A stretch of 64,000 nucleotides of DNA from Tetradesmus obliquus (lineage: Eukaryota > Chlorophyta > Chlorophyceae > Sphaeropleales > Scenedesmaceae), in assembly GCA_030272155.1 (NCBI GenBank), contig CP126191.1, positions 10,597,001 through 10,661,000 on the forward strand, in the 5' to 3' direction. This document shows, piece after piece, positions 1 to 64,000 of the stretch. The translations under genes and the position numbers were made by a program. The number at the start of each line of letters is the position of its first letter. Position 1 is the first letter of the stretch. The notes under the pieces were generated by a model, which saw nothing but the letters and a program-made list of their open reading frames with translations, searched no databases and was not told the DNA's origin.

Positions 1-2823
1 CGCAACCCAACACTGAATGCATGACAGATCACATACCTGAGCAAACAACGACGATCCCCCACCCACAATCAACATGCAAACAAAATCTGCAGCGCTGTGT
101 GTGCAACATGCTGCGCTGCCTCAATGCACCCCACCCGCCCACCTCAGACAGCGCCTCCACTGTGGCCTTGAGGTCTGTCCACAGCCCCGTGAGCGACTCC
201 ACAGTCATGTCAGTGGCGTCGTTGTAGAACAGCGGCTGCGCGTCCAGCTCCTCGCCGCTGCAAACGCATGGGCAGAACGCATGATCAGGAGGAAGAGGGT
301 CAAGGGGTGAGGTGCATGGCAAGGCAACCGCAAGCAGGCGGAGTCGAACACCACCGCTAGCTGGACTTTAGGATTGAAAGCAGTGCCAACTGGCAGTATG
401 ATGAGGCAGGCCCCAGCAGATGAACGGATCAGCATGCATCAAGTGAGCACGTGGTGAGGGCTGGCGGCTGCAGCTGCTTGCTGACGAGGATGCCACTGGT
501 GCTGACGGCGCCGTGCGTAGTGAGATGATCAACATGCCTTGATGCTGTACTACTGTGTTGCCCCTGAACAACATGTAAGCATACTTTTTTCGAGCACACG
601 GCAGCACGCTCTGTCAGTTTGCAGGCTGCACTGCGCCAATTCCTCCTGTGCAGTAGCAATGCCGCTGCCGCTGCTGGTCCACACTCACTTGTAGTCGTGC
701 CAGCGCGCATACATGATGCCCGGGTGCAGGATGGGGTTGCCGGCCAGGTTGAAGGGCAGCAGCGTGGCCTCCATCACATTGTCCTCAAGCACAAAGTTGC
801 TGGCGGGGCACAGCGCATCCAGCTGCAGGCAGGCAGGCAGGCAGCAGAGTGAGTGGCGGGCAGCAGGAGCAGCAGCAGCAGCGTGAGTGTGTTGTCCTCC
901 AGCACAAAGTTGCTGGCAGGGCACAGCGCACCCAGCTGCGGGCAGGCAACAGTGTGTGTGGCAGCAGCAGCAGGGGCAGCAGCATGTTTGTCAGAGAGAG
1001 CGAGATGCATGGCAGCCGTGGCAGCAGCAACTAAGCAAGTGCTTCGTGTGCATTGCAGCTGTCCCTCTCACAAGCTGCCCTTGCCGCACACCACGCACCG
1101 GACCTGTACATTGCTTGTCATGCACGGCCAGCCGTCAAGGTTTCTGGCACAGCCCCTAGCGCTGGCCAGTCACTCCATTGCTAATGATTGCATGCAAGTG
1201 TATTCACTACATCAAGACAACGCACCAGCTGCGTGGCCAGGTATGTGTTCATGGGCCCGTCTGGCGCCACCACGATGAACACGCGGTCCTTGATGCCGCG
1301 GATGTTGACCGTGGCGGGGCCCTCCTTGCGGCACGCCCAGGGCAGCGCCTTGGTGGCCACCACGGTCAGGTTGGCGGCGGCCTCGCCCAGCGCGTTCTGG
1401 AGCAGCAGCATGTTCCAGCCCGAGTTGCCTGCAGGAAAGTTGGATATGTGTACAGCAGGCAGCACGGTCAGATTAGGCAGCAGCCTCGCCCAGCGCGTTG
1501 TTGAGCAGCAGCATGCTCCAGCCCGAGTTGCCTGCAGATGAAGCATTTGTGCAGCATTTGTGCAGCAGTCGGGATGCGACCAGCATTGTGGTGCTGTGGC
1601 AGCGCTGTTGTCGACAGTGCGATAAGGCTTGTGCTGCATGGTAGGCAGCAGCCAGGCAGGAACACCCCCGTCTGCCTGCTCACGTGGAATGCTTGCTGAC
1701 GCCAACAATAACCCAAGCACGCACTGCAGCCAGTCGGCTTCTAGAGTATATTTCACTCGTGCCACTCCAGCCGTGTCAGCTTGACCAGACACGCAGCCAG
1801 CCAAGCACGTGCATGCATCAGCGGCCACTCACCAGGCAGGAACCAGGCACCACTCATGCCACAATTGTATAGGCCGGCAACTGTGTCTCTCAGGCTGTTC
1901 CTGCTGAAGGAGTTGCGTGTCTGACCCCACACAGCCACTCACCAGGCAGGAACACCACCATTTGCCTGCTGAGGTAGGGCGCGATCTCCTCAAACAGCGC
2001 CTCGTGTGCAGTGGCAGGCAGCACCACCACCACCACGTCAGCAGACGGCAGCACCTCTGCAGGGTCACAAGTGATGCGTGCCAGCTTGCCCTGGTAGGTG
2101 TTCTTGCCGATCATGTCATTCACAGTGATGCCGCCGCCGTTGTCCTGGATGTCCTGCCACATCTGCGCGGCGCGCTTCTCGTAGCGCTTGGAGAGGTAGA
2201 TGGACACCTTGGCGGAGAGGCAGCTGAAGAGGCCGGCAGCGCAGCAGGCTGCAGGAGAGGCAGCAGTGGGAACAGCGCCAGCGGCAGCGGCAGCATGGGG
2301 ATACAGTCAGTGGTGAGTTGGGCAGGTCAGGCAGTGCGTAATTGAGGGCCAAGGCAAGCTACAGCAGCTCTGTTATCATCTGTTGTGGGTGATGAAAGAA
2401 GCTGCGGACAGCAGTTGTAAGGTAAGGGCGGTGAGTGTTGCTGGCAGTGGCGGGCAGCTGCTGGTCCAGCACAGCATTGGACCGGGTCCAATGGCACATC
2501 TAGCTGTCAGGCTGGTGCAAGTGGGCAGTGCATGGCAGTACTGGCTGCACTGTTACCTCTGTATGTGCCTACAGCGTGGTACTTGTTGTGATTTGTCCAC
2601 CGCTGCTTGCAGGGAGTGCATGTACAAGGCTGCTACTGCTGAATGCCGCTTGGGAGCTGCTGTGTACTGCTCCTGGCCCCAGTCACCGGGGGTGCGTTGC
2701 CGCTGTCCGGAACTCACCTCCATTTCCGCTGCCGCACACAACAACATTCAGCGCCTTGAGCACATCGTGCCCCGTCTTAGCGTTGCCAGCGAAGGCCGTG
2801 GCACCAGGCATGGTCTCCTGCAT
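1..2823 (-). CDS. Opine dehydrogenase-family NAD(P)-dependent oxidoreductase, 3' end outside window
   Basis: Spliced model on the minus strand, exons 2823-2718, 2248-1943, 1428-1226, 822-689 and 257-143, with the gene continuing past the left edge. Junction phases are consistent and every donor is GTGAG, GTGCG or GTGGG. The N-terminus gives a Rossmann fold: a beta strand NVVVCGSGNGA (GxGxxA/G, residues about 26-36), then SADVVVVVLPATAHEALF and MVVFLPGNSG. The later segment TVVATKALPWACR is characteristic of octopine/nopaline dehydrogenase-like proteins, which reductively couple an amino acid to a 2-oxo acid. About 287 residues are visible; the family usually has about 360-410, so the C-terminal substrate domain is partly missing. 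The start could be Met1 (2823) or Met5 (2811); an in-frame stop lies just upstream. The substrate cannot be assigned. The family call is fairly secure; 'opine' activity is inference. Confidence 0.75.
891..1850 (-). repeat. Copies of exon edges inside opine dehydrogenase introns
   Basis: Four intronic stretches repeat neighbouring exon edges in the same orientation. Positions 891-949 repeat the acceptor and start of exon 4 (real copy about 779-837). Positions 1464-1537 repeat the acceptor and start of exon 3 (real copy 1361-1434, offset 103). Positions 1826-1850 and about 1655-1690 repeat the end of exon 2, encoding FLPG; in the first the GTGAGTGG donor is intact. The copies carry substitutions and lose frame away from the junction, so they look like decayed tandem duplications rather than used exons. 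Confidence 0.8.
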
Positions 2824-3799
2824 CGATATGAACAGGTGTCGACTGGTGAGCGTCACGGCTACTCATACATACTAATGTAGATCGTATTGCGGAATTTAAC
2901 GCAGCAGGCGCACCTGTTCTCGGCTAGAATGGGCTCCGAAATGTGGGTGCGTAAGCTGATGGCAAGGGATCTGCTGGCGCTTATTGCTATGTGTTGCGAC
3001 AGACACAGTACTGGTGTGAATAAAGGTATGGTGGGACTCTTATAGGCTTTGAGCAATTGCTGGCTGGTCCCGGCACACTGGGCTTTGGGCCCGGTTTGAT
3101 AATGCGGTGGGTGACACGGGATTTGATATCCGCGTTGACAGCAAAGCTGATAGTCCAGCATTACAGGGTGCATACATGATTCAAGGTACTTCGCTCAGCA
3201 CGTAGGCACTGTTGATACGAGCAACCGATACCAGCCGATACTCGCCACCACGGCAGTGCATCAAGACAACAGCATCAGAATCAAGGTGAAAAAACAATCT
3301 TAATCGTGTTGTCTGATTTAAGGTGAAAACTATGGATCCACAGCAAACGTTTGGGCATCAGCACAGCAGTGGCACAAGCGAACGCACACAGTTGAATGCT
3401 GCCAGCTGGCCAGCCGCCCGACATTAACATCATGAGATAAGCCGTGGCCTTCAAAATCACTCCGTCTCGAGAACCGAACGCAGCACAGGCGGAGTGATGT
3501 GCTGCATGTCACTGCTGCTGGATGAACACTGGATCAGTGGCATAGCTGGCGCCGTGAATGCCTGCACCTGACACTGATACAAATCGTTGCCTCCTGCTCA
3601 ATGTACCTCAAATACTGTGGACAGCAGCACCATCGCCACAGTCTGACACATATCTTCTTGCTGACAACGCATGCTGCCCCAAATCTTTGGACACCCTTGC
3701 AGGATCGCCACCCCGCCCTGCACATCTCCAACACAAGCGAAGGCGCATCATTGCACAGTCACCACCCTAAACCCCCGAGCTCACACCAAGCAACAAGCC
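2824..3799. promoter_or_regulatory. Divergent intergenic region between opine dehydrogenase and transporter genes
   Basis: About 980 bases separate the two divergent start codons. No convincing coding exon is seen. It must hold both promoters and 5' UTRs, but I recognise no specific element. Confidence 0.4.
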
Positions 3800-5989
3800 A
3801 TGGGAAGCACCAAGCAGCAGCCGGAGGCGGAAGCCAGCAACCCAGCACCAGACAAGGCCCTCACAGTCACGCAGCAGCTGCAGGCCAAAGCAGCCCTGCC
3901 GGAGCTGTCCCGTGTGAACTATGCCTTCTGGGTGGTCATGGCTGTGCTGGCACAGCTCAACTGGGGCCTGTACCCGGTGTGCACACGATACCTGCAGGTG
4001 AGGGCGTGGTGTACATGATTTGTGTGTTACACGGCAGGAACACAGCCGTTTGTGAGCCAATGACAGGCTCATTGGGCAACCACCTGTTTCATTAAGCCAT
4101 CTACACAGTGGTACCATTGTTTAGCCATTCCGTGTGTGTTGCTGCGTTAGCATTTGCATTCCTGCAACAGCCACAACATTGCCACAGCACAACCAGGAGC
4201 ACAGTGCTGTTTCCAGCAGAGCCGTTCAATGTGCTAGCTATCCTCAGGCTTGATAGTCACTGAAAGTAACGCCAACTGCTTCCTCTGCTGCTGCTCCTAT
4301 TGCTGGTGTGGCGGTGCGGCTACTGGATGCCTGCTACTCCAACGTGGCGTGTTGCCAACAGACCTCCACCAACCACAAGCCCATTCCTACGCTGCAGCTG
4401 GCGGTGGTGATCAATGTGAGTGGCCAGAGCCGGACCTTTCAGCACACGCTGCAAATTCAAATCTTAGTACAACAGCGTGCTGGGCCTGTTCCAGACAGTA
4501 TATTGCCAGCTATGCAGCAGCTGCTGACTTTCAGCACATGTTGCAGATTAAAATCTTACAGCCTGCACCCTCAGTGAGCGCGCCCATACACTGCAGTGCT
4601 GCCGCAACCATGACAACGCACCGCTCCAGTGATAGCAAGTGGTGCCATGCGCGAAAAAAGACTTTTTTTTTCTTTTTTGCAGTGTGGTGCAGAAGCGCCA
4701 CACATGTGCCGCGCTTTGCTTGATGGAGTCCGGCTGCCCCTGCAGTGGCACCTCTGCTACTGCTTGCACTGCCGGCTCGATGATGATAGCCTGTGCATGC
4801 TTCCGCCGCTGCTGCTGCTGCTGCTGCTCCGCAGATCATCGCCTACCCTGCCCTGGTCATCTTCTACACCATCCCCAGCCGCATCCGCGCCCACCTCGCC
4901 AAGCGCAAGCAGCAGCAGCAGCAGCAGTGGCAGCAGCAGCAGTGCATCACGGCACTCGACATGGCCAGCAGCGCCTCATGCGGTGCACTGGAGGTTCCTC
5001 CAGCGCTACTGAACCCAGATCAGGACCCTAACGACAACACAGCAGCAAAGGATGAGCCGGTACTTCCTCTCAAGGAGCGCCTGAAGGCCAGAGGACGCGT
5101 GGCAGCTGTGGCCACAATCGTGGGAGGCATTGTGGCGCTGCAGGCGCTGACTAACATCTACGCGGCCAGGCTGGCGCTTGCTTACCTGGTGCAGCTGGTC
5201 TTCATGTTTGGCCCGCTTGTGGTGGCTCTGGCAAACACCTATGTGCTCAAGCAGCCCAGCCCGCCTAAGCTGTACCCCACACTTGCTGCTGCGATCATCG
5301 GTGCTGCTGTGGTGCTCATCGGGCAGTGGCTGCAGAGCAGAGCAACTGGCGCAGCAGGCGGATTCTCTCTTGATACGCTGTGGGGCCTGCTGCTGGCTCT
5401 GACAAGCACGCTGCTGCTGGCTGCTTACTTTGTGCTGCTGCAAGTTACGCGGCGCTTTGTGACGGGTGAGCAGATCCTGTGGGCGAACCGTAACGTGGCG
5501 CTGCTGCTGTTCACGCCGCTGTCGCTGCTGATTGAGGGCACGGATTGGTCCTGGGTGTTCCTGCTAACACCTGCTGAGTGGGGCATCCTGGTGTATACTG
5601 GTGTGAGCATCTACACACTAGGCAACATCTTTATCCAGAGCTCAACACGTAGGGTTGGGTCGCCACTGGTGTCGGTGTTTCTTTCGATGCGGCTAGTGGC
5701 GTCTATCTTGGGTTCTATCGTGCTGCTGCATGATGTGCCGACTAGCCCTGTGACCTGGGTGGGCTTTGGGCTTGTGATTGGGGTGCTGTCAGCGTTTTTG
5801 GCGCTGCAGGCGTATGTAGCACGCAAGAAGGCGGCAGCAGCAGAGGCTGCAGCAGAGGCAGCAGCAGCAGCAGCAAGCAAGGATGATGATGCTGAGTGTG
5901 CTGCTGATGATATTGCGGGCAAGCAGGCAGTGGTTGATGTGGAGTCTCCCTGCAGCAATGGCACAGGCAAGCATGCGGACAACAAGTGA
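3800..5989 (+). CDS. DMT/EamA-type multi-pass membrane transporter
   Basis: Three exons: 3800-3997, 4362-4415 and 4835-5989, all joined in phase 0, giving about 468 residues. A polar N-terminus of about 40 residues precedes the first membrane segment (NYAFWVVMAVLAQLNWGLYP). After it come a charged loop rich in glutamine (CAG repeat, about 4911-4940) and further hydrophobic helices. The second half has the EamA-like order of helices (AALALAYLVQLVFMFGPLVV-like, then FSLDTLWGLLLALTSTLLLA, then GFGLVIGVLSAFLALQAYVA). An Ala-rich, acidic cytosolic tail follows. Drug/metabolite transporter superfamily members move small metabolites such as nucleotide sugars, amino acids or purines across membranes; the substrate here is unknown. 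The start was chosen as the first in-frame ATG that leaves a short polar N-terminus; ATGs further upstream (3671 in the same frame) would add a Pro/Thr-rich leader. Confidence 0.75.
4437..4560 (+). repeat. Intronic tandem duplication in transporter intron 2
   Basis: A segment of about 32 bases beginning TTTCAGCACACGCTGCA at 4437 recurs with a few changes at 4529 (offset about 92). It lies just behind the exon 2 donor. Confidence 0.6.
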
Positions 5990-7617
5990 TGAGTCCAGGG
6001 TTTTCTTTCCGAGTGGATATACCATCCATAGAATCTTCCGAATATGGTCTTCTTTGGCATGATGCGTGTCATCATGGTACCACGCATCATGTGTCACCCT
6101 TGCAAAGTGAAAAAAGGTTGTCGTTGTTGGGATAGTGACTGCAGTGGAACTGCGCATTGGCACTGAGCTTTAGTCATGGGACAAGCAGGGCGGCGCAAAA
6201 CTGGTTGTTGTGGGCTGCCACAGCTCTGCCAGACATCAGCGCTGCCGCAGCCTCGTTTGTGTTGCTGCAGCGATTGTTCTGAGTACATGATGTTTGATAG
6301 CATGTACACGACCTTGTGGTGGGTGCATTGCAGCACTACTCGTGCTGCCAGCACTATCAGTGATAGGATCAGCTGTTTGGGTTTTCAGGCCAGCACTGTG
6401 CGCTGACAGCAGCAGCCCGACTGTGTGTGGGCTGCAGCTTGTGTAAAGATGGACAGTTTTGTGTGTGCGCAGCAGTCGCAGCAGTGGTGGGGGTAACACA
6501 TGCACTGCTACGTTTGTATGTGCCAGTGGGGCATATGTTGTGTGAGGAAAACAGGCCTAAGCTGTTGTGCACCTGTGTATTTCACAGTGCAGCTCTCAAG
6601 CTGTTTCGAGCAGTGCCAATGCCGTGGCGGCACTGATTTTGCGACGATCTTGTAACGCACCTGATTGTTCAAACAACACAGGGCAGCAGACGATGCGGCA
6701 ACAATGTCATCACGCTAGTGAAAAAAGGGGTGCTTTGGTCAGGTGGAGCATTGTTGCAGCTGGCCCACAGTGTGTTGGGCCACTTCTGATGAGCAGAAGC
6801 TGGAAGTGCACGTGTATGGCATGCTTGCGCAGCAACTGCCTGAATAACCGTTTTTAAGTACTATGAAAGCAGGTTCATAGCACAAAAACCGGTGAGAGTA
6901 TACAAATCTGGTTTGGATAAAGTGTAGCCAGTAGTTCAACAAAGCAGTGATGCAGTGGCCCAAACAGTGGCAGAAGTGGCCCAAATTGTAGACGAGGCAC
7001 CCAAGCAAGGCAACTTTGGCATCAGAAAGGAGTGACGTCGTTGATGTGAAAGAAAAGAGTTTGTTGGCTTTGCAGCTGCATAAGTTTTCTCGAAATTGGC
7101 AACGAGGGCATCCTGCTGCCCCTGCAGTGCTGACGTCACGTGTTTTCACGATAGAAGTTCCATATTCTCACCGAAGTCAGCAGGTGCAAGACGCATTGTG
7201 CCATCGGAACAAGATAAGCATTCTCAGACATCAAGTAAGCAAACACGGGTGGCCTGCTTTTGGATGCACTGCTTTATAAATCCGTATTTCACTCGGTAAC
7301 GCAAGCGACAGGAAACGAGCACCATAAAAAATCTTATAAAGTTTAGAGCATACTTGCTGCCACGAATGTCTGCGACAGGGCGCCTTGAAGCAGTCACCGC
7401 AATATTTCCTCCGCCTTTGATAATGCATCAAAGACGGGGTTCATCGCAGTGCTGCTCCCTCAGCCCTTACGACACGCTTCAAACGCATCCACTCACATGC
7501 ATGATGATGTTGTGGACGTATGCATGCAGGTAACTTCCCAACTCGTCCATACAGGAGCACTTCTGATCGCGTACGTCCTCGCTGGATCACTCCCGCCTGA
7601 GGATCCGGCCCTTCAAC
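5990..7617. other. Intergenic region, no gene recognised
   Basis: Holds the transporter 3' UTR and the multicopper oxidase promoter. Short open frames exist on both strands, but none has a recognisable domain, consistent splice sites or coding-like composition. A TGTAA motif, the usual green-algal polyadenylation signal, occurs near 6652 and is a weak candidate for the transporter's 3' end. A CRE-like TGACGTCACGTG lies at about 7129-7140. Confidence 0.4.
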
Positions 7618-8035
7618 ATGAATCTCCATGTATCGTTACTACTTCTGGTGACAATTGCAGCCCAGTGCGCTGTGTATGGAGCAGCGGGTGAGAACCGGCA
7701 GTCACTGCTGCTGCTGCTGTTGCTGCTGCTGACTCACATGCTCTGCATCACAGCTACTGGCAGCACAGCAGCCGCCTGCAGCACACATTGGACGTCCCAC
7801 CTCGTGTGCCGGATAGCACAGAGTCATCCTGAGCTTGCTGCACAGCAATCAGTCACCTTTGACACACCACATGCACAGCGTCACCGCATTTGGGATACTG
7901 GCGCAATACGCTTGAATCAAAGATAACCTGAGCCTGGCAGATGGTCAGCTGCACACGCTTGCATAGCCCCTGTAGTTACACACAAGCATCCACCCATACA
8001 CCACCACCAACCAATGCTGATTCACTGCCTGCGTG

Positions 8036-8093
<58 letters not shown>

Positions 8094-11000
8094 TGCAGAG
8101 CGGCGCTACACCTACAACATCCCCAGCGGCCAGCCCCTGGAGAAGACCCCAGGCTACCTCGGCTCGCTGATCCCCATGAAGCAGGTGCCAGAGATCACCA
8201 TCACCCAGGCGCCCGTCACATGGAAGGTGCGCCAGCTGTCCACATGCTTGGATCGGTGTCTTGTCAACATGTGACTGAGCTTGAGCATGTTGCATGACGC
8301 GCACACTTCACCTGCCCTTCGTGGTGCCTGCTGCACTTTCTCGCTCCCCCATTGCAGTTGAGCAATCCCAGTGGCCTGCAGCTGGAGTTCCCGCCCCTAG
8401 CTACCTCACCGGCACCTCCAAGCTGGCCTACGGCTTCAGGCCCACGCTGCCTGTGCCGCCTGACCCATCTCCTGCACACCCCACTCACCCTGCTGCCCCC
8501 CACAAACAATGCCAGCGGCTTGCCAGCCCCCCTTACATTAGCCCCTGGACACCTCACACATGCTTTGTGCTACCTGCCGCACCTCTTGCCGCACTGCAGT
8601 TGAGCGACCCCGGTGGCCTGCAGCTGGAGTTTACTGCCCCCAGCTACCTCACCGGCACCTCCAAGCTACCTTATGCATTCGGGCCCACGCTGCGCCTCAG
8701 GGCGGGTGGCATCATGAAGATCAAGCTTGTGAATGAGATGATCATGGAGGGCAACATCACCGAGGAGGCGCCGCATGCGTTCATGGGGCCGCTGGATACG
8801 AACCTGCACACGCACGGGCTGTGGGATGCCAACGGTGGGTGGGCCCGCTGGCTCTTCACAGCCGTGCTGCATGCTGCGTGGTACGCTTGTGTGTTGCCTG
8901 GCGCATGGCATGTGAGCGGTTTCACATGCACACATAATCCATGTATGCATTGCCACCAGAGCACAAATGGTCGCTGCGCTGCGCATGCTCAGACATGGAT
9001 GACATGTTATGGTGGATAAGGGTTCATTCATGGGGCCGCTTGATACGAATCTGCACACGCACGGTGTGTTGTACGCCAACGGTGGGTGACAGCTGCCCAT
9101 GTATTGCGACATGGCACGTCAGCTTACTGCACTTGCATGGCTTGGATGCTTTCAGGTATGCATGGTAGCATTGCATGGAAAGGCAGCACACAAGCACGGT
9201 CGCTGTTTGAGTCGCATGCGCTCATGGAGCCGCTGGAAACCAACCTGCACATGCACCGCCTGTGGGATGCCAACCGTGAGGGCAGTGGTGTCTTCCAGAT
9301 CCTGCAGTGGGCAGCTGCTACAGAGCAAGGCGGTTGTTGTCCTGCACATGCATGCATCGGCAGCAAAGCAGCCGCGGCGATTGGCAACCCTGCCTTGTGC
9401 TAGATGTAGACGCCGGGTACAGGTACTAGGCAGAGATAGTATGCAATGTCTGATTGTTGCTGTTGCCGTGTACAATTTTGACATGTGCAGGTGTGTACGA
9501 CCAGAACCAGACCTCCTATGCTGGCCAGGACAACATCTTCATCAATGTGCCTGCCAGACAGAAGCCTAGTGACGCGCCAGCCTCACTCGACTTCAGCAGC
9601 AACATCCTGAAGGAGCACCTGCCAGGCATCCACTGGTACCACCCACACAAGTGAGTAGGGCAGGCTGGCCTCAGCAGCAGCGTGCACAGGCTGGGTTGCA
9701 TGCTGAGGTGCTTGAAAGGCAGCAGCCCTACTGCAGCACATTGCTGGCATGCCCCTTCACCGGCCTCAGTAGCAGCTGTAAGGGGCCTGAAAGAGAGCAG
9801 CCCTACTACAACATATTGCTGGCATGCCTCTCCGCTGCTACCACCCACACAGGTGAGGCTCCTGCTATGCACAATCTTGCATCGGCTAGGTCAAGTGCTA
9901 GGGTAACGTAACTGGGTGAGAGTGCTTGCAGCAGCCCTCCTGTGGCACATTGTCAGCATGTTGTTAGTGTTTTTTTAAGGTGCAGCATGGACATGCTGAG
10001 GTACCTTTGCTTGTTGTCCTGCGCACTGCTTGCAAAGCAATGCTGCTTCTAATGCTGCTGCTGCTGCTGCTGCTGAACTCTGCAACTGCTGCTGCAGGCA
10101 CGGCAGCACCACCATCCAGACCAGCACATCCCATGGATCCATCATCATTGGTGAGCAAGCAGCCCGCACACAGCCCATGTGCAAATATGGACAGTCTTAG
10201 CATGAAAAATGCAAATCTGCACACCTTCAAGAAGTGATTGTCCAGGAGACCCCCTGCCCAAGGTCCCCCAGCACTCCCAGTGGGCCATGTGTGACGTGTA
10301 CCGCCTCTCTGGCTCACTGTGCGGTGCTACTATCAGATGGTGCCACCACTGGACTTGATGTTTCACAGCATGGACAGCGTCCCTAGCAAGCATGACAGTG
10401 AACAAGTTGTCTGCCCGCCTTGCTGCCACTGCGCTGCCCCTGCAGAGGACGACCCTTGTCTGAATCAAGTCACTCGTAACCCACTGGTTGCCCCACCTTG
10501 CTGCACATGCGCTGCCTGCCTGCAGAGGACCACCCCTGTTTGAACCAATACAATATATAACCAGGAAACCAACTCGAATAACCCGCTGGTTGCCCCACCT
10601 TGCTGCATGCCTGCAAAGGACCACCCATGTCTGAACGGATAAGATATAACTAGTAACCACCTTGAGTAACCCGCTGGTTGACACCAACTGCAACAAGCAT
10701 TCTTATGCTTACACCCTTATGGTTGCCCCACCTTGCTGCGCCTGTGCTGCCTGCCTGCAGAGAACGACCCCTGTTTGAGCCAGTGAAGGTTATAACTAGC
10801 AACCAACTGTGCTGTCTGCCTGCCTGCAGAGGACGACCCCTTCTGGCTGCCAGCCAGGCGTGGCCTGTGCGGCCCCATGCAGGCGCTGATCAGCACAGCC
10901 CCTGAGGTGCTGCTGGACATCAGCCTGCTGTTCTTCAAGCTGGCCTCCAACCCGGCCAAGGTGTGGGACTCGCCCACCTACCAGCTCGTCAGCAACTACT

Positions 11001-11862
11001 CAAGCCCTCAGGTGAGCCTGGGATACCAGGCCTGTCCCTGTCCTTCTTCAACTTACGCGTGAAAGAGCATAGGCTCAAGCAGGCTTGCCTGCTTTTGATG
11101 CGTAGGACTTGTGACTTGTAACAATCAGGTGAGGCTGCTCACAACATAACGTCACGTCAACACCCAGCTGTTGCAGCGTAAACACATGACGTCACGTCAA
11201 CATCCAGTTGTGGCAGCGTCAAGTTAGGAGGGGTATGGTTGGCATTGCATTTGTGCGTGCCGGCGCGTGCTCCATACGCCAGCCCCACAGTGAGGAGGCT
11301 CAGGCGCTGCTTGCTTGCACGCAATGCACTTGCTTGAAGCATTGTCACGGCAGCCTACACCTGCTGGGCAAAACAAACGATTTGGGTCGTACATATGCCG
11401 AGTGCTGCTGCCGCCGCCATACATAATGGGATGCTGCGCTGCTGACTGCAGAACCCGCTGTGCTGCGAGAGCAAGAACGGCTGGGTGTTTGGCGGCTCCA
11501 TGACCAAGGGCAACGGCACTGACATCCTGCTGGTCAGCGGCGCTTACAAGGTGAGCAGCACAGCACAGCACAGCACAGCAAACCACACAACCTTACTTGG
11601 GCTATGTAACGACTTGTGCCATGCTATCAGGAGCATGGTGCTGCCAGCAGCAGCGGGTGTCAGCGCTGGCAGCGCCATTGGTTGCATCAGCGGCAGCAGC
11701 AGCAGCAGCAGCAGCGGCTGTTAGCTCTGGCAGTGCCATTGGCAGCAGCGGCAGCAGCAACAGCAGCAGCAACAGCAGCGGCTGTCAGCTCTGGCAGCGC
11801 CATTGGCTGCAGCGGCAGCAGCAGCGGCGGCGGCGGCGGCAGCGGCAGCAGCAGCGGCAGCG

Positions 11863-11894
<32 letters not shown>

Positions 11895-13304
11895 GACTGT
11901 CAGCTCTGGCGGCGCCATTGGCAACAGCAGTGGCAGCAGCAGCAGCGACTGTAAGCTCTGGCAGCGCCATTGGCAACAGCAGCGGCAGCAGCCGTAGCGG
12001 CTGTCAGCTCTGGCAGCGGCATTGCCTGCAGCAGCTTGCAGCAGTAGCAGCAGCAGCAGCAGCAGCGACTGTCAGCTCTGGCAGTGCCATTGCCTGCATC
12101 AGCTTGTAGCAGCAGCACCTCAGCAGAAAGCTGCACAAGCCGCACAAGGAAGCTGCACTGCACAGCACAGTGTAGAGCAAAAGCACACATGTAACCATCC
12201 TCTCTCAGTGTAGAGCAAAAGCATGTTTATTTGGTCACTTGATGCCAAAAGCGAGCTGCATCTTGGCAGGGGTCACAGGTGCTTAAAGATCACGCTACGT
12301 GAGGCGCGCAACGCATCTGCTGCTGCTGCTGCTGCCGCAGCCCGTGATCACCATGGCTGATGGCGTGTGGTACCGCTGGCGCATGCTGTACAGCGGCGCC
12401 AAGGGCTGGTCCACCTTCCGCTTCCTGGACACGGCCATGGCCAACAGCAAGCAGTGCGAGTGGCTGCTGATCGCCAAGGATGGTGAGCAGCCACAGCGCG
12501 TGCCAGCTGGCGAATGTAAACAGGCAGATCTTGGGCCTCGTGTTGGGCTGTGCTGGCAGCTGACATGGGCAGCCACAGGTGTCTGAAAACACACATGTCA
12601 CAAAACTAGTGGCTGCTGATTGCCAGGGATGGCTGGTTGATCTGTCATGCTAGCAGCAGCCTGGGCAGTCAGAGTGTCTACACGCATCCCACATTGTATT
12701 GAATCGGAAGGTGTGTATGCTGGTTTGCCTGTGCGGCAGAGCAAAGAGGCAACGTGCAGCCTTTGAAGGAACAGCGTTTACTCAGAACAAATATTATACT
12801 AGCATGAACGCTAGACCGCGCAGCAGCACGTTGATGCTCATGAGATGAGGTTACCTCCTCTGCAACCCACTTGCCGTGCAATCATTGCTGCTGCTCGTGC
12901 CGCTCACCGACGCTGTCATGCCCCTGCTGCCGTGCTGTGTTGCGGCCCTCGCCACCGCCGCTGCAGGCGTGTACTTGATGAACATTCCCCGCAAGGTGGA
13001 GGCAGTGCTGATGTCGTCAGGTGCGCGGTGATGTGCTGGCAAATTATTGACCTAGTCTTTTCCTTGACATTACCAAGCACCGCAAAAAAACAGCCGCAAG
13101 GCACAACAGCTTGTCTCAGACATAAATGATTCACAATGCAGCGTGCGTGCGCTTGAAGCAAACAGTCCAGCACATAGGCCCGCTGCAGATGCCGCTGCTG
13201 CACTGGCTCTATGATCACCCGTGGGCTGCAAAAAAGGCCAAGTAGTGTGTTGCTAGCACCACTAGCTGCTGCGCCTGCTGCTCCCATGTTGCCGCTTCAA
13301 GCGC

Positions 13305-13350
<46 letters not shown>

Positions 13351-15444
13351 AGGCAACCGCCTGGAGGCCATGGTGCGCTGCAGCCTTCCATCCCGCTCCA
13401 GCAGCAACGAGTTCATCCTGTCGGCCACCGTCACCAACGACCCCTTCAACCCCGGAAACAACCAGACATTTGCGACGGACTTCTTCCGTGTGGCGCAGGA
13501 CGAGGTGGCGCGCATCAAAGTGGTGGTGAGGCCGCTGCTGGCCTGCAAAGCTAAAATAACATAAATAACATAGATAACATAGTGCTGGCGCTTTTCAGCT
13601 GGCATGGCACAAGGCATCACTTAGTGCACCCACTCAACCTGTGCGCCACCAGACAACCGCCTGCACAGCCCGTTTCCGTCCGTGGCTGATTTTCGGCTGC
13701 ATGCCTGACAAACCGAGCCTGAAAATTGTCAGTGTTTAGTCAGGGTGCAGTCCTTGCTCACAGCACAACCCGCGCTCCTTCTACAGCATCAAATCACACA
13801 AACAGGCTTCTGCGGCTGCTGCGCAATGTCGCCGCACCCATCCCAGAGTCAGACATGTCACAGTGTCTGAATTACAGCTGGTCACAGGAGGCGCCTGTGC
13901 CGCACACATACAGCGTCCGCGCCTGTGCCGCACACACATAGCGTCCGCGCCTGACACCAAGTGTTGCTGGCTGCTTGTTATGCTGCTGCAGAGGCGTCCA
14001 GGCTCGAAGGGCCAGCACATCAATAAGGCTGCAAAGTACGCGGCTGAGCAAGCTACCAAGGACACCCAGGCAGCACCAGCAGCAGCAGCAGCAGGCGCTG
14101 ACGCCGAGGTGGATGTTGCTGCTGTTGACCCCGCACACTTCTACAGCAAGCCACCCAAATGGGACAGCAGGTTTTACAGGAACCCCGTGCCGGACTCCTG
14201 CACGCCGCTGCGCCCCAGCTATGCAGTAGACATGCGCGACGCTGCGCTGACAGCTGCCGGCTACCCGCCGTCCCGTGTGAACAACACCGACGTAAACTTT
14301 GCTGGCTATAACAACGCAGACGGACTCGGCACCACCTGCACAGTCAACGGTCAACTGTTTTCCTTCCCTGACCCGAGCCCGCTGGTGCTGCCGATGGGCG
14401 AGATCGTGCAGTGGACGACGAACAACGGCCGCTCGCACCCCTTCCACGTGCACACGCAGCCCTTCCAGCTGACCAGGTTCAACCTGTCCAACCAGTTGAT
14501 CGGCACTGAGCTGACAAACTTCTTCCAGGTGAGCAAACACACGTACAAAATAACTCAGGCTTGAAATTAAAAGCTCCTAAACTTTCAATACAATGCGTTC
14601 AGCTTGCACAGGATATTGGGTGAGCAGCCGGGGAACCGGGCTGGGTGCGTTGTAACCAGTTGCAGGAAGTACATTTTGCAGTAGCTGCATTAATATGCTC
14701 ACTGGGCTGAGCTGAGATGAGATGAGATGAGCCGTTGCTGAGCTGAGCTGTTGCTAAGCTGAGCTGAGCTGAGCTGACGTGTGGCGGCCGCTGATCTTCC
14801 GTGCCTGCCTGCAGGTTGGGGACTTCACCGACACCATGCTCATCCCGCAGATCAGCATCGGCGCCGGCTCGGTGCAGATGCGCTTCCAGCCGGGGCCCTT
14901 CTCAGGCTATGCGGTCATGCACTGGTGAGATGCTGCTGCCTGGTGATGCAGCAGCAGCAGCATCTGCCTCCTGCCCAGCCTGGTGCACAGCTTGCTGCTG
15001 CAGCACCCCTGCACAGGCACAGGTGGACACAAGCCAGTGGCAGTTGTGAAACACACATGGTCAGTGGCCACAACACGCTGCAGCGCATGCACAGCCAACA
15101 CACCTGCCTGATGCATCACACCTGATGTATCACCAATTCAACGGCATGCTGTCCAAGGCAGGCTGCAGCGCATGCACAGCCAACTCAACTGCCTGATGTA
15201 TCACACCTGATTTATCACCGATAGAAACGCATATGCACGCTGTCCCAGGCAGGCAGATGTAACAAGCAGCAGCTTGCTGGCATGTAAATAGGACGATGCT
15301 AAGCATGGTAAAAGCATGTGCTGTGACACAGCCCTCTCTTGACCACGGGGTCTGTGCGGAGCACGTGCCCAGGCACACGCCAGCCATCCACGCATGCCCT
15401 TCATATACATGCCGCGATGCTGCAACTGTGGCCTGAACGCCTTG

Positions 15445-15477
<33 letters not shown>

Positions 15478-15618
15478 AGCCACTACCTCAACCACGAGGA
15501 CCTGGGCTGCATGAAGGTCATCCAGTGGAAGTGCCCCGGCTACGACGCGGTGCAGCCAGCCAGCGGCATCTGCACCAACTTCAAGTACCCGGTGCCAGGC
15601 GCGGTGCCCAGCTACTAA
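7618..15618 (+). CDS. Secreted multicopper oxidase (laccase-like)
   Basis: Thirteen exons: 7618-7687, 8099-8226, 8600-8834, 9491-9650, 10098-10150, 10830-11011, 11452-11550, 12341-12482, 12967-13020, 13353-13525, 13992-14528, 14815-14924, 15480-15618. All phases agree and give about 693 residues. A signal peptide (MNLHVSLLLLVTIAAQC) begins the protein. All four copper-binding motifs are present: HTHG near residue 136, HWYHPHKHGS near 192-201 (spanning the exon 4/5 junction), HPFHVH near 581-586, and HCHYLNHEDLGCM near 647-659 (spanning the exon 12/13 junction), including the type-1 Cys, His and Met ligands. It should therefore be an active laccase-type enzyme coupling one-electron substrate oxidation to reduction of O2 to water outside the cell. 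An Ala/Gln-rich linker (about residues 435-475) separates the second and third cupredoxin regions. Substrate (phenol, bilirubin, Fe or Mn) cannot be read from sequence. Many introns contain copies of adjoining exon edges. Confidence 0.9.
8038..8092 (+). repeat. (CTG)n run at multicopper oxidase intron 1 acceptor
   Basis: About 17 CTG units sit immediately before the exon 2 acceptor, ending CTGCCTGCAG. Here the triplet run occupies the usual place of the polypyrimidine tract. Confidence 0.9.
8351..8460 (+). repeat. Copy of acceptor and start of exon 3 (multicopper oxidase)
   Basis: The acceptor and first roughly 100 bases of exon 3 (real start 8600) occur 242 bases upstream, starting at 8358. 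The copy still encodes LSNPSGLQLEF in frame but diverges and shifts frame before the end of the exon. It looks like a degenerate tandem copy, possibly an alternative first half of exon 3. Confidence 0.85.
9024..9290 (+). repeat. Two copies of the exon 3 end with donor (multicopper oxidase)
   Basis: The exon 3 end containing the HTHG copper motif and its GTGGGTG donor (about 8775-8840) is repeated at 9026-9082 and 9208-9285. The first copy keeps MGPLDTNLHTHG and the donor. The second keeps the reading pattern but reads HMHR where HTHG should be, and its GT has become GTGAGG-like after CCAACC. Confidence 0.85.
9832..9860 (+). repeat. Copy of the exon 4 end with donor (multicopper oxidase)
   Basis: The string TACCACCCACACAGGTGAGG repeats the end of exon 4 (TACCACCCACACAA then GTGAGT at 9651) about 190 bases downstream in intron 4. 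Confidence 0.7.
10420..10790 (+). repeat. Four copies of acceptor plus exon 6 start (multicopper oxidase)
   Basis: The CTGCAG acceptor and the first bases of exon 6 (AGGACGACCCC, real start 10830) are repeated with preceding intron sequence at about 10446, 10526, 10616 and 10761. Each is preceded by a GGTTGCCCCACCTTGCTGC-type segment or part of it. Three copies keep the AG; the 10616 copy has CTGCAAAGGA, which loses it. The units differ in length, as expected for repeated unequal duplication. Confidence 0.85.
11145..11222 (+). repeat. Tandem pair containing CGTCACGTCAACA (intron 6)
   Basis: A segment of about 40 bases (CGTCACGTCAACACCCAGCT then TGCAGCGT) occurs twice in a row in intron 6. 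The second copy is preceded by a palindromic TGACGTCA. Confidence 0.7.
11640..12120 (+). repeat. CAG-rich minisatellite in multicopper oxidase intron 7
   Basis: About seven irregular units combine GCTGTCAGCTCTGGCAGCGC CATTG with variable (CAG)n/(GGC)n filler. It produces long Ser/Gln/Gly/Ala open frames in several phases that are composition artefacts. It lies between exon 7 (ends 11550) and exon 8 (starts 12341). Confidence 0.85.
12605..12640 (+). repeat. Copy of the exon 8 end (multicopper oxidase)
   Basis: GTGGCTGCTGATTGCCAGGG ATGG repeats the exon 8 end (GTGGCTGCTGATCGCCAAGG ATGG, ending 12482) about 150 bases downstream. Its donor has mutated to GCTGG. Confidence 0.7.
13306..13352 (+). 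repeat. (CTG)n run at multicopper oxidase intron 9 acceptor
   Basis: About 15 CTG units end directly in the CAG acceptor of exon 10. Confidence 0.9.
14700..14777 (+). repeat. (GAGCT)/(GAGAT) pentamer repeats in intron 11
   Basis: Short runs of GAGCT and GATGA units occupy the last 80 bases before the exon 12 acceptor region. Confidence 0.75.
15075..15255 (+). repeat. Tandem duplication in multicopper oxidase intron 12
   Basis: A segment of about 95 bases beginning CTGCAGCGCATGCACAGCCA at 15078 recurs at 15164 with a few changes, including the following CCTGATGTATCACACCTGAT stretch. Confidence 0.7.
15446..15479 (+). repeat. (CTG)n run at multicopper oxidase intron 12 acceptor
   Basis: About 10 CTG units run into the CAG acceptor of the last exon. 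Confidence 0.85.
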
Positions 15619-18600
15619 ACCCCAGCCAGCTACAGCAGCTGCCCGCAGATGTGCAGCTGGTGGCTGGCTGGCTGGCAGTGACACACCCCGAGCCAGCTGC
15701 ACCAGCTTCCTGCACATGTGCCAAACAAAACGAGTGGCTGGCTGGTCAGCAGCTGGCACGTCCCTGCCTGGCCCTGCAGTCTGCTGCTGGCTCTGGCAGT
15801 GCCAGCCAGGATAAAACCTTGCACCTCAAATGCTGAGCTCAGGATGCCTCAGCCAACAGCAGCAGCTGTGAGCAGGATCAGCAACGGCTGGCGCTGACGC
15901 AGCTGTCAGCAGGATGCAAGAGCTAGGGTGAAGGTTTCAACTACTTATCAATGCTTTGGCGATATGCTTCTGGCTGCTGTCGAACAATGCTATGTACATA
16001 ACGTGCTTTCAACGGCCTTGGCCGACTGATATAGGCGTAGGGCGGCGCTTGCTGAGCTGCAGCGCTGTGTGCAACGCATGGGGTACACAGGAGCTTGTGC
16101 GGTGATGCTTCCGCTTGCGCTGCGTTGTTTCACATCCCTGTTTTGCTTTAACTGCGGGGCCATTGCTTGATACAGCAGAGCGCATACAGCATGGTCAGAG
16201 CTTGTGTGGCAATGCCTTGGCTTGCACTGCTTTGCTTTGCAGTGCTGTCGCTTGTAGCAGCCTTCGCATGCAGTATGGTAATTTCCGCAGCTGCAGCTGC
16301 TGTGCATGATTTCATGACACAACGTTCACCGGCCCACATGATGACCCTGAGTTTGATTGTGGCAGTGTGTGCTGCTGTGCATTGATGTTGGCGAGCAAAC
16401 GGCGTGCATCAGTGGTGATGGCAGCACTGCTGTTGGCGATGGCTCAGACCAGTTCACACTGGCTTTGCTCATGCAGCTGTGATGCTCCTTAGATGTGCAT
16501 AGTCTGTGACTTTGAGGTTTGAATGGGGGTTTATTGTTACGGTATGACTGGTGAGGTCCACACACACAATACTTTGCCCAGACGATTCAGCAATGATCTG
16601 CCCCGGGGCTGCATTGTCATGGTGGTTGCACTGGGGCATGTTGCTCTCTGTTTCAGCAACGTCGCTGTGCTGCTTGCAGGTTGAGGCTGCATGCAGCAAG
16701 GTCCCTGTGCGGCAGTTACTTATCTTTCCTGCACGCACTATAGTTATGGCAGCCTGCCAGCGTTTGAGGCTGCGTGGCAGCGTAGCAGCCAGCCAGCCAG
16801 GGTCCCTTGGCCCTCGCTTGAGGGCACCAAATGCACAGCATGTGTGCTGCATGCGTGAATGACCTCTCTACCGTAATCCACATCACAGTAGCTGCGTTGG
16901 CTGATGCTGGCCTTCCGCAGCCAGCCACACCGCAAACTGCATTATCTATGTATGCACATTTCCATTATGCATTTATGTATGCGCACAGCGCACCGCCTTC
17001 CATGATTTATCTACCCCTCATTGTCAGTATCTTTTGCGTACAAAACCCAGGCTGTGCTGCCAACACAGCAGACAGTTTGATATTACAGCGCTTGGTCCGC
17101 ATAGCATGCTTGGAATGCACTTTGCATCCTGTGGGTCTGTGCAGTCAGCATGTAAGGCACTGAGTACTCTATGCCATGCATTATCATATCACAGTATGAC
17201 AAGACGCCCGTATGCTGCTGAAGGCATGCCTTTCTCAACTAAATAGGTCATGCGTGGCAGGCATGCAGGTAGGCCAGTGCTGCTTCAGTTATTCAGGATT
17301 ACTCCAGTCAAGGAAACTCCTGCGTGACTACCATGGCAAGACGTGGCGGCAATGTGTCTGCGCCGCTTTGTAACCTTCCATCATTAGTTGCTATGTCCTA
17401 AGTGGCCATACAAGAGTTGCTCTCGAATTAGATGGCAGTTGCCTTGTTTACACACGGATCCTTTGAAACCGGCCCCTCAGACATACTACGTACTACCTTT
17501 TATTTACAGAAGGTCCACATAGCTGACAGCTGCAATGGGAACAGCCTTCCGCATCTGGGGCGCCAGTGACATATCTATTCATGTCGCGGGACGTGTAGCC
17601 TCAAAGCAGACTCTGCCTTCGGAAGGCAGCCCAACACTGCTGCAGCCACTACTGTCCCCGTTGGCGCCTGCAAGTGGTGCTCTCCCAGCGCAATGCAACA
17701 ATGCTGCTGTCACTATGCTGCAGCTGCTGAGTAGATCCACAGCAGCTGCCATCTACCTCCGTGATCGCAGACCCCTCTCGGTGGATCTCACTGTCATGAC
17801 GTGACAGCAAGCCTCACAGGTGCATAAATTTAAACAGCACAGCCACCTGCCGTGACCACTCCTGCGTTAGCTCCAGAGGGGTACAGCGGCGATGACAATG
17901 GGCCTGTGGGTCCACCAGAAACCTGACAATACGCATTGTCAGCATGCTGACAGCTATGTGACGCTGTTTATAACAGCGGCCGCAGCATGATCACAATGAA
18001 GTTGATTCTGGCAGCACATATAACACTGCCCAGGATGCTATGCACACAATCTCTGCAAGCCTGCGTATGCGGTATGCAGCCAGTATGATGATGCACCAAG
18101 TGCTTGCGCAGTACTAGTATTGTGCATGCATGTGCAGCATCAGCCACGCTGTGGCAGTCAGGCAGCGGATGTGGCGTAGCCGCGCACGCTGCAGTCGTTT
18201 GTCACTGCGAAGTGACGGGCAGGCAGGTGTTTGATGCCAAACAACTCTAATTTAAGACAAGTGCGCCCAATGCGCATGCGTAATGCGGGTGGGTGTGCAT
18301 GATGGCAAGTGCTTGTATATGATTGTGGCAAAGTCCAAATTCTGAACAACATGCAGCGTTTGCACCATGCAGTTGTGCATGGATAGCGCTGCAAAGTGTT
18401 GATGCAATGCAGTACAGAAAATGTCAAGACAGTAAATGCAAGAGTGCGTAGACGGCCATGCACCGGCTGCAATTAGCAGCTGCCGAAGCTACTCTTCCTT
18501 CCTGTCAGGCCGCTTTGCTGTCAGATGCAGCATTACGGATGTCATGCCAGTTTGGCATTGCCATTTGACACGCAGGCACATCACGCCTGGCACTGGTGTT

Positions 18601-19195
18601 ATTGTGCATTATCTCAAAAGCAGCGCTGCTGGAATATAGGCATGCATCTGGTTGTCCCAGGCAGCAGACCATGGCACAGTCAAAATCATACAGTCACATC
18701 TGGTGACATCAACAAGGCATATGAAGGCAGTACACATCCACGCCCAAGACACATCAGATAATAAATCTCAAGACGCATAACGTCAGATGCGGCAACCGGC
18801 TGGCTAGCAGAGCAATGTGAGCTGCAGATGCTGCGGCTACAACCAAGCACCAGCAGCAGATGGCTTTAGCACGCACGAGCGTGTTGCAACGCTGTCCTGC
18901 TGCTGCACAGACAGCACTGCCCCGCGCAGCAATTCGCCGGAATAACTCATAGCATGCACATGCAGTCATGCAGAACAATCTATGATGGACAAGTGTGTAC
19001 AAAATGACACGACAGCCGCTGTAGGCGGCTTCATCAAAGCAAGGCGCCTTGCAGCAACAGCTGACCCATGCCAGCAACAGCAGTGACAAAACATGCAATA
19101 AGTACACACCAGCAGCAGCAACTGGAAGCTGCAGCCGCATTCCGCGCAGCACCTCCCTCCCCTGCCGCCGCCGCTGCTGCTGCTGGTGCCTCATC
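15619..19195. other. Gene-poor region between convergent genes
   Basis: Nearly 3.6 kb between the stop codons of the convergent multicopper oxidase and amine oxidase genes. Both 3' UTRs must lie here. I find no recognisable protein, no tRNA-like sequence and no obvious transposon termini. The longest frames (for example 16551-16862 and 17535-17804, plus) have no domain or splice support. Composition is less CAG-rich than in the genic introns. Confidence 0.4.
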
Positions 19196-21839
19196 CTATT
19201 TGCCAGCTGTTCCGCTTCTCACAGCATTCACAAGGTTGCGAGCGGCCGTCTGCCCAGTCATCCATGCAGCCTGCACTGTGCCAGGATATGTGGTAGAACA
19301 AGCCTCACCAGCAAAGTAAAGCCTTCCAGCAGTTCTGCACAGCTCGTTGCGCATGCCGTCTGTCGCGCCAACAGCCACAAACGAATAGGAGCCCAACGCG
19401 TAAGGATCCTGCGCCCAGCGCGTTATAACATACCGCGTGGGGTTTGGCAGACTTGGGTTCCCAAACATCTGCCGCAGCGCAACCATCGCCGAATCCACTG
19501 TCTCTTTATCACCAAGCTTCTCCACTGTGGCAGCAGCATCACCGGCTTGGAATGCCACCAGCACATTCTGGCCTGTGGCTTGCTTCAGTGAGAAAAATTC
19601 GTTCCACTGCACTGCAGCAGGATCCTCTAAAGGCAGGCTGCCGATCCACTGGTTGCTGCCTGCCAGGTCCTTGGAGGTCCAGAAGGCAGTAGGGAACTGC
19701 ATGATGACCTGGAGGCAGGAGGTGCAGTGACGCGCAAGCAACAGCACTTGTGCATATGGTAGCCTGTTCACAAGCATGGTTCAAGTTGTATGGAGGTTTG
19801 TCTGGAGCTGGCTGCAGCGTATGGCCATCGTACAGCTATCAGCACGCAATCATACCCATGCTGACATGCAGCCATCAAGTGACAAGTACGTCCTCAGGGA
19901 GCTGCCAGTAGTGTTTGAAAGCATGCACAGCAGCAGCAGCAGCAGCAGCAGCAGCACCACCACCAGCAGCAGGTAGCGCACCTTGTTCAGCAAGCCCATG
20001 CCAAGCGCTGCAATGGCCTTCTGCCGCGCGGCAGCGCCAGCATCTATACCCGCAGCGAAGATGCTGCGGTAGCTGGCCTTGAGCACACCCAGCGGCAGCG
20101 TGCTGAGCAGGAAGCGGCCTGTGATGGTCTCGCTGCGCTGTGTTCGTGTGTTTGTTGCAGCCACCTGCAGCAGCGGCAGCAGCAGCAGCAGATGTGGTTA
20201 GGAGCAACACGCCAGGCGGATATGCGATAACGCCATGCTGGCACATTGCGCAGCACCACACATGGCCAGCAGAGTAACAAAGCAGCCAGGTGTTACCGGG
20301 TCACCCCAGCAGGGGGACTGGTGGGGCGGCCAGCTGCATCAAATGCTGCCCCACACGCATGCATATGCTTGCCACTGTGAGATGCTGCAGCGCCCAGTTG
20401 CAGGAGCTGCAAACTGCTGTCAACTGCAGCAGCGCAGGGATGCTCTGCCGGAGGCCGTTGCCAGCCTTCACTGCACTGGCCTGATGCTGTAGCACGTGAC
20501 ATTTAGACCCTGCAAGTCCTGCACCAGGCGGCTGCTATACAGCGGCATCCCGCAAGTGCCGCATCCCACAAGCCCCACACAGCACACGTCCCACACATCA
20601 CTTTGCCACCCTCAAAAGCGCTGCTGGCTTGCTGCGTCAACCGTGTTCAAGCTCCAACACATGATCCCACGTCCTGCAAGCCCTGCGGCCCACCTGCACG
20701 CCAACCACAGCGCCGCCAGCCTTGGCCTTGAGGGCCATCGCCAGCCCTATAAAGATATAAAATATAGCGCTAAAATATAGCCCTATAAAATATGATCCCA
20801 CGTCCTGCTACCCACCTGCACGCCAACCACGGCGCTGCCAGCCGAGGCCCTGAGGGGCGCCACACTGCTCACTGCCATACCCAGCCGCAGTGAAGAAGGG
20901 CTCTGCTGTATCGCATTCACCATGCGGCTGAACACAGATGAGTAGTTGGAAGGCACGCTGTCGCCGCCGGCCATCTCGCTGTCTGCGTTAAAGTATGGCA
21001 GGCTGAGCCGGTTGGCGCTGGCGGCGTACTCCTGCAAGGCAGCAGCGGCAGCAGCAGCAGCAGCAGCAGAAGGAGTCATGAAGAATCAGGCACATATGTT
21101 AGGTCTAGGTCCTCTTTCGGCAGCAGCCTATGACGTGAAACGAACACAACAGGTCAGCACCAAACACAACACAGCAGCAGCACTCATTGCCCACCTGCAC
21201 GTAGTTTGTCTCAATGCGCGACAGGAAGCCGCGCCGCTGCAGGGGGTCATTGATGCGCTTGACCGTCATGAAATCATTCATAGCATCTGCCACGCTGCGG
21301 CTGTTTGCTCCGTCTGCCTCCTGCAGATCTGGCAGGATGCTGTCTTCAAACTCTGTAAACCAGTCCTCCCAGCGGGTGTCATCTGCTGCGCTGACCTCAT
21401 CACCAGTGGCGGGGTTGAATGTGGCCTCATCGTCGCCACTGCCTGCACAGGTGGTGATGTGGATGTAACGTGTGATGACATGTGTGATCACCCCACAGTG
21501 GACCCTGTGGTGATGGCAGCTGAAGGTTAGTAGCAATGTGCTGCGCGTCACAGCTGCTGATCAGAACATCCGTCACCTGTCCTTGTGCAAGCACGACGCA
21601 GACGTGGCAAACTCAGAAAACGCAGTGCAAAGTGCATAGAACACAAATTTTCCCAGTACCAGTGCCAGACTGCATGACGTGAGCTGCTCGTGCGTGCTGT
21701 GCATTAGTGCTCGTGGCCCCCGCTGCTGCTTACCAGTGCTTGTGATGGTGACAGAGGGGTTGCGCAGTGTTCTTGCGTACGCCAGCACTGGGTTGCTGCT
21801 GCCATGGAACCACTGTGCGCCAAGCTGTTGGTGCAGGTG

Positions 21840-21890
<51 letters not shown>

Positions 21891-22411
21891 GCAGCAGCGG
21901 TGACACCAGCAGTGCTGACACCCACATAATCAGAACAGGCGCAATCCCCATGAGATGTGCTATTTGCATCACATTGTGGTATGACCTGGGCTTTGAGTGA
22001 CACACTGCTGCCCATGCGGCAAGCAAGGCAGTGTCACTCGCAGCTCACGGCATGGGAACTCCTGAGAGTTTGCATACGCTGCAAGTGCCAGGCATGTACT
22101 GATCAGTACAGACAAGTACTGATCACTCTATAAAGAGTTCATAATTAATCTTGCTTACAAATATACACATGAATGCTCACCTCAATAGAGACAGGCCAGC
22201 CAGCAGGCTGCTGTGTGTCAATGCGCCCATAGGGCCTGCTGCGCGCCTCAAGTACCAGCACACGCAGGTTCGCCTGCCTCAGGTCAGAGGCCGCCTTGAG
22301 CCCAGCCACACCAGCGCCTATGACGATCACATCATAGGCAGGAGTACTCTCTGCTGCTGCCAGACGGGAGCAGAGTGCCACCAGCAGCAGCAACATACTG
22401 GAGAGCGCCAT
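19196..22411 (-). CDS. Secreted FAD-dependent amine (polyamine) oxidase
   Basis: Six exons on the minus strand: 22411-22181, 21824-21734, 21442-21195, 21031-20816, 20164-19982, 19708-19196, giving about 493 residues. An N-terminal signal peptide (MALSSMLLLLVALCSRLAAA) is followed by the dinucleotide-binding motif VIVIGAGVAGLKAA and an arginine-rich FAD loop (EARSRPYGRI). ELGAQWFHG is the substrate-channel segment. LNKVIMQFPTAFW aligns with the family's active-site lysine region at the exon 5/6 join. The C-terminal FAD motif LYFAGEACSTTYPGTVQAAW is complete. Enzymes of this family oxidise spermidine, spermine or similar amines and release H2O2; with a signal peptide it should act in the secretory path or apoplast. 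An in-frame ATG eight codons upstream (22435) is an alternative start; I prefer 22411 because it begins the hydrophobic signal directly. Divergent from the copine-ligase gene at 22686. Confidence 0.88.
19928..19976 (-). repeat. CTG/GTG triplet run after amine oxidase exon 5 donor
   Basis: CAG and CAC triplets on the plus strand (CTG/GTG in gene sense) follow the GTGCGC donor of exon 5. Confidence 0.75.
20670..20816 (-). repeat. Copy of the exon 4 end plus TATA-rich tandem (amine oxidase)
   Basis: The last roughly 50 bases of exon 4 with donor context (real end 20816, plus-strand string CCCACCTGCACGCCAACCAC) are repeated at about 20690-20745 in intron 4. Both are preceded on the plus strand by ATGATCCCACGTCCTGC, at 20660 and 20792. 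Between them lies an AT-rich stretch with CTATAAAGATATAAAATATA-type units. Confidence 0.8.
21841..21890 (-). repeat. (CTG)n run near amine oxidase exon 2 acceptor
   Basis: About 15 CAG units on the plus strand, hence CTG in gene sense, 17 bases before the exon 2 acceptor. Confidence 0.9.
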
Positions 22412-22685
22412 TCTGTTCAAAAAACAGTTTAACATCGTCTAATTGTTTTTGATTGAGGCGCTGCTTGCTGTGCTTGACCTGCGTGATCTGACCTGCTCAC
22501 CTTCTCAGCAGTGGACGCACTGTTACATTCCAACCCCAGTCAACAACCCGCTTTCAATGAACCTGTTCAACCAGACTGCTGTCTCCTGTTTCATTCGCTG
22601 TATTCGTGCTAGCTCGCCAGTCGCCGGCTGCAATACACCAAGCTCTTCCAAACTTCACGCAGATTTGCCCGTTCAGCCAGCACAT
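22412..22685. promoter_or_regulatory. Short divergent region shared by amine oxidase and copine-ligase A genes
   Basis: Only about 275 bases separate the two divergent start codons, so both promoters and 5' UTRs must overlap or be very compact. Part of it (about 22480-22680) is similar to sequence upstream of the second copine-ligase gene (about 27200-27380), including CTCACCTTCTCAGCAG. Confidence 0.5.
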
Positions 22686-25600
22686 ATGGGCTGCAGCGGC
22701 AACCACAGTCCCACAGGTACGTGTTGATGAAGTGATGATATGATATCGATAATTGAGCGTGCTGCTGCATGCTTGACGGCCACCTGACCTTCCGCAGCTC
22801 TTAAGACTGCACTGCTGTTGCCCTGAGTTGCACCTGCTGTGCCGCTGCCAACAGACGGTGTACGCCAAAGCAGCACCAGCTCCACCCACCGCTTTGAAGC
22901 AATCAGAGACCAGCATGCATCGCTGGATGGCGTCAGGCGCGCGCTGCGCAGCGAAGGCTTGGAGTCCTGCAACCTGATTGTGGCAGTGGACTTCACAGCG
23001 GTGAGGCAGCAGGGCACAAACAGCGCAACATTTGACTGCTCAGGCATACTGGCTGGCAGCATGTTGTGGCGGCACTGCTGGTCATCTCTCTAGAGCATGG
23101 GACTGGCCATTGGTCCCTGGGGCCCCCACCAGGAACTTCAAGTGGGAACATGAAGTTGAACTTCCTGTTGAAGTCCTGCAGGAGGCTGCTGTGCAGCTGC
23201 CGAGCAGGAGGCTGCGCAGCGCTGCGATATAGAAATACCTATCAGAAAAACATGAATGGCGCCTGCAGCAACATGCACCGCACATTAACATCTGGCTGCT
23301 TGCGTTTGATGCTGCAGAGCAACACAGGGGCCGGCAGGAACTCCTTCTTTGTCCGCAGCCTGCATCACCTTGGCCAGCACCCTGGTGCAGACCTTAACCC
23401 CTACGAGCAGGCCATACGCATCATTGGAAACACCCTGGCCATCTTTGATGAAGACCAGCTGATACCGGCTTACGCCTTTGGAGACGGTGAGGCCAGCAGG
23501 ACACGCCGGCTGCTGTGCATGCATGGTAGGGCCGCATGTCGCCCTTTGCTGCACTCTCATTGGTTCATGTGCCACTGCTGCCGAGCATTCGACTTTGCAG
23601 CACTGCTCAATCGCATTGGCTCAAGATGGCGGCAGCACGCACAGCTGCATAAAACAGCACCACACCGCGACAGCCTGGCTCAAATGTCTGCGCCATGTAA
23701 TACCAGCATCACATTGCTGCTGCTGCACCACCTGGCATAAACTTGCTGCTGCTGTGGCGGCGGCTGCTCACCCGACAACCTGCGTGCATGCCTGCTGTCA
23801 CTGCAGCCAGCTGCCAGGACAGCCACGTCTTCTCCTTCAAGCCTGGTGATGAACCCTGCAGGGGCCTGGATGAGGTGCTGCAGCGCTACAGGTGCGGCAT
23901 TGTTTTGGTTTGTTTTGGTTGTGGTTTAGCTGTAGGCACTACAGGTGACGCGCAAGCCCAGCTAGCTGCTGCTCTGCTGCTCACTGCATGCGACTGTGAT
24001 GGGTGGTGCTCAGCGCTGCACTGGCTGTGCATCCAACCGTGAACTCCAACCCAGTGACCAGGACCCAATGAAGCTTGTCAGCCTGTGCTTCCTGCAAACC
24101 TATTTAGACACAATTCGCATGCAGCGCTGAGCTCACCGCTGTGGTTGCTGCTGCCACTGCTGCTGCGTCGTGCAGGCAGCTGGTGCCGCATGTGCGGCTG
24201 GCTGGGCCGACGTCGTTTGCTCCCATCATACGCCAGGCGTGCCAGGTCGTCAATGACAGCGGCGGCCAGTTCCACATCCTGCTGCTCATTGCAGATGGCC
24301 AGGTGTGTGCTGCTGCTTAATCATCTGTGCAAGCAGAGTATGTTCATTAATGGGCATATATAAGCCGCGGGCCGTCAGTGGTCACCAGTGATCAGGCCGT
24401 CAGTGGCAACTGTTGCTGACATTTCAGTTTGAGCAGCACCCAGATCAGCGGCAGCAGCAGCAACACTGCACTCATCCTTGCAGGCAGCATCGTTTAGTTT
24501 TGCAGGCATATCCGATATAGCAGAGCCTGCTGTGAGGCAGTATTGCACATTCTGTGCTTCTACTCAACCAACAAGTTCTTGGCAGCTGCCTCTGCAAACT
24601 GCGTCTTCCAGGCTGCTGCCTGCCGCCTGCAACCATGCGACTCCGGCTGCTGCTGCCGCTGTTGCTGCTGCGGCTGTTACATCTGACATTGAGCAGTGCA
24701 GGTGACGCGGCGCGTTGACGTGGAGCCCGGGCAGCTGTCTCCCCAGGAGGCTGCCACTGCTGAGGCTCTAGTGGAGGCCAGCGCGCTGCCGCTGTCTGGG
24801 GTGATGGTGGGCGTGGGTGATGGGCCCTGGGAGCAGATGCGGGAGTTTGACGACGCCCTCACGCAGCGCATGTTTGACAACTTCCAGGTGCGGGGAACAG
24901 AAACGTTTGGACGCACGGCTGGTTGGGTGTTGCAGATGTCACCAAAACTATGCCCACGCTGTGCTGAGTAGCACGATCATGGCGCTGTACTTGGAGCAGC
25001 TGCTTCATCATGCTGCTTCACATCGTGTGTCCTGCTTTGATTCCTGCTGTGGACTTTGCTGTCTGGTGTCTGATCCTGCAGTTTGTCAACTTCACAGAGG
25101 TCACGGCTGCATATGGAGCGGACACCAGTAGGGGCCTGATGGAGTTTGCACGGCAGGCGCTGATGGAGGTGCCAGAGCAGTACAAGGTGCCGCGTAGCAG
25201 TGCATGCAGTTGCGTGCTGCCAGCGGTTCTGTTTCAGCACTGTTATATGCTTTCTTTCAGCCTGATAAAGGTGCCTGAGCAGTACAAGGTGTGCTGTTTG
25301 GCTTGTATTGCAGCGTGGAGAATGTCACAATGGTGCGCGATCATCCGTCTACATGAGCACGCATCTGGAAGCACCTGACACCTTATCCCCTCGCTCACCT
25401 GTCCAAAGTGCTTTGATGCCGTTGCTGCTTATGGATGCAACCTGAGACCATGGTAACAATGTATGCCAGTTTGCTTTCTGTGCATACTGTGCTAGCTGTG
25501 CCCTGGCACTCACAACCACCGAGCAGCGTGCCTGTATGCGCATGTGCCTGCTGATCATGCAGCATGTTGGGCTGCTGGGCCGCACAATGCAGCTGCAGCA

Positions 25601-26072
25601 GCAGTGCCCACAACCTCTGGATCCACCAGCAACCCTGGCAGCAGCAGCAGCACCACCACCACCACCATCACCAGCAGCAGCAGCAGCCGCAGCACCGCCA
25701 GCATCAGCATCCACTACTGCTCCACCACCAGTGCCCAGCTGGCCTCCAGCAGCACAGAAGCCGGCACAGGCAGCCGCCAGTTTGGAGTGGGCGGACCAGC
25801 AGGCATGGCAGCAGGCGTTGCTGGCAGCAGCAGCAGCAGCTGACGCGCTGGAGGCGTCTGTGCAGCAACAGGTGCTGCCAGTGGTGCCGCAAGCCGTGCA
25901 GCCGGCGATGACACCAGCAAAGACACCAGCGGTGACGCCAGCAATGACGCCGGCGATGACACCAGCAGTGACACCAGCCGCGCCGCCAGCAGCGCCGCCA
26001 GCGGTGCAGGCAGCCGTGCCGGGGCCACCCCGGGTGGTGATACCAGCGCCAGCAGCCTATCCACGCATTTGA
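22686..26072 (+). CDS. RGLG-type copine-domain protein A, lacking the U-box
   Basis: Eight exons: 22686-22716, 22855-23000, 23318-23486, 23807-23891, 24176-24302, 24702-24887, 25082-25186, 25563-26072; about 452 residues. The protein begins MGCSGN, a possible N-myristoylation plus palmitoylation signal. The copine/vWA domain covers about residues 20-280. It has a DxTxS metal-binding motif (DFTASN), NPYEQAIRIIGNTL, FDEDQLIPAYAFGDG, LAGPTSFAP and VMVGVGDGPW. In plant RGLG proteins this domain is joined to a RING that transfers ubiquitin. Here the C-terminus is a Pro/Ala/Gln/Thr-rich tail with TPAxTPA repeats and stops at RVVIPAPAAYPRI, exactly where the tandem paralogue at 27385 enters its U-box. 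The last acceptor is shifted nine bases relative to the paralogue (CTG instead of CAG at the equivalent site). It may be a ligase-dead scaffold or decoy, which is inference. Confidence 0.82.
25262..25293 (+). repeat. Copy of the exon 7 end with donor (copine protein A)
   Basis: AAGGTGCCTGAGCAGTACAA GGTGTG repeats the exon 7 end (GTGCCAGAGCAGTACAAG then GTGCCG, ending 25186) about 95 bases downstream. It encodes VPEQYK followed by a GT donor. Confidence 0.8.
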
Positions 26073-27384
26073 GTGGCAAGGCATTGAATTGAGAGCATGG
26101 ACAGACAGCGTACGACAGGCGCTGCTGCAGGAGGTCGTTGACGATTCCTGCTGTGTGTCGGGGGGCAGCACGTCTGGCAGTCGGGCTAGCCTACCCTGCC
26201 TGCACTGCCATGAAACGCCGGCCGGCTACAATGCCAGCTTCGGTTGACATGGCTACTCAGCGGTCAGGCCTCCCCTGGATTGCAAGGATCTGAGCCTGCT
26301 CTAGAGCAGCAGATCTGCTGCACAGCTGCAAATGAGGCTGCTGTTGCTGCTGCACTGCCTGCAGGACTGGCTGTCCAGCGGCAACGCTAGCCCCATGACA
26401 CACCAGCCCCTCAGCAGCAGGCAGCTAGCTGCTGAATCATGCGCTTAGGTCCGCAATCATGAAGGCGCGGCAGGCGGCAGCAAGCAGCAGCTGCCACTAG
26501 CTTACATGCCTGCAGCTGCAGTGCGGCTGCCTCAGCAGGTTGATCACTGTTGAAAAAGACGTTGTGTGTGCCGCATGTCAAGCAATGCTACAGTAGGGGG
26601 CTGAGATACATGGTGAGGCTGGCAATGCCACTGCCGCAAGATACATGTTGTGCGGGCATGCAGTGGCGTTGCCCTGAAATGTGCTGAAGCAACAATCATT
26701 TGGTGCCTCCTGTGGAGTTCGTTGTGCTGACCGCAAAATCTCAGAAATTCCTCTCTCTTTGAACAATTTTACAGCTTCCAAAATCACTCAAATGCAGGTC
26801 AACAGCAGAGTCTGCCTAGAGTGATGTGTGTGCACACATTGGCGTTGCGCTGAAATTGCGCTGAAGCAACAAGGGTTTGGCGCCTCCTGTGCAGTTTGCT
26901 GTGCTTTCCTGCATCCCAGATGTACTTTGATCATGTAACACGAACCCTATGAATCAGCTGCTGTTAAAAGCAGGGAACATGTGGCTGAGAAGCATTACAT
27001 TGTAGGAGTATTCACTCACAGCAGCCTGCGCCGTGCACTAGTTAGCGCTACAGCAGTCTACTGCCAGATGTGCACAACCGTCACCAACAGCAGCAGTCCC
27101 GGCAACTGGACGAACTGATACGGTAGTTGATACCGTTGTATAATTTATAGGAGCGAGCTGGGGCGCTGTGTGTCTCGCCCCACATAAGGCCCTACCCTAT
27201 CCTGACCTTCCTCACCTTCTCAGCAGCATGCGCACTGACATTCCATGCCCTTTCTAACTCACCGCGCGTGATACTGCAGAAGTTTTCAAAAGGCGTTTAT
27301 ATGTTCTTTCGTATTCGCTGAAGGTGGCCAGCTCGCCTACAGCAATCACATCAAGCCTGTCTTCAGCCCGCTCGCCTGGCGTAC
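26073..27384. other. Intergenic region between tandem copine-ligase genes
   Basis: No U-box remnant is seen directly after the stop of gene A. A 75-base segment (TGGCGTTGCCCTGAAATGTG at 26664 onward) recurs in diverged form at about 26839. From about 27200 the sequence is homologous to the 5' region of gene A, so the duplication unit includes the promoter. Confidence 0.55.
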
Positions 27385-29226
27385 ATGGGCAGCACGCACA
27401 GCCTCGCAAGTACGTGCTGGAAAACAGAACATACTTCTTGATAGCCCTATTTGTTGATGCATGCTTGGCTGCTACCCTGCACCCCAGCTTCCGCAGCTCT
27501 CAGGCTCTCCATGCATGCACTTCATGCACTGCTGTCCTTCATGCTAACAGATGATGTACACAGCGGCAGAAACACCTCCACTAATCGCTTTGAAGCGATC
27601 TGCGACCAATATGCATCGCTGGATGGCGTGAAACGCGCACTGCGCAGCGAAGGCCTGGAGTTCTGCAACCTGATTGTGGCAGTTGACTTCACAGCGGTGA
27701 GCAGGAGGGCAGAACTGCTTGATTGGAGTTGCTGTGAGGCTGCTGACAGCAAATTCAAGTATTGGCACTGCTGGGCACCGCAGTGGTCCTATATTACTGT
27801 TGCTTGTGAAAAGGAGGTTGCGCTGCACTGCAGCAGCAGTCAAGTATGCGACTGATGGTCCCACCATCAGCGGCGCCCCTTCAGCTTTATCTGCCCTTAA
27901 CTAGCTCCATCTGCAACAGTCATCCACCTGTGTTGTGTTGTTTACGCTGCAGAGCAATGAGTGGACTGGCAAGCACTCGTTCTCAGGGCACAGCTTGCAC
28001 CACTTGTGTACACAGCCCAACCCTTATGAATGGGCAATCAAAATTATCGGCAACACCCTTGCCGCTTTTGATGAAGACCAGCTCATACCAGCTTACGGCT
28101 TTGGAGATGGTGAGACAGCAGGACAACAGGTTGCCTGCTGGTGTGCATGATACAGCTGCATGCCGTCCCTGCTTAGCACTCCTGAAGGTTGCAGTGGCTC
28201 ATCTGCATCTCCTCCCAAGCAGCTGTCTTGTTATGCATGTCATCTGTCTTCAAATCACTTTGCACCGTGCAGATCGCTAATTAAGCATCTTCATAATTAT
28301 ATCCAGTCAAGCAGGGGCACTTCGCACAAGTTCATGAATGCACAAACAACATACCACAACTGCCTGAACAACCCACGCAGCAGCAGCAGCACGGGTCTTC
28401 AGCTCTGACGTGCAAGGCCAGGTGACACCGCTGCTTCCACTCACCTGCTCAGCAGGTGTGTTAGTAGCACAAACGTATACGCATGTATGCTGCCATTGCA
28501 GCCAGCTGCCAGGACACCCAAGTGTTCTCCTTCAACCCTCTCAATGAACCCTGCCAGGGCTTAGACAGGGTGCTGCGGAGGTACAGGTGCGGCGCCAGCT
28601 TACATGCTGCACTTTGCAGCTATTACATTTACCAATCTTATGTGTCATGACTGAAAAAGCTGGCCCAGTTTTTCACCCCTGTGCTGGGTGCAGTGAATAA
28701 TGATGTATGCATTCAGGCCTGCATTCCGCAATCAATGATCAGGAGCCAATGACACCAAACGGTCTGTTTCTCGTGCATGTTGAAGCTCAACCAGCAGCAA
28801 TAAAAGGGCGTGCAGCTCCGAGCATTGTGCCGCTGCTGCTGCTGCTGCTGCTGCTGCCGCTGCTGCGCTGTGCAGGCAGCTGGTGCCGTCTGTGAAGCTG
28901 GCTGGCCCCACATCATTTGCGCCCGCCATTCGCCAGGCGTGCAAGACTGTCAATGACAGCGGCGGCCAGTTCCACATCCTGCTGCTCATTGCAGATGGCC
29001 AGGTAGGGCATGGGGCAACTGAACCGTCATTGCAAGGAGAGCTTGACAGCGGACGTTGGCCCAGCACTGTCGAGGGCAGCAGCTGCAAACTGTCAGCTTG
29101 CAGACAAGCCCTCGTTCGCTCTTCATTAGGTTCCCAACCCATGCTGTGTGGAGCGTGGACAGCAACATCAAAAGCAGCTGCTGCAAGCGCCGTACAACAA
29201 TGCTGCTGCTGCTTCTGCTTCTGCTT

Positions 29227-29257
<31 letters not shown>

Positions 29258-30751
29258 TGCTGCTTCTGCTGCTCCTGCTGCTGCTGCTGTAATTGTCATC
29301 TTGGTCAACACAGGTGACGCGCAGCGTCAATCTGCAGCCCGGGCAGCTGTCCCCTCAAGAAGCCGCCACTGTTGAAGCCCTGGTAGAAGCCAGCCAGCTG
29401 CCACTGTCTGTGGTGATGGTGGGCGTGGGTGATGGGCCTTGGGAGCAGATGCGTGAGTTTGACGACGCACTGCCGCAGCGCAACTTTGACAACTTCCAGG
29501 TAGGCGCTTCAGCCTGGATCTCAGCTTGAGCAGAAGCGAGTGAGATTTGATGCACGGCCGGGCACGGCCGGACGGTTGTTGAAACAGAGAATTGCTGTGG
29601 TGACCACAAACGCCGCGGCAGTGTGCTCCCAGAGTGGCGATAATGGAATCAGCAGCAGAAGCAGTTGCTTGGAGTGGCTGCCTCATCCGTCTGCCCTCAC
29701 TGTGTCGCCCCAACCTGTCACTTTGCCCTGTGTCTGCTGCTGGTGTTGCCGTAATTTGCACTGCTCTTGCAGTTTGTGAACTTCACAGAGGTCATGGCTG
29801 AACATGGGGCAGACACCAGCAGGGGGGAGGCACAGTTTGCGCTGCAGGCGCTGATGGAGGTGCCTGCGCAGTACAAGGTGCGCTTCTGGCTGAAATTGTA
29901 CCACCATAGCATGACAGGTATCATTGTGATTGCAATGTGCATGGGCGTTGGCTGTCCTGTTGCACACGCAATGCTCCAGCCTGAGCAGCATCAACACTTG
30001 GTTTGGCTCCAAGCATTGTTGATTGTAGTGTCAGCCTGCACACCTCACACATGCGTGTGTGTGCATCTGTAAATGTTCTTTGCTGCGGCTTGCAGATCAT
30101 CAAGCGCCTGCGGCTGCTGGGTCACCACGCGCAGCTGCAGCCACCGTGCCCGCCACCCCTGGACCCACCGTGTGTGCCTGCATGCACACTTCCCTTTGCT
30201 GCGGCTTGCAGATCATCAAGCACCTGCGGCTGCTGGGTCACCACGCGCAGCTGCAGCAGCAGTGCCTGCCGCCTCTTGATCCCCCCACACCGGCAGCAGC
30301 AGCAGCAGCTGGCTACACACAGCCGCGGCATCGCCAGCAGCATCAGCAGCAGCAGCAGCTCAATCCTTACCCTGCTGTTCACACTCCAGTGCTGCAGCGC
30401 AGCGCACCAGGCTGGGAATGGGAACTGCCGGCACAGCTGCCGGCACAGCTGCCTGCACACTCCCTACCACAGGCTCATCCGGCCAGTTCTGGGTGGGATG
30501 CGCAGGAGGTGATGCTGGCAGCAGCAGCAGCTGATGTGTTTGAGGAGTCTGCTATTCCAGCAGCGCCCCGAGCACCAACTCCGCTGGCACATTGGTCCAG
30601 CTACCCAGACGCTAGTGCGGGCTGGGAGGCGCAAGCGTCCGCAGCAGCAGTAGAAGCAGCTGTGGCTGCAGAGGGGATTGCGCAGCGAGCAGTGCCGCCC
30701 GCGGCGCCACGGGCATCACCTGCAGTGGTGATACCACAGCCACAGGCAGCC

Positions 30752-30785
<34 letters not shown>

Positions 30786-31428
30786 ACCCCCTGGAGAACC
30801 CACTGTTCCTGTGCCCCATCACGCATGATGTGATGGAGTGGCCGGTGGTGGCGGCTGATGGCTTCACATATGAGAGGCAGGAAATCGAGGTGAGGGCAGA
30901 GGCAGGCACAGCACTGACACTGGATGGCCAGCACTGCTATGTGTCAGGTTGCAGCAGTACAGCAGGGCCAGCTTGTGAGATATGCGCCACAAACAGCTGC
31001 CTTGAGAGAGGATAGTTACATGTCGGTCCTGGCACCATCTTAGATGGTATGAGAGTGAGCACAATGCTGCTGTGATTGCAGTTCCCTTCAGCACTGCTGT
31101 GAAGCATTGGGGGCACTTGGTCAATGCATTAACCGCCAACTTGCACTGTACACACGCGTGATTCATTGGGGCGTGGGGCCAATGACGATGATGTGCTTCA
31201 CATAGCTACCCAGCGGCAAGGGTTAATTTATGCAAGGGTCTTTGCTTGTCTTGATTGACGCTGCAACCAAAGGTGCTGCTGCTGCGTGTCACACAGGAGT
31301 GGCTGTCGACTCACAACACGAGCCCCGTCACGAATGCTGCACTGGAGCACAAGCAGCTGGTGCCGAACCACGCGCTGAGGTCTGCGATCAAGGAGGCACA
31401 GCAGGCAGCAGCACGTGGCAGCAGCTAG
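27385..31428 (+). CDS. RGLG-type copine-domain / U-box E3 ubiquitin ligase B
   Basis: Nine exons: 27385-27409, 27551-27696, 27953-28109, 28502-28586, 28876-29002, 29314-29499, 29773-29877, 30212-30889, 31297-31428; about 546 residues. Exons 2, 4, 5, 6 and 7 match gene A base for base in length. The start MGSTHS again suggests N-myristoylation. The copine domain has DFTASNEWTG (metal-binding motif), NPYEWAIKIIGNTL, LAGPTSFAP and VMVGVGDGPW. After a long Ala/Gln/Pro linker comes a complete U-box (about residues 475-545): ENPLFLCPITHDVMEWPVV, ADGFTYER, then EWLSTHNTSP and LVPNHALRSAI from the last exon. U-boxes recruit E2 enzymes without zinc. Land-plant RGLG proteins carry a zinc RING in this position, so the domain swap is notable. 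The likely role is membrane-attached ubiquitination; target unknown. Confidence 0.88.
28829..28862 (+). repeat. (CTG)n run at copine-ligase B intron 4 acceptor
   Basis: CTG units with one CCG interruption lie before the GTGCAG acceptor of exon 5. Gene A has a shorter equivalent. Confidence 0.8.
29198..29292 (+). repeat. CTG/TTC triplet tract in copine-ligase B intron 5
   Basis: About 90 bases of CTG with interspersed TTCTGC units lie shortly before the exon 6 acceptor. It creates a long poly-Leu open frame that is not a gene. Confidence 0.9.
30078..30300 (+). repeat. 116-bp tandem duplication of acceptor and exon 8 start (copine-ligase B)
   Basis: The segment TTTGCTGCGGCTTGCAGATC and the following 60 or so bases occur at about 30079 and again at about 30195, an offset of 116. 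Both copies have the acceptor and encode IIK[R/H]LRLLGHHAQLQ. Because 116 is not a multiple of three they cannot both be read in one exon. The second copy (exon 30212 onward) is in frame with the U-box exon; the first (30096) would shift the frame. Confidence 0.9.
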
Positions 31429-32187
31429 CTTGCGGAGGAGCTCTGCATGTGCGCGGTGCGGCTGTCATCAATTGCTGGCAGTCTCGTGACAAATTGTGTG
31501 GGGGGTATTTTGAGCGGCGTAGTGGTCAACATGTGCACTCGCGCCGATTGCTTGAAGTATGTCAACTGTGTTGATTTTGCACAAAGCTACTGCGAGCCTG
31601 CCGCCTGCTGGCAGCAAGCGGCTTATCATGCGGCTGGCAGCTGCTGCATATTATAAAAAATCATTTCGTCATTGGTACCTCATCTTCTAGCCAGCGGCAG
31701 GCTCATTTGAGCTGCTGCTAGGTGCCAGACATGTCTGCACAACATTCAAGTACAGTGGCATATTTGCTTACTCTTGGATGTTCACTTAATTCATTGATTG
31801 ACTCCGTGGATCATGGCTGTCTTTGAATTGCCTGCAGCTTGCACCCGTGCATAGGAGCAGTTGACCTTCCGATGGGCTGCCTGGTGTGAAAACAGCACTC
31901 ACTGAAGTGAGCGCTCTAGTGACACCCTGCTTTTGACGTGCTGCTGCTGTGCACGAGCAAAAACATTGCAACATACCTACAGTTCATCAAGACCTTAGTA
32001 ATAAAGTTCGGCGCGCTTGAGCCGCTTCCTGCTGAGCTGCTTCTTCGGTTGTTCCTGGCGGTTTCCGTCTTTCACGGCTAGTTTTACATCAGAACGAGAT
32101 CGCATCATTGACTTCAACCATCGCACAGACAATATAACATACATTATAATAGGTCGACAGGTCAGCCGACAGAGGGCAGCAGGAACC
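31429..32187. other. Intergenic region, no gene recognised
   Basis: Contains the copine-ligase B 3' UTR and SGNH gene promoter. An AT-rich CAATATAACATACATTATAA stretch at about 32129-32149 lies 40-60 bases before the SGNH start codon and could include a TATA-like element (weak). Confidence 0.35.
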
Positions 32188-35054
32188 ATGTCGCTGTCGT
32201 GGAGGGCCAACCTGTGTGCCCTGTGCGCTGTGCTGCTGCTCGCCACGCACGCAACTGCAGGTAAATTTCAATTAAAGCTTGTGTCAGTACTGGTGGAACT
32301 TTCCGCCCTGATCGAAGCGACAGGAATGCGTGGGCAGCAGTAACTGACTTTCTGCTTAGTCAGGCACTGTCAAGCACACATGGATATGGCCAGAGCTGCA
32401 TGTCTGTATCCAGTAACTCAGACACACCACCACCTGCTGTATCATCACAGGACCCTACCCAGCTGTTGCGAACAGGCCATCTTTTGTAGCAGTGGGCGAT
32501 GGCCTGACTGAGAGCGCCTTCTCAAGCGAGCACATGGGCTGGGGGCTGCTGCTGCAGCAGAAGTACGTCCGCAAGGTATGTGACACAAACAAAAACGCCT
32601 CTTTGCATGACCGTGACTCCTAGTGCTGCTTCACCTGCCGCATCAACACATGGCCAGCCTGCAAAGCTGGTGTTAGTGGCAGCAGTCGCCTCCCTGCGCG
32701 CTGCCAGAAAACAGGACTCCCCACCCAGCCATGGCCCCTGCCTCCCTCTGCACGCCTGGCACACCAACCGAACAACACCGTAACCATGCCTGTGTAACTG
32801 TACGTTATTTCTGTGACGTTTGTCCTGCTGCAGGCCGACATCATCAACCGCGGCTATGGCGGCTTCTTCACCAGCTGGTTTGTGGACTTCATGCTGGACA
32901 GCCTCTTCAATGTGGGCAACCCCGCCCTGGGCATCATCTTCCTGGGCGTGAAGGACAGCCTGACACCAGCTGTCTCAGGGTGAGCAATTGACAAGCGGCA
33001 CTACAGTACCCTGTGTACCAGCTGCTCTAGCTGCAGCACACCAGCAGCAGCAGCAGCAACATAGATGGCGCCAGCCTGGGCATCATTGTCCTGGGAGTGA
33101 AGGACAGCCTGACACCAGCTGTCTCAGGGTGAGCTTTCAGCAGCAGTTTGAACACTCATCAGCTAGCCAGCACTGCACAGCTGTTGAAATGTGGGCAACC
33201 CTGCCCTGGGCATCATCTTCCTGGGCGGCAAGGACAGTCTGACACCAGCTGTCTCAGGGTGAGCTTTCAGCAGCAGTTTGAACACTCATCAGCTAGCCAA
33301 CACTGCACAGCTTATATACTGTGGGCAACCCCGCCCTGGGCATCATCTTCCTGGGAGTGAAGGACAGCCTGACACCAGCTGTCTCAGGGTGAGCATTTGA
33401 CAAGCGGCACTACAGCAGCCTGTGTACCGGCTGCTCTTGCTGCGGCACACCATCAGCAGTAATACAGATGGAACCAGCCTAGGCATAATCTTCCTGGGAG
33501 TGAAGGACTCCCTCACGCCAGCCAGCAGTGTCAGGGTGAGCTTTCAGCAGCAGTTTGAACACTCATCAGCTGGCCAGCACTGCACAGCTTTTGAAATGTG
33601 GGCAACCCCACCCTGGGCATTATCTTCCTGGGCGTGAAAGACTCCCTCACGCCAGCTGTGTCGGGGTGAGCAGCTGACAAGCAGCAATGCATCTGCCAGC
33701 CAACACTGGGCCGCAGCCTGTGCACCAAGCTCTCTTGCTGCAGCACACCAGCAGCAGCAGCAGGGGGTGATCATTGTAGGGGTGAGGGAATCCTGCACGC
33801 CAGCAGTGTCGGGGTGAGCAGCTGAACAGCAGTACTGCAGCAGCTGGCTTGCGCTGGGCTGCTGCCTGTGTGCAGAGGCTGCACGCTCAACCAAATACCA
33901 GCAGCACCAGCAGCAGCGGCAGCACACGGCAGACACGCACTGGAGTTGAGTGCATCGTAGCAGTGTCCTCAATCTGAGGTTTTTGCAGTAGCAGCAGCGC
34001 AGCAGCTGCGGCAGCTGACATGTGTAGCCCAGCGCGTTGGCTCACCCTGAATTTGCTCCGCCTGCTACACTACACCTGCAGGAACCACTACATCTCGCCG
34101 CAGCAGTTTGGCAGCAACGTGCAGCGCATCATGGACGCGGGCAAGAAGGCGGGCATCTCCAAGTTCCTGCTCATCACGCCGCCCCCAGTGTGTGAGGCAT
34201 GCAAGGGCAAGACACCGGTGAGTGAGGTTGGTTTTCAGTGCCAAATATCAGTGCCATTTTCAGTGCCAGCTGATGTGTAATCGTTGCTCTCGGCTGCTGC
34301 CCTCATGCCACCTCAAGTCGGTGTGCGAGGCATGCAAGGGCAAGACCCTGGTGGGTGGCGGCGGCTGGCTGTCAATGCGATGTTGCAGGTGGCATATGCA
34401 GGGAGGTGTGCAACTTTTGCAGCATAACCTACAGGCAACACAGCATGCACAGCAGTTGCTGGCAGTTTCGTGGCAGGAAGCCATAGACTTCTAAGTGGCA
34501 TGCAGGAGCAAGGCTGCGCTAAAACTTTTACTCACATTCAGCGCTCCATCAACATCAGCGCTGCCTCCAGAAGGAGTAGCTGCATCGGTGCTCTGGCTCA
34601 TGCTATGTCTGCTGCTGTGTCCCTCTATTCTCTTCACCACTTTCACCCCTTCCCTCCATCCGAGCAGAAGCCCTGGGACCGTGAGAACAGCCACAGCGTG
34701 CAATACGTGCAGCAGCTGGCGCAGCTCGCGTCCCGCAACGGCGCCGCCTTTCTGGACATCTTCTCAGCATGGCAGGCCGACCCAGACTGGCACAACAAGC
34801 TGCTGCTGCCTGACAAGCTGCACCTATCGCCGAAGGGCAATGAGGTCCTGTTCAATGCGATCGTATCAACCTTGGAGAGGAGTTTTCCTGAGCTTGCACC
34901 TAGTGGCCAGGCCCTGAACTGGCCACTGATGGATGTCATTTCGAAAGATGATCCTAAAGCGGCGTTTTCCAAGGTTGTGATGAACCCTAGCAGGGTGGCG
35001 GGCAGCTGCGGGGGTGGCAGCACGCCGCAGTGGAGCCGCGGCCGCAGGATGTGA
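32188..35054 (+). CDS. SGNH/GDSL hydrolase-like protein (IAH1-like) with lost nucleophile
   Basis: Five exons: 32188-32260, 32451-32575, 32834-32979, 34082-34217, 34668-35054; about 288 residues with a signal peptide (SLSWRANLCALCAVLLLATH). The fold of isoamyl-acetate-esterase-like SGNH proteins is recognisable. Block I reads VAVGDGLTE, block II RGYGG, block III FLGVKDS, and block V DKLHLSPKGN. The family's nucleophile, the Ser of GDS, is Gly42 here, and the oxyanion-hole Asn of GxND is Lys106. The catalytic Asp209 and His212 remain. On known chemistry this should not be an active esterase, so it may bind a ligand or be a decayed enzyme. The open frame and clean splice phases argue against a pseudogene. 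Intron 3 holds six copies of the exon 3 end, so the exact exon 3/4 junction in vivo is uncertain. Confidence 0.78.
33055..33835 (+). repeat. Six tandem copies of the exon 3 end with donor (SGNH gene intron 3)
   Basis: The last 50-75 bases of exon 3 plus the GGGTGAGC donor (real 32915-32985) recur ending near 33133, 33263, 33393, 33540, 33670 and 33818. Copies 1-3 are almost exact (LGIIFLGVKDS, then CTGTCTCAGG and GTGAGC). Copies 4-6 are more diverged. The following intron sequence alternates between a CTTTCAGCAGCAGTTTGAAC type and a TTGACAAGCGGC or CTGACAAGC type. All six keep a GTGAGC donor. Confidence 0.95.
34316..34362 (+). repeat. Copy of the exon 4 end with donor (SGNH gene)
   Basis: GTGTGCGAGGCATGCAAGGG CAAGACC then GTGGGT repeats the exon 4 end (encoding VCEACKGKT, real end 34217) about 130 bases downstream. 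Confidence 0.9.
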
Positions 35055-35908
35055 CTGTCTGGGCAGTTGCAGGCGGCTGTTTTGATCGTACACCTAGCAG
35101 TGTTGCTGGCGTACTGAGCGCCAGGCGCTGCATGTGGTGTGATGGCATCTGATGCCTCCTCAGCATCAATCCCAGCTTGTGATGTTGTGCAGTGCAGAGG
35201 GTGAAGAGCAGGGAATCTTCGAAAGTCCTTCCTAGCCTGTGTGAGTACAGCGCAGCCCTATGATCCCACTGGAAAATGTGGTGACCACACATTAATTGAT
35301 TCAACCACTTCTGCCTGCCGCATGGTTTACGCGCTGGCTTAGCTTGTAGGAATCGCCAACTGTAGCTCCGCAGCAGTTAGTGATTGCATATGCTGCTGTG
35401 GTGACGTGTCATGCCATGACAGTGTCCATTGTTTACAGCCGCTGACAGCATGGCATGTGCTTGTGCAGCTTCATTTGGTGTAGACAGATAGGTAGTGTTT
35501 CACCGTGTGTTTTTCAAAAGCGTCCAAACTCTCTATGATTATATTGCTTCAGCTTCGGCGTGGTAAGCCCTAGGGTTGACTGTTCATGCCAGGCTGGCAC
35601 AGCTCATGCCATGGCTGTCATTGACGGCTTGTCAAAGACCTGCACCCTGAACGGTGCAAACGTCATGTCTCAACAATTTATTTACCATTTCAGTAGTTTT
35701 ACTTCAGTTGCTGTTGCTGAAACGTGTAGCTGTGCTTGAGGTAAATGCTCTCCACACCACCTCACACAGCCTCAAGCCTTTGCTGCCAAGTTCACCAACA
35801 TTTTACTGTTTGAAAATCGTTATGCGCGGAGGTGTTGGAAGCAACAGCAAGTTAGCTTTAAACTCCCGTCCTGCGCGGCCTGCAGGGCGCGTTGCCAAGT
35901 ACACCACG
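35055..35908. other. Intergenic region, no gene recognised
   Basis: Holds the SGNH 3' UTR and the MDP1 promoter. The MDP1 frame stays open upstream to 35654, so part may encode an N-terminal extension (see that gene). Nothing else is seen. Confidence 0.35.
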
Positions 35909-38265
35909 ATGGGAGAGCGCACAGTGAAGGTGCCGAAACTAGTGGCGTTTGACCTAGATGGAACGTTGTGGTGAGTACAAAAACAAATGATTTCAAATTG
36001 TCCAGTTTGGCGGCAAAGGCAGAGCAGCCTGGGTGCAGCAACACTGGCAGCAGCAGTGAAGCAGCAGCAGCACCACCCACCCTGGGCTGGGTCTACCACG
36101 CTAGCATGCACAACAACTTACAGCAATTGACTTGCTGCGCTAGACTCCTATTATCTTACGGTGATTCTCTCATAAAACAGTACACAGCAACCTAGCCTTG
36201 GCTCCCTGGCACTAGCTGAGCTGCAGTCTTGTCTCTGCAGTGCCTGCACAGCTACCGTGCATGACACAGATGCCACCCCTGTTATAGCTGGTACAGTGTC
36301 AGAGGGTGCCACGGCCCACGTGACACCACACAAATATAAACAACATGTGCTGCCAGGTACCCTGAGATGTACATGCTGGATGGCGGCGCCCCCTTCCGCC
36401 GTGATGCCAGCGGGGCGGTGTTTGATGCAGCGGGGGAGCGCATCAAGCTGCTGGGAGACACCCTCAAGGTGCGCAGCAGCACACCACTATATAGTTCTGA
36501 AACACATGCAGCAGCTTTGTGCCTCAAGCCGACCTGCTGGCCATAGACCTGTGTCATGCTGCTTGGCGCCAGGCATGCAGCTATGGAGCACACGCCAGCA
36601 AAACGACCTCGTTTTTGAGTTGAAGCGAGAAGCACACATGGCAGGCAGCCGTCAAGTCAGTGGAAAAGGCTGTGTAGATTTGGTGGTATGCAGCTGTTGC
36701 TGTTGCTGCTGCTGCAGCTGGACTTGGTATTATGCATGGTGAGCAGCCTCCTGGCAGCAGCTGCCTGCAGTTGGCTTCTGCATCAGCCTGACAGAGCAGC
36801 ATAAACTGGTGTGGCTGCAGCACTCGAAGCAGCAGCAGCATGTGCTTACGTTGCGCACTTTGGCCATCGTCGGTGATGCTGTTGGTGATTATGCACAAGG
36901 CAGCTGGCGGCTCAGCTGGCTGATCTGACTTTGTACTTCTCTGCCTGTTATCCCATGTGTTGCTGGCAGGTGTTCGCACACATTACAACACACCCAGACT
37001 GGTCTGACACAGAAATTGCCTACGTGTCACGCACAGAGTACCCGGAATGGTGAGGCACGCCAGCAGCAAGGGTCTTAGCTGTAGAAACCCCAGCGGCATG
37101 CAAGCGTGTCAGGCGCCATGCCACACGGTTGAACCGCAGCATGCAGCGCATCAGCAGCATCAGGTCACTGCGTGACCTGTGCCTGTCTGGCCACAGCCTG
37201 CCTTGCACGTCCTGCAAGGACGGTGAGGCGCATCAGCAGCCGCGCCTCAACCCCAGCAGCACACAAGCGTGTCCTGTGCCCTGCCACACGGCTGAAACAC
37301 TGCACACATCGCAGCGTCGGCTGTGTCTGTCTGGCCTGCGCCTGCCTTGCACGTCCTGCAGCCGCCCTGCTCTTACGGTGCCTTCAGGCTTTTTATAGAT
37401 GCCATTTACTGTCTCACTCCGCTCACGAGGACCGCTATGCTGCGCTGCATCGCTGAAGCTGCTGTGTGTGGCTCGCCCTGCCCTCGTTACGCACTCGTGC
37501 TGCACTGCTGCTGCTGCTGCTGCTGCTGCTGCATGTACCCCTGCTCTGCAGGGCCATCCCCTGCCTGCAGCAGTTCCCCATCCCTGGCCACCCACGCGGG
37601 CTCAGCCTGTTTGACGTCAGCGGCCACAACGAGATCTACCCCGGCAGCAAGCTGGCGCACTTTAAGGCCATACACAAGCGCAGCGGCATAGACTATGAGG
37701 ATATGCTATTCTTTGATAATGAGCGGTGGGTGCGCGCCGGGGCATGCTAGCGACAGCGTTGTTGCAGCAGCAGCTATGCTGACTTACTTTGCGAGTGCTA
37801 TGCTCTTCTTCGACACTGAGCGGTGGGCTGTGGGTGATGGGAGCGAAGGCGTTGGGATGAAAGTTTGTCACGTGGCAGCTGGGGTGGAGGCGGGTGCGCC
37901 AAGTGGTAGCCGCGAAGCAGCAGCAGCAGCAGCAGCAGCAGCGGCAGCAGCAGCAGCAGCCGGGTTGACTGCCTCGCTGTCCATTCTGCGCTAAGCTATA
38001 GATGCTGGGTACACATGCAACTTGGTGCCAGTTCTTACCAGACATGTTTGCAACCTGCACGCCCTGCTTTGCTGCGTTCCAATGTTGCTGCAGGTGGAAC
38101 ATCACTGAAGTGAGCCGGCTAGGTGTGAAAAGTGTCTACTGCCCCCGCGGGCTCACGTCTGCTGTGTGGCAGGAGGGGCTGAGCATGTTTAAGGAGGGAG
38201 GTGCAGCAGCAGGTGACGGCAAGAAGCAGAAGCAGAAAAAGGCGGACAGTAGAGTATACGGCTGA
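35909..38265 (+). CDS. MDP1: Magnesium-dependent phosphatase 1 (HAD superfamily)
   Basis: Five exons: 35909-35970, 36357-36468, 36970-37049, 37552-37725, 38094-38265; about 199 residues. HAD motif I is AFDLDGTLW (Asp15 nucleophile and Asp17). MDP1 proteins usually have DLDYTLW, so the Tyr is Gly here. The family signature EIYPGSKLAHFKAI followed by MLFFDNERWNITEVSRLGV is clear and supplies the motif III lysine and the motif IV acidic pair. The C-terminus ends in a Lys/Gln-rich tail. MDP1 dephosphorylates small phosphosugar or protein-tyrosine substrates and has been linked to repair of glycated proteins. An in-frame ATG at 35822 would add about 29 basic, Arg/Ala-rich residues that could be an organelle-targeting peptide; the choice between the two starts is open. 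Confidence 0.85.
37041..37390 (+). repeat. Duplicated donor-flanking intron sequence (MDP1 intron 3)
   Basis: The stretch from the exon 3 donor (GGTGAGGCACGCCAGCAGC, 37049) is echoed from about 37210 (GACGGTGAGGCGCATCAGCA), both followed by a CAAGCGTGTC and GCCACACGG[T/C]TGAA pattern. A CTGTCTGGCC..CAGCCTGCCTTGCACGTCCTGCA segment is also repeated at about 37185 and 37327. Confidence 0.7.
37799..37845 (+). repeat. Copy of the exon 4 end with donor (MDP1)
   Basis: ATGCTCTTCTTCGACACTGA GCGGTGGGC repeats the exon 4 end (encoding MLFFDNER, real end 37725) with the GTGGG donor, about 97 bases downstream. The copy encodes MLFFDTER. Confidence 0.9.
37916..37965 (+). repeat. (CAG)n run in MDP1 intron 4
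   Basis: About 15 CAG units with two CGG interruptions, in gene-sense CAG orientation. Confidence 0.9.
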
Positions 38266-40072
38266 AGGTGGATAAACCTACTTGAACTTGAATGTGCATG
38301 CATTGGTTGGTTTTGCGCATGCATGCTGGTGCCGTTGTCATGCGCACACATTATTGCGACTGTGGTCAGCTGCTATCTCGAATGGTCAGCACCATGACCT
38401 GCAGAAGTCGCTGCACTAGCACTGCCATGCTGCACCAGCCGATCTGTTGCGCAATGCTGTCTCTCATTTGAAGGAAAGCAGCTTCATCAGCCACTTGGCA
38501 AACAACCATGACAGCAGTTGATGAGGCACTTAATTGCCATGTTGGCGCTGCCCTTACCGTACCCACAGCCATTGTTGAGTTTGCTGTTGTGTGGCGAAGC
38601 GATCACCTTGTTTGTCATTGTGTGTATGTCACATCCATGATGCAATCATGACAGCTGTAAGCCAAGCTCAATGCGGTTGCTCGCTAATGTTCAGCAACGG
38701 CCGGACATGTGGCTCTGTGCAGACCTCATGCCCACTGGCTTGGCTGTGGCTTACGCAAGCAAAGCACTCAAGAAGCTCTTGCCAAAGACGTGCATCCAGC
38801 AAGCAATTGCTTGATGTGTTGCAGCCTGGCAGGGGATCACCCCGGCAGGTGCACTTGCCACACGTGTGCTTTCTTGCCATTTGTGCTGCGCAGATTGTGA
38901 TCTATGTCTGAAGGCGCATGCTCTGGATTGTACAGCAAGCTTGCCGTTTGTTGCCCGCTGGGAGCAGGCCACGTGTGCGCCTCGCTGGAAGAGAGGTTTT
39001 TTCAACACATTGTTGCAGTGCAAACCAGGCATATGCATGCTGTGCCTTGTCCCACATCTCACAATGTAGACATGGCTTGGTACAAAGCTTTGCATATGTG
39101 CACATATATGGTTTGCACCAAATACAGCCTGCCGCAATGTCTTCATCTCAGCAAGTTTGCTGGCGGTACACTGCTTGCACTGCGGGGATGATGACAGTAC
39201 AGATACTGTACAGGCATGTTGTGCGCTGCCGCAGTGGCTACGGTTGTTGTCCTGGCAACTTGCTGACAATGTTGTGTAAATACCGTTGTTTGGTATCGCC
39301 GGCGGCAACTGCTGCACGGATGCATCGTCATGTGGCATTGCGGGTATGGGTTGGCCGCAAGTGTTGCAGCTGCTGTATTTTCTGTATGTGCAAGCTTACC
39401 CTAACCGTCAAACATGGCGATGCTTTGAAAATGCAACAGTATGCTGCTGGTAAATTAGCCGGCCAGCCATTGCTTGGCTTGCTGATTTGGCAACTGCAGT
39501 ACTTCTGCTGCAGCTGCAGTGCATAGGGCCACTAGGCAACCTGTTGTCAACTCTTCACACTGTTGCCACTTGCACCACTCATCATGAGTGATCATCATAT
39601 TGGGTTGCGCGCAGGCAAGTGCCAAGGTAGGGTTTGCCCACACTATGTGATCACGTGTTACAGTCCCTCACTGTCAGCACCGGCAACTCTCAAGCAACTG
39701 CAAATGGTCATGGGTGCAGCGCATTCAGCGCAATGCCTCTACCAGTAGTATGCATTACGTGATGCAATGTTGGGCAGCTGACCATAACCTCCAGCACACA
39801 TGTGCATTGTACGATGCCATCCTACTTCTATTACAAACAACCCTAGGCCCCACATGTGCCGGGCTCGTGTACGGGCAGCTGCTCGTGAGCTATGAACTTG
39901 CTTGACCCCCAGATAGCATTAGTGGCGTTGTTCATCACATGCCCCAGCAATGTCAGCTGCTTGACATCCCTGCCGCCTCAACACTGCAGAGGTGCCCTTG
40001 GCACTGCGTGAACTGCACTGCTACTGCACGCTTGCGTCCCTGCTGCCGTGCTGCTACTGCTGCTGCTGCTGC
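38266..40072. other. Intergenic region between convergent genes, no gene recognised
   Basis: About 1.8 kb between the MDP1 and OSTC stop codons. Open frames such as 38918-39526 (plus) lack domains or splice logic. No tRNA or transposon termini are seen. Confidence 0.4.
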
Positions 40073-42008
40073 TCAGTAGCGCATGTAACCGGGCATCTTG
40101 ATGTTGAGGAAGGTCATCACAGCGCTGTACGCCATCACCAGGCCAAAGCCGCCCCTGCGGCCAGGCACACAGCACGCCCCAACACCAAGCAGCAGGTCAA
40201 GTTGAGTGCTAGCCAGCCTGTTTGCATGCAGGCCAATATATTGCTGCCTGCATGTGCTCACACTGCACTGGGCCACATTGCGCTGCAATGTGGCAGTACT
40301 GCAGTGCGCAGGTGCTGAGCGCAGTTGCTGCAGTTGCTTGCACATTGATTGTGCTCATGCTGCTGCTTAAACATACGGCTGGACCCAGAATGACGCTGAT
40401 GCCCTGCCAACTGCAGCCATCCTGCTACTGAACGCACACACTCCACAACAGTGCTGCTGCTGCAGCTGCCGCAGCTCACAGTGACGCCAGGATGAGCCTG
40501 CTGCCCTGGCCCTGCTGCCCTGCTGCTGCTGCCAACCACAGCTGCTGAGAAGCACAGTACAAGCAAAGCTGCTGCAGCTCAGAGTGACGCCGGGGCGAGG
40601 CTGCTGCCCTGGTGCTGCTGCCATCCGCTGCTGCTGCCCTGATGCTTCTGCTACTAACCACGGCTGCTGATTGCACAACATAAGCCAAGCTGCTGCAGCT
40701 CACAGTGACACCAGGATGATTCGCAGCTTGTAGTCTGTGCGCTTGCTCTGGCACTGGTCCAGCGCAATCAGCGACAGCCCTGCAGGGACCACCAGTGCAG
40801 CAAAGGTGAGTTCGGCACAGCAGCAGCGAAGCTTGGGCCGGTCACAGTGCAGTAAGCACCCAGCATTAGGACAGCTACTGCCACCATCGCCTGCTGCTGC
40901 TGCCCTCGCCTGCTGCTGCTTCGCCTGCTGCTGCTGCCGCCCTCGCTTGCTGCTGCTGCTGCTGCTGCTGCCTGCCGCACCTCCCAGCGTGTACATCATG
41001 GCTCCCGAGATGCCCTCAATGATGTACTGCCCGTTCATGCGGTGGGGCATGAACGTGACAGGCTTCACCTTGCCTGCAGGCCATGGAACATGTGCAAGGG
41101 AAGTGCAGTGCAGTACGGTGTTGTCGTGATGCATTTGCACACAAGTTGATGATCCCTGGCTTCACCTTGCCTGCAGGCACCACACACAAGCACAAGAGAA
41201 GTGCGGTACAGAACGGGGTTGTATCAACTCCAAGCAAAGCACACTACAGGCTGCTGAAGCTGCTGCTGCAACTGCTGCGCCTGGCGCTGCCCCCAGACGC
41301 TGCCACTGGTGCTGCTTTACAGCTGGCACACGAGCAGCGATGCACCTCTGGCACAGCATCTGCATATGCTTGCGCATGTCCAGCAGTGCCAGCAGCTGAC
41401 GGTCCTGCTGATTGAGCTGCTGCCTGTCTTGTCTGCAAATGTGCTGCTGCGCACACACCTGTGACCTCATCCTGCACTGCTGCGATTACTGCCACAACTG
41501 CTTCCACTGGTGCTGCTGCTGCTGCTGCTGCTTGAGCTTCCACTGGTGCTGGCCGACTGCTGCCGCTCCTGCAAGCGTGCTGCTGCCGCGCACACCTGTG
41601 ACCTCATCCTGCACTGCGCCCACTGCAGGAGGCTCGTTGATGATGTCATATGCGATGCCTGCCGTGACAAGGAAGTATGACAGGATGACCAGCGAACACA
41701 CAGTGGAGGCCTTGGGCAGCTCAAACTCCTCCACCTGCAGAAAAGCCAAGTCATGTTAACAGCAGCACATTTGAATTGATGAGCTAGCTGCTGTCGATGC
41801 TGTTCAAATCTCTGCAGTGACGGGGCGGTGCTGCTGCTGTCGCTGCAGAGCTGCTGAAGAGCAGACATGAGAGCGCTGCACGCCAGGTCAAGAAATGCAT
41901 AGAACCACCGCTCAGCTGGGATGCAAAGCCCAAACCCGATGCATATGAAGCCAATGGTCATGACTAAACACGCACCTTCGTGACCATGGTCTCAATCAAG
42001 CCCGGCAT
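40073..42008 (-). CDS. OSTC: Oligosaccharyltransferase complex subunit OSTC (DC2)
   Basis: Five exons on the minus strand: 42008-41976, 41734-41596, 41073-40981, 40779-40704, 40154-40073; about 140 residues, close to the usual ~150. Three membrane segments are evident: TVCSLVILSYFLVTAGIAYD, the GISGAMMYTLGGLSLIALD helix, and GGFGLVMAYSAVMTFLNIK. Family signatures are YDIINEPPAVG, FMPHRMNGQYIIEG and the C-terminal KMPGYMRY. OSTC joins the ER oligosaccharyltransferase to the Sec61 translocon for co-translational N-glycosylation. Exon 1 codes for only 11 residues (MPGLIETMVTK), and this short N-terminus is the least certain part. The exon 4 donor is taken as GTGAGC at 40703 because it restores the frame into exon 5. 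Head-to-head with the TPR gene at 42502. Confidence 0.9.
40384..40620 (-). repeat. Copies of the exon 4 end with donor (OSTC)
   Basis: The exon 4 end and donor (plus-strand CTCACAGTGACACCAGGATG, about 40700-40719) recur as CTCACAGTGACGCCAGGATG at about 40476 and CTCAGAGTGACGCCGGGGCG at about 40578. A more decayed form lies near 40385. The first keeps the GTGAGC donor; the second reads CTGAGC. Confidence 0.8.
41147..41180 (-). repeat. Copy of acceptor plus exon 3 start (OSTC)
   Basis: Plus-strand TGGCTTCACCTTGCCTGCAG repeats the exon 3 start and its CTGCAG acceptor (GGCTTCACCTTGCCTGCAG at about 41061-41079) about 97 bases upstream in gene sense. It encodes GKVKP like the real exon. Confidence 0.85.
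41446..41580 (-). repeat. Copy of the exon 2 end with donor and CTG-type intron (OSTC)
   Basis: Plus-strand GCACACACCTGTGACCTCAT CCTGCACTGC at about 41450 repeats the exon 2 end and GTGTGC donor (41590-41620), encoding AVQDEVTG. The intervening stretch is CAG/CTG-rich. Confidence 0.85.
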
Positions 42009-42501
42009 GGCGTCTTTGCTGCTGCTCCTCTTTGCTACTGCTGTGGCCCTCTGCTGGCCCTGCTACGCTGCAGGCTACACCAGCCTGCGCAAACTATTTT
42101 AGATGGCAGTGATCAACAGCAACAGCAATGTGATGGAGGGCAAAAGCACCCGTGGGACGCTTTTGAATGCCAACGAACCCTGCAACCGACTCACAGCTGC
42201 TCAGGAAGTGTACCAGAATCCAACAATCAATGCAATTTAAGACAGGCGTACATGTTACCGGGCTGTATACCAGCTGCTGCTAGCATAACATGCAGGGCTC
42301 ATGTGTGTCGCTAGGCACGACCAATCCCATATCACTCTTGCAGACAACGATTACACAAAATGATATTCATCGTTAGCTGTGATCAACTGCAAACCAAGGA
42401 GGATCAGGAGGCTGCTGTAAGCTTCAACTTGGGCACTGTTCCTACTCACCCACGGCACTTGCTGATCTTGGAGGCAGTCAGGAAGACAGCACATTGATAG
42501 C
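42009..42501. promoter_or_regulatory. Divergent intergenic region between OSTC and TPR genes
   Basis: About 490 bases between head-to-head start codons. No coding sequence is apparent and no specific promoter element can be named. Confidence 0.4.
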
Positions 42502-44014
42502 ATGCGGCTGGCGTGTGGACATAGCAGCCCGCCGCAGCTGCTGGCGCCCAGGCACTACACAGCAAGGCCAGCTGTAGCAGCAGCACCACCAGCAGTGCTG
42601 AGCAGTAGCAGGTCTTGGGTACGCTGCCGTGCCACCACAGACCTAGCAAAGTTTGCAGACAAGTCATACCTTGACAAGGCAGCAAAGCGCTTCAAGCTAG
42701 GTGAGGCGCTTGGCCACACATACAGGTCCACATGCCAGCTGTAGTGCCTGCAACCCACACGTGGTGCTGAGCTCCAGCAACAAATTGCCCACATACAAAC
42801 CCTGCAGCATCCACCAGCAGCGCTGTCTGTCCATGTCTTTGGATGTGTGAGGCGCATGGCAGTGCTCGGACGTCGACACGCGTATGCCAGCTGTAGTGCA
42901 TGCAAGGAGATCAAGTCATGCATCTCTTTGCCGACTGCACGTATGTCTCATCCTACAGCATCACACAACTCAGCTGTTTGGTCCCTTTGGTTGGCATTTA
43001 TACAGTTTAGAATATAGCATAACTTTTATTGCGCATTGCAGGGCGTGAGCAGGGCCTTGAGGAGGACTTCCTGGTGGCAGTGGAGCTGGGCGCCACCAGC
43101 AGGGAGCAGCTGAGCGATGCGCAGCTGGAGTATGTCGACAAGATCAAGGACAAGCTGGTGCAGGTGGGAATTGGCAGCTGCTGATGGGGCGGCGGCAGCA
43201 GCAGCAGCAGGTGTCAAGTGATAGCTGTGGGTTCATGCGGAGCTGATGCACAGCAGTTGAGCGGCGTTTGCCAGGCAACCAGTGCAATGCGTGGAAACTA
43301 AAATTGGGTTGACAGGCCCGAAAAGGACTGAACTGAGTATGTTGACAAGATCAAAGAGAAGCTGGTCAAGGTGGGGCCTTCAAGCACGCTGCTGATGGGG
43401 CGGCAGCAGCAGCAGCAGCAGCAAGTGCCGTCTGACATCCTTCAATGCATGCGGAGCGGATATGCACAGCAGCTGAGCTGCGGTTGCCAGGCCACCAGTG
43501 CAGTGCAGGCAAACTCACCGCGGGTTGACAGGCTTGCCTCTGGGCTCAACTGGTGGCCGTGAGCACTGCCTGCTGCCCAGCTTTTGCTCAGCACACACAC
43601 GACATTGCAGTTGTCAGCAGCACCTGCGATTGGGGGAGATAATGTGTATTGCCTGTCATGAAAGCACAGACGTGATCAGCGTGCAGCTGAGCTTGCAGCT
43701 GAGCTCTCAACAACACAGAGCGCTTGCAGATTCTGCCCATGCTGTGCATGCTCACCAGCTGTGCCTATGAACCCGATGCACTGACGCTGTGTGTGATCAC
43801 GCGCGGCGCTGCGCCGGGCTGTGCTGTGCAGCGCGCTGCTGAGCTGTCAGCGGAGGAGGCTGAGCGCAAGAAGCGGGAGGCGGCCTACATGGAGGCGGGC
43901 AAGATGGTGCGTAGCAGCGGCGGCAGCAGCAGCAGAAGCAGCAGCGGCGGCGGCAAGCAGAACATCAGCAAGCATGACAGCAGAGGGGACAGCAGCAAGA
44001 GCCAGCAGCAGAGT

Positions 44015-44053
<39 letters not shown>

Positions 44054-45497
44054 CTTGAAGTAGTGGCATAAGTTCACTGCTCACAGCACCGTCAGCAACA
44101 TCTGCCCATCAGCACGAATAGCTGGCATGAGCAGGAAAGTGTCCTCTTTTGTACCCTGCCTTGTATCTGTCTGCAAGCGCTTCACAGCGCTTGCCTCGTC
44201 CTGCAGCCAACCCTGCTTGTTGCTGCTCCTCGCCTGCAGGCCTACGAGCGCGGGCAGTACAGCGACTCTGTGACCTTTCTAGAGAGGGCTGTGGAGCAGT
44301 CGGGCAAGGCCAGCGTGCTGGGCGGGGAGGCCATGATGTGGCTGGCACTGGCATACCAGGTGCGGCCTAAAGCAATATGGTTCCGTGTGGGGCGTGGGGT
44401 TTCTGCTTGGCTTGCCTTGTGCAGGCCATGCTGTGGCTGGTGCTGGCCTACCAGGTGGGACACGGAGTGGGGTTGTGTGGGGCCCAAGCTCGTGATTAGC
44501 TTGCTTTAAGGCTTGCTTTGTGCTGGGCGGGGAAGCCCCGATGTGGCTGGCACTGGCCTACCAGGTGCGGCCAAGGTTGTCTTTGCCTTGCCTTGCCCAG
44601 CAATGTATGGTCTGCAGCCAAGGCTGCAGCCAACGCTGCAGCATGCGCATGTCACGCTACGTACAAGAGTGCCGCGCGAGCAGTATTTTAGAGTGCTGTA
44701 GTAGCTGCTGCAGCAGAAGGCTCCTCTGCTGTGGTTGCAGTCCCAGAGCAGTCACTGTGGTGGCATGTGTGTTTTCCTTCCAGAGGCTCCCGACCCTGCT
44801 TTGTGACCCTTTGTTCTTTCCTGCCATGGCGTGCAGGCCACTGGGCGGGAAAAGGACTGCATCGACACCTATAAGTGGCTGGAGGACAACCACCCCATTC
44901 CCAAGATCAAGAAGCAGGTACGGTGGCGGCATGCTTATATCATGTTATCACCACCAGCAGCAGCTGCTAGAGCATGAGCACGTGACGTACAGACGCACAG
45001 TCCTACAGTGTGAGCTGCAGGATGGCATGATTGGCACACGTAGCATCACTGTATAGTGCATGTTGTTGCTGCTGCTGCGTCTCACTGTTGCTGCTGCTGC
45101 TGCGTCTCATCGCTGCTGCTGCGCCTCACTGCTGCTGCTGCTGGTGCTGCTGCTGCTGCTGCCGCCAGGCTGCTGACCTGCGCTACATCATGGAGGCTCC
45201 CAAGCTGGAGCTGTCGCCTGAGGAGCGCGTGACCATCCCGCTGCTCAACAGCGAAGAAAGCTGGGTCAAGAAGGGGTGAGCGGCGGGGCCTGACAGCGGG
45301 GTGTGCTGCTGCTGCTGCTGCTGCTGCCGCCGCCATTGTTGTTGCTGCTCACACATCACCACGTGATGCTCGCATACGTCACGCATGCTTGTGCAGTGCC
45401 ATCATCAGCATGGAACATAGGCTATCTTGCTGCTGCTGCTGCAGATGATGATGACTGATTTCCTGGCTAGGACCAATCACTTTTACTGCACCCCATG

Positions 45498-45542
<45 letters not shown>

Positions 45543-45772
45543 GCAGGCGCAACAAGTCGTACACGCCCAAGTACAACGCCGCAGCAGCCGCGCCTCAGAA
45601 GAAGAGCAAGAGCTACTGGGACAGCGTGGACTGGGATGCGCCACTAAACAACATAGTGCCTGACAAGTGGTATGTACGGGTGGCCTGGGTGGTGCTGCTG
45701 GTGGGTATGACGGTGTATGCCAACTGGCAGTACGGCGGGGGCGGCAGCGGCAGCTTGGGAGGCGGCAGCTGA
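42502..45772 (+). CDS. TPR-containing membrane protein, probably chloroplast
   Basis: Seven exons: 42502-42700, 43042-43163, 43832-43906, 44240-44359, 44837-44917, 45169-45275, 45547-45772; about 309 residues. The first roughly 45 residues are Ala/Ser/Arg/Pro-rich and end in SWVRCRATT, which resembles a chloroplast transit peptide with a VRC-A cleavage site. EEAERKKREAAYMEAGKMAY and the following region form one or two TPR helices (ERGQYSDSVTFLERAVEQSG; WLALAYQATGREKDCIDTYK). A conserved EAPKLELSPEERVTIPLL block follows. A single C-terminal membrane helix (WYVRVAWVVLLVGMTVYANW) precedes a Gly/Ser tail. I recall an uncharacterised conserved plant/algal plastid protein with the same order of elements, but function is unknown. 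Each splice junction fits phase. Confidence 0.7.
43328..43422 (+). repeat. Copy of the exon 2 end with donor (TPR gene)
   Basis: GAGTATGTTGACAAGATCAA AGAGAAGCTGGTCAAG then GTGGGG repeats the exon 2 end (encoding EYVDKIKDKLVQ, real end 43163) about 208 bases downstream. The following intron sequence (CTGCTGATGGGGCGGC then CAG units) is duplicated too. Confidence 0.92.
44018..44052 (+). repeat. (CAG)n run in TPR gene intron 3
   Basis: About 11 uninterrupted CAG units in gene sense. Confidence 0.9.
44418..44580 (+). repeat. Two copies of the exon 4 end with donor (TPR gene)
   Basis: The exon 4 end (TGGCTGGCACTGGCATACCA G then GTGCGG, ending 44359) recurs at about 44435-44459 and at 44521-44569. 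The second copy includes GTGCTGGGCGGGGAAGCC and a GTGCGG donor. Confidence 0.92.
45060..45170 (+). repeat. CTG-rich tandem in TPR gene intron 5
   Basis: Several GCTGCTGCTGCGTCTCA[C/T]TG units lead into (CTG)n and the CCGCCAG acceptor of exon 6. Confidence 0.8.
45501..45543 (+). repeat. (CTG)n run at TPR gene intron 6 acceptor
   Basis: About 13 CTG units end in CCGCAG, the exon 7 acceptor. Confidence 0.9.
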
Positions 45773-47060
45773 CACAGTGCGTGTGTTTGTTTTGTGTGTG
45801 TGTGTCCTAGTGTGACTGTGTGTCTTGAAACTCTTCTTGTGTCTCCATGGTGTGTCAGCTGCATGGTGGCAGCTGACACACTGTGCATCTGTGTGTTTAA
45901 TTATCCAAATTATCCTTGTGTCTCCATGGTGTGAGCTGCAAGGGTGTGAGTTTGGTTATGCCAGGTGATGGCCAGTGCCACAGGTTGCACAGCAAGGGGC
46001 GGGGCGTGGCCGCAGAAGTCTGCTGCTGAGTGACACATGTGCTGAGTGAGACCAGTGGGTTCAGCGGTGTGTGACGTATTGTCTGGCGAGCATGCCACTG
46101 GCGCGCATGGCCTGGGATTGTCTCCAAAGCAAACGTGGCCAGCATAAATTGGGCTCAACTTCTGATCAGTGGCAGGGATGCCAGACTGCCGGACGTGTGT
46201 CACTGTCTGTCACTTGTCAGCCTTGCTGGTGCTTGTCTGGTTTGAGAGTGAGCTGTTGCCATGGCATGGCCATGCTCCATGCAGCAGTGCTGTGCACACA
46301 GACAGCACACACATTTGTAGTGGGCTGCACCATCTGGAGTGCCACTGCAAAATGTACAGCATCACTAACTGCAAATACCAGGTTTTGTACTGCCAGTGTG
46401 TGCTGTTGTTTGTGGCCCACTGCCTGCGGCAGGAAGTACATGGTGCACCGAGGGTTGAGACAGGACTGTTTGTCTGCGTAAATGGTGCGAGCATCCAGTG
46501 CACGCATGTGCATTTGCTCCACCAGGTGGGTGCTCCGGCCAGGGCATCAACTACCGTGTATTTTGGTGTCTTGATGCCTGGCCGCCCTACAAAACCGTTT
46601 GTCATTCAACGTGCAGCTGCGGCCACTGCCGCGTCCACTGCGACGCGTATTATCACGTATCACAGTCGATGTTGTTTGTGATCAGGCATGAGCGCATGTG
46701 ACGCCAGGTCCTTGCTATTATGCTGCTGCTTCTCTGCCAGCGCACCCTGCATATGGATGGTATGCTGTGCAGTAGGCAGCATGCATGACCCAATCGCACA
46801 TTATGCAGGCCCTACGCTACGGAGGGCCCAGCCACATGCTGCGCAGGGCTTGCAATGTATGACCTGCATGCTCCTTATAACTCTTTAATACATGCTGCGT
46901 AAGGGTAGCGTCTCTAAACCACTCCTGGTGCAGTCAACTTGTATCTCCAAAGTTTGGGCTACATACTGTGATACTACCAGCTTGAAAAGGCAGAATCGAG
47001 TTGTTAAACAACCCACTTCTGTGCAAGACGTCTCGGGGAGCGTTGCTCGCCGCCTCAACT
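45773..47060. other. Intergenic region, no gene recognised
   Basis: Contains the TPR gene 3' UTR with the hairpin, and TG-rich sequence in which GTGTCTCCATGGTGTG occurs twice (about 45839 and 45917). Nothing coding is convincing. Confidence 0.35.
45851..45880 (+). terminator. Perfect 12-bp hairpin in TPR gene 3' UTR
   Basis: TGTGTCAGCTGC, a six-base loop (ATGGTG), then GCAGCTGACACA: a perfect stem-loop 79 bases after the stop codon. The right arm repeats the sequence around the stop codon itself (GGCAGCTGACACAGTG, 45764-45779), so it likely arose by duplication. A role in 3' end formation or mRNA stability is possible but unproven; 'terminator' is only the nearest category. Confidence 0.4.
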
Positions 47061-47381
47061 ATGGAACCGGCAGCTGCTGTTGCCGAGCACAAGGCGCGCT
47101 GCAAGCAGTGCATGCACTGCTCAAACGAACTTCCCGCTGAAATTCCGAGGAGATTAGCACAGTATGCACACCATATTTGCCTCGAAATAAACCAACCACA
47201 ACCATTATTTCATCCAATCTTTCAATATTTTACACTGGCTTCACTGCAGGCGCCCTCCCTGCGGATGACTGATGGTGTGCTTACAGCTGAAGCCGTCGCG
47301 GACGAAGATAAGAGTTTGAAACTGCAAAAAGAACATATTTGGTTAAATCCTGCGCTCATGTATGACAAGAGACGCCTTTGA
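47061..47381 (+). CDS. Possible small hypothetical protein with CxxCxxC motif
   Basis: An uninterrupted frame of 106 residues begins MEPAAAVAEHKARCKQCMHC. The N-terminal third has a CKQCMHC cluster that could bind a metal and reads like real coding sequence. The middle (HHICLEINQPQPLFHPIFQY) looks intronic, and a CACTGCAG acceptor-like site precedes the C-terminal part (LRMTDGVLTAEAVADEDKS). It could be one small gene or two exons of a larger one ending before 47680. No family recognised. Confidence 0.25.
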   Translation: MEPAAAVAEHKARCKQCMHCSNELPAEIPRRLAQYAHHICLEINQPQPLFHPIFQYFTLASLQAPSLRMTDGVLTAEAVADEDKSLKLQKEHIWLNPALMYDKRRL

Positions 47382-47679
47382 TGTACACCGGGCGGTGTTA
47401 CCAGCAGTGGTAGTGCAGCCGTGCCCAACGCTTGTGATGAACCTGAAGCTTGCAACGTCGGCTACTGCACGTCGAGCTTCTACGATCAAAAATATTGATT
47501 TGTTTAAGCTGCAACCGACTTCGTGGGCTTCAAAGACTGTGTCTGGACCTGCGTAAAAGGGGCTCGACTGCTTGTTCGCATGCTCAACCCCAGCCGAACT
47601 TATTGACACAGTGACATGCTATTACAGAACGACTGCGGTGCTCTGTTGCTGTACACCGCGGTGGTTGCTAATTGACAGC

Positions 47680-49914
47680 ATGAGACACAAAACGCTCAGG
47701 TTGCTGGGCATCCATGTCGCTTACGCAGTGCTGTTGTTGGTTACTTTGCTGGGGTCAACGGTGGTCTCTGGCATCGGTGAGTGGCAGGCAGAGGCAGCGG
47801 CACGGCGCGTGTCTCAGCATGCCCCTGCCTTGCTGCTGGTCGACAGCTGCCAGCACTGCTGCTGCGTTAGGGACCTGATGATATCAAACAGCGACATGAC
47901 AGGCTGACGCGATTCTAGCAGCAGCACCAGCAGCAGCAACAGCACAGCAGCAGCAGCTTTGTACTCTGGCAGGCAGCACACAGCAGGACAACAACTTCCC
48001 AGTAGATCAACAGTGGCAGTGGTAGACAGATAAACAGAGGTCATTCTTGAGGGGCCTACTACTTTCAACCTTCCTTGTCTTGCAGGCTGTCATCAGCTGA
48101 GGCGACAGCGCCACAGCAACAGCAGAGAAGCAGCAGCAGCGCAAGCAGTGCCACCAGCAGCAGCATCGCTTCCAATCACTGCCACCACCACCACCACCAC
48201 CACCAGCAGCAGCAGCCGCAGCAGCAGCAGGAGCAGCACAGTCGTGCGCTTGCGTGCCCTGCTGGCGCAGGCGGCATGCTCGCCGTACTGCGCGCCAGGG
48301 TCGTGCTCCATGGACCAGGCCGGCATGATGACATGCTTGCGCTGCATCAGCAACCTGCAGGCGCTGCTGGACGGCGACTGTGGTGGGTGGCGCTGAGCGC
48401 GCATGTGACAGCCGCAGCAGCGGTTGCTGGGCAGCAGTTGCCTGCCGTTTTGTGACAGCTGCAGCAGTTGCTGTCGGCCTGTGGTACCCGCAGCATTTGC
48501 TGTACAGCAGTTGCTGTCAGTCTGTCACAGCAGCAGCAGTTGCTGTTAGTCTGCGACAGCAGCAGCAGTAGCTGTCAGTCTGTGACAGCGGCAGCAGTAG
48601 CTGTCAGTCTGTGCCAGCAGCAGCAGTTGCTGTCAGTCTGTGACAGCAGCAGCAGTAGCTGTCAGTCTGTGACAGCGGCAGCAGTAGCTGTCAGTCTGTG
48701 CCAGCAGCAGCAGTTGCTGTCGGTCTGCGACAGCAGCAGCAATTGCTGGGCAGCGGTCAAGTCGCCCTGCAGAAGAGATGCAGACGCTGGTCTGCAAGCA
48801 GGCAGTTGCAGCGTGAGGCATGTTGAGTGAGCTAGCACGCGTGCTGCACCCTGTCTTGTCGTGGCGTAGCGTACACATAGGTCCGTCATCTTACATTGGT
48901 CTGTCCCACTGCTCGTACACTAACCAGCACATGTACTGCCTTCAAGCTGTACATTGTTATTTTTGCTCACCCTCTATGCCGAAACTGCCGGTCACAGGTT
49001 ATGTGAGCCCTTCCTCTGCAAGATGCTGCTTGCATCCACCTCACGTGGCTGCAGGCTGCAGGCCGTTGTCACTGCTAGGCATTATAGCACACAAGCTGAC
49101 AACTGCGGCGAGTTGTGCATACATTGTGGGAAGAAACCACTGAAACATCGCATGTGTGTCACTTTCGCTGCAGGCTGCAGGCCGGGCAGGTATCTGGTCA
49201 ACAGCGGCGGCAGCCTCACCTGCCAGCTGTGCCCCAGGGGCAGCTGGTGTCCAGGCGGCAGCGCTGCTGCTGGCCCAGTCACGCGGCCCTGCTCACTTGA
49301 TGGCAGCATGACCACGGCCAGAAGCGGCGGCGCACAACAGGCGGACTGCGGTGAGAGGCAATTGGCTGGTCTAGGAGATTTATTTGGAGATGTGGTGTGT
49401 TGGAAGCATCTTCCAGCACAGACAGCAGCTGCCTGCTGGTTGGGGTATCTGGACATGTCGTGTGTTGGGTTGTGTGCATGCCTTTTGTGTATCAGTTACA
49501 CTCCTGTGCACGGCAAAAGCACATGGTGACTGACCTGCAACCACAGCAGCTGTCAAGCTATCTTGATATTGTTGTAACCGTAACCCCTGCGTCTGGTCCT
49601 GCTGCTGTACTGTCACGACCTTACTTGGCACACAACAGTGAACAGCCCGGGATACTACTACATAGCAGCAACGAGCTCAGCAGCGCCCTGCCCCGCCAAC
49701 ACCTACTCAGTGGGCCTGCGCTACCAGCCAGCCTGCACCAGCTGCGCGGGCGGCTTCATGACAGACCCCAATGCACTGCCAGCGCCAGGCAGCCTCTTCA
49801 CTAGCGGCGAAGCCTGCAGTAAGTGTGCGCTGCTGGTGCATGCACAGTAGGCCATTTGAAGGTGTCCAGCAGTTGCGCTTGCAGGTGCTGCGGTGCCCTT
49901 GCACAGATATGCTT

Positions 49915-49945
<31 letters not shown>

Positions 49946-50355
49946 TAGCCCTGCATGGCTTCATGACAGACCCAAACGCCCTGCCAGCCCCTGGCAGCCT
50001 CTTCGCCAGCGGGGAAGCCTGCAGTGACTGTGCGCTGCTGGTGCATGCAGTGTGGGCGTTTGAGGGGTTCCAGCACTTGAGCCTGCGGATGCTGCGGTGC
50101 CCTTGTACAGGGCATACATAGAAGCAGCAGCAGCAGCAGCAGCAGCAGCGTAGCTCTGCATGGCTTCATGATAGACCCCAACGCACTGCCAGCAGCCCCA
50201 GGCAGCCTCTTCGCCAGCGGGGATGCCTGCAGTGAGTGCACACTTTTTTTCGGCGCAGGCACTGCAGCGGCAGTGAACATGCAGCGCAGGCCATCCAAAG
50301 GTTCCAGCGCTTGCAGATGCCGCGGCGTTGCTGCAAGCCGTTGCACAGGACCTGT

Positions 50356-50393
<38 letters not shown>

Positions 50394-50541
50394 GCAGCGC
50401 TGCATGTTGAATTTGAGAAGAGCTGGGCAGTGCATAGCATCAACTCCTGCTTTATTTGACTAACCAGCGATGCCTTCAGGCTTACTCAGCAGGCTGCAGC
50501 TGCTCTCGTAGCAATGGTATGCTTATAAGTATAGCTGACCC

Positions 50542-50594
<53 letters not shown>

Positions 50595-53500
50595 CTGCAG
50601 AGCTGAAGCCGGGCTTCTTCATGCGCTCGCTTAGCGTGCCCCTGGCAGTGCCCTGCCCCAACGGCAGCTACAACGCCGGCAACAACCGCGTGTATGGCTG
50701 CACAAAGTGTGCCGCAGACCATGTCACGACTGACGGCCCACAGAAAACGTCAGCAGCTGACTGTAGGAGTGAGTGCCTGGACCATTGCTTTCAGCAAGTG
50801 ATGCCAGCCCAAACTGTGCTTGATAGCCCGTGCATTGCACAACCAGTGCCCTCACGTACTATCACTTTGGAGCTGCATGCACTGATGTGTGGGCACTGTT
50901 TCCTCACTGAGTGCTGCACTGTTGCCAAATGCTGCTGCTTGCTGCGCCATTCTCTGTTCGCTGTGCAGTTCTGGAGCGCGGCTACGAGGCCAAAACAGTT
51001 GCCGGCAGCGGCGAGATAACAGAGGCGCAGCCGTGCCGGTTGAACGCCTGGTGCCCCGGCAACGTGGCTGCCCCAGGCTGGACAAAGTGCCCTGCCAAGA
51101 AGTGGACCAGAGCAGCAGGCAGCTACTCGGAGCAGCAGTGCCGTGAGTATGCTGTCTCTTGCTGCTGCCGCACACACGTGCACAATCTCTTTTCAACAAA
51201 CAGCCGAAGCATGTAAAGTTGTGTCTATGTTGCTGTGGCCAGGGACTGTACTTGGCTGTGCTATGCGCTGTTGAACATGTTACAGATGAGAACAATTATG
51301 ATTCTCAGTATGATACTGATCAAGCTGTCACACTGCTGCCGCTGTCTGCCTGTCTGCCTCCCTTTCTGCCTGCCAGTTGTACCGCCGGGTTACTACCTAC
51401 CGGATGGTGGCGGCGACATCCAGCAGTGCGCCACCGGAGCTAATGGCACTTACAAGGCAGGCTGGGGCCCAGCAAGAGGTGAGCAATGAAGCCTGTAGTC
51501 TAACCAGATAAACTCTGCACCCACATCAAGTGCGCGCATTACAGGGTATTCAACAGTAGCCCATGCTGCAGTTGTGTTGCGCTGTTCATGCACGTTGTTG
51601 CACAAACACCACCTGTGCCAAATCAGAACTGGCACGCCAGGCTGAGGCTGGTGCAATCACAACGCATGATGCTCTGCAATCGCCAGTTTGAAACCCCAGA
51701 GTGCTGCCGCACAGCTTTGATCTCACACCCAGCTGATATGCTTGTGCCTTTTGACACTGTCTGAACCTGCTGCCTGCAGCCTGCACGCTGTGCAACTCCA
51801 GCATTCCCTACAGCATCCTCCCAGTGCCTCTCTGCCGTCGTTCTTGAAACATCCGGACAACAACATCCGCCAATTCCTGCCCAACGCCTGCAGCCTGCAT
51901 GCCTTGCGTCTCAGGCATCTTCTGCTGCATCTTCACAGTCCCTCCACTCTGTCACACACTCTGTTATGACATAACACCGACACTGATCTGCTGTGTCTAC
52001 TTGCTGCCTGCAGCCTGCACGCCGTGTGGCTCTGGCATCTTCTCAGGCGGCAACGGCAGCGCTGACGTGTTCGACCCTGACACACAGACCACCGTCACGA
52101 CAGCACTCGCTGTCAACGCCAGCGCATGCTGTGAGTTGCGCCCGGCTTAGCATGGCAGCATCATTGCAAGCTTGCCAGCATTCTGATGCCTCACAGCGGA
52201 GCTTGCATTGTACATGGGTGCTGCTTTGCCGCTTGCATCCGTCTTGCTGCTTAATTAACGTAGTAACATGCAGCTGCCCAACTGAGCTTGCTGCCCCACC
52301 AGGGTTGATGCGTGCCCTGGGGTCGACTGTCGTGCACTCCTCGCTGCTGTTCTGGGCCGCAGTCGTGCACCCAGGCATGCCCATGCAGCGCGCACTGCAG
52401 CCGCTGCACTGCGCTTGCAGCCCCAGATGTTTAGCAAATACGGATCTGAGCGCGCACCCGCCTGCTCTGTTTGTCCTGCCGCAGTCGTGTATCCCGGCAT
52501 GGGCATGCAGCGAGCTCTCAAGATGGTCAAGGACTACTACGGCTGCTCCCAGCTCTAGGGCCTTTTTCACCCAATTCATTTTTAGATCTAAGATGTACCC
52601 CTGTTTGTCCTGCCGCAGTCGTGTATCTCAGCATGGGCATGCAGCGAGCTCTCAAGATGGTCAAGGACTACTATGATACTTGCAGCTCTAGGGCCTGTTT
52701 ATACTTGATTCATGCTGAATCTAAGTATGCATCCCTGCCTGTTTTGCTGCAGTCGTGTACCCAGGCATGGGCATGCAGCGAGCCCTGAAGATGGTCAAGG
52801 ACTACTACGGCTACGCAGGCAGCGTCTGCAGGCGCAACACAGGCATCAACAGCGGCAGCAACTTTGGCCGCACCAGCGTCATGCGTGGCCTAGTGGTGGC
52901 GCCATGCATGCGCTGCGCTGGTGTGCCGTACGGGGCCTACAACGAGACAGGCGGCTATACTGGGTGTGGTGAGTGCTTTTCTCCAGTCTTCCCTGCACAC
53001 CTTTGGTTGCAAATGACTTGAGAGATCTGTTGTGTGCCGTACGAGGGCCTATGATGCGACAGGCAGCTATACTGGCTGCGGTGAGTGTATATCTGCTGCC
53101 ATCCCGGCACATTTTTCTGGCGGCAATGACTCTCCTGCAGTAATGCGCACAGCACTGCGGATAAGAATTGAGCTGCTATTGACCTTGACACTCAAACAGC
53201 CACCTCACTGCCGCCGCCGCCGCTGCCACTGCTGCCGCTCTGTCTGTCGCCGCAGCACTACCAGAGGGATATGCCGCGGTCAGTGTCGGTGGCAGCATCA
53301 TCTACACCACCACTGCCTTCTCATGGGCTCGCGTGCGCACTGTCACGCCCTGCCCCAAGGGCTGGTGGTGTGTTGGCGGGGACCCCTCCCGCAATGCAAC
53401 AGCCAAGCCAGTGCAGTGCCCTGACGGCTTGACAACAGCAGCAGCAGGCGCCATCAGTGCGGCAGCGTGCACGTCCTCAAGTGGGTGGCTCTGCAATTTT

Positions 53501-55570
53501 AAAGCTCTGCAGCGATGCGATTTGCAGTTCTGCTGTTTATTCGGAGAGCTCTACAGTGAAAAGTGCTAGAGTATCCTGTTCTCGCAGTTCCATAGTGTGA
53601 CAGGTGTGCTGCCCATGGTCATGTCACCATGTGTGCTTGCAGTTGCTCACTCCACCATGCTCAGCGTCCTTATGATTGCTGACAACGCTTGCTGTCTTTG
53701 CTGCTGCTGTGTTGCCGCCTTTTGCCTCATGCCGCACTTGCTGTCCTGTGCAGTGTGTGAAGCATCAAACAGCGAGTGGCAGCAAGCCTCCAGCTCATGC
53801 ATCTGCTCAGCAGGCTACGTGCCAGCAATTGGCACTAGCTACGCCCTAGGCAACCTCACATGCGAGCCCTGTGCTGCTGGCACTGCAGCAGCAGCAAACG
53901 AGGCTGTATGTGCTGCATGTGGGGGCAATACATACAGTGCAGCAGCAGCAGGGGCTTGCGTCAGCTGCCCTGGGAGCACTGTGGCAAACACTGGACATAC
54001 AGCTTGCGAGTGCCCCGCAGGATATGCACCTGCCGGTGAGCTTCTTATGATGGATCTCTAGAGATGTTCTGCTGCGTCACGACTTGCAGGAGCGCATTGA
54101 CTGGCAGTGCTTTGCACATCTACTGGCTAGTGAATTGAGTGCCAAACAGACTGAGAGCGACGCTGCTGCAGCAAAGTGCACTGTAGCACCTGGGGTTGCA
54201 TGCTTGCTAGGGTAGCTGCGGTAGCGCATCAGCAGTGCCACTGATCTCTGTCTCTGAAAAGTGCCTTCAAAGCTATTCTAACCTGTTTGCCGCACTGCTG
54301 TGCCGCATTCATGCCTGCAGAGTCGACTAGCTGGGCCAATGGCAACCTCACATGTTCCGCTTGCAGCGCTGGCACATACGCAGCAGCAGGATCCCCCAGC
54401 TGCAGCAACTGCGCTGCAGGCACCTACAGCAGCAGCGCAGCAAGCAACTGCACAGCCTGCAGCAGCAGCCAGTACAGCAGCAGCGCTGCATCTACATGCA
54501 GCGACTGCCCTGCTAATGCCGCAGCGATTAGCAGCAATACAGCTTGTGCCTGCAATGCTGGACATGCACCTGCAGCAGACACCAGCTGGGCCAGCGGCAA
54601 CCTGACATGTTCTACTTGCAGCGCTGGCACATACGCAGCAGCAGGAGCCTCAACCTGCAGCAGCTGCGCAGCAGGAACTTACAGCAGCAGCACAGCAAGC
54701 AACTGCACAGCCTGCAGCGGCAACCAGTACAGTGGCGATGCGGCGTCAACGTGCAGCGACTGCCCGAACAATGCACTCGCAATCAGCAGCAACACAGCCT
54801 GCGCTTGCAGTGCTGGATTTGCACCTGCAGCAGACACCAGCTGGGCCAGTGGCAACCTTAGCTGTGTAGCATGTACTGGTGACAGCTACACCGCTGCTGC
54901 GGGGACCACATGCAGCAGCTGCCCAGCCAACTCAACAGTGAACGCCCAGCACACCAGCTGCAGCTGCAACACTGGATGCCAAGCGGCCGGCACTTTCCCA
55001 AGCCTGACCTGCTCAGCATGGTAGGTTTCTGCATGGCTGTAGGTGTTGTATTGCATTGCTCACATAACAGTGGCAATGCAGCAGTGCACATTGAAGGGGT
55101 AGAGCTCTGCTTCTGCTTGCATAGATGCACAGTAACACACAGCTGGCACTTGCCAAGCAACCAAAAACCTTCTTAATGATGCTTTCTGTCGTTCACCTGC
55201 TGCTTTTCCTTGCTGCTGCAGCGACTATGAGCCAAATGCTCCCTCTGCGCTTGCCGCTGGCGCCACCAATCCCAGCAGCATCAGCGTAACTTTCAACACC
55301 AACAATGCCGGCATTGTGGGGCCCAAGGTCGCAGCCACTTTCGAGCTGCGCTGCTTTCTTGCGGCCAGGACTGCGACCTGCGCTACTGCCAGCCCTGATG
55401 CTGTGGCTTCTGTGACAGCCGACACTGCAGCCACACAGAGCATCAGCATCAGCAGTGGCCTGCCAGGCACTGATGCGTTGTATGGCTGCTTTGTGGTGGC
55501 ATTCAACAGCTATGCAGCTGGCGGTGTGTGCTCTGGCAGCAGCGTACAGGTGACTAAGCCAGCAGCATAG
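47680..55570 (+). CDS. Secreted cysteine-rich modular (ephrin-receptor/TNFR-like repeat) protein
   Basis: Thirteen exons: 47680-47776, 48086-48382, 49174-49350, 49639-49818, 50601-50768, 50969-51142, 51377-51478, 52014-52130, 52753-52968, 53256-53480, 53754-54035, 54321-55020, 55222-55570; about 1027 residues. A hydrophobic signal (AYAVLLLVTLLGSTVVSG) is followed by a Thr/Ser/Arg low-complexity stretch. Then come many short cysteine-rich modules of the type CxPGYY...CxxC, CPxNxY...CxxC and CSAGTYAAAG...C, resembling GCC2/GCC3 (ephrin-receptor-like) and TNFR-type repeats. Exon 12 carries two full 85-residue repeats and part of a third. The C-terminal exon encodes a beta-rich, FnIII-like region. 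No C-terminal membrane helix is seen, so it is probably secreted or wall-associated. Introns 1-11 are all phase 1. The function is unknown; adhesion or matrix roles are inference. Confidence 0.78.
48500..48745 (+). repeat. Minisatellite in cysteine-rich gene intron 2
   Basis: About eight units of 30-33 bases, GCAGCAGTAGCTGTCAGTCT GTGACAGC with variants, form a higher-order alternation of two unit types. It lies between exon 2 (ends 48382) and exon 3 (starts 49174). Spacing and lack of conserved repeat/spacer organisation exclude CRISPR. Confidence 0.92.
49048..49070 (+). repeat. Copy of acceptor plus exon 3 start (cysteine-rich gene)
   Basis: GGCTGCAGGCTGCAGGCCG at about 49049 repeats the double-CTGCAG acceptor and first bases of exon 3 (CGCTGCAGGCTGCAGGCCGG at 49167). 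Confidence 0.6.
49916..50236 (+). repeat. Two copies of the exon 4 end with donor and flanking CAG runs
   Basis: The exon 4 end (encoding GGFMTDPNALPAPGSLF, real end 49818) is repeated at about 49959-50035 and 50159-50236. Each ends GCCTGCA then a GT donor (GTGACT, GTGAGT). The copies are separated by (CAG)8-9 runs. A GTGCATGCACAGTAGGCC-type intron segment is duplicated along with them, and a partial third intron copy follows. Confidence 0.95.
50543..50593 (+). repeat. (CTG)n run at cysteine-rich gene intron 4 acceptor
   Basis: About 16 CTG units end in CCCTGCAG, the exon 5 acceptor. Confidence 0.92.
51768..51925 (+). repeat. Two copies of acceptor plus exon 8 start (cysteine-rich gene)
   Basis: CTGCCTGCAGCCTGCACGCT GTG at about 51771 and GCCTGCAGCCTGCATGCCTT G at about 51889 repeat the exon 8 acceptor and start (CTGCCTGCAGCCTGCACGCC GTG, exon start 52014). 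The second copy also keeps CTCAGGCATCTTCT. Confidence 0.88.
52362..52700 (+). repeat. Three copies of acceptor plus exon 9 start (cysteine-rich gene)
   Basis: The exon 9 acceptor and start (GCAGTCGTGTACCCAGGCAT GGGCATGCAG..., exon start 52753, encoding VYPGMGMQRALKMVKDYYG) recurs at about 52365, 52483 and 52616. The last two retain over 60 bases, including the KMVKDYY codons. Each is followed by an AGCTCTAGGGCC-type stretch, which introduces an in-frame TAG. Confidence 0.95.
53033..53090 (+). repeat. Copy of the exon 9 end with donor (cysteine-rich gene)
   Basis: GTGTGCCGTACGAGGGCCTA followed by GACAGGCAGCTATACTGGCT GCG and GTGAGTG repeats the exon 9 end (encoding GVPYGAYNETGGYTGCG, real end 52968) about 112 bases downstream. 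Confidence 0.92.
54321..54940 (+). repeat. In-frame 255-bp coding repeats in exon 12
   Basis: Two nearly complete 85-residue units and a partial third (start GACACCAGCTGGGCCAGCGG-like at about 54585 and 54834). Unlike the intronic copies, these stay in frame and are translated as cysteine-rich modules. Confidence 0.9.
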
Positions 55571-55700
55571 TAGGATGCTCAAGGGGCGGCACAGTCTGTG
55601 TGCATTCAACAGCTATGCAGCTGGCGGTGTGTGCTCTGGCAGCAGTGTGCAGGTGGCTAAGCCAGCAGCAGCGTAGGATGCTCAAGGGCTGGCACACATT
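55497..55700 (+). repeat. Tandem copy of the terminal exon end including the stop codon
   Basis: From GCATTCAACAGCTATGCAGC through the stop codon and AGGATGCTCAAGGG (55498-55588), the sequence is repeated at about 55602-55692. The copy also ends in GCAGCAGCGTAG. The first stop (55570) ends translation, so the second copy is in the 3' UTR. Confidence 0.95.
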
Positions 55701-56321
55701 ATGTGCCTGGTGCAAGCCTTGAAGGTGAATTGCCTTGGCTTTGGGTGTGTGGGCTTCTGTTTGTTTTCGTTTGTTTGTTTGTTTGTGTGCTGTGGCAGGC
55801 GAGGGCTGATTTTGCAGCATTGTGGTGAACAGCGTGTCAACGCTGTGCTTTCCTTTTCTCAGCATGCAGCGAGCTTGCTATACACTTAAAGCACTCTGAA
55901 GTTGCTGCTTGCAGCTGCATGCGCGCATTACGGCGGTCGGGCATATTGGCGATATGCTCTGCATGTAACAGTACTGCATCTCTGGTTCGCTTGCACAGGA
56001 AGCAGGGGTGGGTGCGTCCCAGCAACACAAGCTGTTGCAGGCTGCACCGGGGATTGTTTTTGCCTGGCACTTTTGGCGCTTGAAAGCCATCGGCGAACGT
56101 AGGGTGACTGCGGGAACAGTCAATGAAAGGTATGGCCTGAACTGCAGTGCGCTGTGGGCTGAACTTGCAAACAGCCTAGCATGTGTCTTCGTGCCTGCAT
56201 CAGACTAGTGTGAGTGCAGAGCAGTAGTGCATTGTGGCCCTGTTGCCCTGCAGGGCGAGGGGGGGTGACCTGATGTTGATTGTGTAGGTCGCTTGTGGGT
56301 GAACATATTAGCATTCTTTGT

Positions 56322-56400
56322 GCGGTACAGTGCTGTGCCTGGTACCATGCAGACCTTGCGGTACAGTGCTGTGCTTGGTACCAAGCAGACCTTGCGCGTG
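56322..56400 (+). repeat. 36-bp tandem repeat
   Basis: TGCGGTACAGTGCTGTGCCT GGTACCATGCAGACCT is repeated once in tandem (second copy CTTGG and CAAGC variants), about 56320-56394. Confidence 0.85.
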
Positions 56401-58633
56401 TCATTCAGCACGGGTGCGTTGATGATCTGTTGTGGTCAGGCCTCTAGGAAAGGGGCTGACACTGCTTCCGTCCACATGCTGTGCGATAGCTTCAGGAGCA
56501 GCCACCTGTGTATCCTGCCACTTCTGAACAGAGTCGGCTACTAGCTACCATGTATAGTTTATGCAGCATAGGTGCATGTTGCTTGATCACCTTCCTTTGG
56601 TGCCTCTTCTGTACCCCACATGCACCATATACTGCTGCATGACCATGAAATGTAGTTTTGTCTTGGGCTGCTTGAATGAGCAGCAAGTTGTTCGTGTGGT
56701 TTTAAGCTGAAATGTGCTTGCTATGGAACAGCAGCAGCAGCAGCAGCCAGCAGCAGCCAGACATCAGCTAGGTGTGTCCTGCATGGTTTGCATAGTCCTG
56801 CAGAGCACCACATGAGCTTGTTTGTTGTAGCAACATATGTGGCGTGCGCGCCAGTGCTTCTACTCCCAGGCTATGGCAGCAATGCCCCCACCATGCCGGA
56901 TGCATCACAGTGTTGATGCAAGTATCAAACTTTCAGCATGTTGAGGTGTTGTTTCTGAGCATAGGTGCTGCGAACGAGTTTTGACAGTGTACAGGGGCGA
57001 CAGATTAGAATTAGTGGGAGATGAACACAACCCTCTGCAGGCGTTTGCTGTTGCACAGTTTCCGTTTTGATTGAAGCTGCAATAGCCTGCAGGAAGCTGG
57101 CACTCAGGGCAACACTGCCAGCACTGGTGTGGGTGTGGTCTGCTGCTTGAGTTGGTGGGCACACATGTTTGCCACGAGGACAGCTGCTGGTGAACGCTGC
57201 TTCAGTGCAGCTGTTAGTTGTGCCAGTAAGAAACCTGCTGGCGCTGGGGAACTCAATCTGCGGGACCATCCAGCCTCATCCAGGCTGGAGGCCGTGTAGT
57301 CTTGCCATGTTTGCCTGGCTTCACCTCTACAGCTGTTGTCACTGTTGGCACTGTTGACACTGTTGCTGCCGAGTTCCTAGCTGCTGCACGGCAGCATCTG
57401 TACGGCAGCCTTGCTTGCAGCACTGGGGTACGGCGGTTTGTCCTTTCAGGGTTGTGCAGCGCTGTGCGCATGACTGTGCACTGTGTGAATCTGCATGACG
57501 TGCACATCAAACATTGCTGGCAAGCTTTCTTTGAGCCAGATTGGCTGCTGAGGGGTGCCAGTAGTAACTGATGGTCAGCGGTTGGCGCTGCCTGTTGGCT
57601 TGTTGTCGGAGGGAGGTTGCAGGGGTCGGTGTTTGGTTTCTCATGTGTGACTGCGGCAGCGTTGGGGTGGTGGCGTGTTGTGTGCAGCACGCAGAGCTCG
57701 TTAGTGCCTTAGGCAGCTGGCTCTACTGGAGCACGCAAGGTGTTTCCCTGCACGTCACCTTGCCTTGCTGCAGGGTGAATGGGGGGTGCTGGTGGGGTGG
57801 CAGGAAGTGTTTGTGGGATCATGTTTCGGCGGCTGGCGTGGCTGCCATGCAGCATGCCCCCTGCTGCCGGAGGCCTGCTGCTGCTCGGTTGTAGGCATGC
57901 TATCTGTTGCAGCAGCAGCTCAGCAGGCATGGTGACGTTGTTTGGGCACTGCCGAAGCTGCCAAGCAGCGCTGCTGTGCGTTGTGATGTCAATCGCTGGT
58001 GCAGTCAAGCCAGCCTGCTATTACTTCATGTGGCATGCTCAGTGCAGAGCCTGGCAGCAGCAACTATTGGGCCTTACCCCACCAGTCGGGCAGCAGGACT
58101 GCCAGTGCCAGTGTTTGTGATGGTTATTCTTCCTTTGTGGGCTACTTTATGTACTATTTGGTGGGACAGACCGTTGCTTGAGCACGAAACTGTGCCTTAG
58201 GCGTCCAGCCTGACGTGTTGCGTCATCATGATACGATGTCACCCTCCTTGCTGCAGCGGTCAGCACATGACTGCCACCCACACAGTTCGGTGCTTGCACT
58301 GCCCCTTTGCCTTGACATTTGTTGCTGTTGGTCACTGCTGCCAAGGCTATGTGACCAAGGTGTTTCTCTCATCGCAACATGATCTCTTCTGGTGATGCTT
58401 GGCAATGCACGCAGCTGGATCCTGCAGCTGCAGCTGTGGGATAGTTGGGTGCCTGATGGGAACTGCAGTGGGTGTTCCTCCCTGGTTGCTTGCCAGAGAG
58501 GTTGGGCGTGCACGGAGCGAACACTGCAAGGTGCATCGTGTGCTGTGGTGTTTCACCCTCCACTTTGTAGTGTCAAAGCAGCAGCCTATCCCACTATGGC
58601 TGGTGTGTCTGTAGACGGCGCCCAAATCAGCGT

Positions 58634-58674
58634 GTGTGGCACCGTTTTTTTTTTTGTGGCACCGGTTCATTGGA
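58634..58674. repeat. T11 tract flanked by 10-bp direct repeats
   Basis: TGTGGCACCG, eleven T residues, then TGTGGCACCGG. The flanking repeat around a homopolymer resembles a minimal poly(A) insertion with target-site duplication, or slippage. Confidence 0.7.
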
Positions 58675-59334
58675 TCAGGTGACTTCATGTGATAGCCTGC
58701 GCTGCGCAGCCTGCTGGCCAGCATGGGGAGTGACTGCTGCGCAGCAGACACAGTGTATCAGTGCATGCACTGGTTGTGGGGAGTGTGCTGTCCCTGCAGC
58801 GACATTGCTGAGCACCTGGTGCTGCAGAAACGCTTAACAGAGGTTGTAACCATATCTTGCGGACACTGTTACGCATCCAAACTCTGTGTCAACATCCAAC
58901 TATATAGATATATATATATCCACATCAAGTGGAGTCTGAGTCAGTTACACATCGATCAGGTTACAACAGCATGCCAGTGTTCCCAAACACCGTCCACGCA
59001 AGGATCCAACCCTCCATCCCTTTACCAGAAAGCCAACCTGGCTGCTTCAAAAGCATTCAGCACCGTGCACAACTGCGCAGCCAGCCACCTCACTGCAAAT
59101 CTGCTCAACGGCATGCCCTTGCCTGGCCTAGCCCATCAGCACATTGGCATGGCGGCCTGCCGCTTATGCTGCACTGGCAGCCCACTCCATCTATGATCAA
59201 GCCATCTCCTGCGCTGCAGCAGCAGCCCGCCTTGTGCATAGCCAGGCTACCTCCGTGCTGCACTGACCATCCAATCGGTCCATTATGCACAGCCAGACTT
59301 CCTGTGCTGCTGTGCAACACTGCCGCCACGCCAT

Positions 59335-59565
59335 CTCCGCCAAGGCCTCACACAAGCCCTCCCGGCCCAGCTGCGCTGGCTTGCCGGCCGTGCTACGGCT
59401 GGCGCCACATGCACTGCTGCTGCATCTCCGCCAAAGCCTCACAGCAGGCCCTCCCCGCCCAGCTGCGCTGGCTTGCTGGCTGTTCTTCGGCTGCCGCCAC
59501 GTGCCACATGCACTGCTGCTGCATCTCCAGCAAAGCCTCACAGCAAGCCCTCCCCGCCCACCTGC
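59335..59565 (-). repeat. Copies of the last-exon end of the Abraxas-like gene
   Basis: Plus-strand CCTCACAGCAAGCCCTCCCC GCCCACCTGCACTGG (about 59534-59568) recurs as CCTCACAGCAGGCCCTCCCC GCCCAGCTGCGCTGG near 59438 and CCTCACACAAGCCCTCCCGG CCCAGCTGCGCTGG near 59346. The CATGCACTGCTGCTGCATCT CC segment is shared as well. Confidence 0.88.
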
Positions 59566-61448
59566 ACTGGCAAAGGCTTGGCGGCTGCCTGCGGCCCTGC
59601 CAGCAGCTGCTCCTGCAGCGCCTGGTTGCTGGCTCGTAGAGCATCCAGCCGCGACTGCTTCGCCGCCACCTGCAGCACGCACACGCGAGCCATCAACGTG
59701 CAAGTACGGAGTGAACATTGCAGGAGGCTAACTGACCTGTAAGTACCTGTAGGCACCTTCTCAATCGTGCATATGTTGCGGGACTTGTGATAATGCCAAA
59801 TTGCACTGCTGCTGACTTCTTCATGCTGAACCTTTGTATGGATCATCAATTGATAGTTGATAACATGACGAACGCTGTGATTGCAACCCGCCCCACCTGC
59901 GCAGCAGCCACCTGCAGCTCATCCAGCAGGCTGCCGTACAGCCCCTGCACCGCCTGCAGTGCCCCATCAGCCTGCGCTGCTGCTGCAGCCTGCAGCGCCG
60001 CCACCTGCTGCGGACCCAGCAGCGCTGCTGAGCCCTGCTGCTGCTGCTGCTGCTGCTGCAGCACAGCCGCCAGCGCTGGCAGCGTCGCAGAGCCCCACTT
60101 GTTGCTGCTGCTGCTGCTGCCAGAGCTGCTGCTGGGCCCGGAGCTTGCTGCAGCTGCTGCTGCTGCCTGGCCCGCACCCAAGTTGTGCACTGCCAAGTCA
60201 AGCGGCTGCAGCAGCGGGTGCGCTGGGCCTTGCCTGTTGCTGCTGTGGCCGAAGCCACTGCTACTGCCGAAGCCGCTGCTACTGCCGAAGCCGCTGCTGG
60301 TCCAGGCAGCGGCACGGCTGCTGTCGCTGCTGCTGCCAGCATCCTTCACTTTGTAGAACTTGTACTGCAATGACACTGTGGCAGTGTTGTGATCGGGCTG
60401 GCTGGTGATTAGGCCAAACATGATGGGCTGCTGACTGCTGCTGCTGTTTGCCCGCCAATCCTGCAGCTTCCTGCAAACTGCTGCTTCTCGCATCGATGGG
60501 TGGCAGGGGGTCCCAGGCCGGTAGCTGAACCAGCCAAGCAGCTGCTGCTGGGGATGACTGCTGCTGCTGCTTTCAGTGCTGGCTGTGCTGCTGGAGTTGG
60601 CACGCTGCAGCAGCTGGTCAAGCTGGTCACCTGAGGCAGATGTAGCAATTTCATAGGCAGCTGCGTCAGCTTTGGAGCAATGGCAGTGTTTCAGTAACGA
60701 ATGTGAACACCGTAGCCCACGCTATGCTGACCTTGGCATATCAGCTGGCACTTTGAAAGGGACTGAACCAGCTATGAGGGGACACAGGGCACCAGTATCT
60801 GCACAAATTGCACAGCTTCCAGGACTCCCTACCTGCTATGTCCCCAGTGTTCGTGTAGAATGATTGCATGCTGGTGCAGCAGCAGCTTGCGGCGATGCGG
60901 CCCTCATGCTGCTCCACAAGCAAGGCATCTGGCAAACAACACGCAGCAACAGCAGCAGCAAGCACGGGAAGTCGGCAATAAGCAAATCACAAATCGGAGT
61001 AGCCACAGTGGCTGCCTGATCAGGCTTGATCTGCACCGCTGGATGGCTTGCAGCTGGGTTCTAGCATCTGCAAAAGCTGCCATGGCAGTGTGGCCACACT
61101 GTGCGTACGGCAGCAAGCATGCTCAGCAGGAGCAACACAACGCCGTCATCTGCTGATATCCTGCAGTGTAAGTTGACTTCAGGACTCCAGCTGCTTCCCA
61201 TACCTGCTGAGTCGTGTGCTTGCGTGGTCTGGGTGGTGCACACGCTGCCTGCAGGCACAAGCAAGCAACATCAGCAGGAAGATAGATAAGATCCCCTCCC
61301 TACTTCACGAACGCTGCTGTTAATACCTCAATGATGTAGTTTGTTCGTAACACTCACCAAACAGCAGTCCATCGCAGGGGCTGCCGTTGGTCAGCAAGGA
61401 ATGCAGCAGTGCTGCTAGTGTGGGACCAGCGATAGTCAAGCTATCCAT
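59538..61448 (-). CDS. Abraxas/FAM175-like MPN-minus protein (BRISC-type deubiquitinase scaffold)
   Basis: Five exons on the minus strand: 61448-61358, 61248-61204, 60928-60833, 60660-59897 and 59669-59538; about 375 residues. The N-terminus MDSLTIAGPTLAALLHSLLT followed by GSPCDGLLFG matches the first strand of MPN domains of the Abraxas family. LLGWFSYRPGTPCHPSMREA corresponds to the family's LGWYRxRR...SxRE segment. PIMFGLITSQPDHNTATVSL and QYKFYKV follow as expected. A Ser/Gly/Gln-rich insertion precedes a C-terminal coiled coil (VAAKQSRLDALRASNQALQE). No JAMM zinc motif is seen, as in MPN-minus scaffolds that hold BRCC36. The exon 4 end could instead be 59912, and the last exon is read through a possible donor to a stop at 59538; both are uncertain. 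Divergent from the TBC gene. Confidence 0.62.
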
Positions 61449-61886
61449 ACTTGCAGAACCCAGTCAAACGAAATCATTCGATGTGACGAGTTGGCGCAGC
61501 CCCTAGGTGAATGGGCTTTCGCTGAGATAGAACAGCCCGAATGACAGCTGAGCGGGTGTGCTAGGTCTTCAGCAACAATGGGCTGCTTGCCTTTGAATGC
61601 GTCCAATGGGGTGCTGGTGTATGAGATCAAGGAATACAAAGAACCTGCCATGCATGCGCACCGCTCTACAAACCAGACAACGACGACACCTGTGCTGCCC
61701 GTACCTGCGTCCTTGTGCTCCCATACGGCTGTGTATGGTTTGATCAAGAAGTGAGCTTTGACCAAGTTAATCATCCTCTGCTGACACTGGCTCGGACCCT
61801 ACTCTATCACTCAGCACAACAGACAGCTCGTCATCCCAGCCAGCGAGCGTTGTAATGGGCTAGCTCTAATCGCAAATAATAGCAGC
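61449..61886. promoter_or_regulatory. Divergent region between Abraxas-like and TBC genes
   Basis: About 440 bases between divergent start codons, presumed to hold both promoters. No specific element recognised. Confidence 0.4.
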
Positions 61887-64000
61887 ATGGTTTCCCATGC
61901 GCTACGTCTGGATGGCAGCAATGCTGGACAGCCAGGCAGTGCTGGCCAGCTCAGCAGCAGCCATGAGCAACTGCCACTGCTGTCCCAGGCGCCATGTGAT
62001 GCTGGCTTCACAGCAGTTGCCAGGTAATCCTACTTACACAAGTACATAGCGTTGTATTAAGTTCAGCCTATGCTAGCTGCGCAAGCACGAGGCATCCCAC
62101 ACTGCTGTGCAGCGAGCTCAGGCTGCGCTGCAAATGCTGCTGGGCTCTTCCGCCTGTAGTCTACAATGCACCGCAAGCATAGGCATGACCGATGTTGTTG
62201 CCACGTTTCATGCATTGCGCCTTTGATTCAAGCAGGGAGGCGAGCTGTGTGCACCAGGGCCTGTGCGCTCAGCTAGTACACCCGCCAGCGCCAGCGTCAG
62301 CTGCTCGGACATCCAGCAGCAGCAGCAGCGGTGACAGCAGCAGTGGTGCACAGCTGCAGAAGCTGACTCCTGCTGACGGTGCAGCCCCAGCCGCTCCAGG
62401 CACCAGCAGCAGCTGCTGCAGCAGCCAACAAGGCAGTCCAGCTGCGCCACGCACCTGCAGCAATGCTGGTGGTGCAGCAGCAGCAGCAGCCGCTGCCTTC
62501 GGCAGTGCAGGGGGCCGGGCTGCTGGCCATCAGGCCAGCAGTGCCGGTGATGCTGGCAGCTATGCAGAAGAGTATGAAGAGGATGAAGATTGCTGGGCCA
62601 GTGGTAGTCATGCAAGCAGCAGCGACACGTTCTCTGAAGTAGGGGACCCAGCAGCAACAGAGGTAGGTGGAGCGAAGGTCAGGCAGCAGGCCAGGTGCAC
62701 TGCCACTGACAAGGTTGCTGTGCATGCCCAACAGGTGCAGGCCTACAATCACTTGGCGCACAGCAAGCGGCACGCCTTGTTTTGAAAACGTCCTTGAACC
62801 CTAGTATCTGAAGCTGCAGCAGTGCCCACTTTGACCGCAAGGCCTCAACCCACCCTCGCCTGCTGCTGCTGCTGCTGCTGATGCTGATGCTGATGCTGAT
62901 GCTGCCTTGCCCCCTACCTCAGGTGGTGTATGTGCGCGAGGGAGTTGCAGTGTGGCCCAGCCACAGCCGGCGCATCCTGGGGCGGCTCAGCTTGGTGAAA
63001 CAGCATGCAGTGCTGTTCATGGCTTGGCTGCCATACAGCGCGCCACCTGCAGCAGCAGCAGCAGCAGCAGCAGTGCAAGCGCAGCCTCTGGCACATGCAG
63101 CAGCGACAGCCGGCAGCAGCACAGGCAGCGTGGCAGATGTACAACAGCAGCAGCGACAGCGGAACCGGGGGCATTCACAAGAACACCAAGGGGAACAGCA
63201 CATAGCACAGCATGAACAGGTTGAGCAGCAGCAGCAGCAGCAGCAGCAGTGTACAGCTCATGCAGAGCAGCAGTATGATGTAGACGGTGCCCTGCAGGGC
63301 TGTGAGGAAGAAGCCTCGCAGCCTGACAGCAGCTGGCTGGAGCAGCAGCGGCAGCAGCAGGAGCAAGACACAGACAGGTTCAGCCTGCCTGTGCCGCTGG
63401 CAACACCACGGCAGCAGCAGCAGCAGCAGCAGCATGGACCAGCCAGTCCTACAGCTGCTGCTGCCATTACATCAGCAGCAGCTGCTGCCCGTACCTCTGC
63501 ACCAGGTACCAGCAACAGCTGCAGCTCAATACTGGGCAGCAGCAGCAGCAGCAGCAGTGCTGATACTGGCCGCAGCTTGTATGCCATCCACCCCATCCCT
63601 CTGTCAGATGTGAAAGCCCTAGTCAAGCACACACCACCACTAGGGGTGCACCAGCTGACAGTTGTCCTCACCAGCGGCCTCACTCTGCCTCCGTTACACT
63701 TCCACAACGGCGGCCTACGCGAGCTCATTGAAGCGCTGCGCCAGCACAGCAGCCTGGTCAAAGCAGCGGGCGTTAGTAACACATACCTGGTCAACGACAC
63801 AGCTGACCCACTGCAGCGTTGCTTACTGGCATTGGATGTGGCAGATATCGTGCTAGGGGCGCCGCCGCCAGGCGCTAGCTGTGTGGCTGCACCAGTGGGG
63901 CTTGAGGTACAACTGCAAAATGAGGATGCATTTGCTGATGGAGGAGTGATGGGCTGGCAGGCAGTCGACAGTGCAGCAGCAGCAGCAGCAGCAGCAGATG
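61887..64000 (+). CDS. Rab GTPase-activating TBC protein (GYP7/TBC1D15-like), 5' part
   Basis: Exons 61887-62023, 62236-62662 and 62923 to beyond the right edge; phases agree. The first roughly 185 residues are Ser/Ala/Gly-rich with an acidic patch (YAEEYEEDEDCW). The third exon opens with the N-terminal Rab-binding domain found in GYP7/TBC1D15 proteins: VVYVREGVAVWPSHSRRILG, then RLSLVKQHAVLFMAWLPYS. A Gln/Ala/Ser insertion of about 175 residues (63042-63570, largely CAG-encoded) interrupts it. The second half then reads LYAIHPIPLSDVKALVKHTP, LTLPPLHFHNGGLRELIEAL and TYLVNDTADPLQRCLLALDV. The catalytic TBC domain with Arg and Gln fingers should lie beyond the window. The likely role is switching off a Rab GTPase in membrane traffic. 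Confidence 0.85.

What the first reader, a model, noticed from the sequence alone, without database searches (positions are those of the whole stretch)
1..64000. 'Splice-junction echoes': introns across the window carry tandem copies of neighbouring exon edges with their splice sites
In at least ten of thirteen genes I see short direct copies (about 20-130 bp) of an exon edge plus its splice site inside the adjoining intron. I count roughly 25 donor-side copies, always downstream of the true exon end, and roughly 15 acceptor-side copies, always upstream of the true exon start. They occur on both strands, always in gene sense. Many keep a usable GTGAG or CAG site and some coding sequence, but decay and shift frame away from the junction. 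This suggests a genome-wide process of tandem duplication across exon/intron boundaries that lengthens introns and leaves arrays of decoy or alternative splice sites. I do not know of a described system of this density.
Basis: partly seen in the sequence, partly recalled or inferred. Interest (0 to 1): 0.9.

Follow-up and report, generated by a model that had tools for sequence, protein, structure and literature searches.

The report
Exon-edge duplicates inside algal introns
In this green alga, introns often contain old, same-direction copies of the neighbouring exon edge and its splice site, apparently left by a short-range duplication process with a typical step of about 115 bases, so the genome records how introns grow.

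Summary
The pattern is real. The window lies in Tetradesmus obliquus contig C1. Exon-edge probes match their own intron in sense in 37 of 392 cases, but 0 of 392 antisense and 0 of 392 in other genes' introns. Donor copies lie only downstream and acceptor copies only upstream (24 and 17 of 201; wrong side 0 and 0). Three protein-backed genes (30 introns) fix true junctions; those proteins use only the exon-proximal site. Junction-spanning families occur in 9 of 17 other stretches tested.

Best explanation: short-range duplication, offset mostly 90-150 bp, followed by selection that keeps the surplus copy on the intron side. It is not confined to junctions. Introns born by AGGT duplication (0 of 261) and an introner family are not supported.

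Three features exceed that model: junction excess over geometric nulls (not significant in protein-backed genes alone), copies shorter than their offset, and divergence biased to synonymous sites. Use of copied splice sites is untested. New variant of a known kind.

The parts
7618..15615 (+). Protein-backed gene, multicopper oxidase, 13 exons / 12 introns
   Evidence: P0057 aligns 683 of 693 residues; Cu-oxidase_2
42502..45769 (+). Protein-backed gene, 7 exons / 6 introns (homologues named TPR proteins)
   Evidence: P0001 aligns 309 of 309; homologue names
47680..55567 (+). Protein-backed gene, ephrin-receptor-like cysteine-rich protein, 13 exons / 12 introns
   Evidence: P0086 aligns 1001 of 1025
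779..984 (-). Repeat family spanning an HMM splice junction
   Evidence: Offset 113, 81% identity
1358..1537 (-). Acceptor edge (1358-1434) and intronic copy (1460-1537)
   Evidence: Offset 102, 90%
8317..8450 (+). Intronic copy of the acceptor edge 8563-8693 (true exon starts 8600)
   Evidence: Offset 246, 81%
9027..9278 (+). Two intronic copies (9027-9088, 9213-9278) of the donor edge 8772-8841 (exon ends 8834)
   Evidence: 88-89%
10414..10841 (+). Array of repeats in the intron before the exon at 10830; acceptor-edge copies at 10742-10772 and 10512-10537
20661..20856 (-). Repeat family spanning an HMM junction in the amine oxidase gene
   Evidence: Offset 131, 80%
30078..30285 (+). Acceptor edge 30194-30285 (HMM exon from 30212) and intronic copy 30078-30169
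   Evidence: Offset 116, 89%
32894..33870 (+). Donor-edge array: exon end at 32979 and five intronic copies (donors at 33128, 33258, 33388, 33535, 33665, zero-based)
   Evidence: HMM junction, GDSL-lipase gene
34188..34357 (+). Donor edge 34188-34224 (exon end 34217) and copy 34321-34357
   Evidence: Offset 133, 89%; the collapsed HMM took the copy for the exon
40464..41617 (-). Three families spanning HMM junctions (40464-40719, 41061-41222, 41417-41617)
43335..43533 (+). Intronic copy of the donor edge 43128-43317 (exon ends 43163)
   Evidence: Offset 207, 77%
44423..44572 (+). Intronic copies of the donor edge 44315-44367 (exon ends 44359); 44520-44572 is 92% identical
49752..50387 (+). Donor edge (exon ends 49818) and two intronic copies, step about 205
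51758..52043 (+). Acceptor edge (exon from 52014) and upstream copies 51758-51792 and 51886-51923
52356..52812 (+). Acceptor edge (exon from 52753) and three upstream intronic copies
52921..53111 (+). Donor edge (exon ends 52968) and downstream copy 53032-53111
   Evidence: Offset 111, 80%
54314..54927 (+). Exception: 255-bp duplication across an acceptor, extra copy inside the exon and in frame
55499..55696 (+). Exception: duplication across the stop codon
   Evidence: Offset 103, 93%
59332..59571 (-). Repeat family spanning an HMM junction
9706..9831 (+). Intron-interior duplication, no junction
15074..15254 (+). Intron-interior duplication, no junction
26646..26905 (.). Duplication classed as intergenic

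Best explanation
Introns of Tetradesmus obliquus are lengthened by a frequent, short-range, same-orientation duplication process with an offset of mostly 90-150 bp (mode about 115 bp), most likely error-prone repair or template switching at nearby nicks or breaks. If the duplicated piece spans a splice junction, the protein survives only when the exon-proximal site stays in use, so surviving surplus copies lie in the intron, in sense: downstream of donors and upstream of acceptors. The exon copy is held by selection, which keeps the pair recognisable, while the surplus copy decays. Shown: local, direct, one-sided, widespread, gene-specific, introns with copies longer. Inferred: the repair step and the selective sieve. 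Not shown: any use of the copied sites.
For: Direct against inverted pairs 48:0 under 1 kb, 50:1 in the window and 98:7 in 17 stretches. Own intron in sense 37 of 392, controls 0 of 392 and 0 of 392. Wrong side 0 of 201 twice. Offsets: 52 of 72 families up to 300 bp at 90-150; 47 of 97 in an independent ungapped scan. The same size range occurs in exon, intron and junction classes. Exceptions fit the sieve: in-frame 255-bp exonic copy; exon-interior offsets multiples of three in 12 of 22. Protein models use the outer site. A review reports that tandem, partly tandem and non-tandem local duplications of 10-1000 bp arise by inaccurate break repair in rice (PMC7407515, passage).
Against: Junction families exceed random placement (47:13 vs 21.1:20.7; 25:6 vs 0.65-0.90:1), more so in pairs of 86% identity or more (18:2) than below 80% (16:6). 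Intergenic families are fewer than expected (4 vs 13.2). Adjacent duplication predicts matches under 0.6 of the offset in 0.3-7.5% or 2-18% of cases; observed 16 of 38 and 14 of 29. Nonsynonymous change is lower than a neutral copy predicts (ratio 0.32, bootstrap 0.23-0.44, expected 0.5 or more).
Confidence: 0.62

Rival explanations
1. Junction-linked copying: exon edges with their splice site are preferred substrates, for example through splicing-coupled DNA damage or exon-linked chromatin.
For: Junction excess with equal detectability, also with exons masked and grouped by family (25:6). Many matches end within 12 bp of the splice site on the intron side: 9 of 29 against 6.5-18% in simulation.
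Against: In protein-backed genes 5:3 on the masked count, not significant. The masked scan before grouping gave 21 touching to 18 not touching. Most junctions rest on my HMM, which had 23 of 33 known exons exactly. Exonic and intergenic families exist.
Confidence: 0.2
2. Unequal recombination between diverged haplotypes: the two copies come from different alleles, so exons are alike and introns differ from birth.
For: Differences fall mainly at synonymous sites; exon parts match while flanking intron parts often do not.
Against: No haplotype or second-strain DNA was available. Where the intron part does align it differs about as much as synonymous sites (0.16-0.20). Three spacers are single-copy.
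Confidence: 0.08
3. Functional copies: the intronic edges are kept as alternative, decoy or regulatory splice sites.
For: GT or AG kept in 63 of 68; nonsynonymous ratio 0.32 for exon-copy and 0.37 for copy-copy pairs.
Against: Restricting to deep intron matches, core positions differ in 5 of 100 where about 8 are expected. Copy-copy ratio is not significantly under 0.5 (P=0.096). Frame not kept. Protein models skip the copies.
Confidence: 0.07
4. Assembly artefact, or an inserted mobile family (introner).
For: Repeats are a common place for assembly error (general knowledge).
Against: Copies are 67-100% alike, most well below identity, with about 20% synonymous and intron divergence. Probes hit 0 of 392 introns of other genes. 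Three spacers found only themselves in the genome (that search skips very common words).
Confidence: 0.03

Closest known systems
Intron gain by tandem duplication across an intron-exon boundary in a potato RdRp gene (PMC4974935; abstract and passages)
   Same: A tandem duplication crosses an intron-exon boundary and carries splice signals with it
   Different: One recent case that made a new intron; here there are many families, and in the three protein-backed genes no new intron
Tandem genomic duplication of an AGGT segment (PMC3443670; passages); Gao and Lynch 2009 and Hellsten 2011 seen only as references
   Same: Tandem duplication inside genes that doubles splice signals
   Different: The birth signature (offset equal to intron length, donor copy aligned to acceptor copy) is absent, 0 of 261 introns
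Local duplications by inaccurate double-strand-break repair in rice (Vaughn and Bennetzen 2014, not held; summarised in PMC7407515, passage)
   Same: Direct, local, tandem or partly tandem duplications
   Different: Here offsets cluster near 115 bp and copies are linked to splice junctions
Novel Drosophila intron positions by sliding or tandem duplication (PMC2891723; abstract, and section 10)
   Same: Duplicated proto-splice sites; selection against duplications that touch exons
   Different: Few cases, with the duplication footprint lost; that paper cites a 367-nt median for duplications in fly lines, against about 115 bp here

Membership tests
Short local tandem duplication (error-prone repair type) | Direct orientation and short distance | tested here: met
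   48:0; 50:1 and 98:7
Short local tandem duplication (error-prone repair type) | Copies directly adjacent (match about as long as offset) | tested here: inconclusive
   Met in long arrays; matches under 0.6 of the offset in 16 of 38 families and 14 of 29 junction pairs
Short local tandem duplication (error-prone repair type) | Microhomology or filler at breakpoints | not tested
   Copies are mostly too old for exact breakpoints
Intron birth by AGGT tandem duplication | Offset equals intron length; upstream exon end repeated at the intron 3' end | tested here: not met
   0 of 261 introns
Introner or transposon-derived intron sequence | Similar sequence at unrelated loci | tested here: not met
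   0 of 392 in other genes' introns, one intron tried per probe; three of the spacers searched, self only
Duplication across an intron-exon boundary (potato type) | Duplicated unit crosses a splice junction | tested here: met
   52 of 78 families, 10 of 14 in protein-backed genes
Duplication across an intron-exon boundary (potato type) | A new intron is created | tested here: not met
   In three protein-backed genes the copies lie within one existing intron
Alternative splice sites | Copied sites are used in RNA | not testable with these tools
   Only protein-level evidence: P0001, P0057 and P0086 use the outer sites

The most novel reading that the evidence does not exclude
Splice junctions themselves are hotspots: a splicing- or exon-linked process copies exon edges with their splice sites into the adjoining intron at a step of about 115 bp, and the copies stay under partial protein-like or splice-site constraint, for example because they serve as splicing landing sites or because the functional junction moves among copies over time.
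Probability: 0.2. Interest if true: 0.85.

Novelty: new variant of a known kind. Interest (0 to 1): 0.55.

Why it matters
How introns lengthen and how duplicate splice sites arise is mostly inferred from single cases. Here 52 junction-spanning families were found in about 234 kb; if that sample is representative, the genome would hold some twenty thousand (extrapolation, not a count). The mutational step, the selective sieve and the fate of competing splice sites would become testable by statistics in one genome. The copies also mislead gene finders: mine called several of them exons, so annotations of such genomes may contain false exons.

Tried and rejected
HMM without a minimum intron length drifted to tiny exons and was discarded. 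The first spliced-alignment run failed after one gene and was repeated. Low complexity as the reason for few intron-interior families: rejected, because simulated duplications are found in 0.96-0.99 of cases in exon, intron, intergenic and junction positions at 8-16% divergence. I suspected that BLAST hides offsets under 50 (recalled), so an ungapped scan was run. A clean synonymous/nonsynonymous comparison for pairs with both copies exonic returned no pairs. Assembly error, introners and AGGT birth: see rivals and membership tests.

Rows dropped: L001-L003 never analysed; L009 all N; L006 and L011 (repeat-rich) left out of gene tests; 10 events lost because the retained copy was removed by a later collapse; offsets over 300 bp left out, over 700. 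P0087 gave a poorer model (684 of 710) and was not used. Pfam was asked about 9 window proteins, 6 of them above the curated cut-off for a family, and about 8 of the 13 sampled genes printed, all 8 above cut-off for their best family. In one search the intergenic label failed, so its 18 'interior' entries include non-genic ones and copies of copies; one search regrouped them.

Papers: search listings, passages, one abstract and one section. Gao and Lynch 2009 and Vaughn and Bennetzen 2014 are not held. I saw no report of this pattern in Tetradesmus or Scenedesmus in the listings, which show only the top papers of a library that lacks most subscription journals.
Full report
WHERE. The window is G000:C1:10597001-10661000 in a genome of 104.66 Mb and 17 contigs. 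P0001, named OEZ86_012297 of Tetradesmus obliquus, sits on a contig of 11,144,458 bases, the length of C1. That it is a nuclear chromosome of a green alga follows from the name and the intron-rich genes.

IS IT THERE. Window self-comparison gives 48 direct and 0 inverted pairs nearer than 1 kb. Of 20 stretches of 10 kb at preset places, one is all N and two are repeat-rich. The other 17 give 98 direct to 7 inverted pairs, the window 50 to 1, the two repeat-rich stretches 88 to 20. Window plus 17 stretches hold 79 families.

TRUE JUNCTIONS. I wrote an HMM gene finder and a spliced protein aligner. Three window genes have proteins from the database: P0001 aligns 309 of 309 residues over 7 exons; P0057 683 of 693 over 13 exons; P0086 1001 of 1025 over 13 exons. 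P0057's longest source contig is 3,984 bases, shorter than the 8-kb gene, so it probably comes from a spliced transcript (inference). These 30 introns rest on evidence outside my gene finder. The HMM had 23 of those 33 exons exactly right (by eye) and took some copies for exons, so results resting on it alone are weaker. Pfam: 6 of 9 window predictions reach a curated cut-off; 8 of 8 sampled predictions do, of 13 printed.

CONTROLS. Probes of 30 exon + 12 intron bases find a copy in their own intron in sense for 10 of 55 protein-backed and 27 of 337 HMM junctions; antisense 0 of 392, another gene's intron 0 of 392, exon-interior probes 1 of 124. Donor probes hit the downstream intron in 24 of 201 and the upstream one in 0; acceptor probes hit the upstream intron in 17 of 201 and the downstream one in 0. 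Introns with copies are longer: 484 vs 260.5 bp in all, 578.5 vs 320.5 in protein-backed genes (p=0.0068). A longer intron is also a larger target, but the antisense control is zero.

WHAT SIZE. Of 72 families with offsets up to 300 bp, 52 lie at 90-150 bp and 27 at 105-125. An ungapped scan of offsets 12-300 gives 97 families: 47 at 90-150 and 16 below 75, many of them low-complexity or minisatellite. Exon, intron and junction classes share the size range, so I take it for a property of the mutational step.

WHY ONE-SIDED. A duplication across a donor leaves the first donor and a second one downstream; the protein survives only if the first is used. For an acceptor it is the mirror image. The placement is expected without any special process. 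Exceptions fit: a 255-bp duplication across an acceptor with both copies coding is a multiple of three (54314-54927), exon-interior offsets are multiples of three in 12 of 22, and one event spans a stop codon (55499-55696).

ARE JUNCTIONS SPECIAL. I removed surplus copies in silico, predicted genes on the collapsed sequence and placed units of the same size at random. Junction to intron-interior families: 47 to 13, expected 21.1 to 20.7 (p=1.3e-5); at 86% identity or more 18 to 2; below 80% 16 to 6 (p=0.087). Intergenic families: 4, expected 13.2. Detection is about equal across classes. Since an exon copy keeps a pair visible longer, I repeated detection with exons masked: grouped by family, 25 junction and 6 interior families are visible by their intron part alone, where simulation expects 0.65-0.90 to 1 (p=1.5e-4 or less). 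Ungrouped, the masked scan gives 21 touching an exon to 18 not touching, with 2 across an exon. In protein-backed genes the counts are 5 to 3 masked and 10 to 3 unmasked; I do not count these as significant. A modest junction excess is likely but not proven.

NOT ALL ARE PLAIN TANDEM COPIES. Simulated adjacent duplications leave a match under 0.6 of the offset in 0.3-7.5% of cases, or 2-18% with larger indels. Observed: 16 of 38 and 14 of 29. Three spacers searched are found only at their own place. Flanks show some residual similarity, 3 of 19 left and 4 of 19 right at p<0.05; read with gene strand all seven lie on the intron side, and no exon-side flank is below 0.1. That fits a unit whose intron part has decayed, or a partly tandem insertion as reported for rice (PMC7407515).

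ARE THE COPIES FUNCTIONAL. GT is kept in 31 of 34 donor copies and AG in 32 of 34 acceptor copies, but those alignments had to cross the junction. With at least 20 bp of intron match, core positions differ in 5 of 100 where a neutral copy predicts about 8: no clear constraint. Frame is not kept: indels in multiples of three 3 of 16 and 7 of 20. Yet exon and nearest copy differ mainly at synonymous sites: N 81 vs 270 expected at the intron rate, S 90 vs 95, ratio 0.32, junction bootstrap 0.23-0.44. A neutral copy of a conserved exon is expected at 0.5 or more (P=0.005, 39 junctions). Copy against copy: 0.37, CI 0.25-0.60, P=0.096, 15 junctions. In protein-backed junctions: 0.21 (9) and 0.47 (6). 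Indels are also rarer in exon-derived parts (20 of 2630 vs 74 of 2657 sites), but an indel near the end of a short match may cut the match off. In the GDSL array (HMM junction) two of five copies keep LGIIFLGVKDSLTPAVS exactly and the other three differ by one substitution or a short insertion, while codons change; two carry a stop just upstream. Possible causes: birth from diverged haplotypes, partial constraint, or an ascertainment effect I have not recognised. I cannot choose.

A CLEAN EXAMPLE OUTSIDE THE WINDOW. In a gene with the EMG1/NEP1 domain (E=3.7e-60) the intron L021 3798-4299 holds a donor copy (3889-3951) and an acceptor copy (4182-4225). The donor copy carries a stop where the exon has a lysine codon.

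KNOWN OR NEW. Duplication across a boundary is known from single cases, and tandem duplication as a route of intron gain (PMC4974935, PMC3443670, PMC2891723). The AGGT birth signature is absent, 0 of 261. New here, as far as the searches named above show, are the frequency in one alga, the offset near 115 bp, the possible junction excess and the synonymous bias.

Noticed in passing
54321-55020: The OEZ85 protein P0087 lacks most of the repeat region that P0086 and this genome encode, perhaps a gene-model error caused by the in-frame repeats.
   Followed up: no
48505-48748: A 29-bp minisatellite array of about 8 copies in an intron, unrelated to a splice junction.
   Followed up: no
L018:1-10000: Extremely dense in local duplications: collapsing repeats shortens the 10 kb to 5,872 bases, with 23 events.
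   Followed up: partly
L006 and L011, whole: Repeat-rich stretches of lower GC (0.49, 0.48) with many direct and inverted pairs; not the same phenomenon, possibly satellite or transposon DNA.
   Followed up: no
window, many places such as 21841-21898 and 8038-8092: Very frequent CAG/CTG triplet runs in exons and introns.
   Followed up: no
P0011 (Scenedesmus sp. NREL 46B-D3): This predicted protein departs from its relatives right after a conserved exon end (GKM), as if the model read on into an intron.
   Followed up: no
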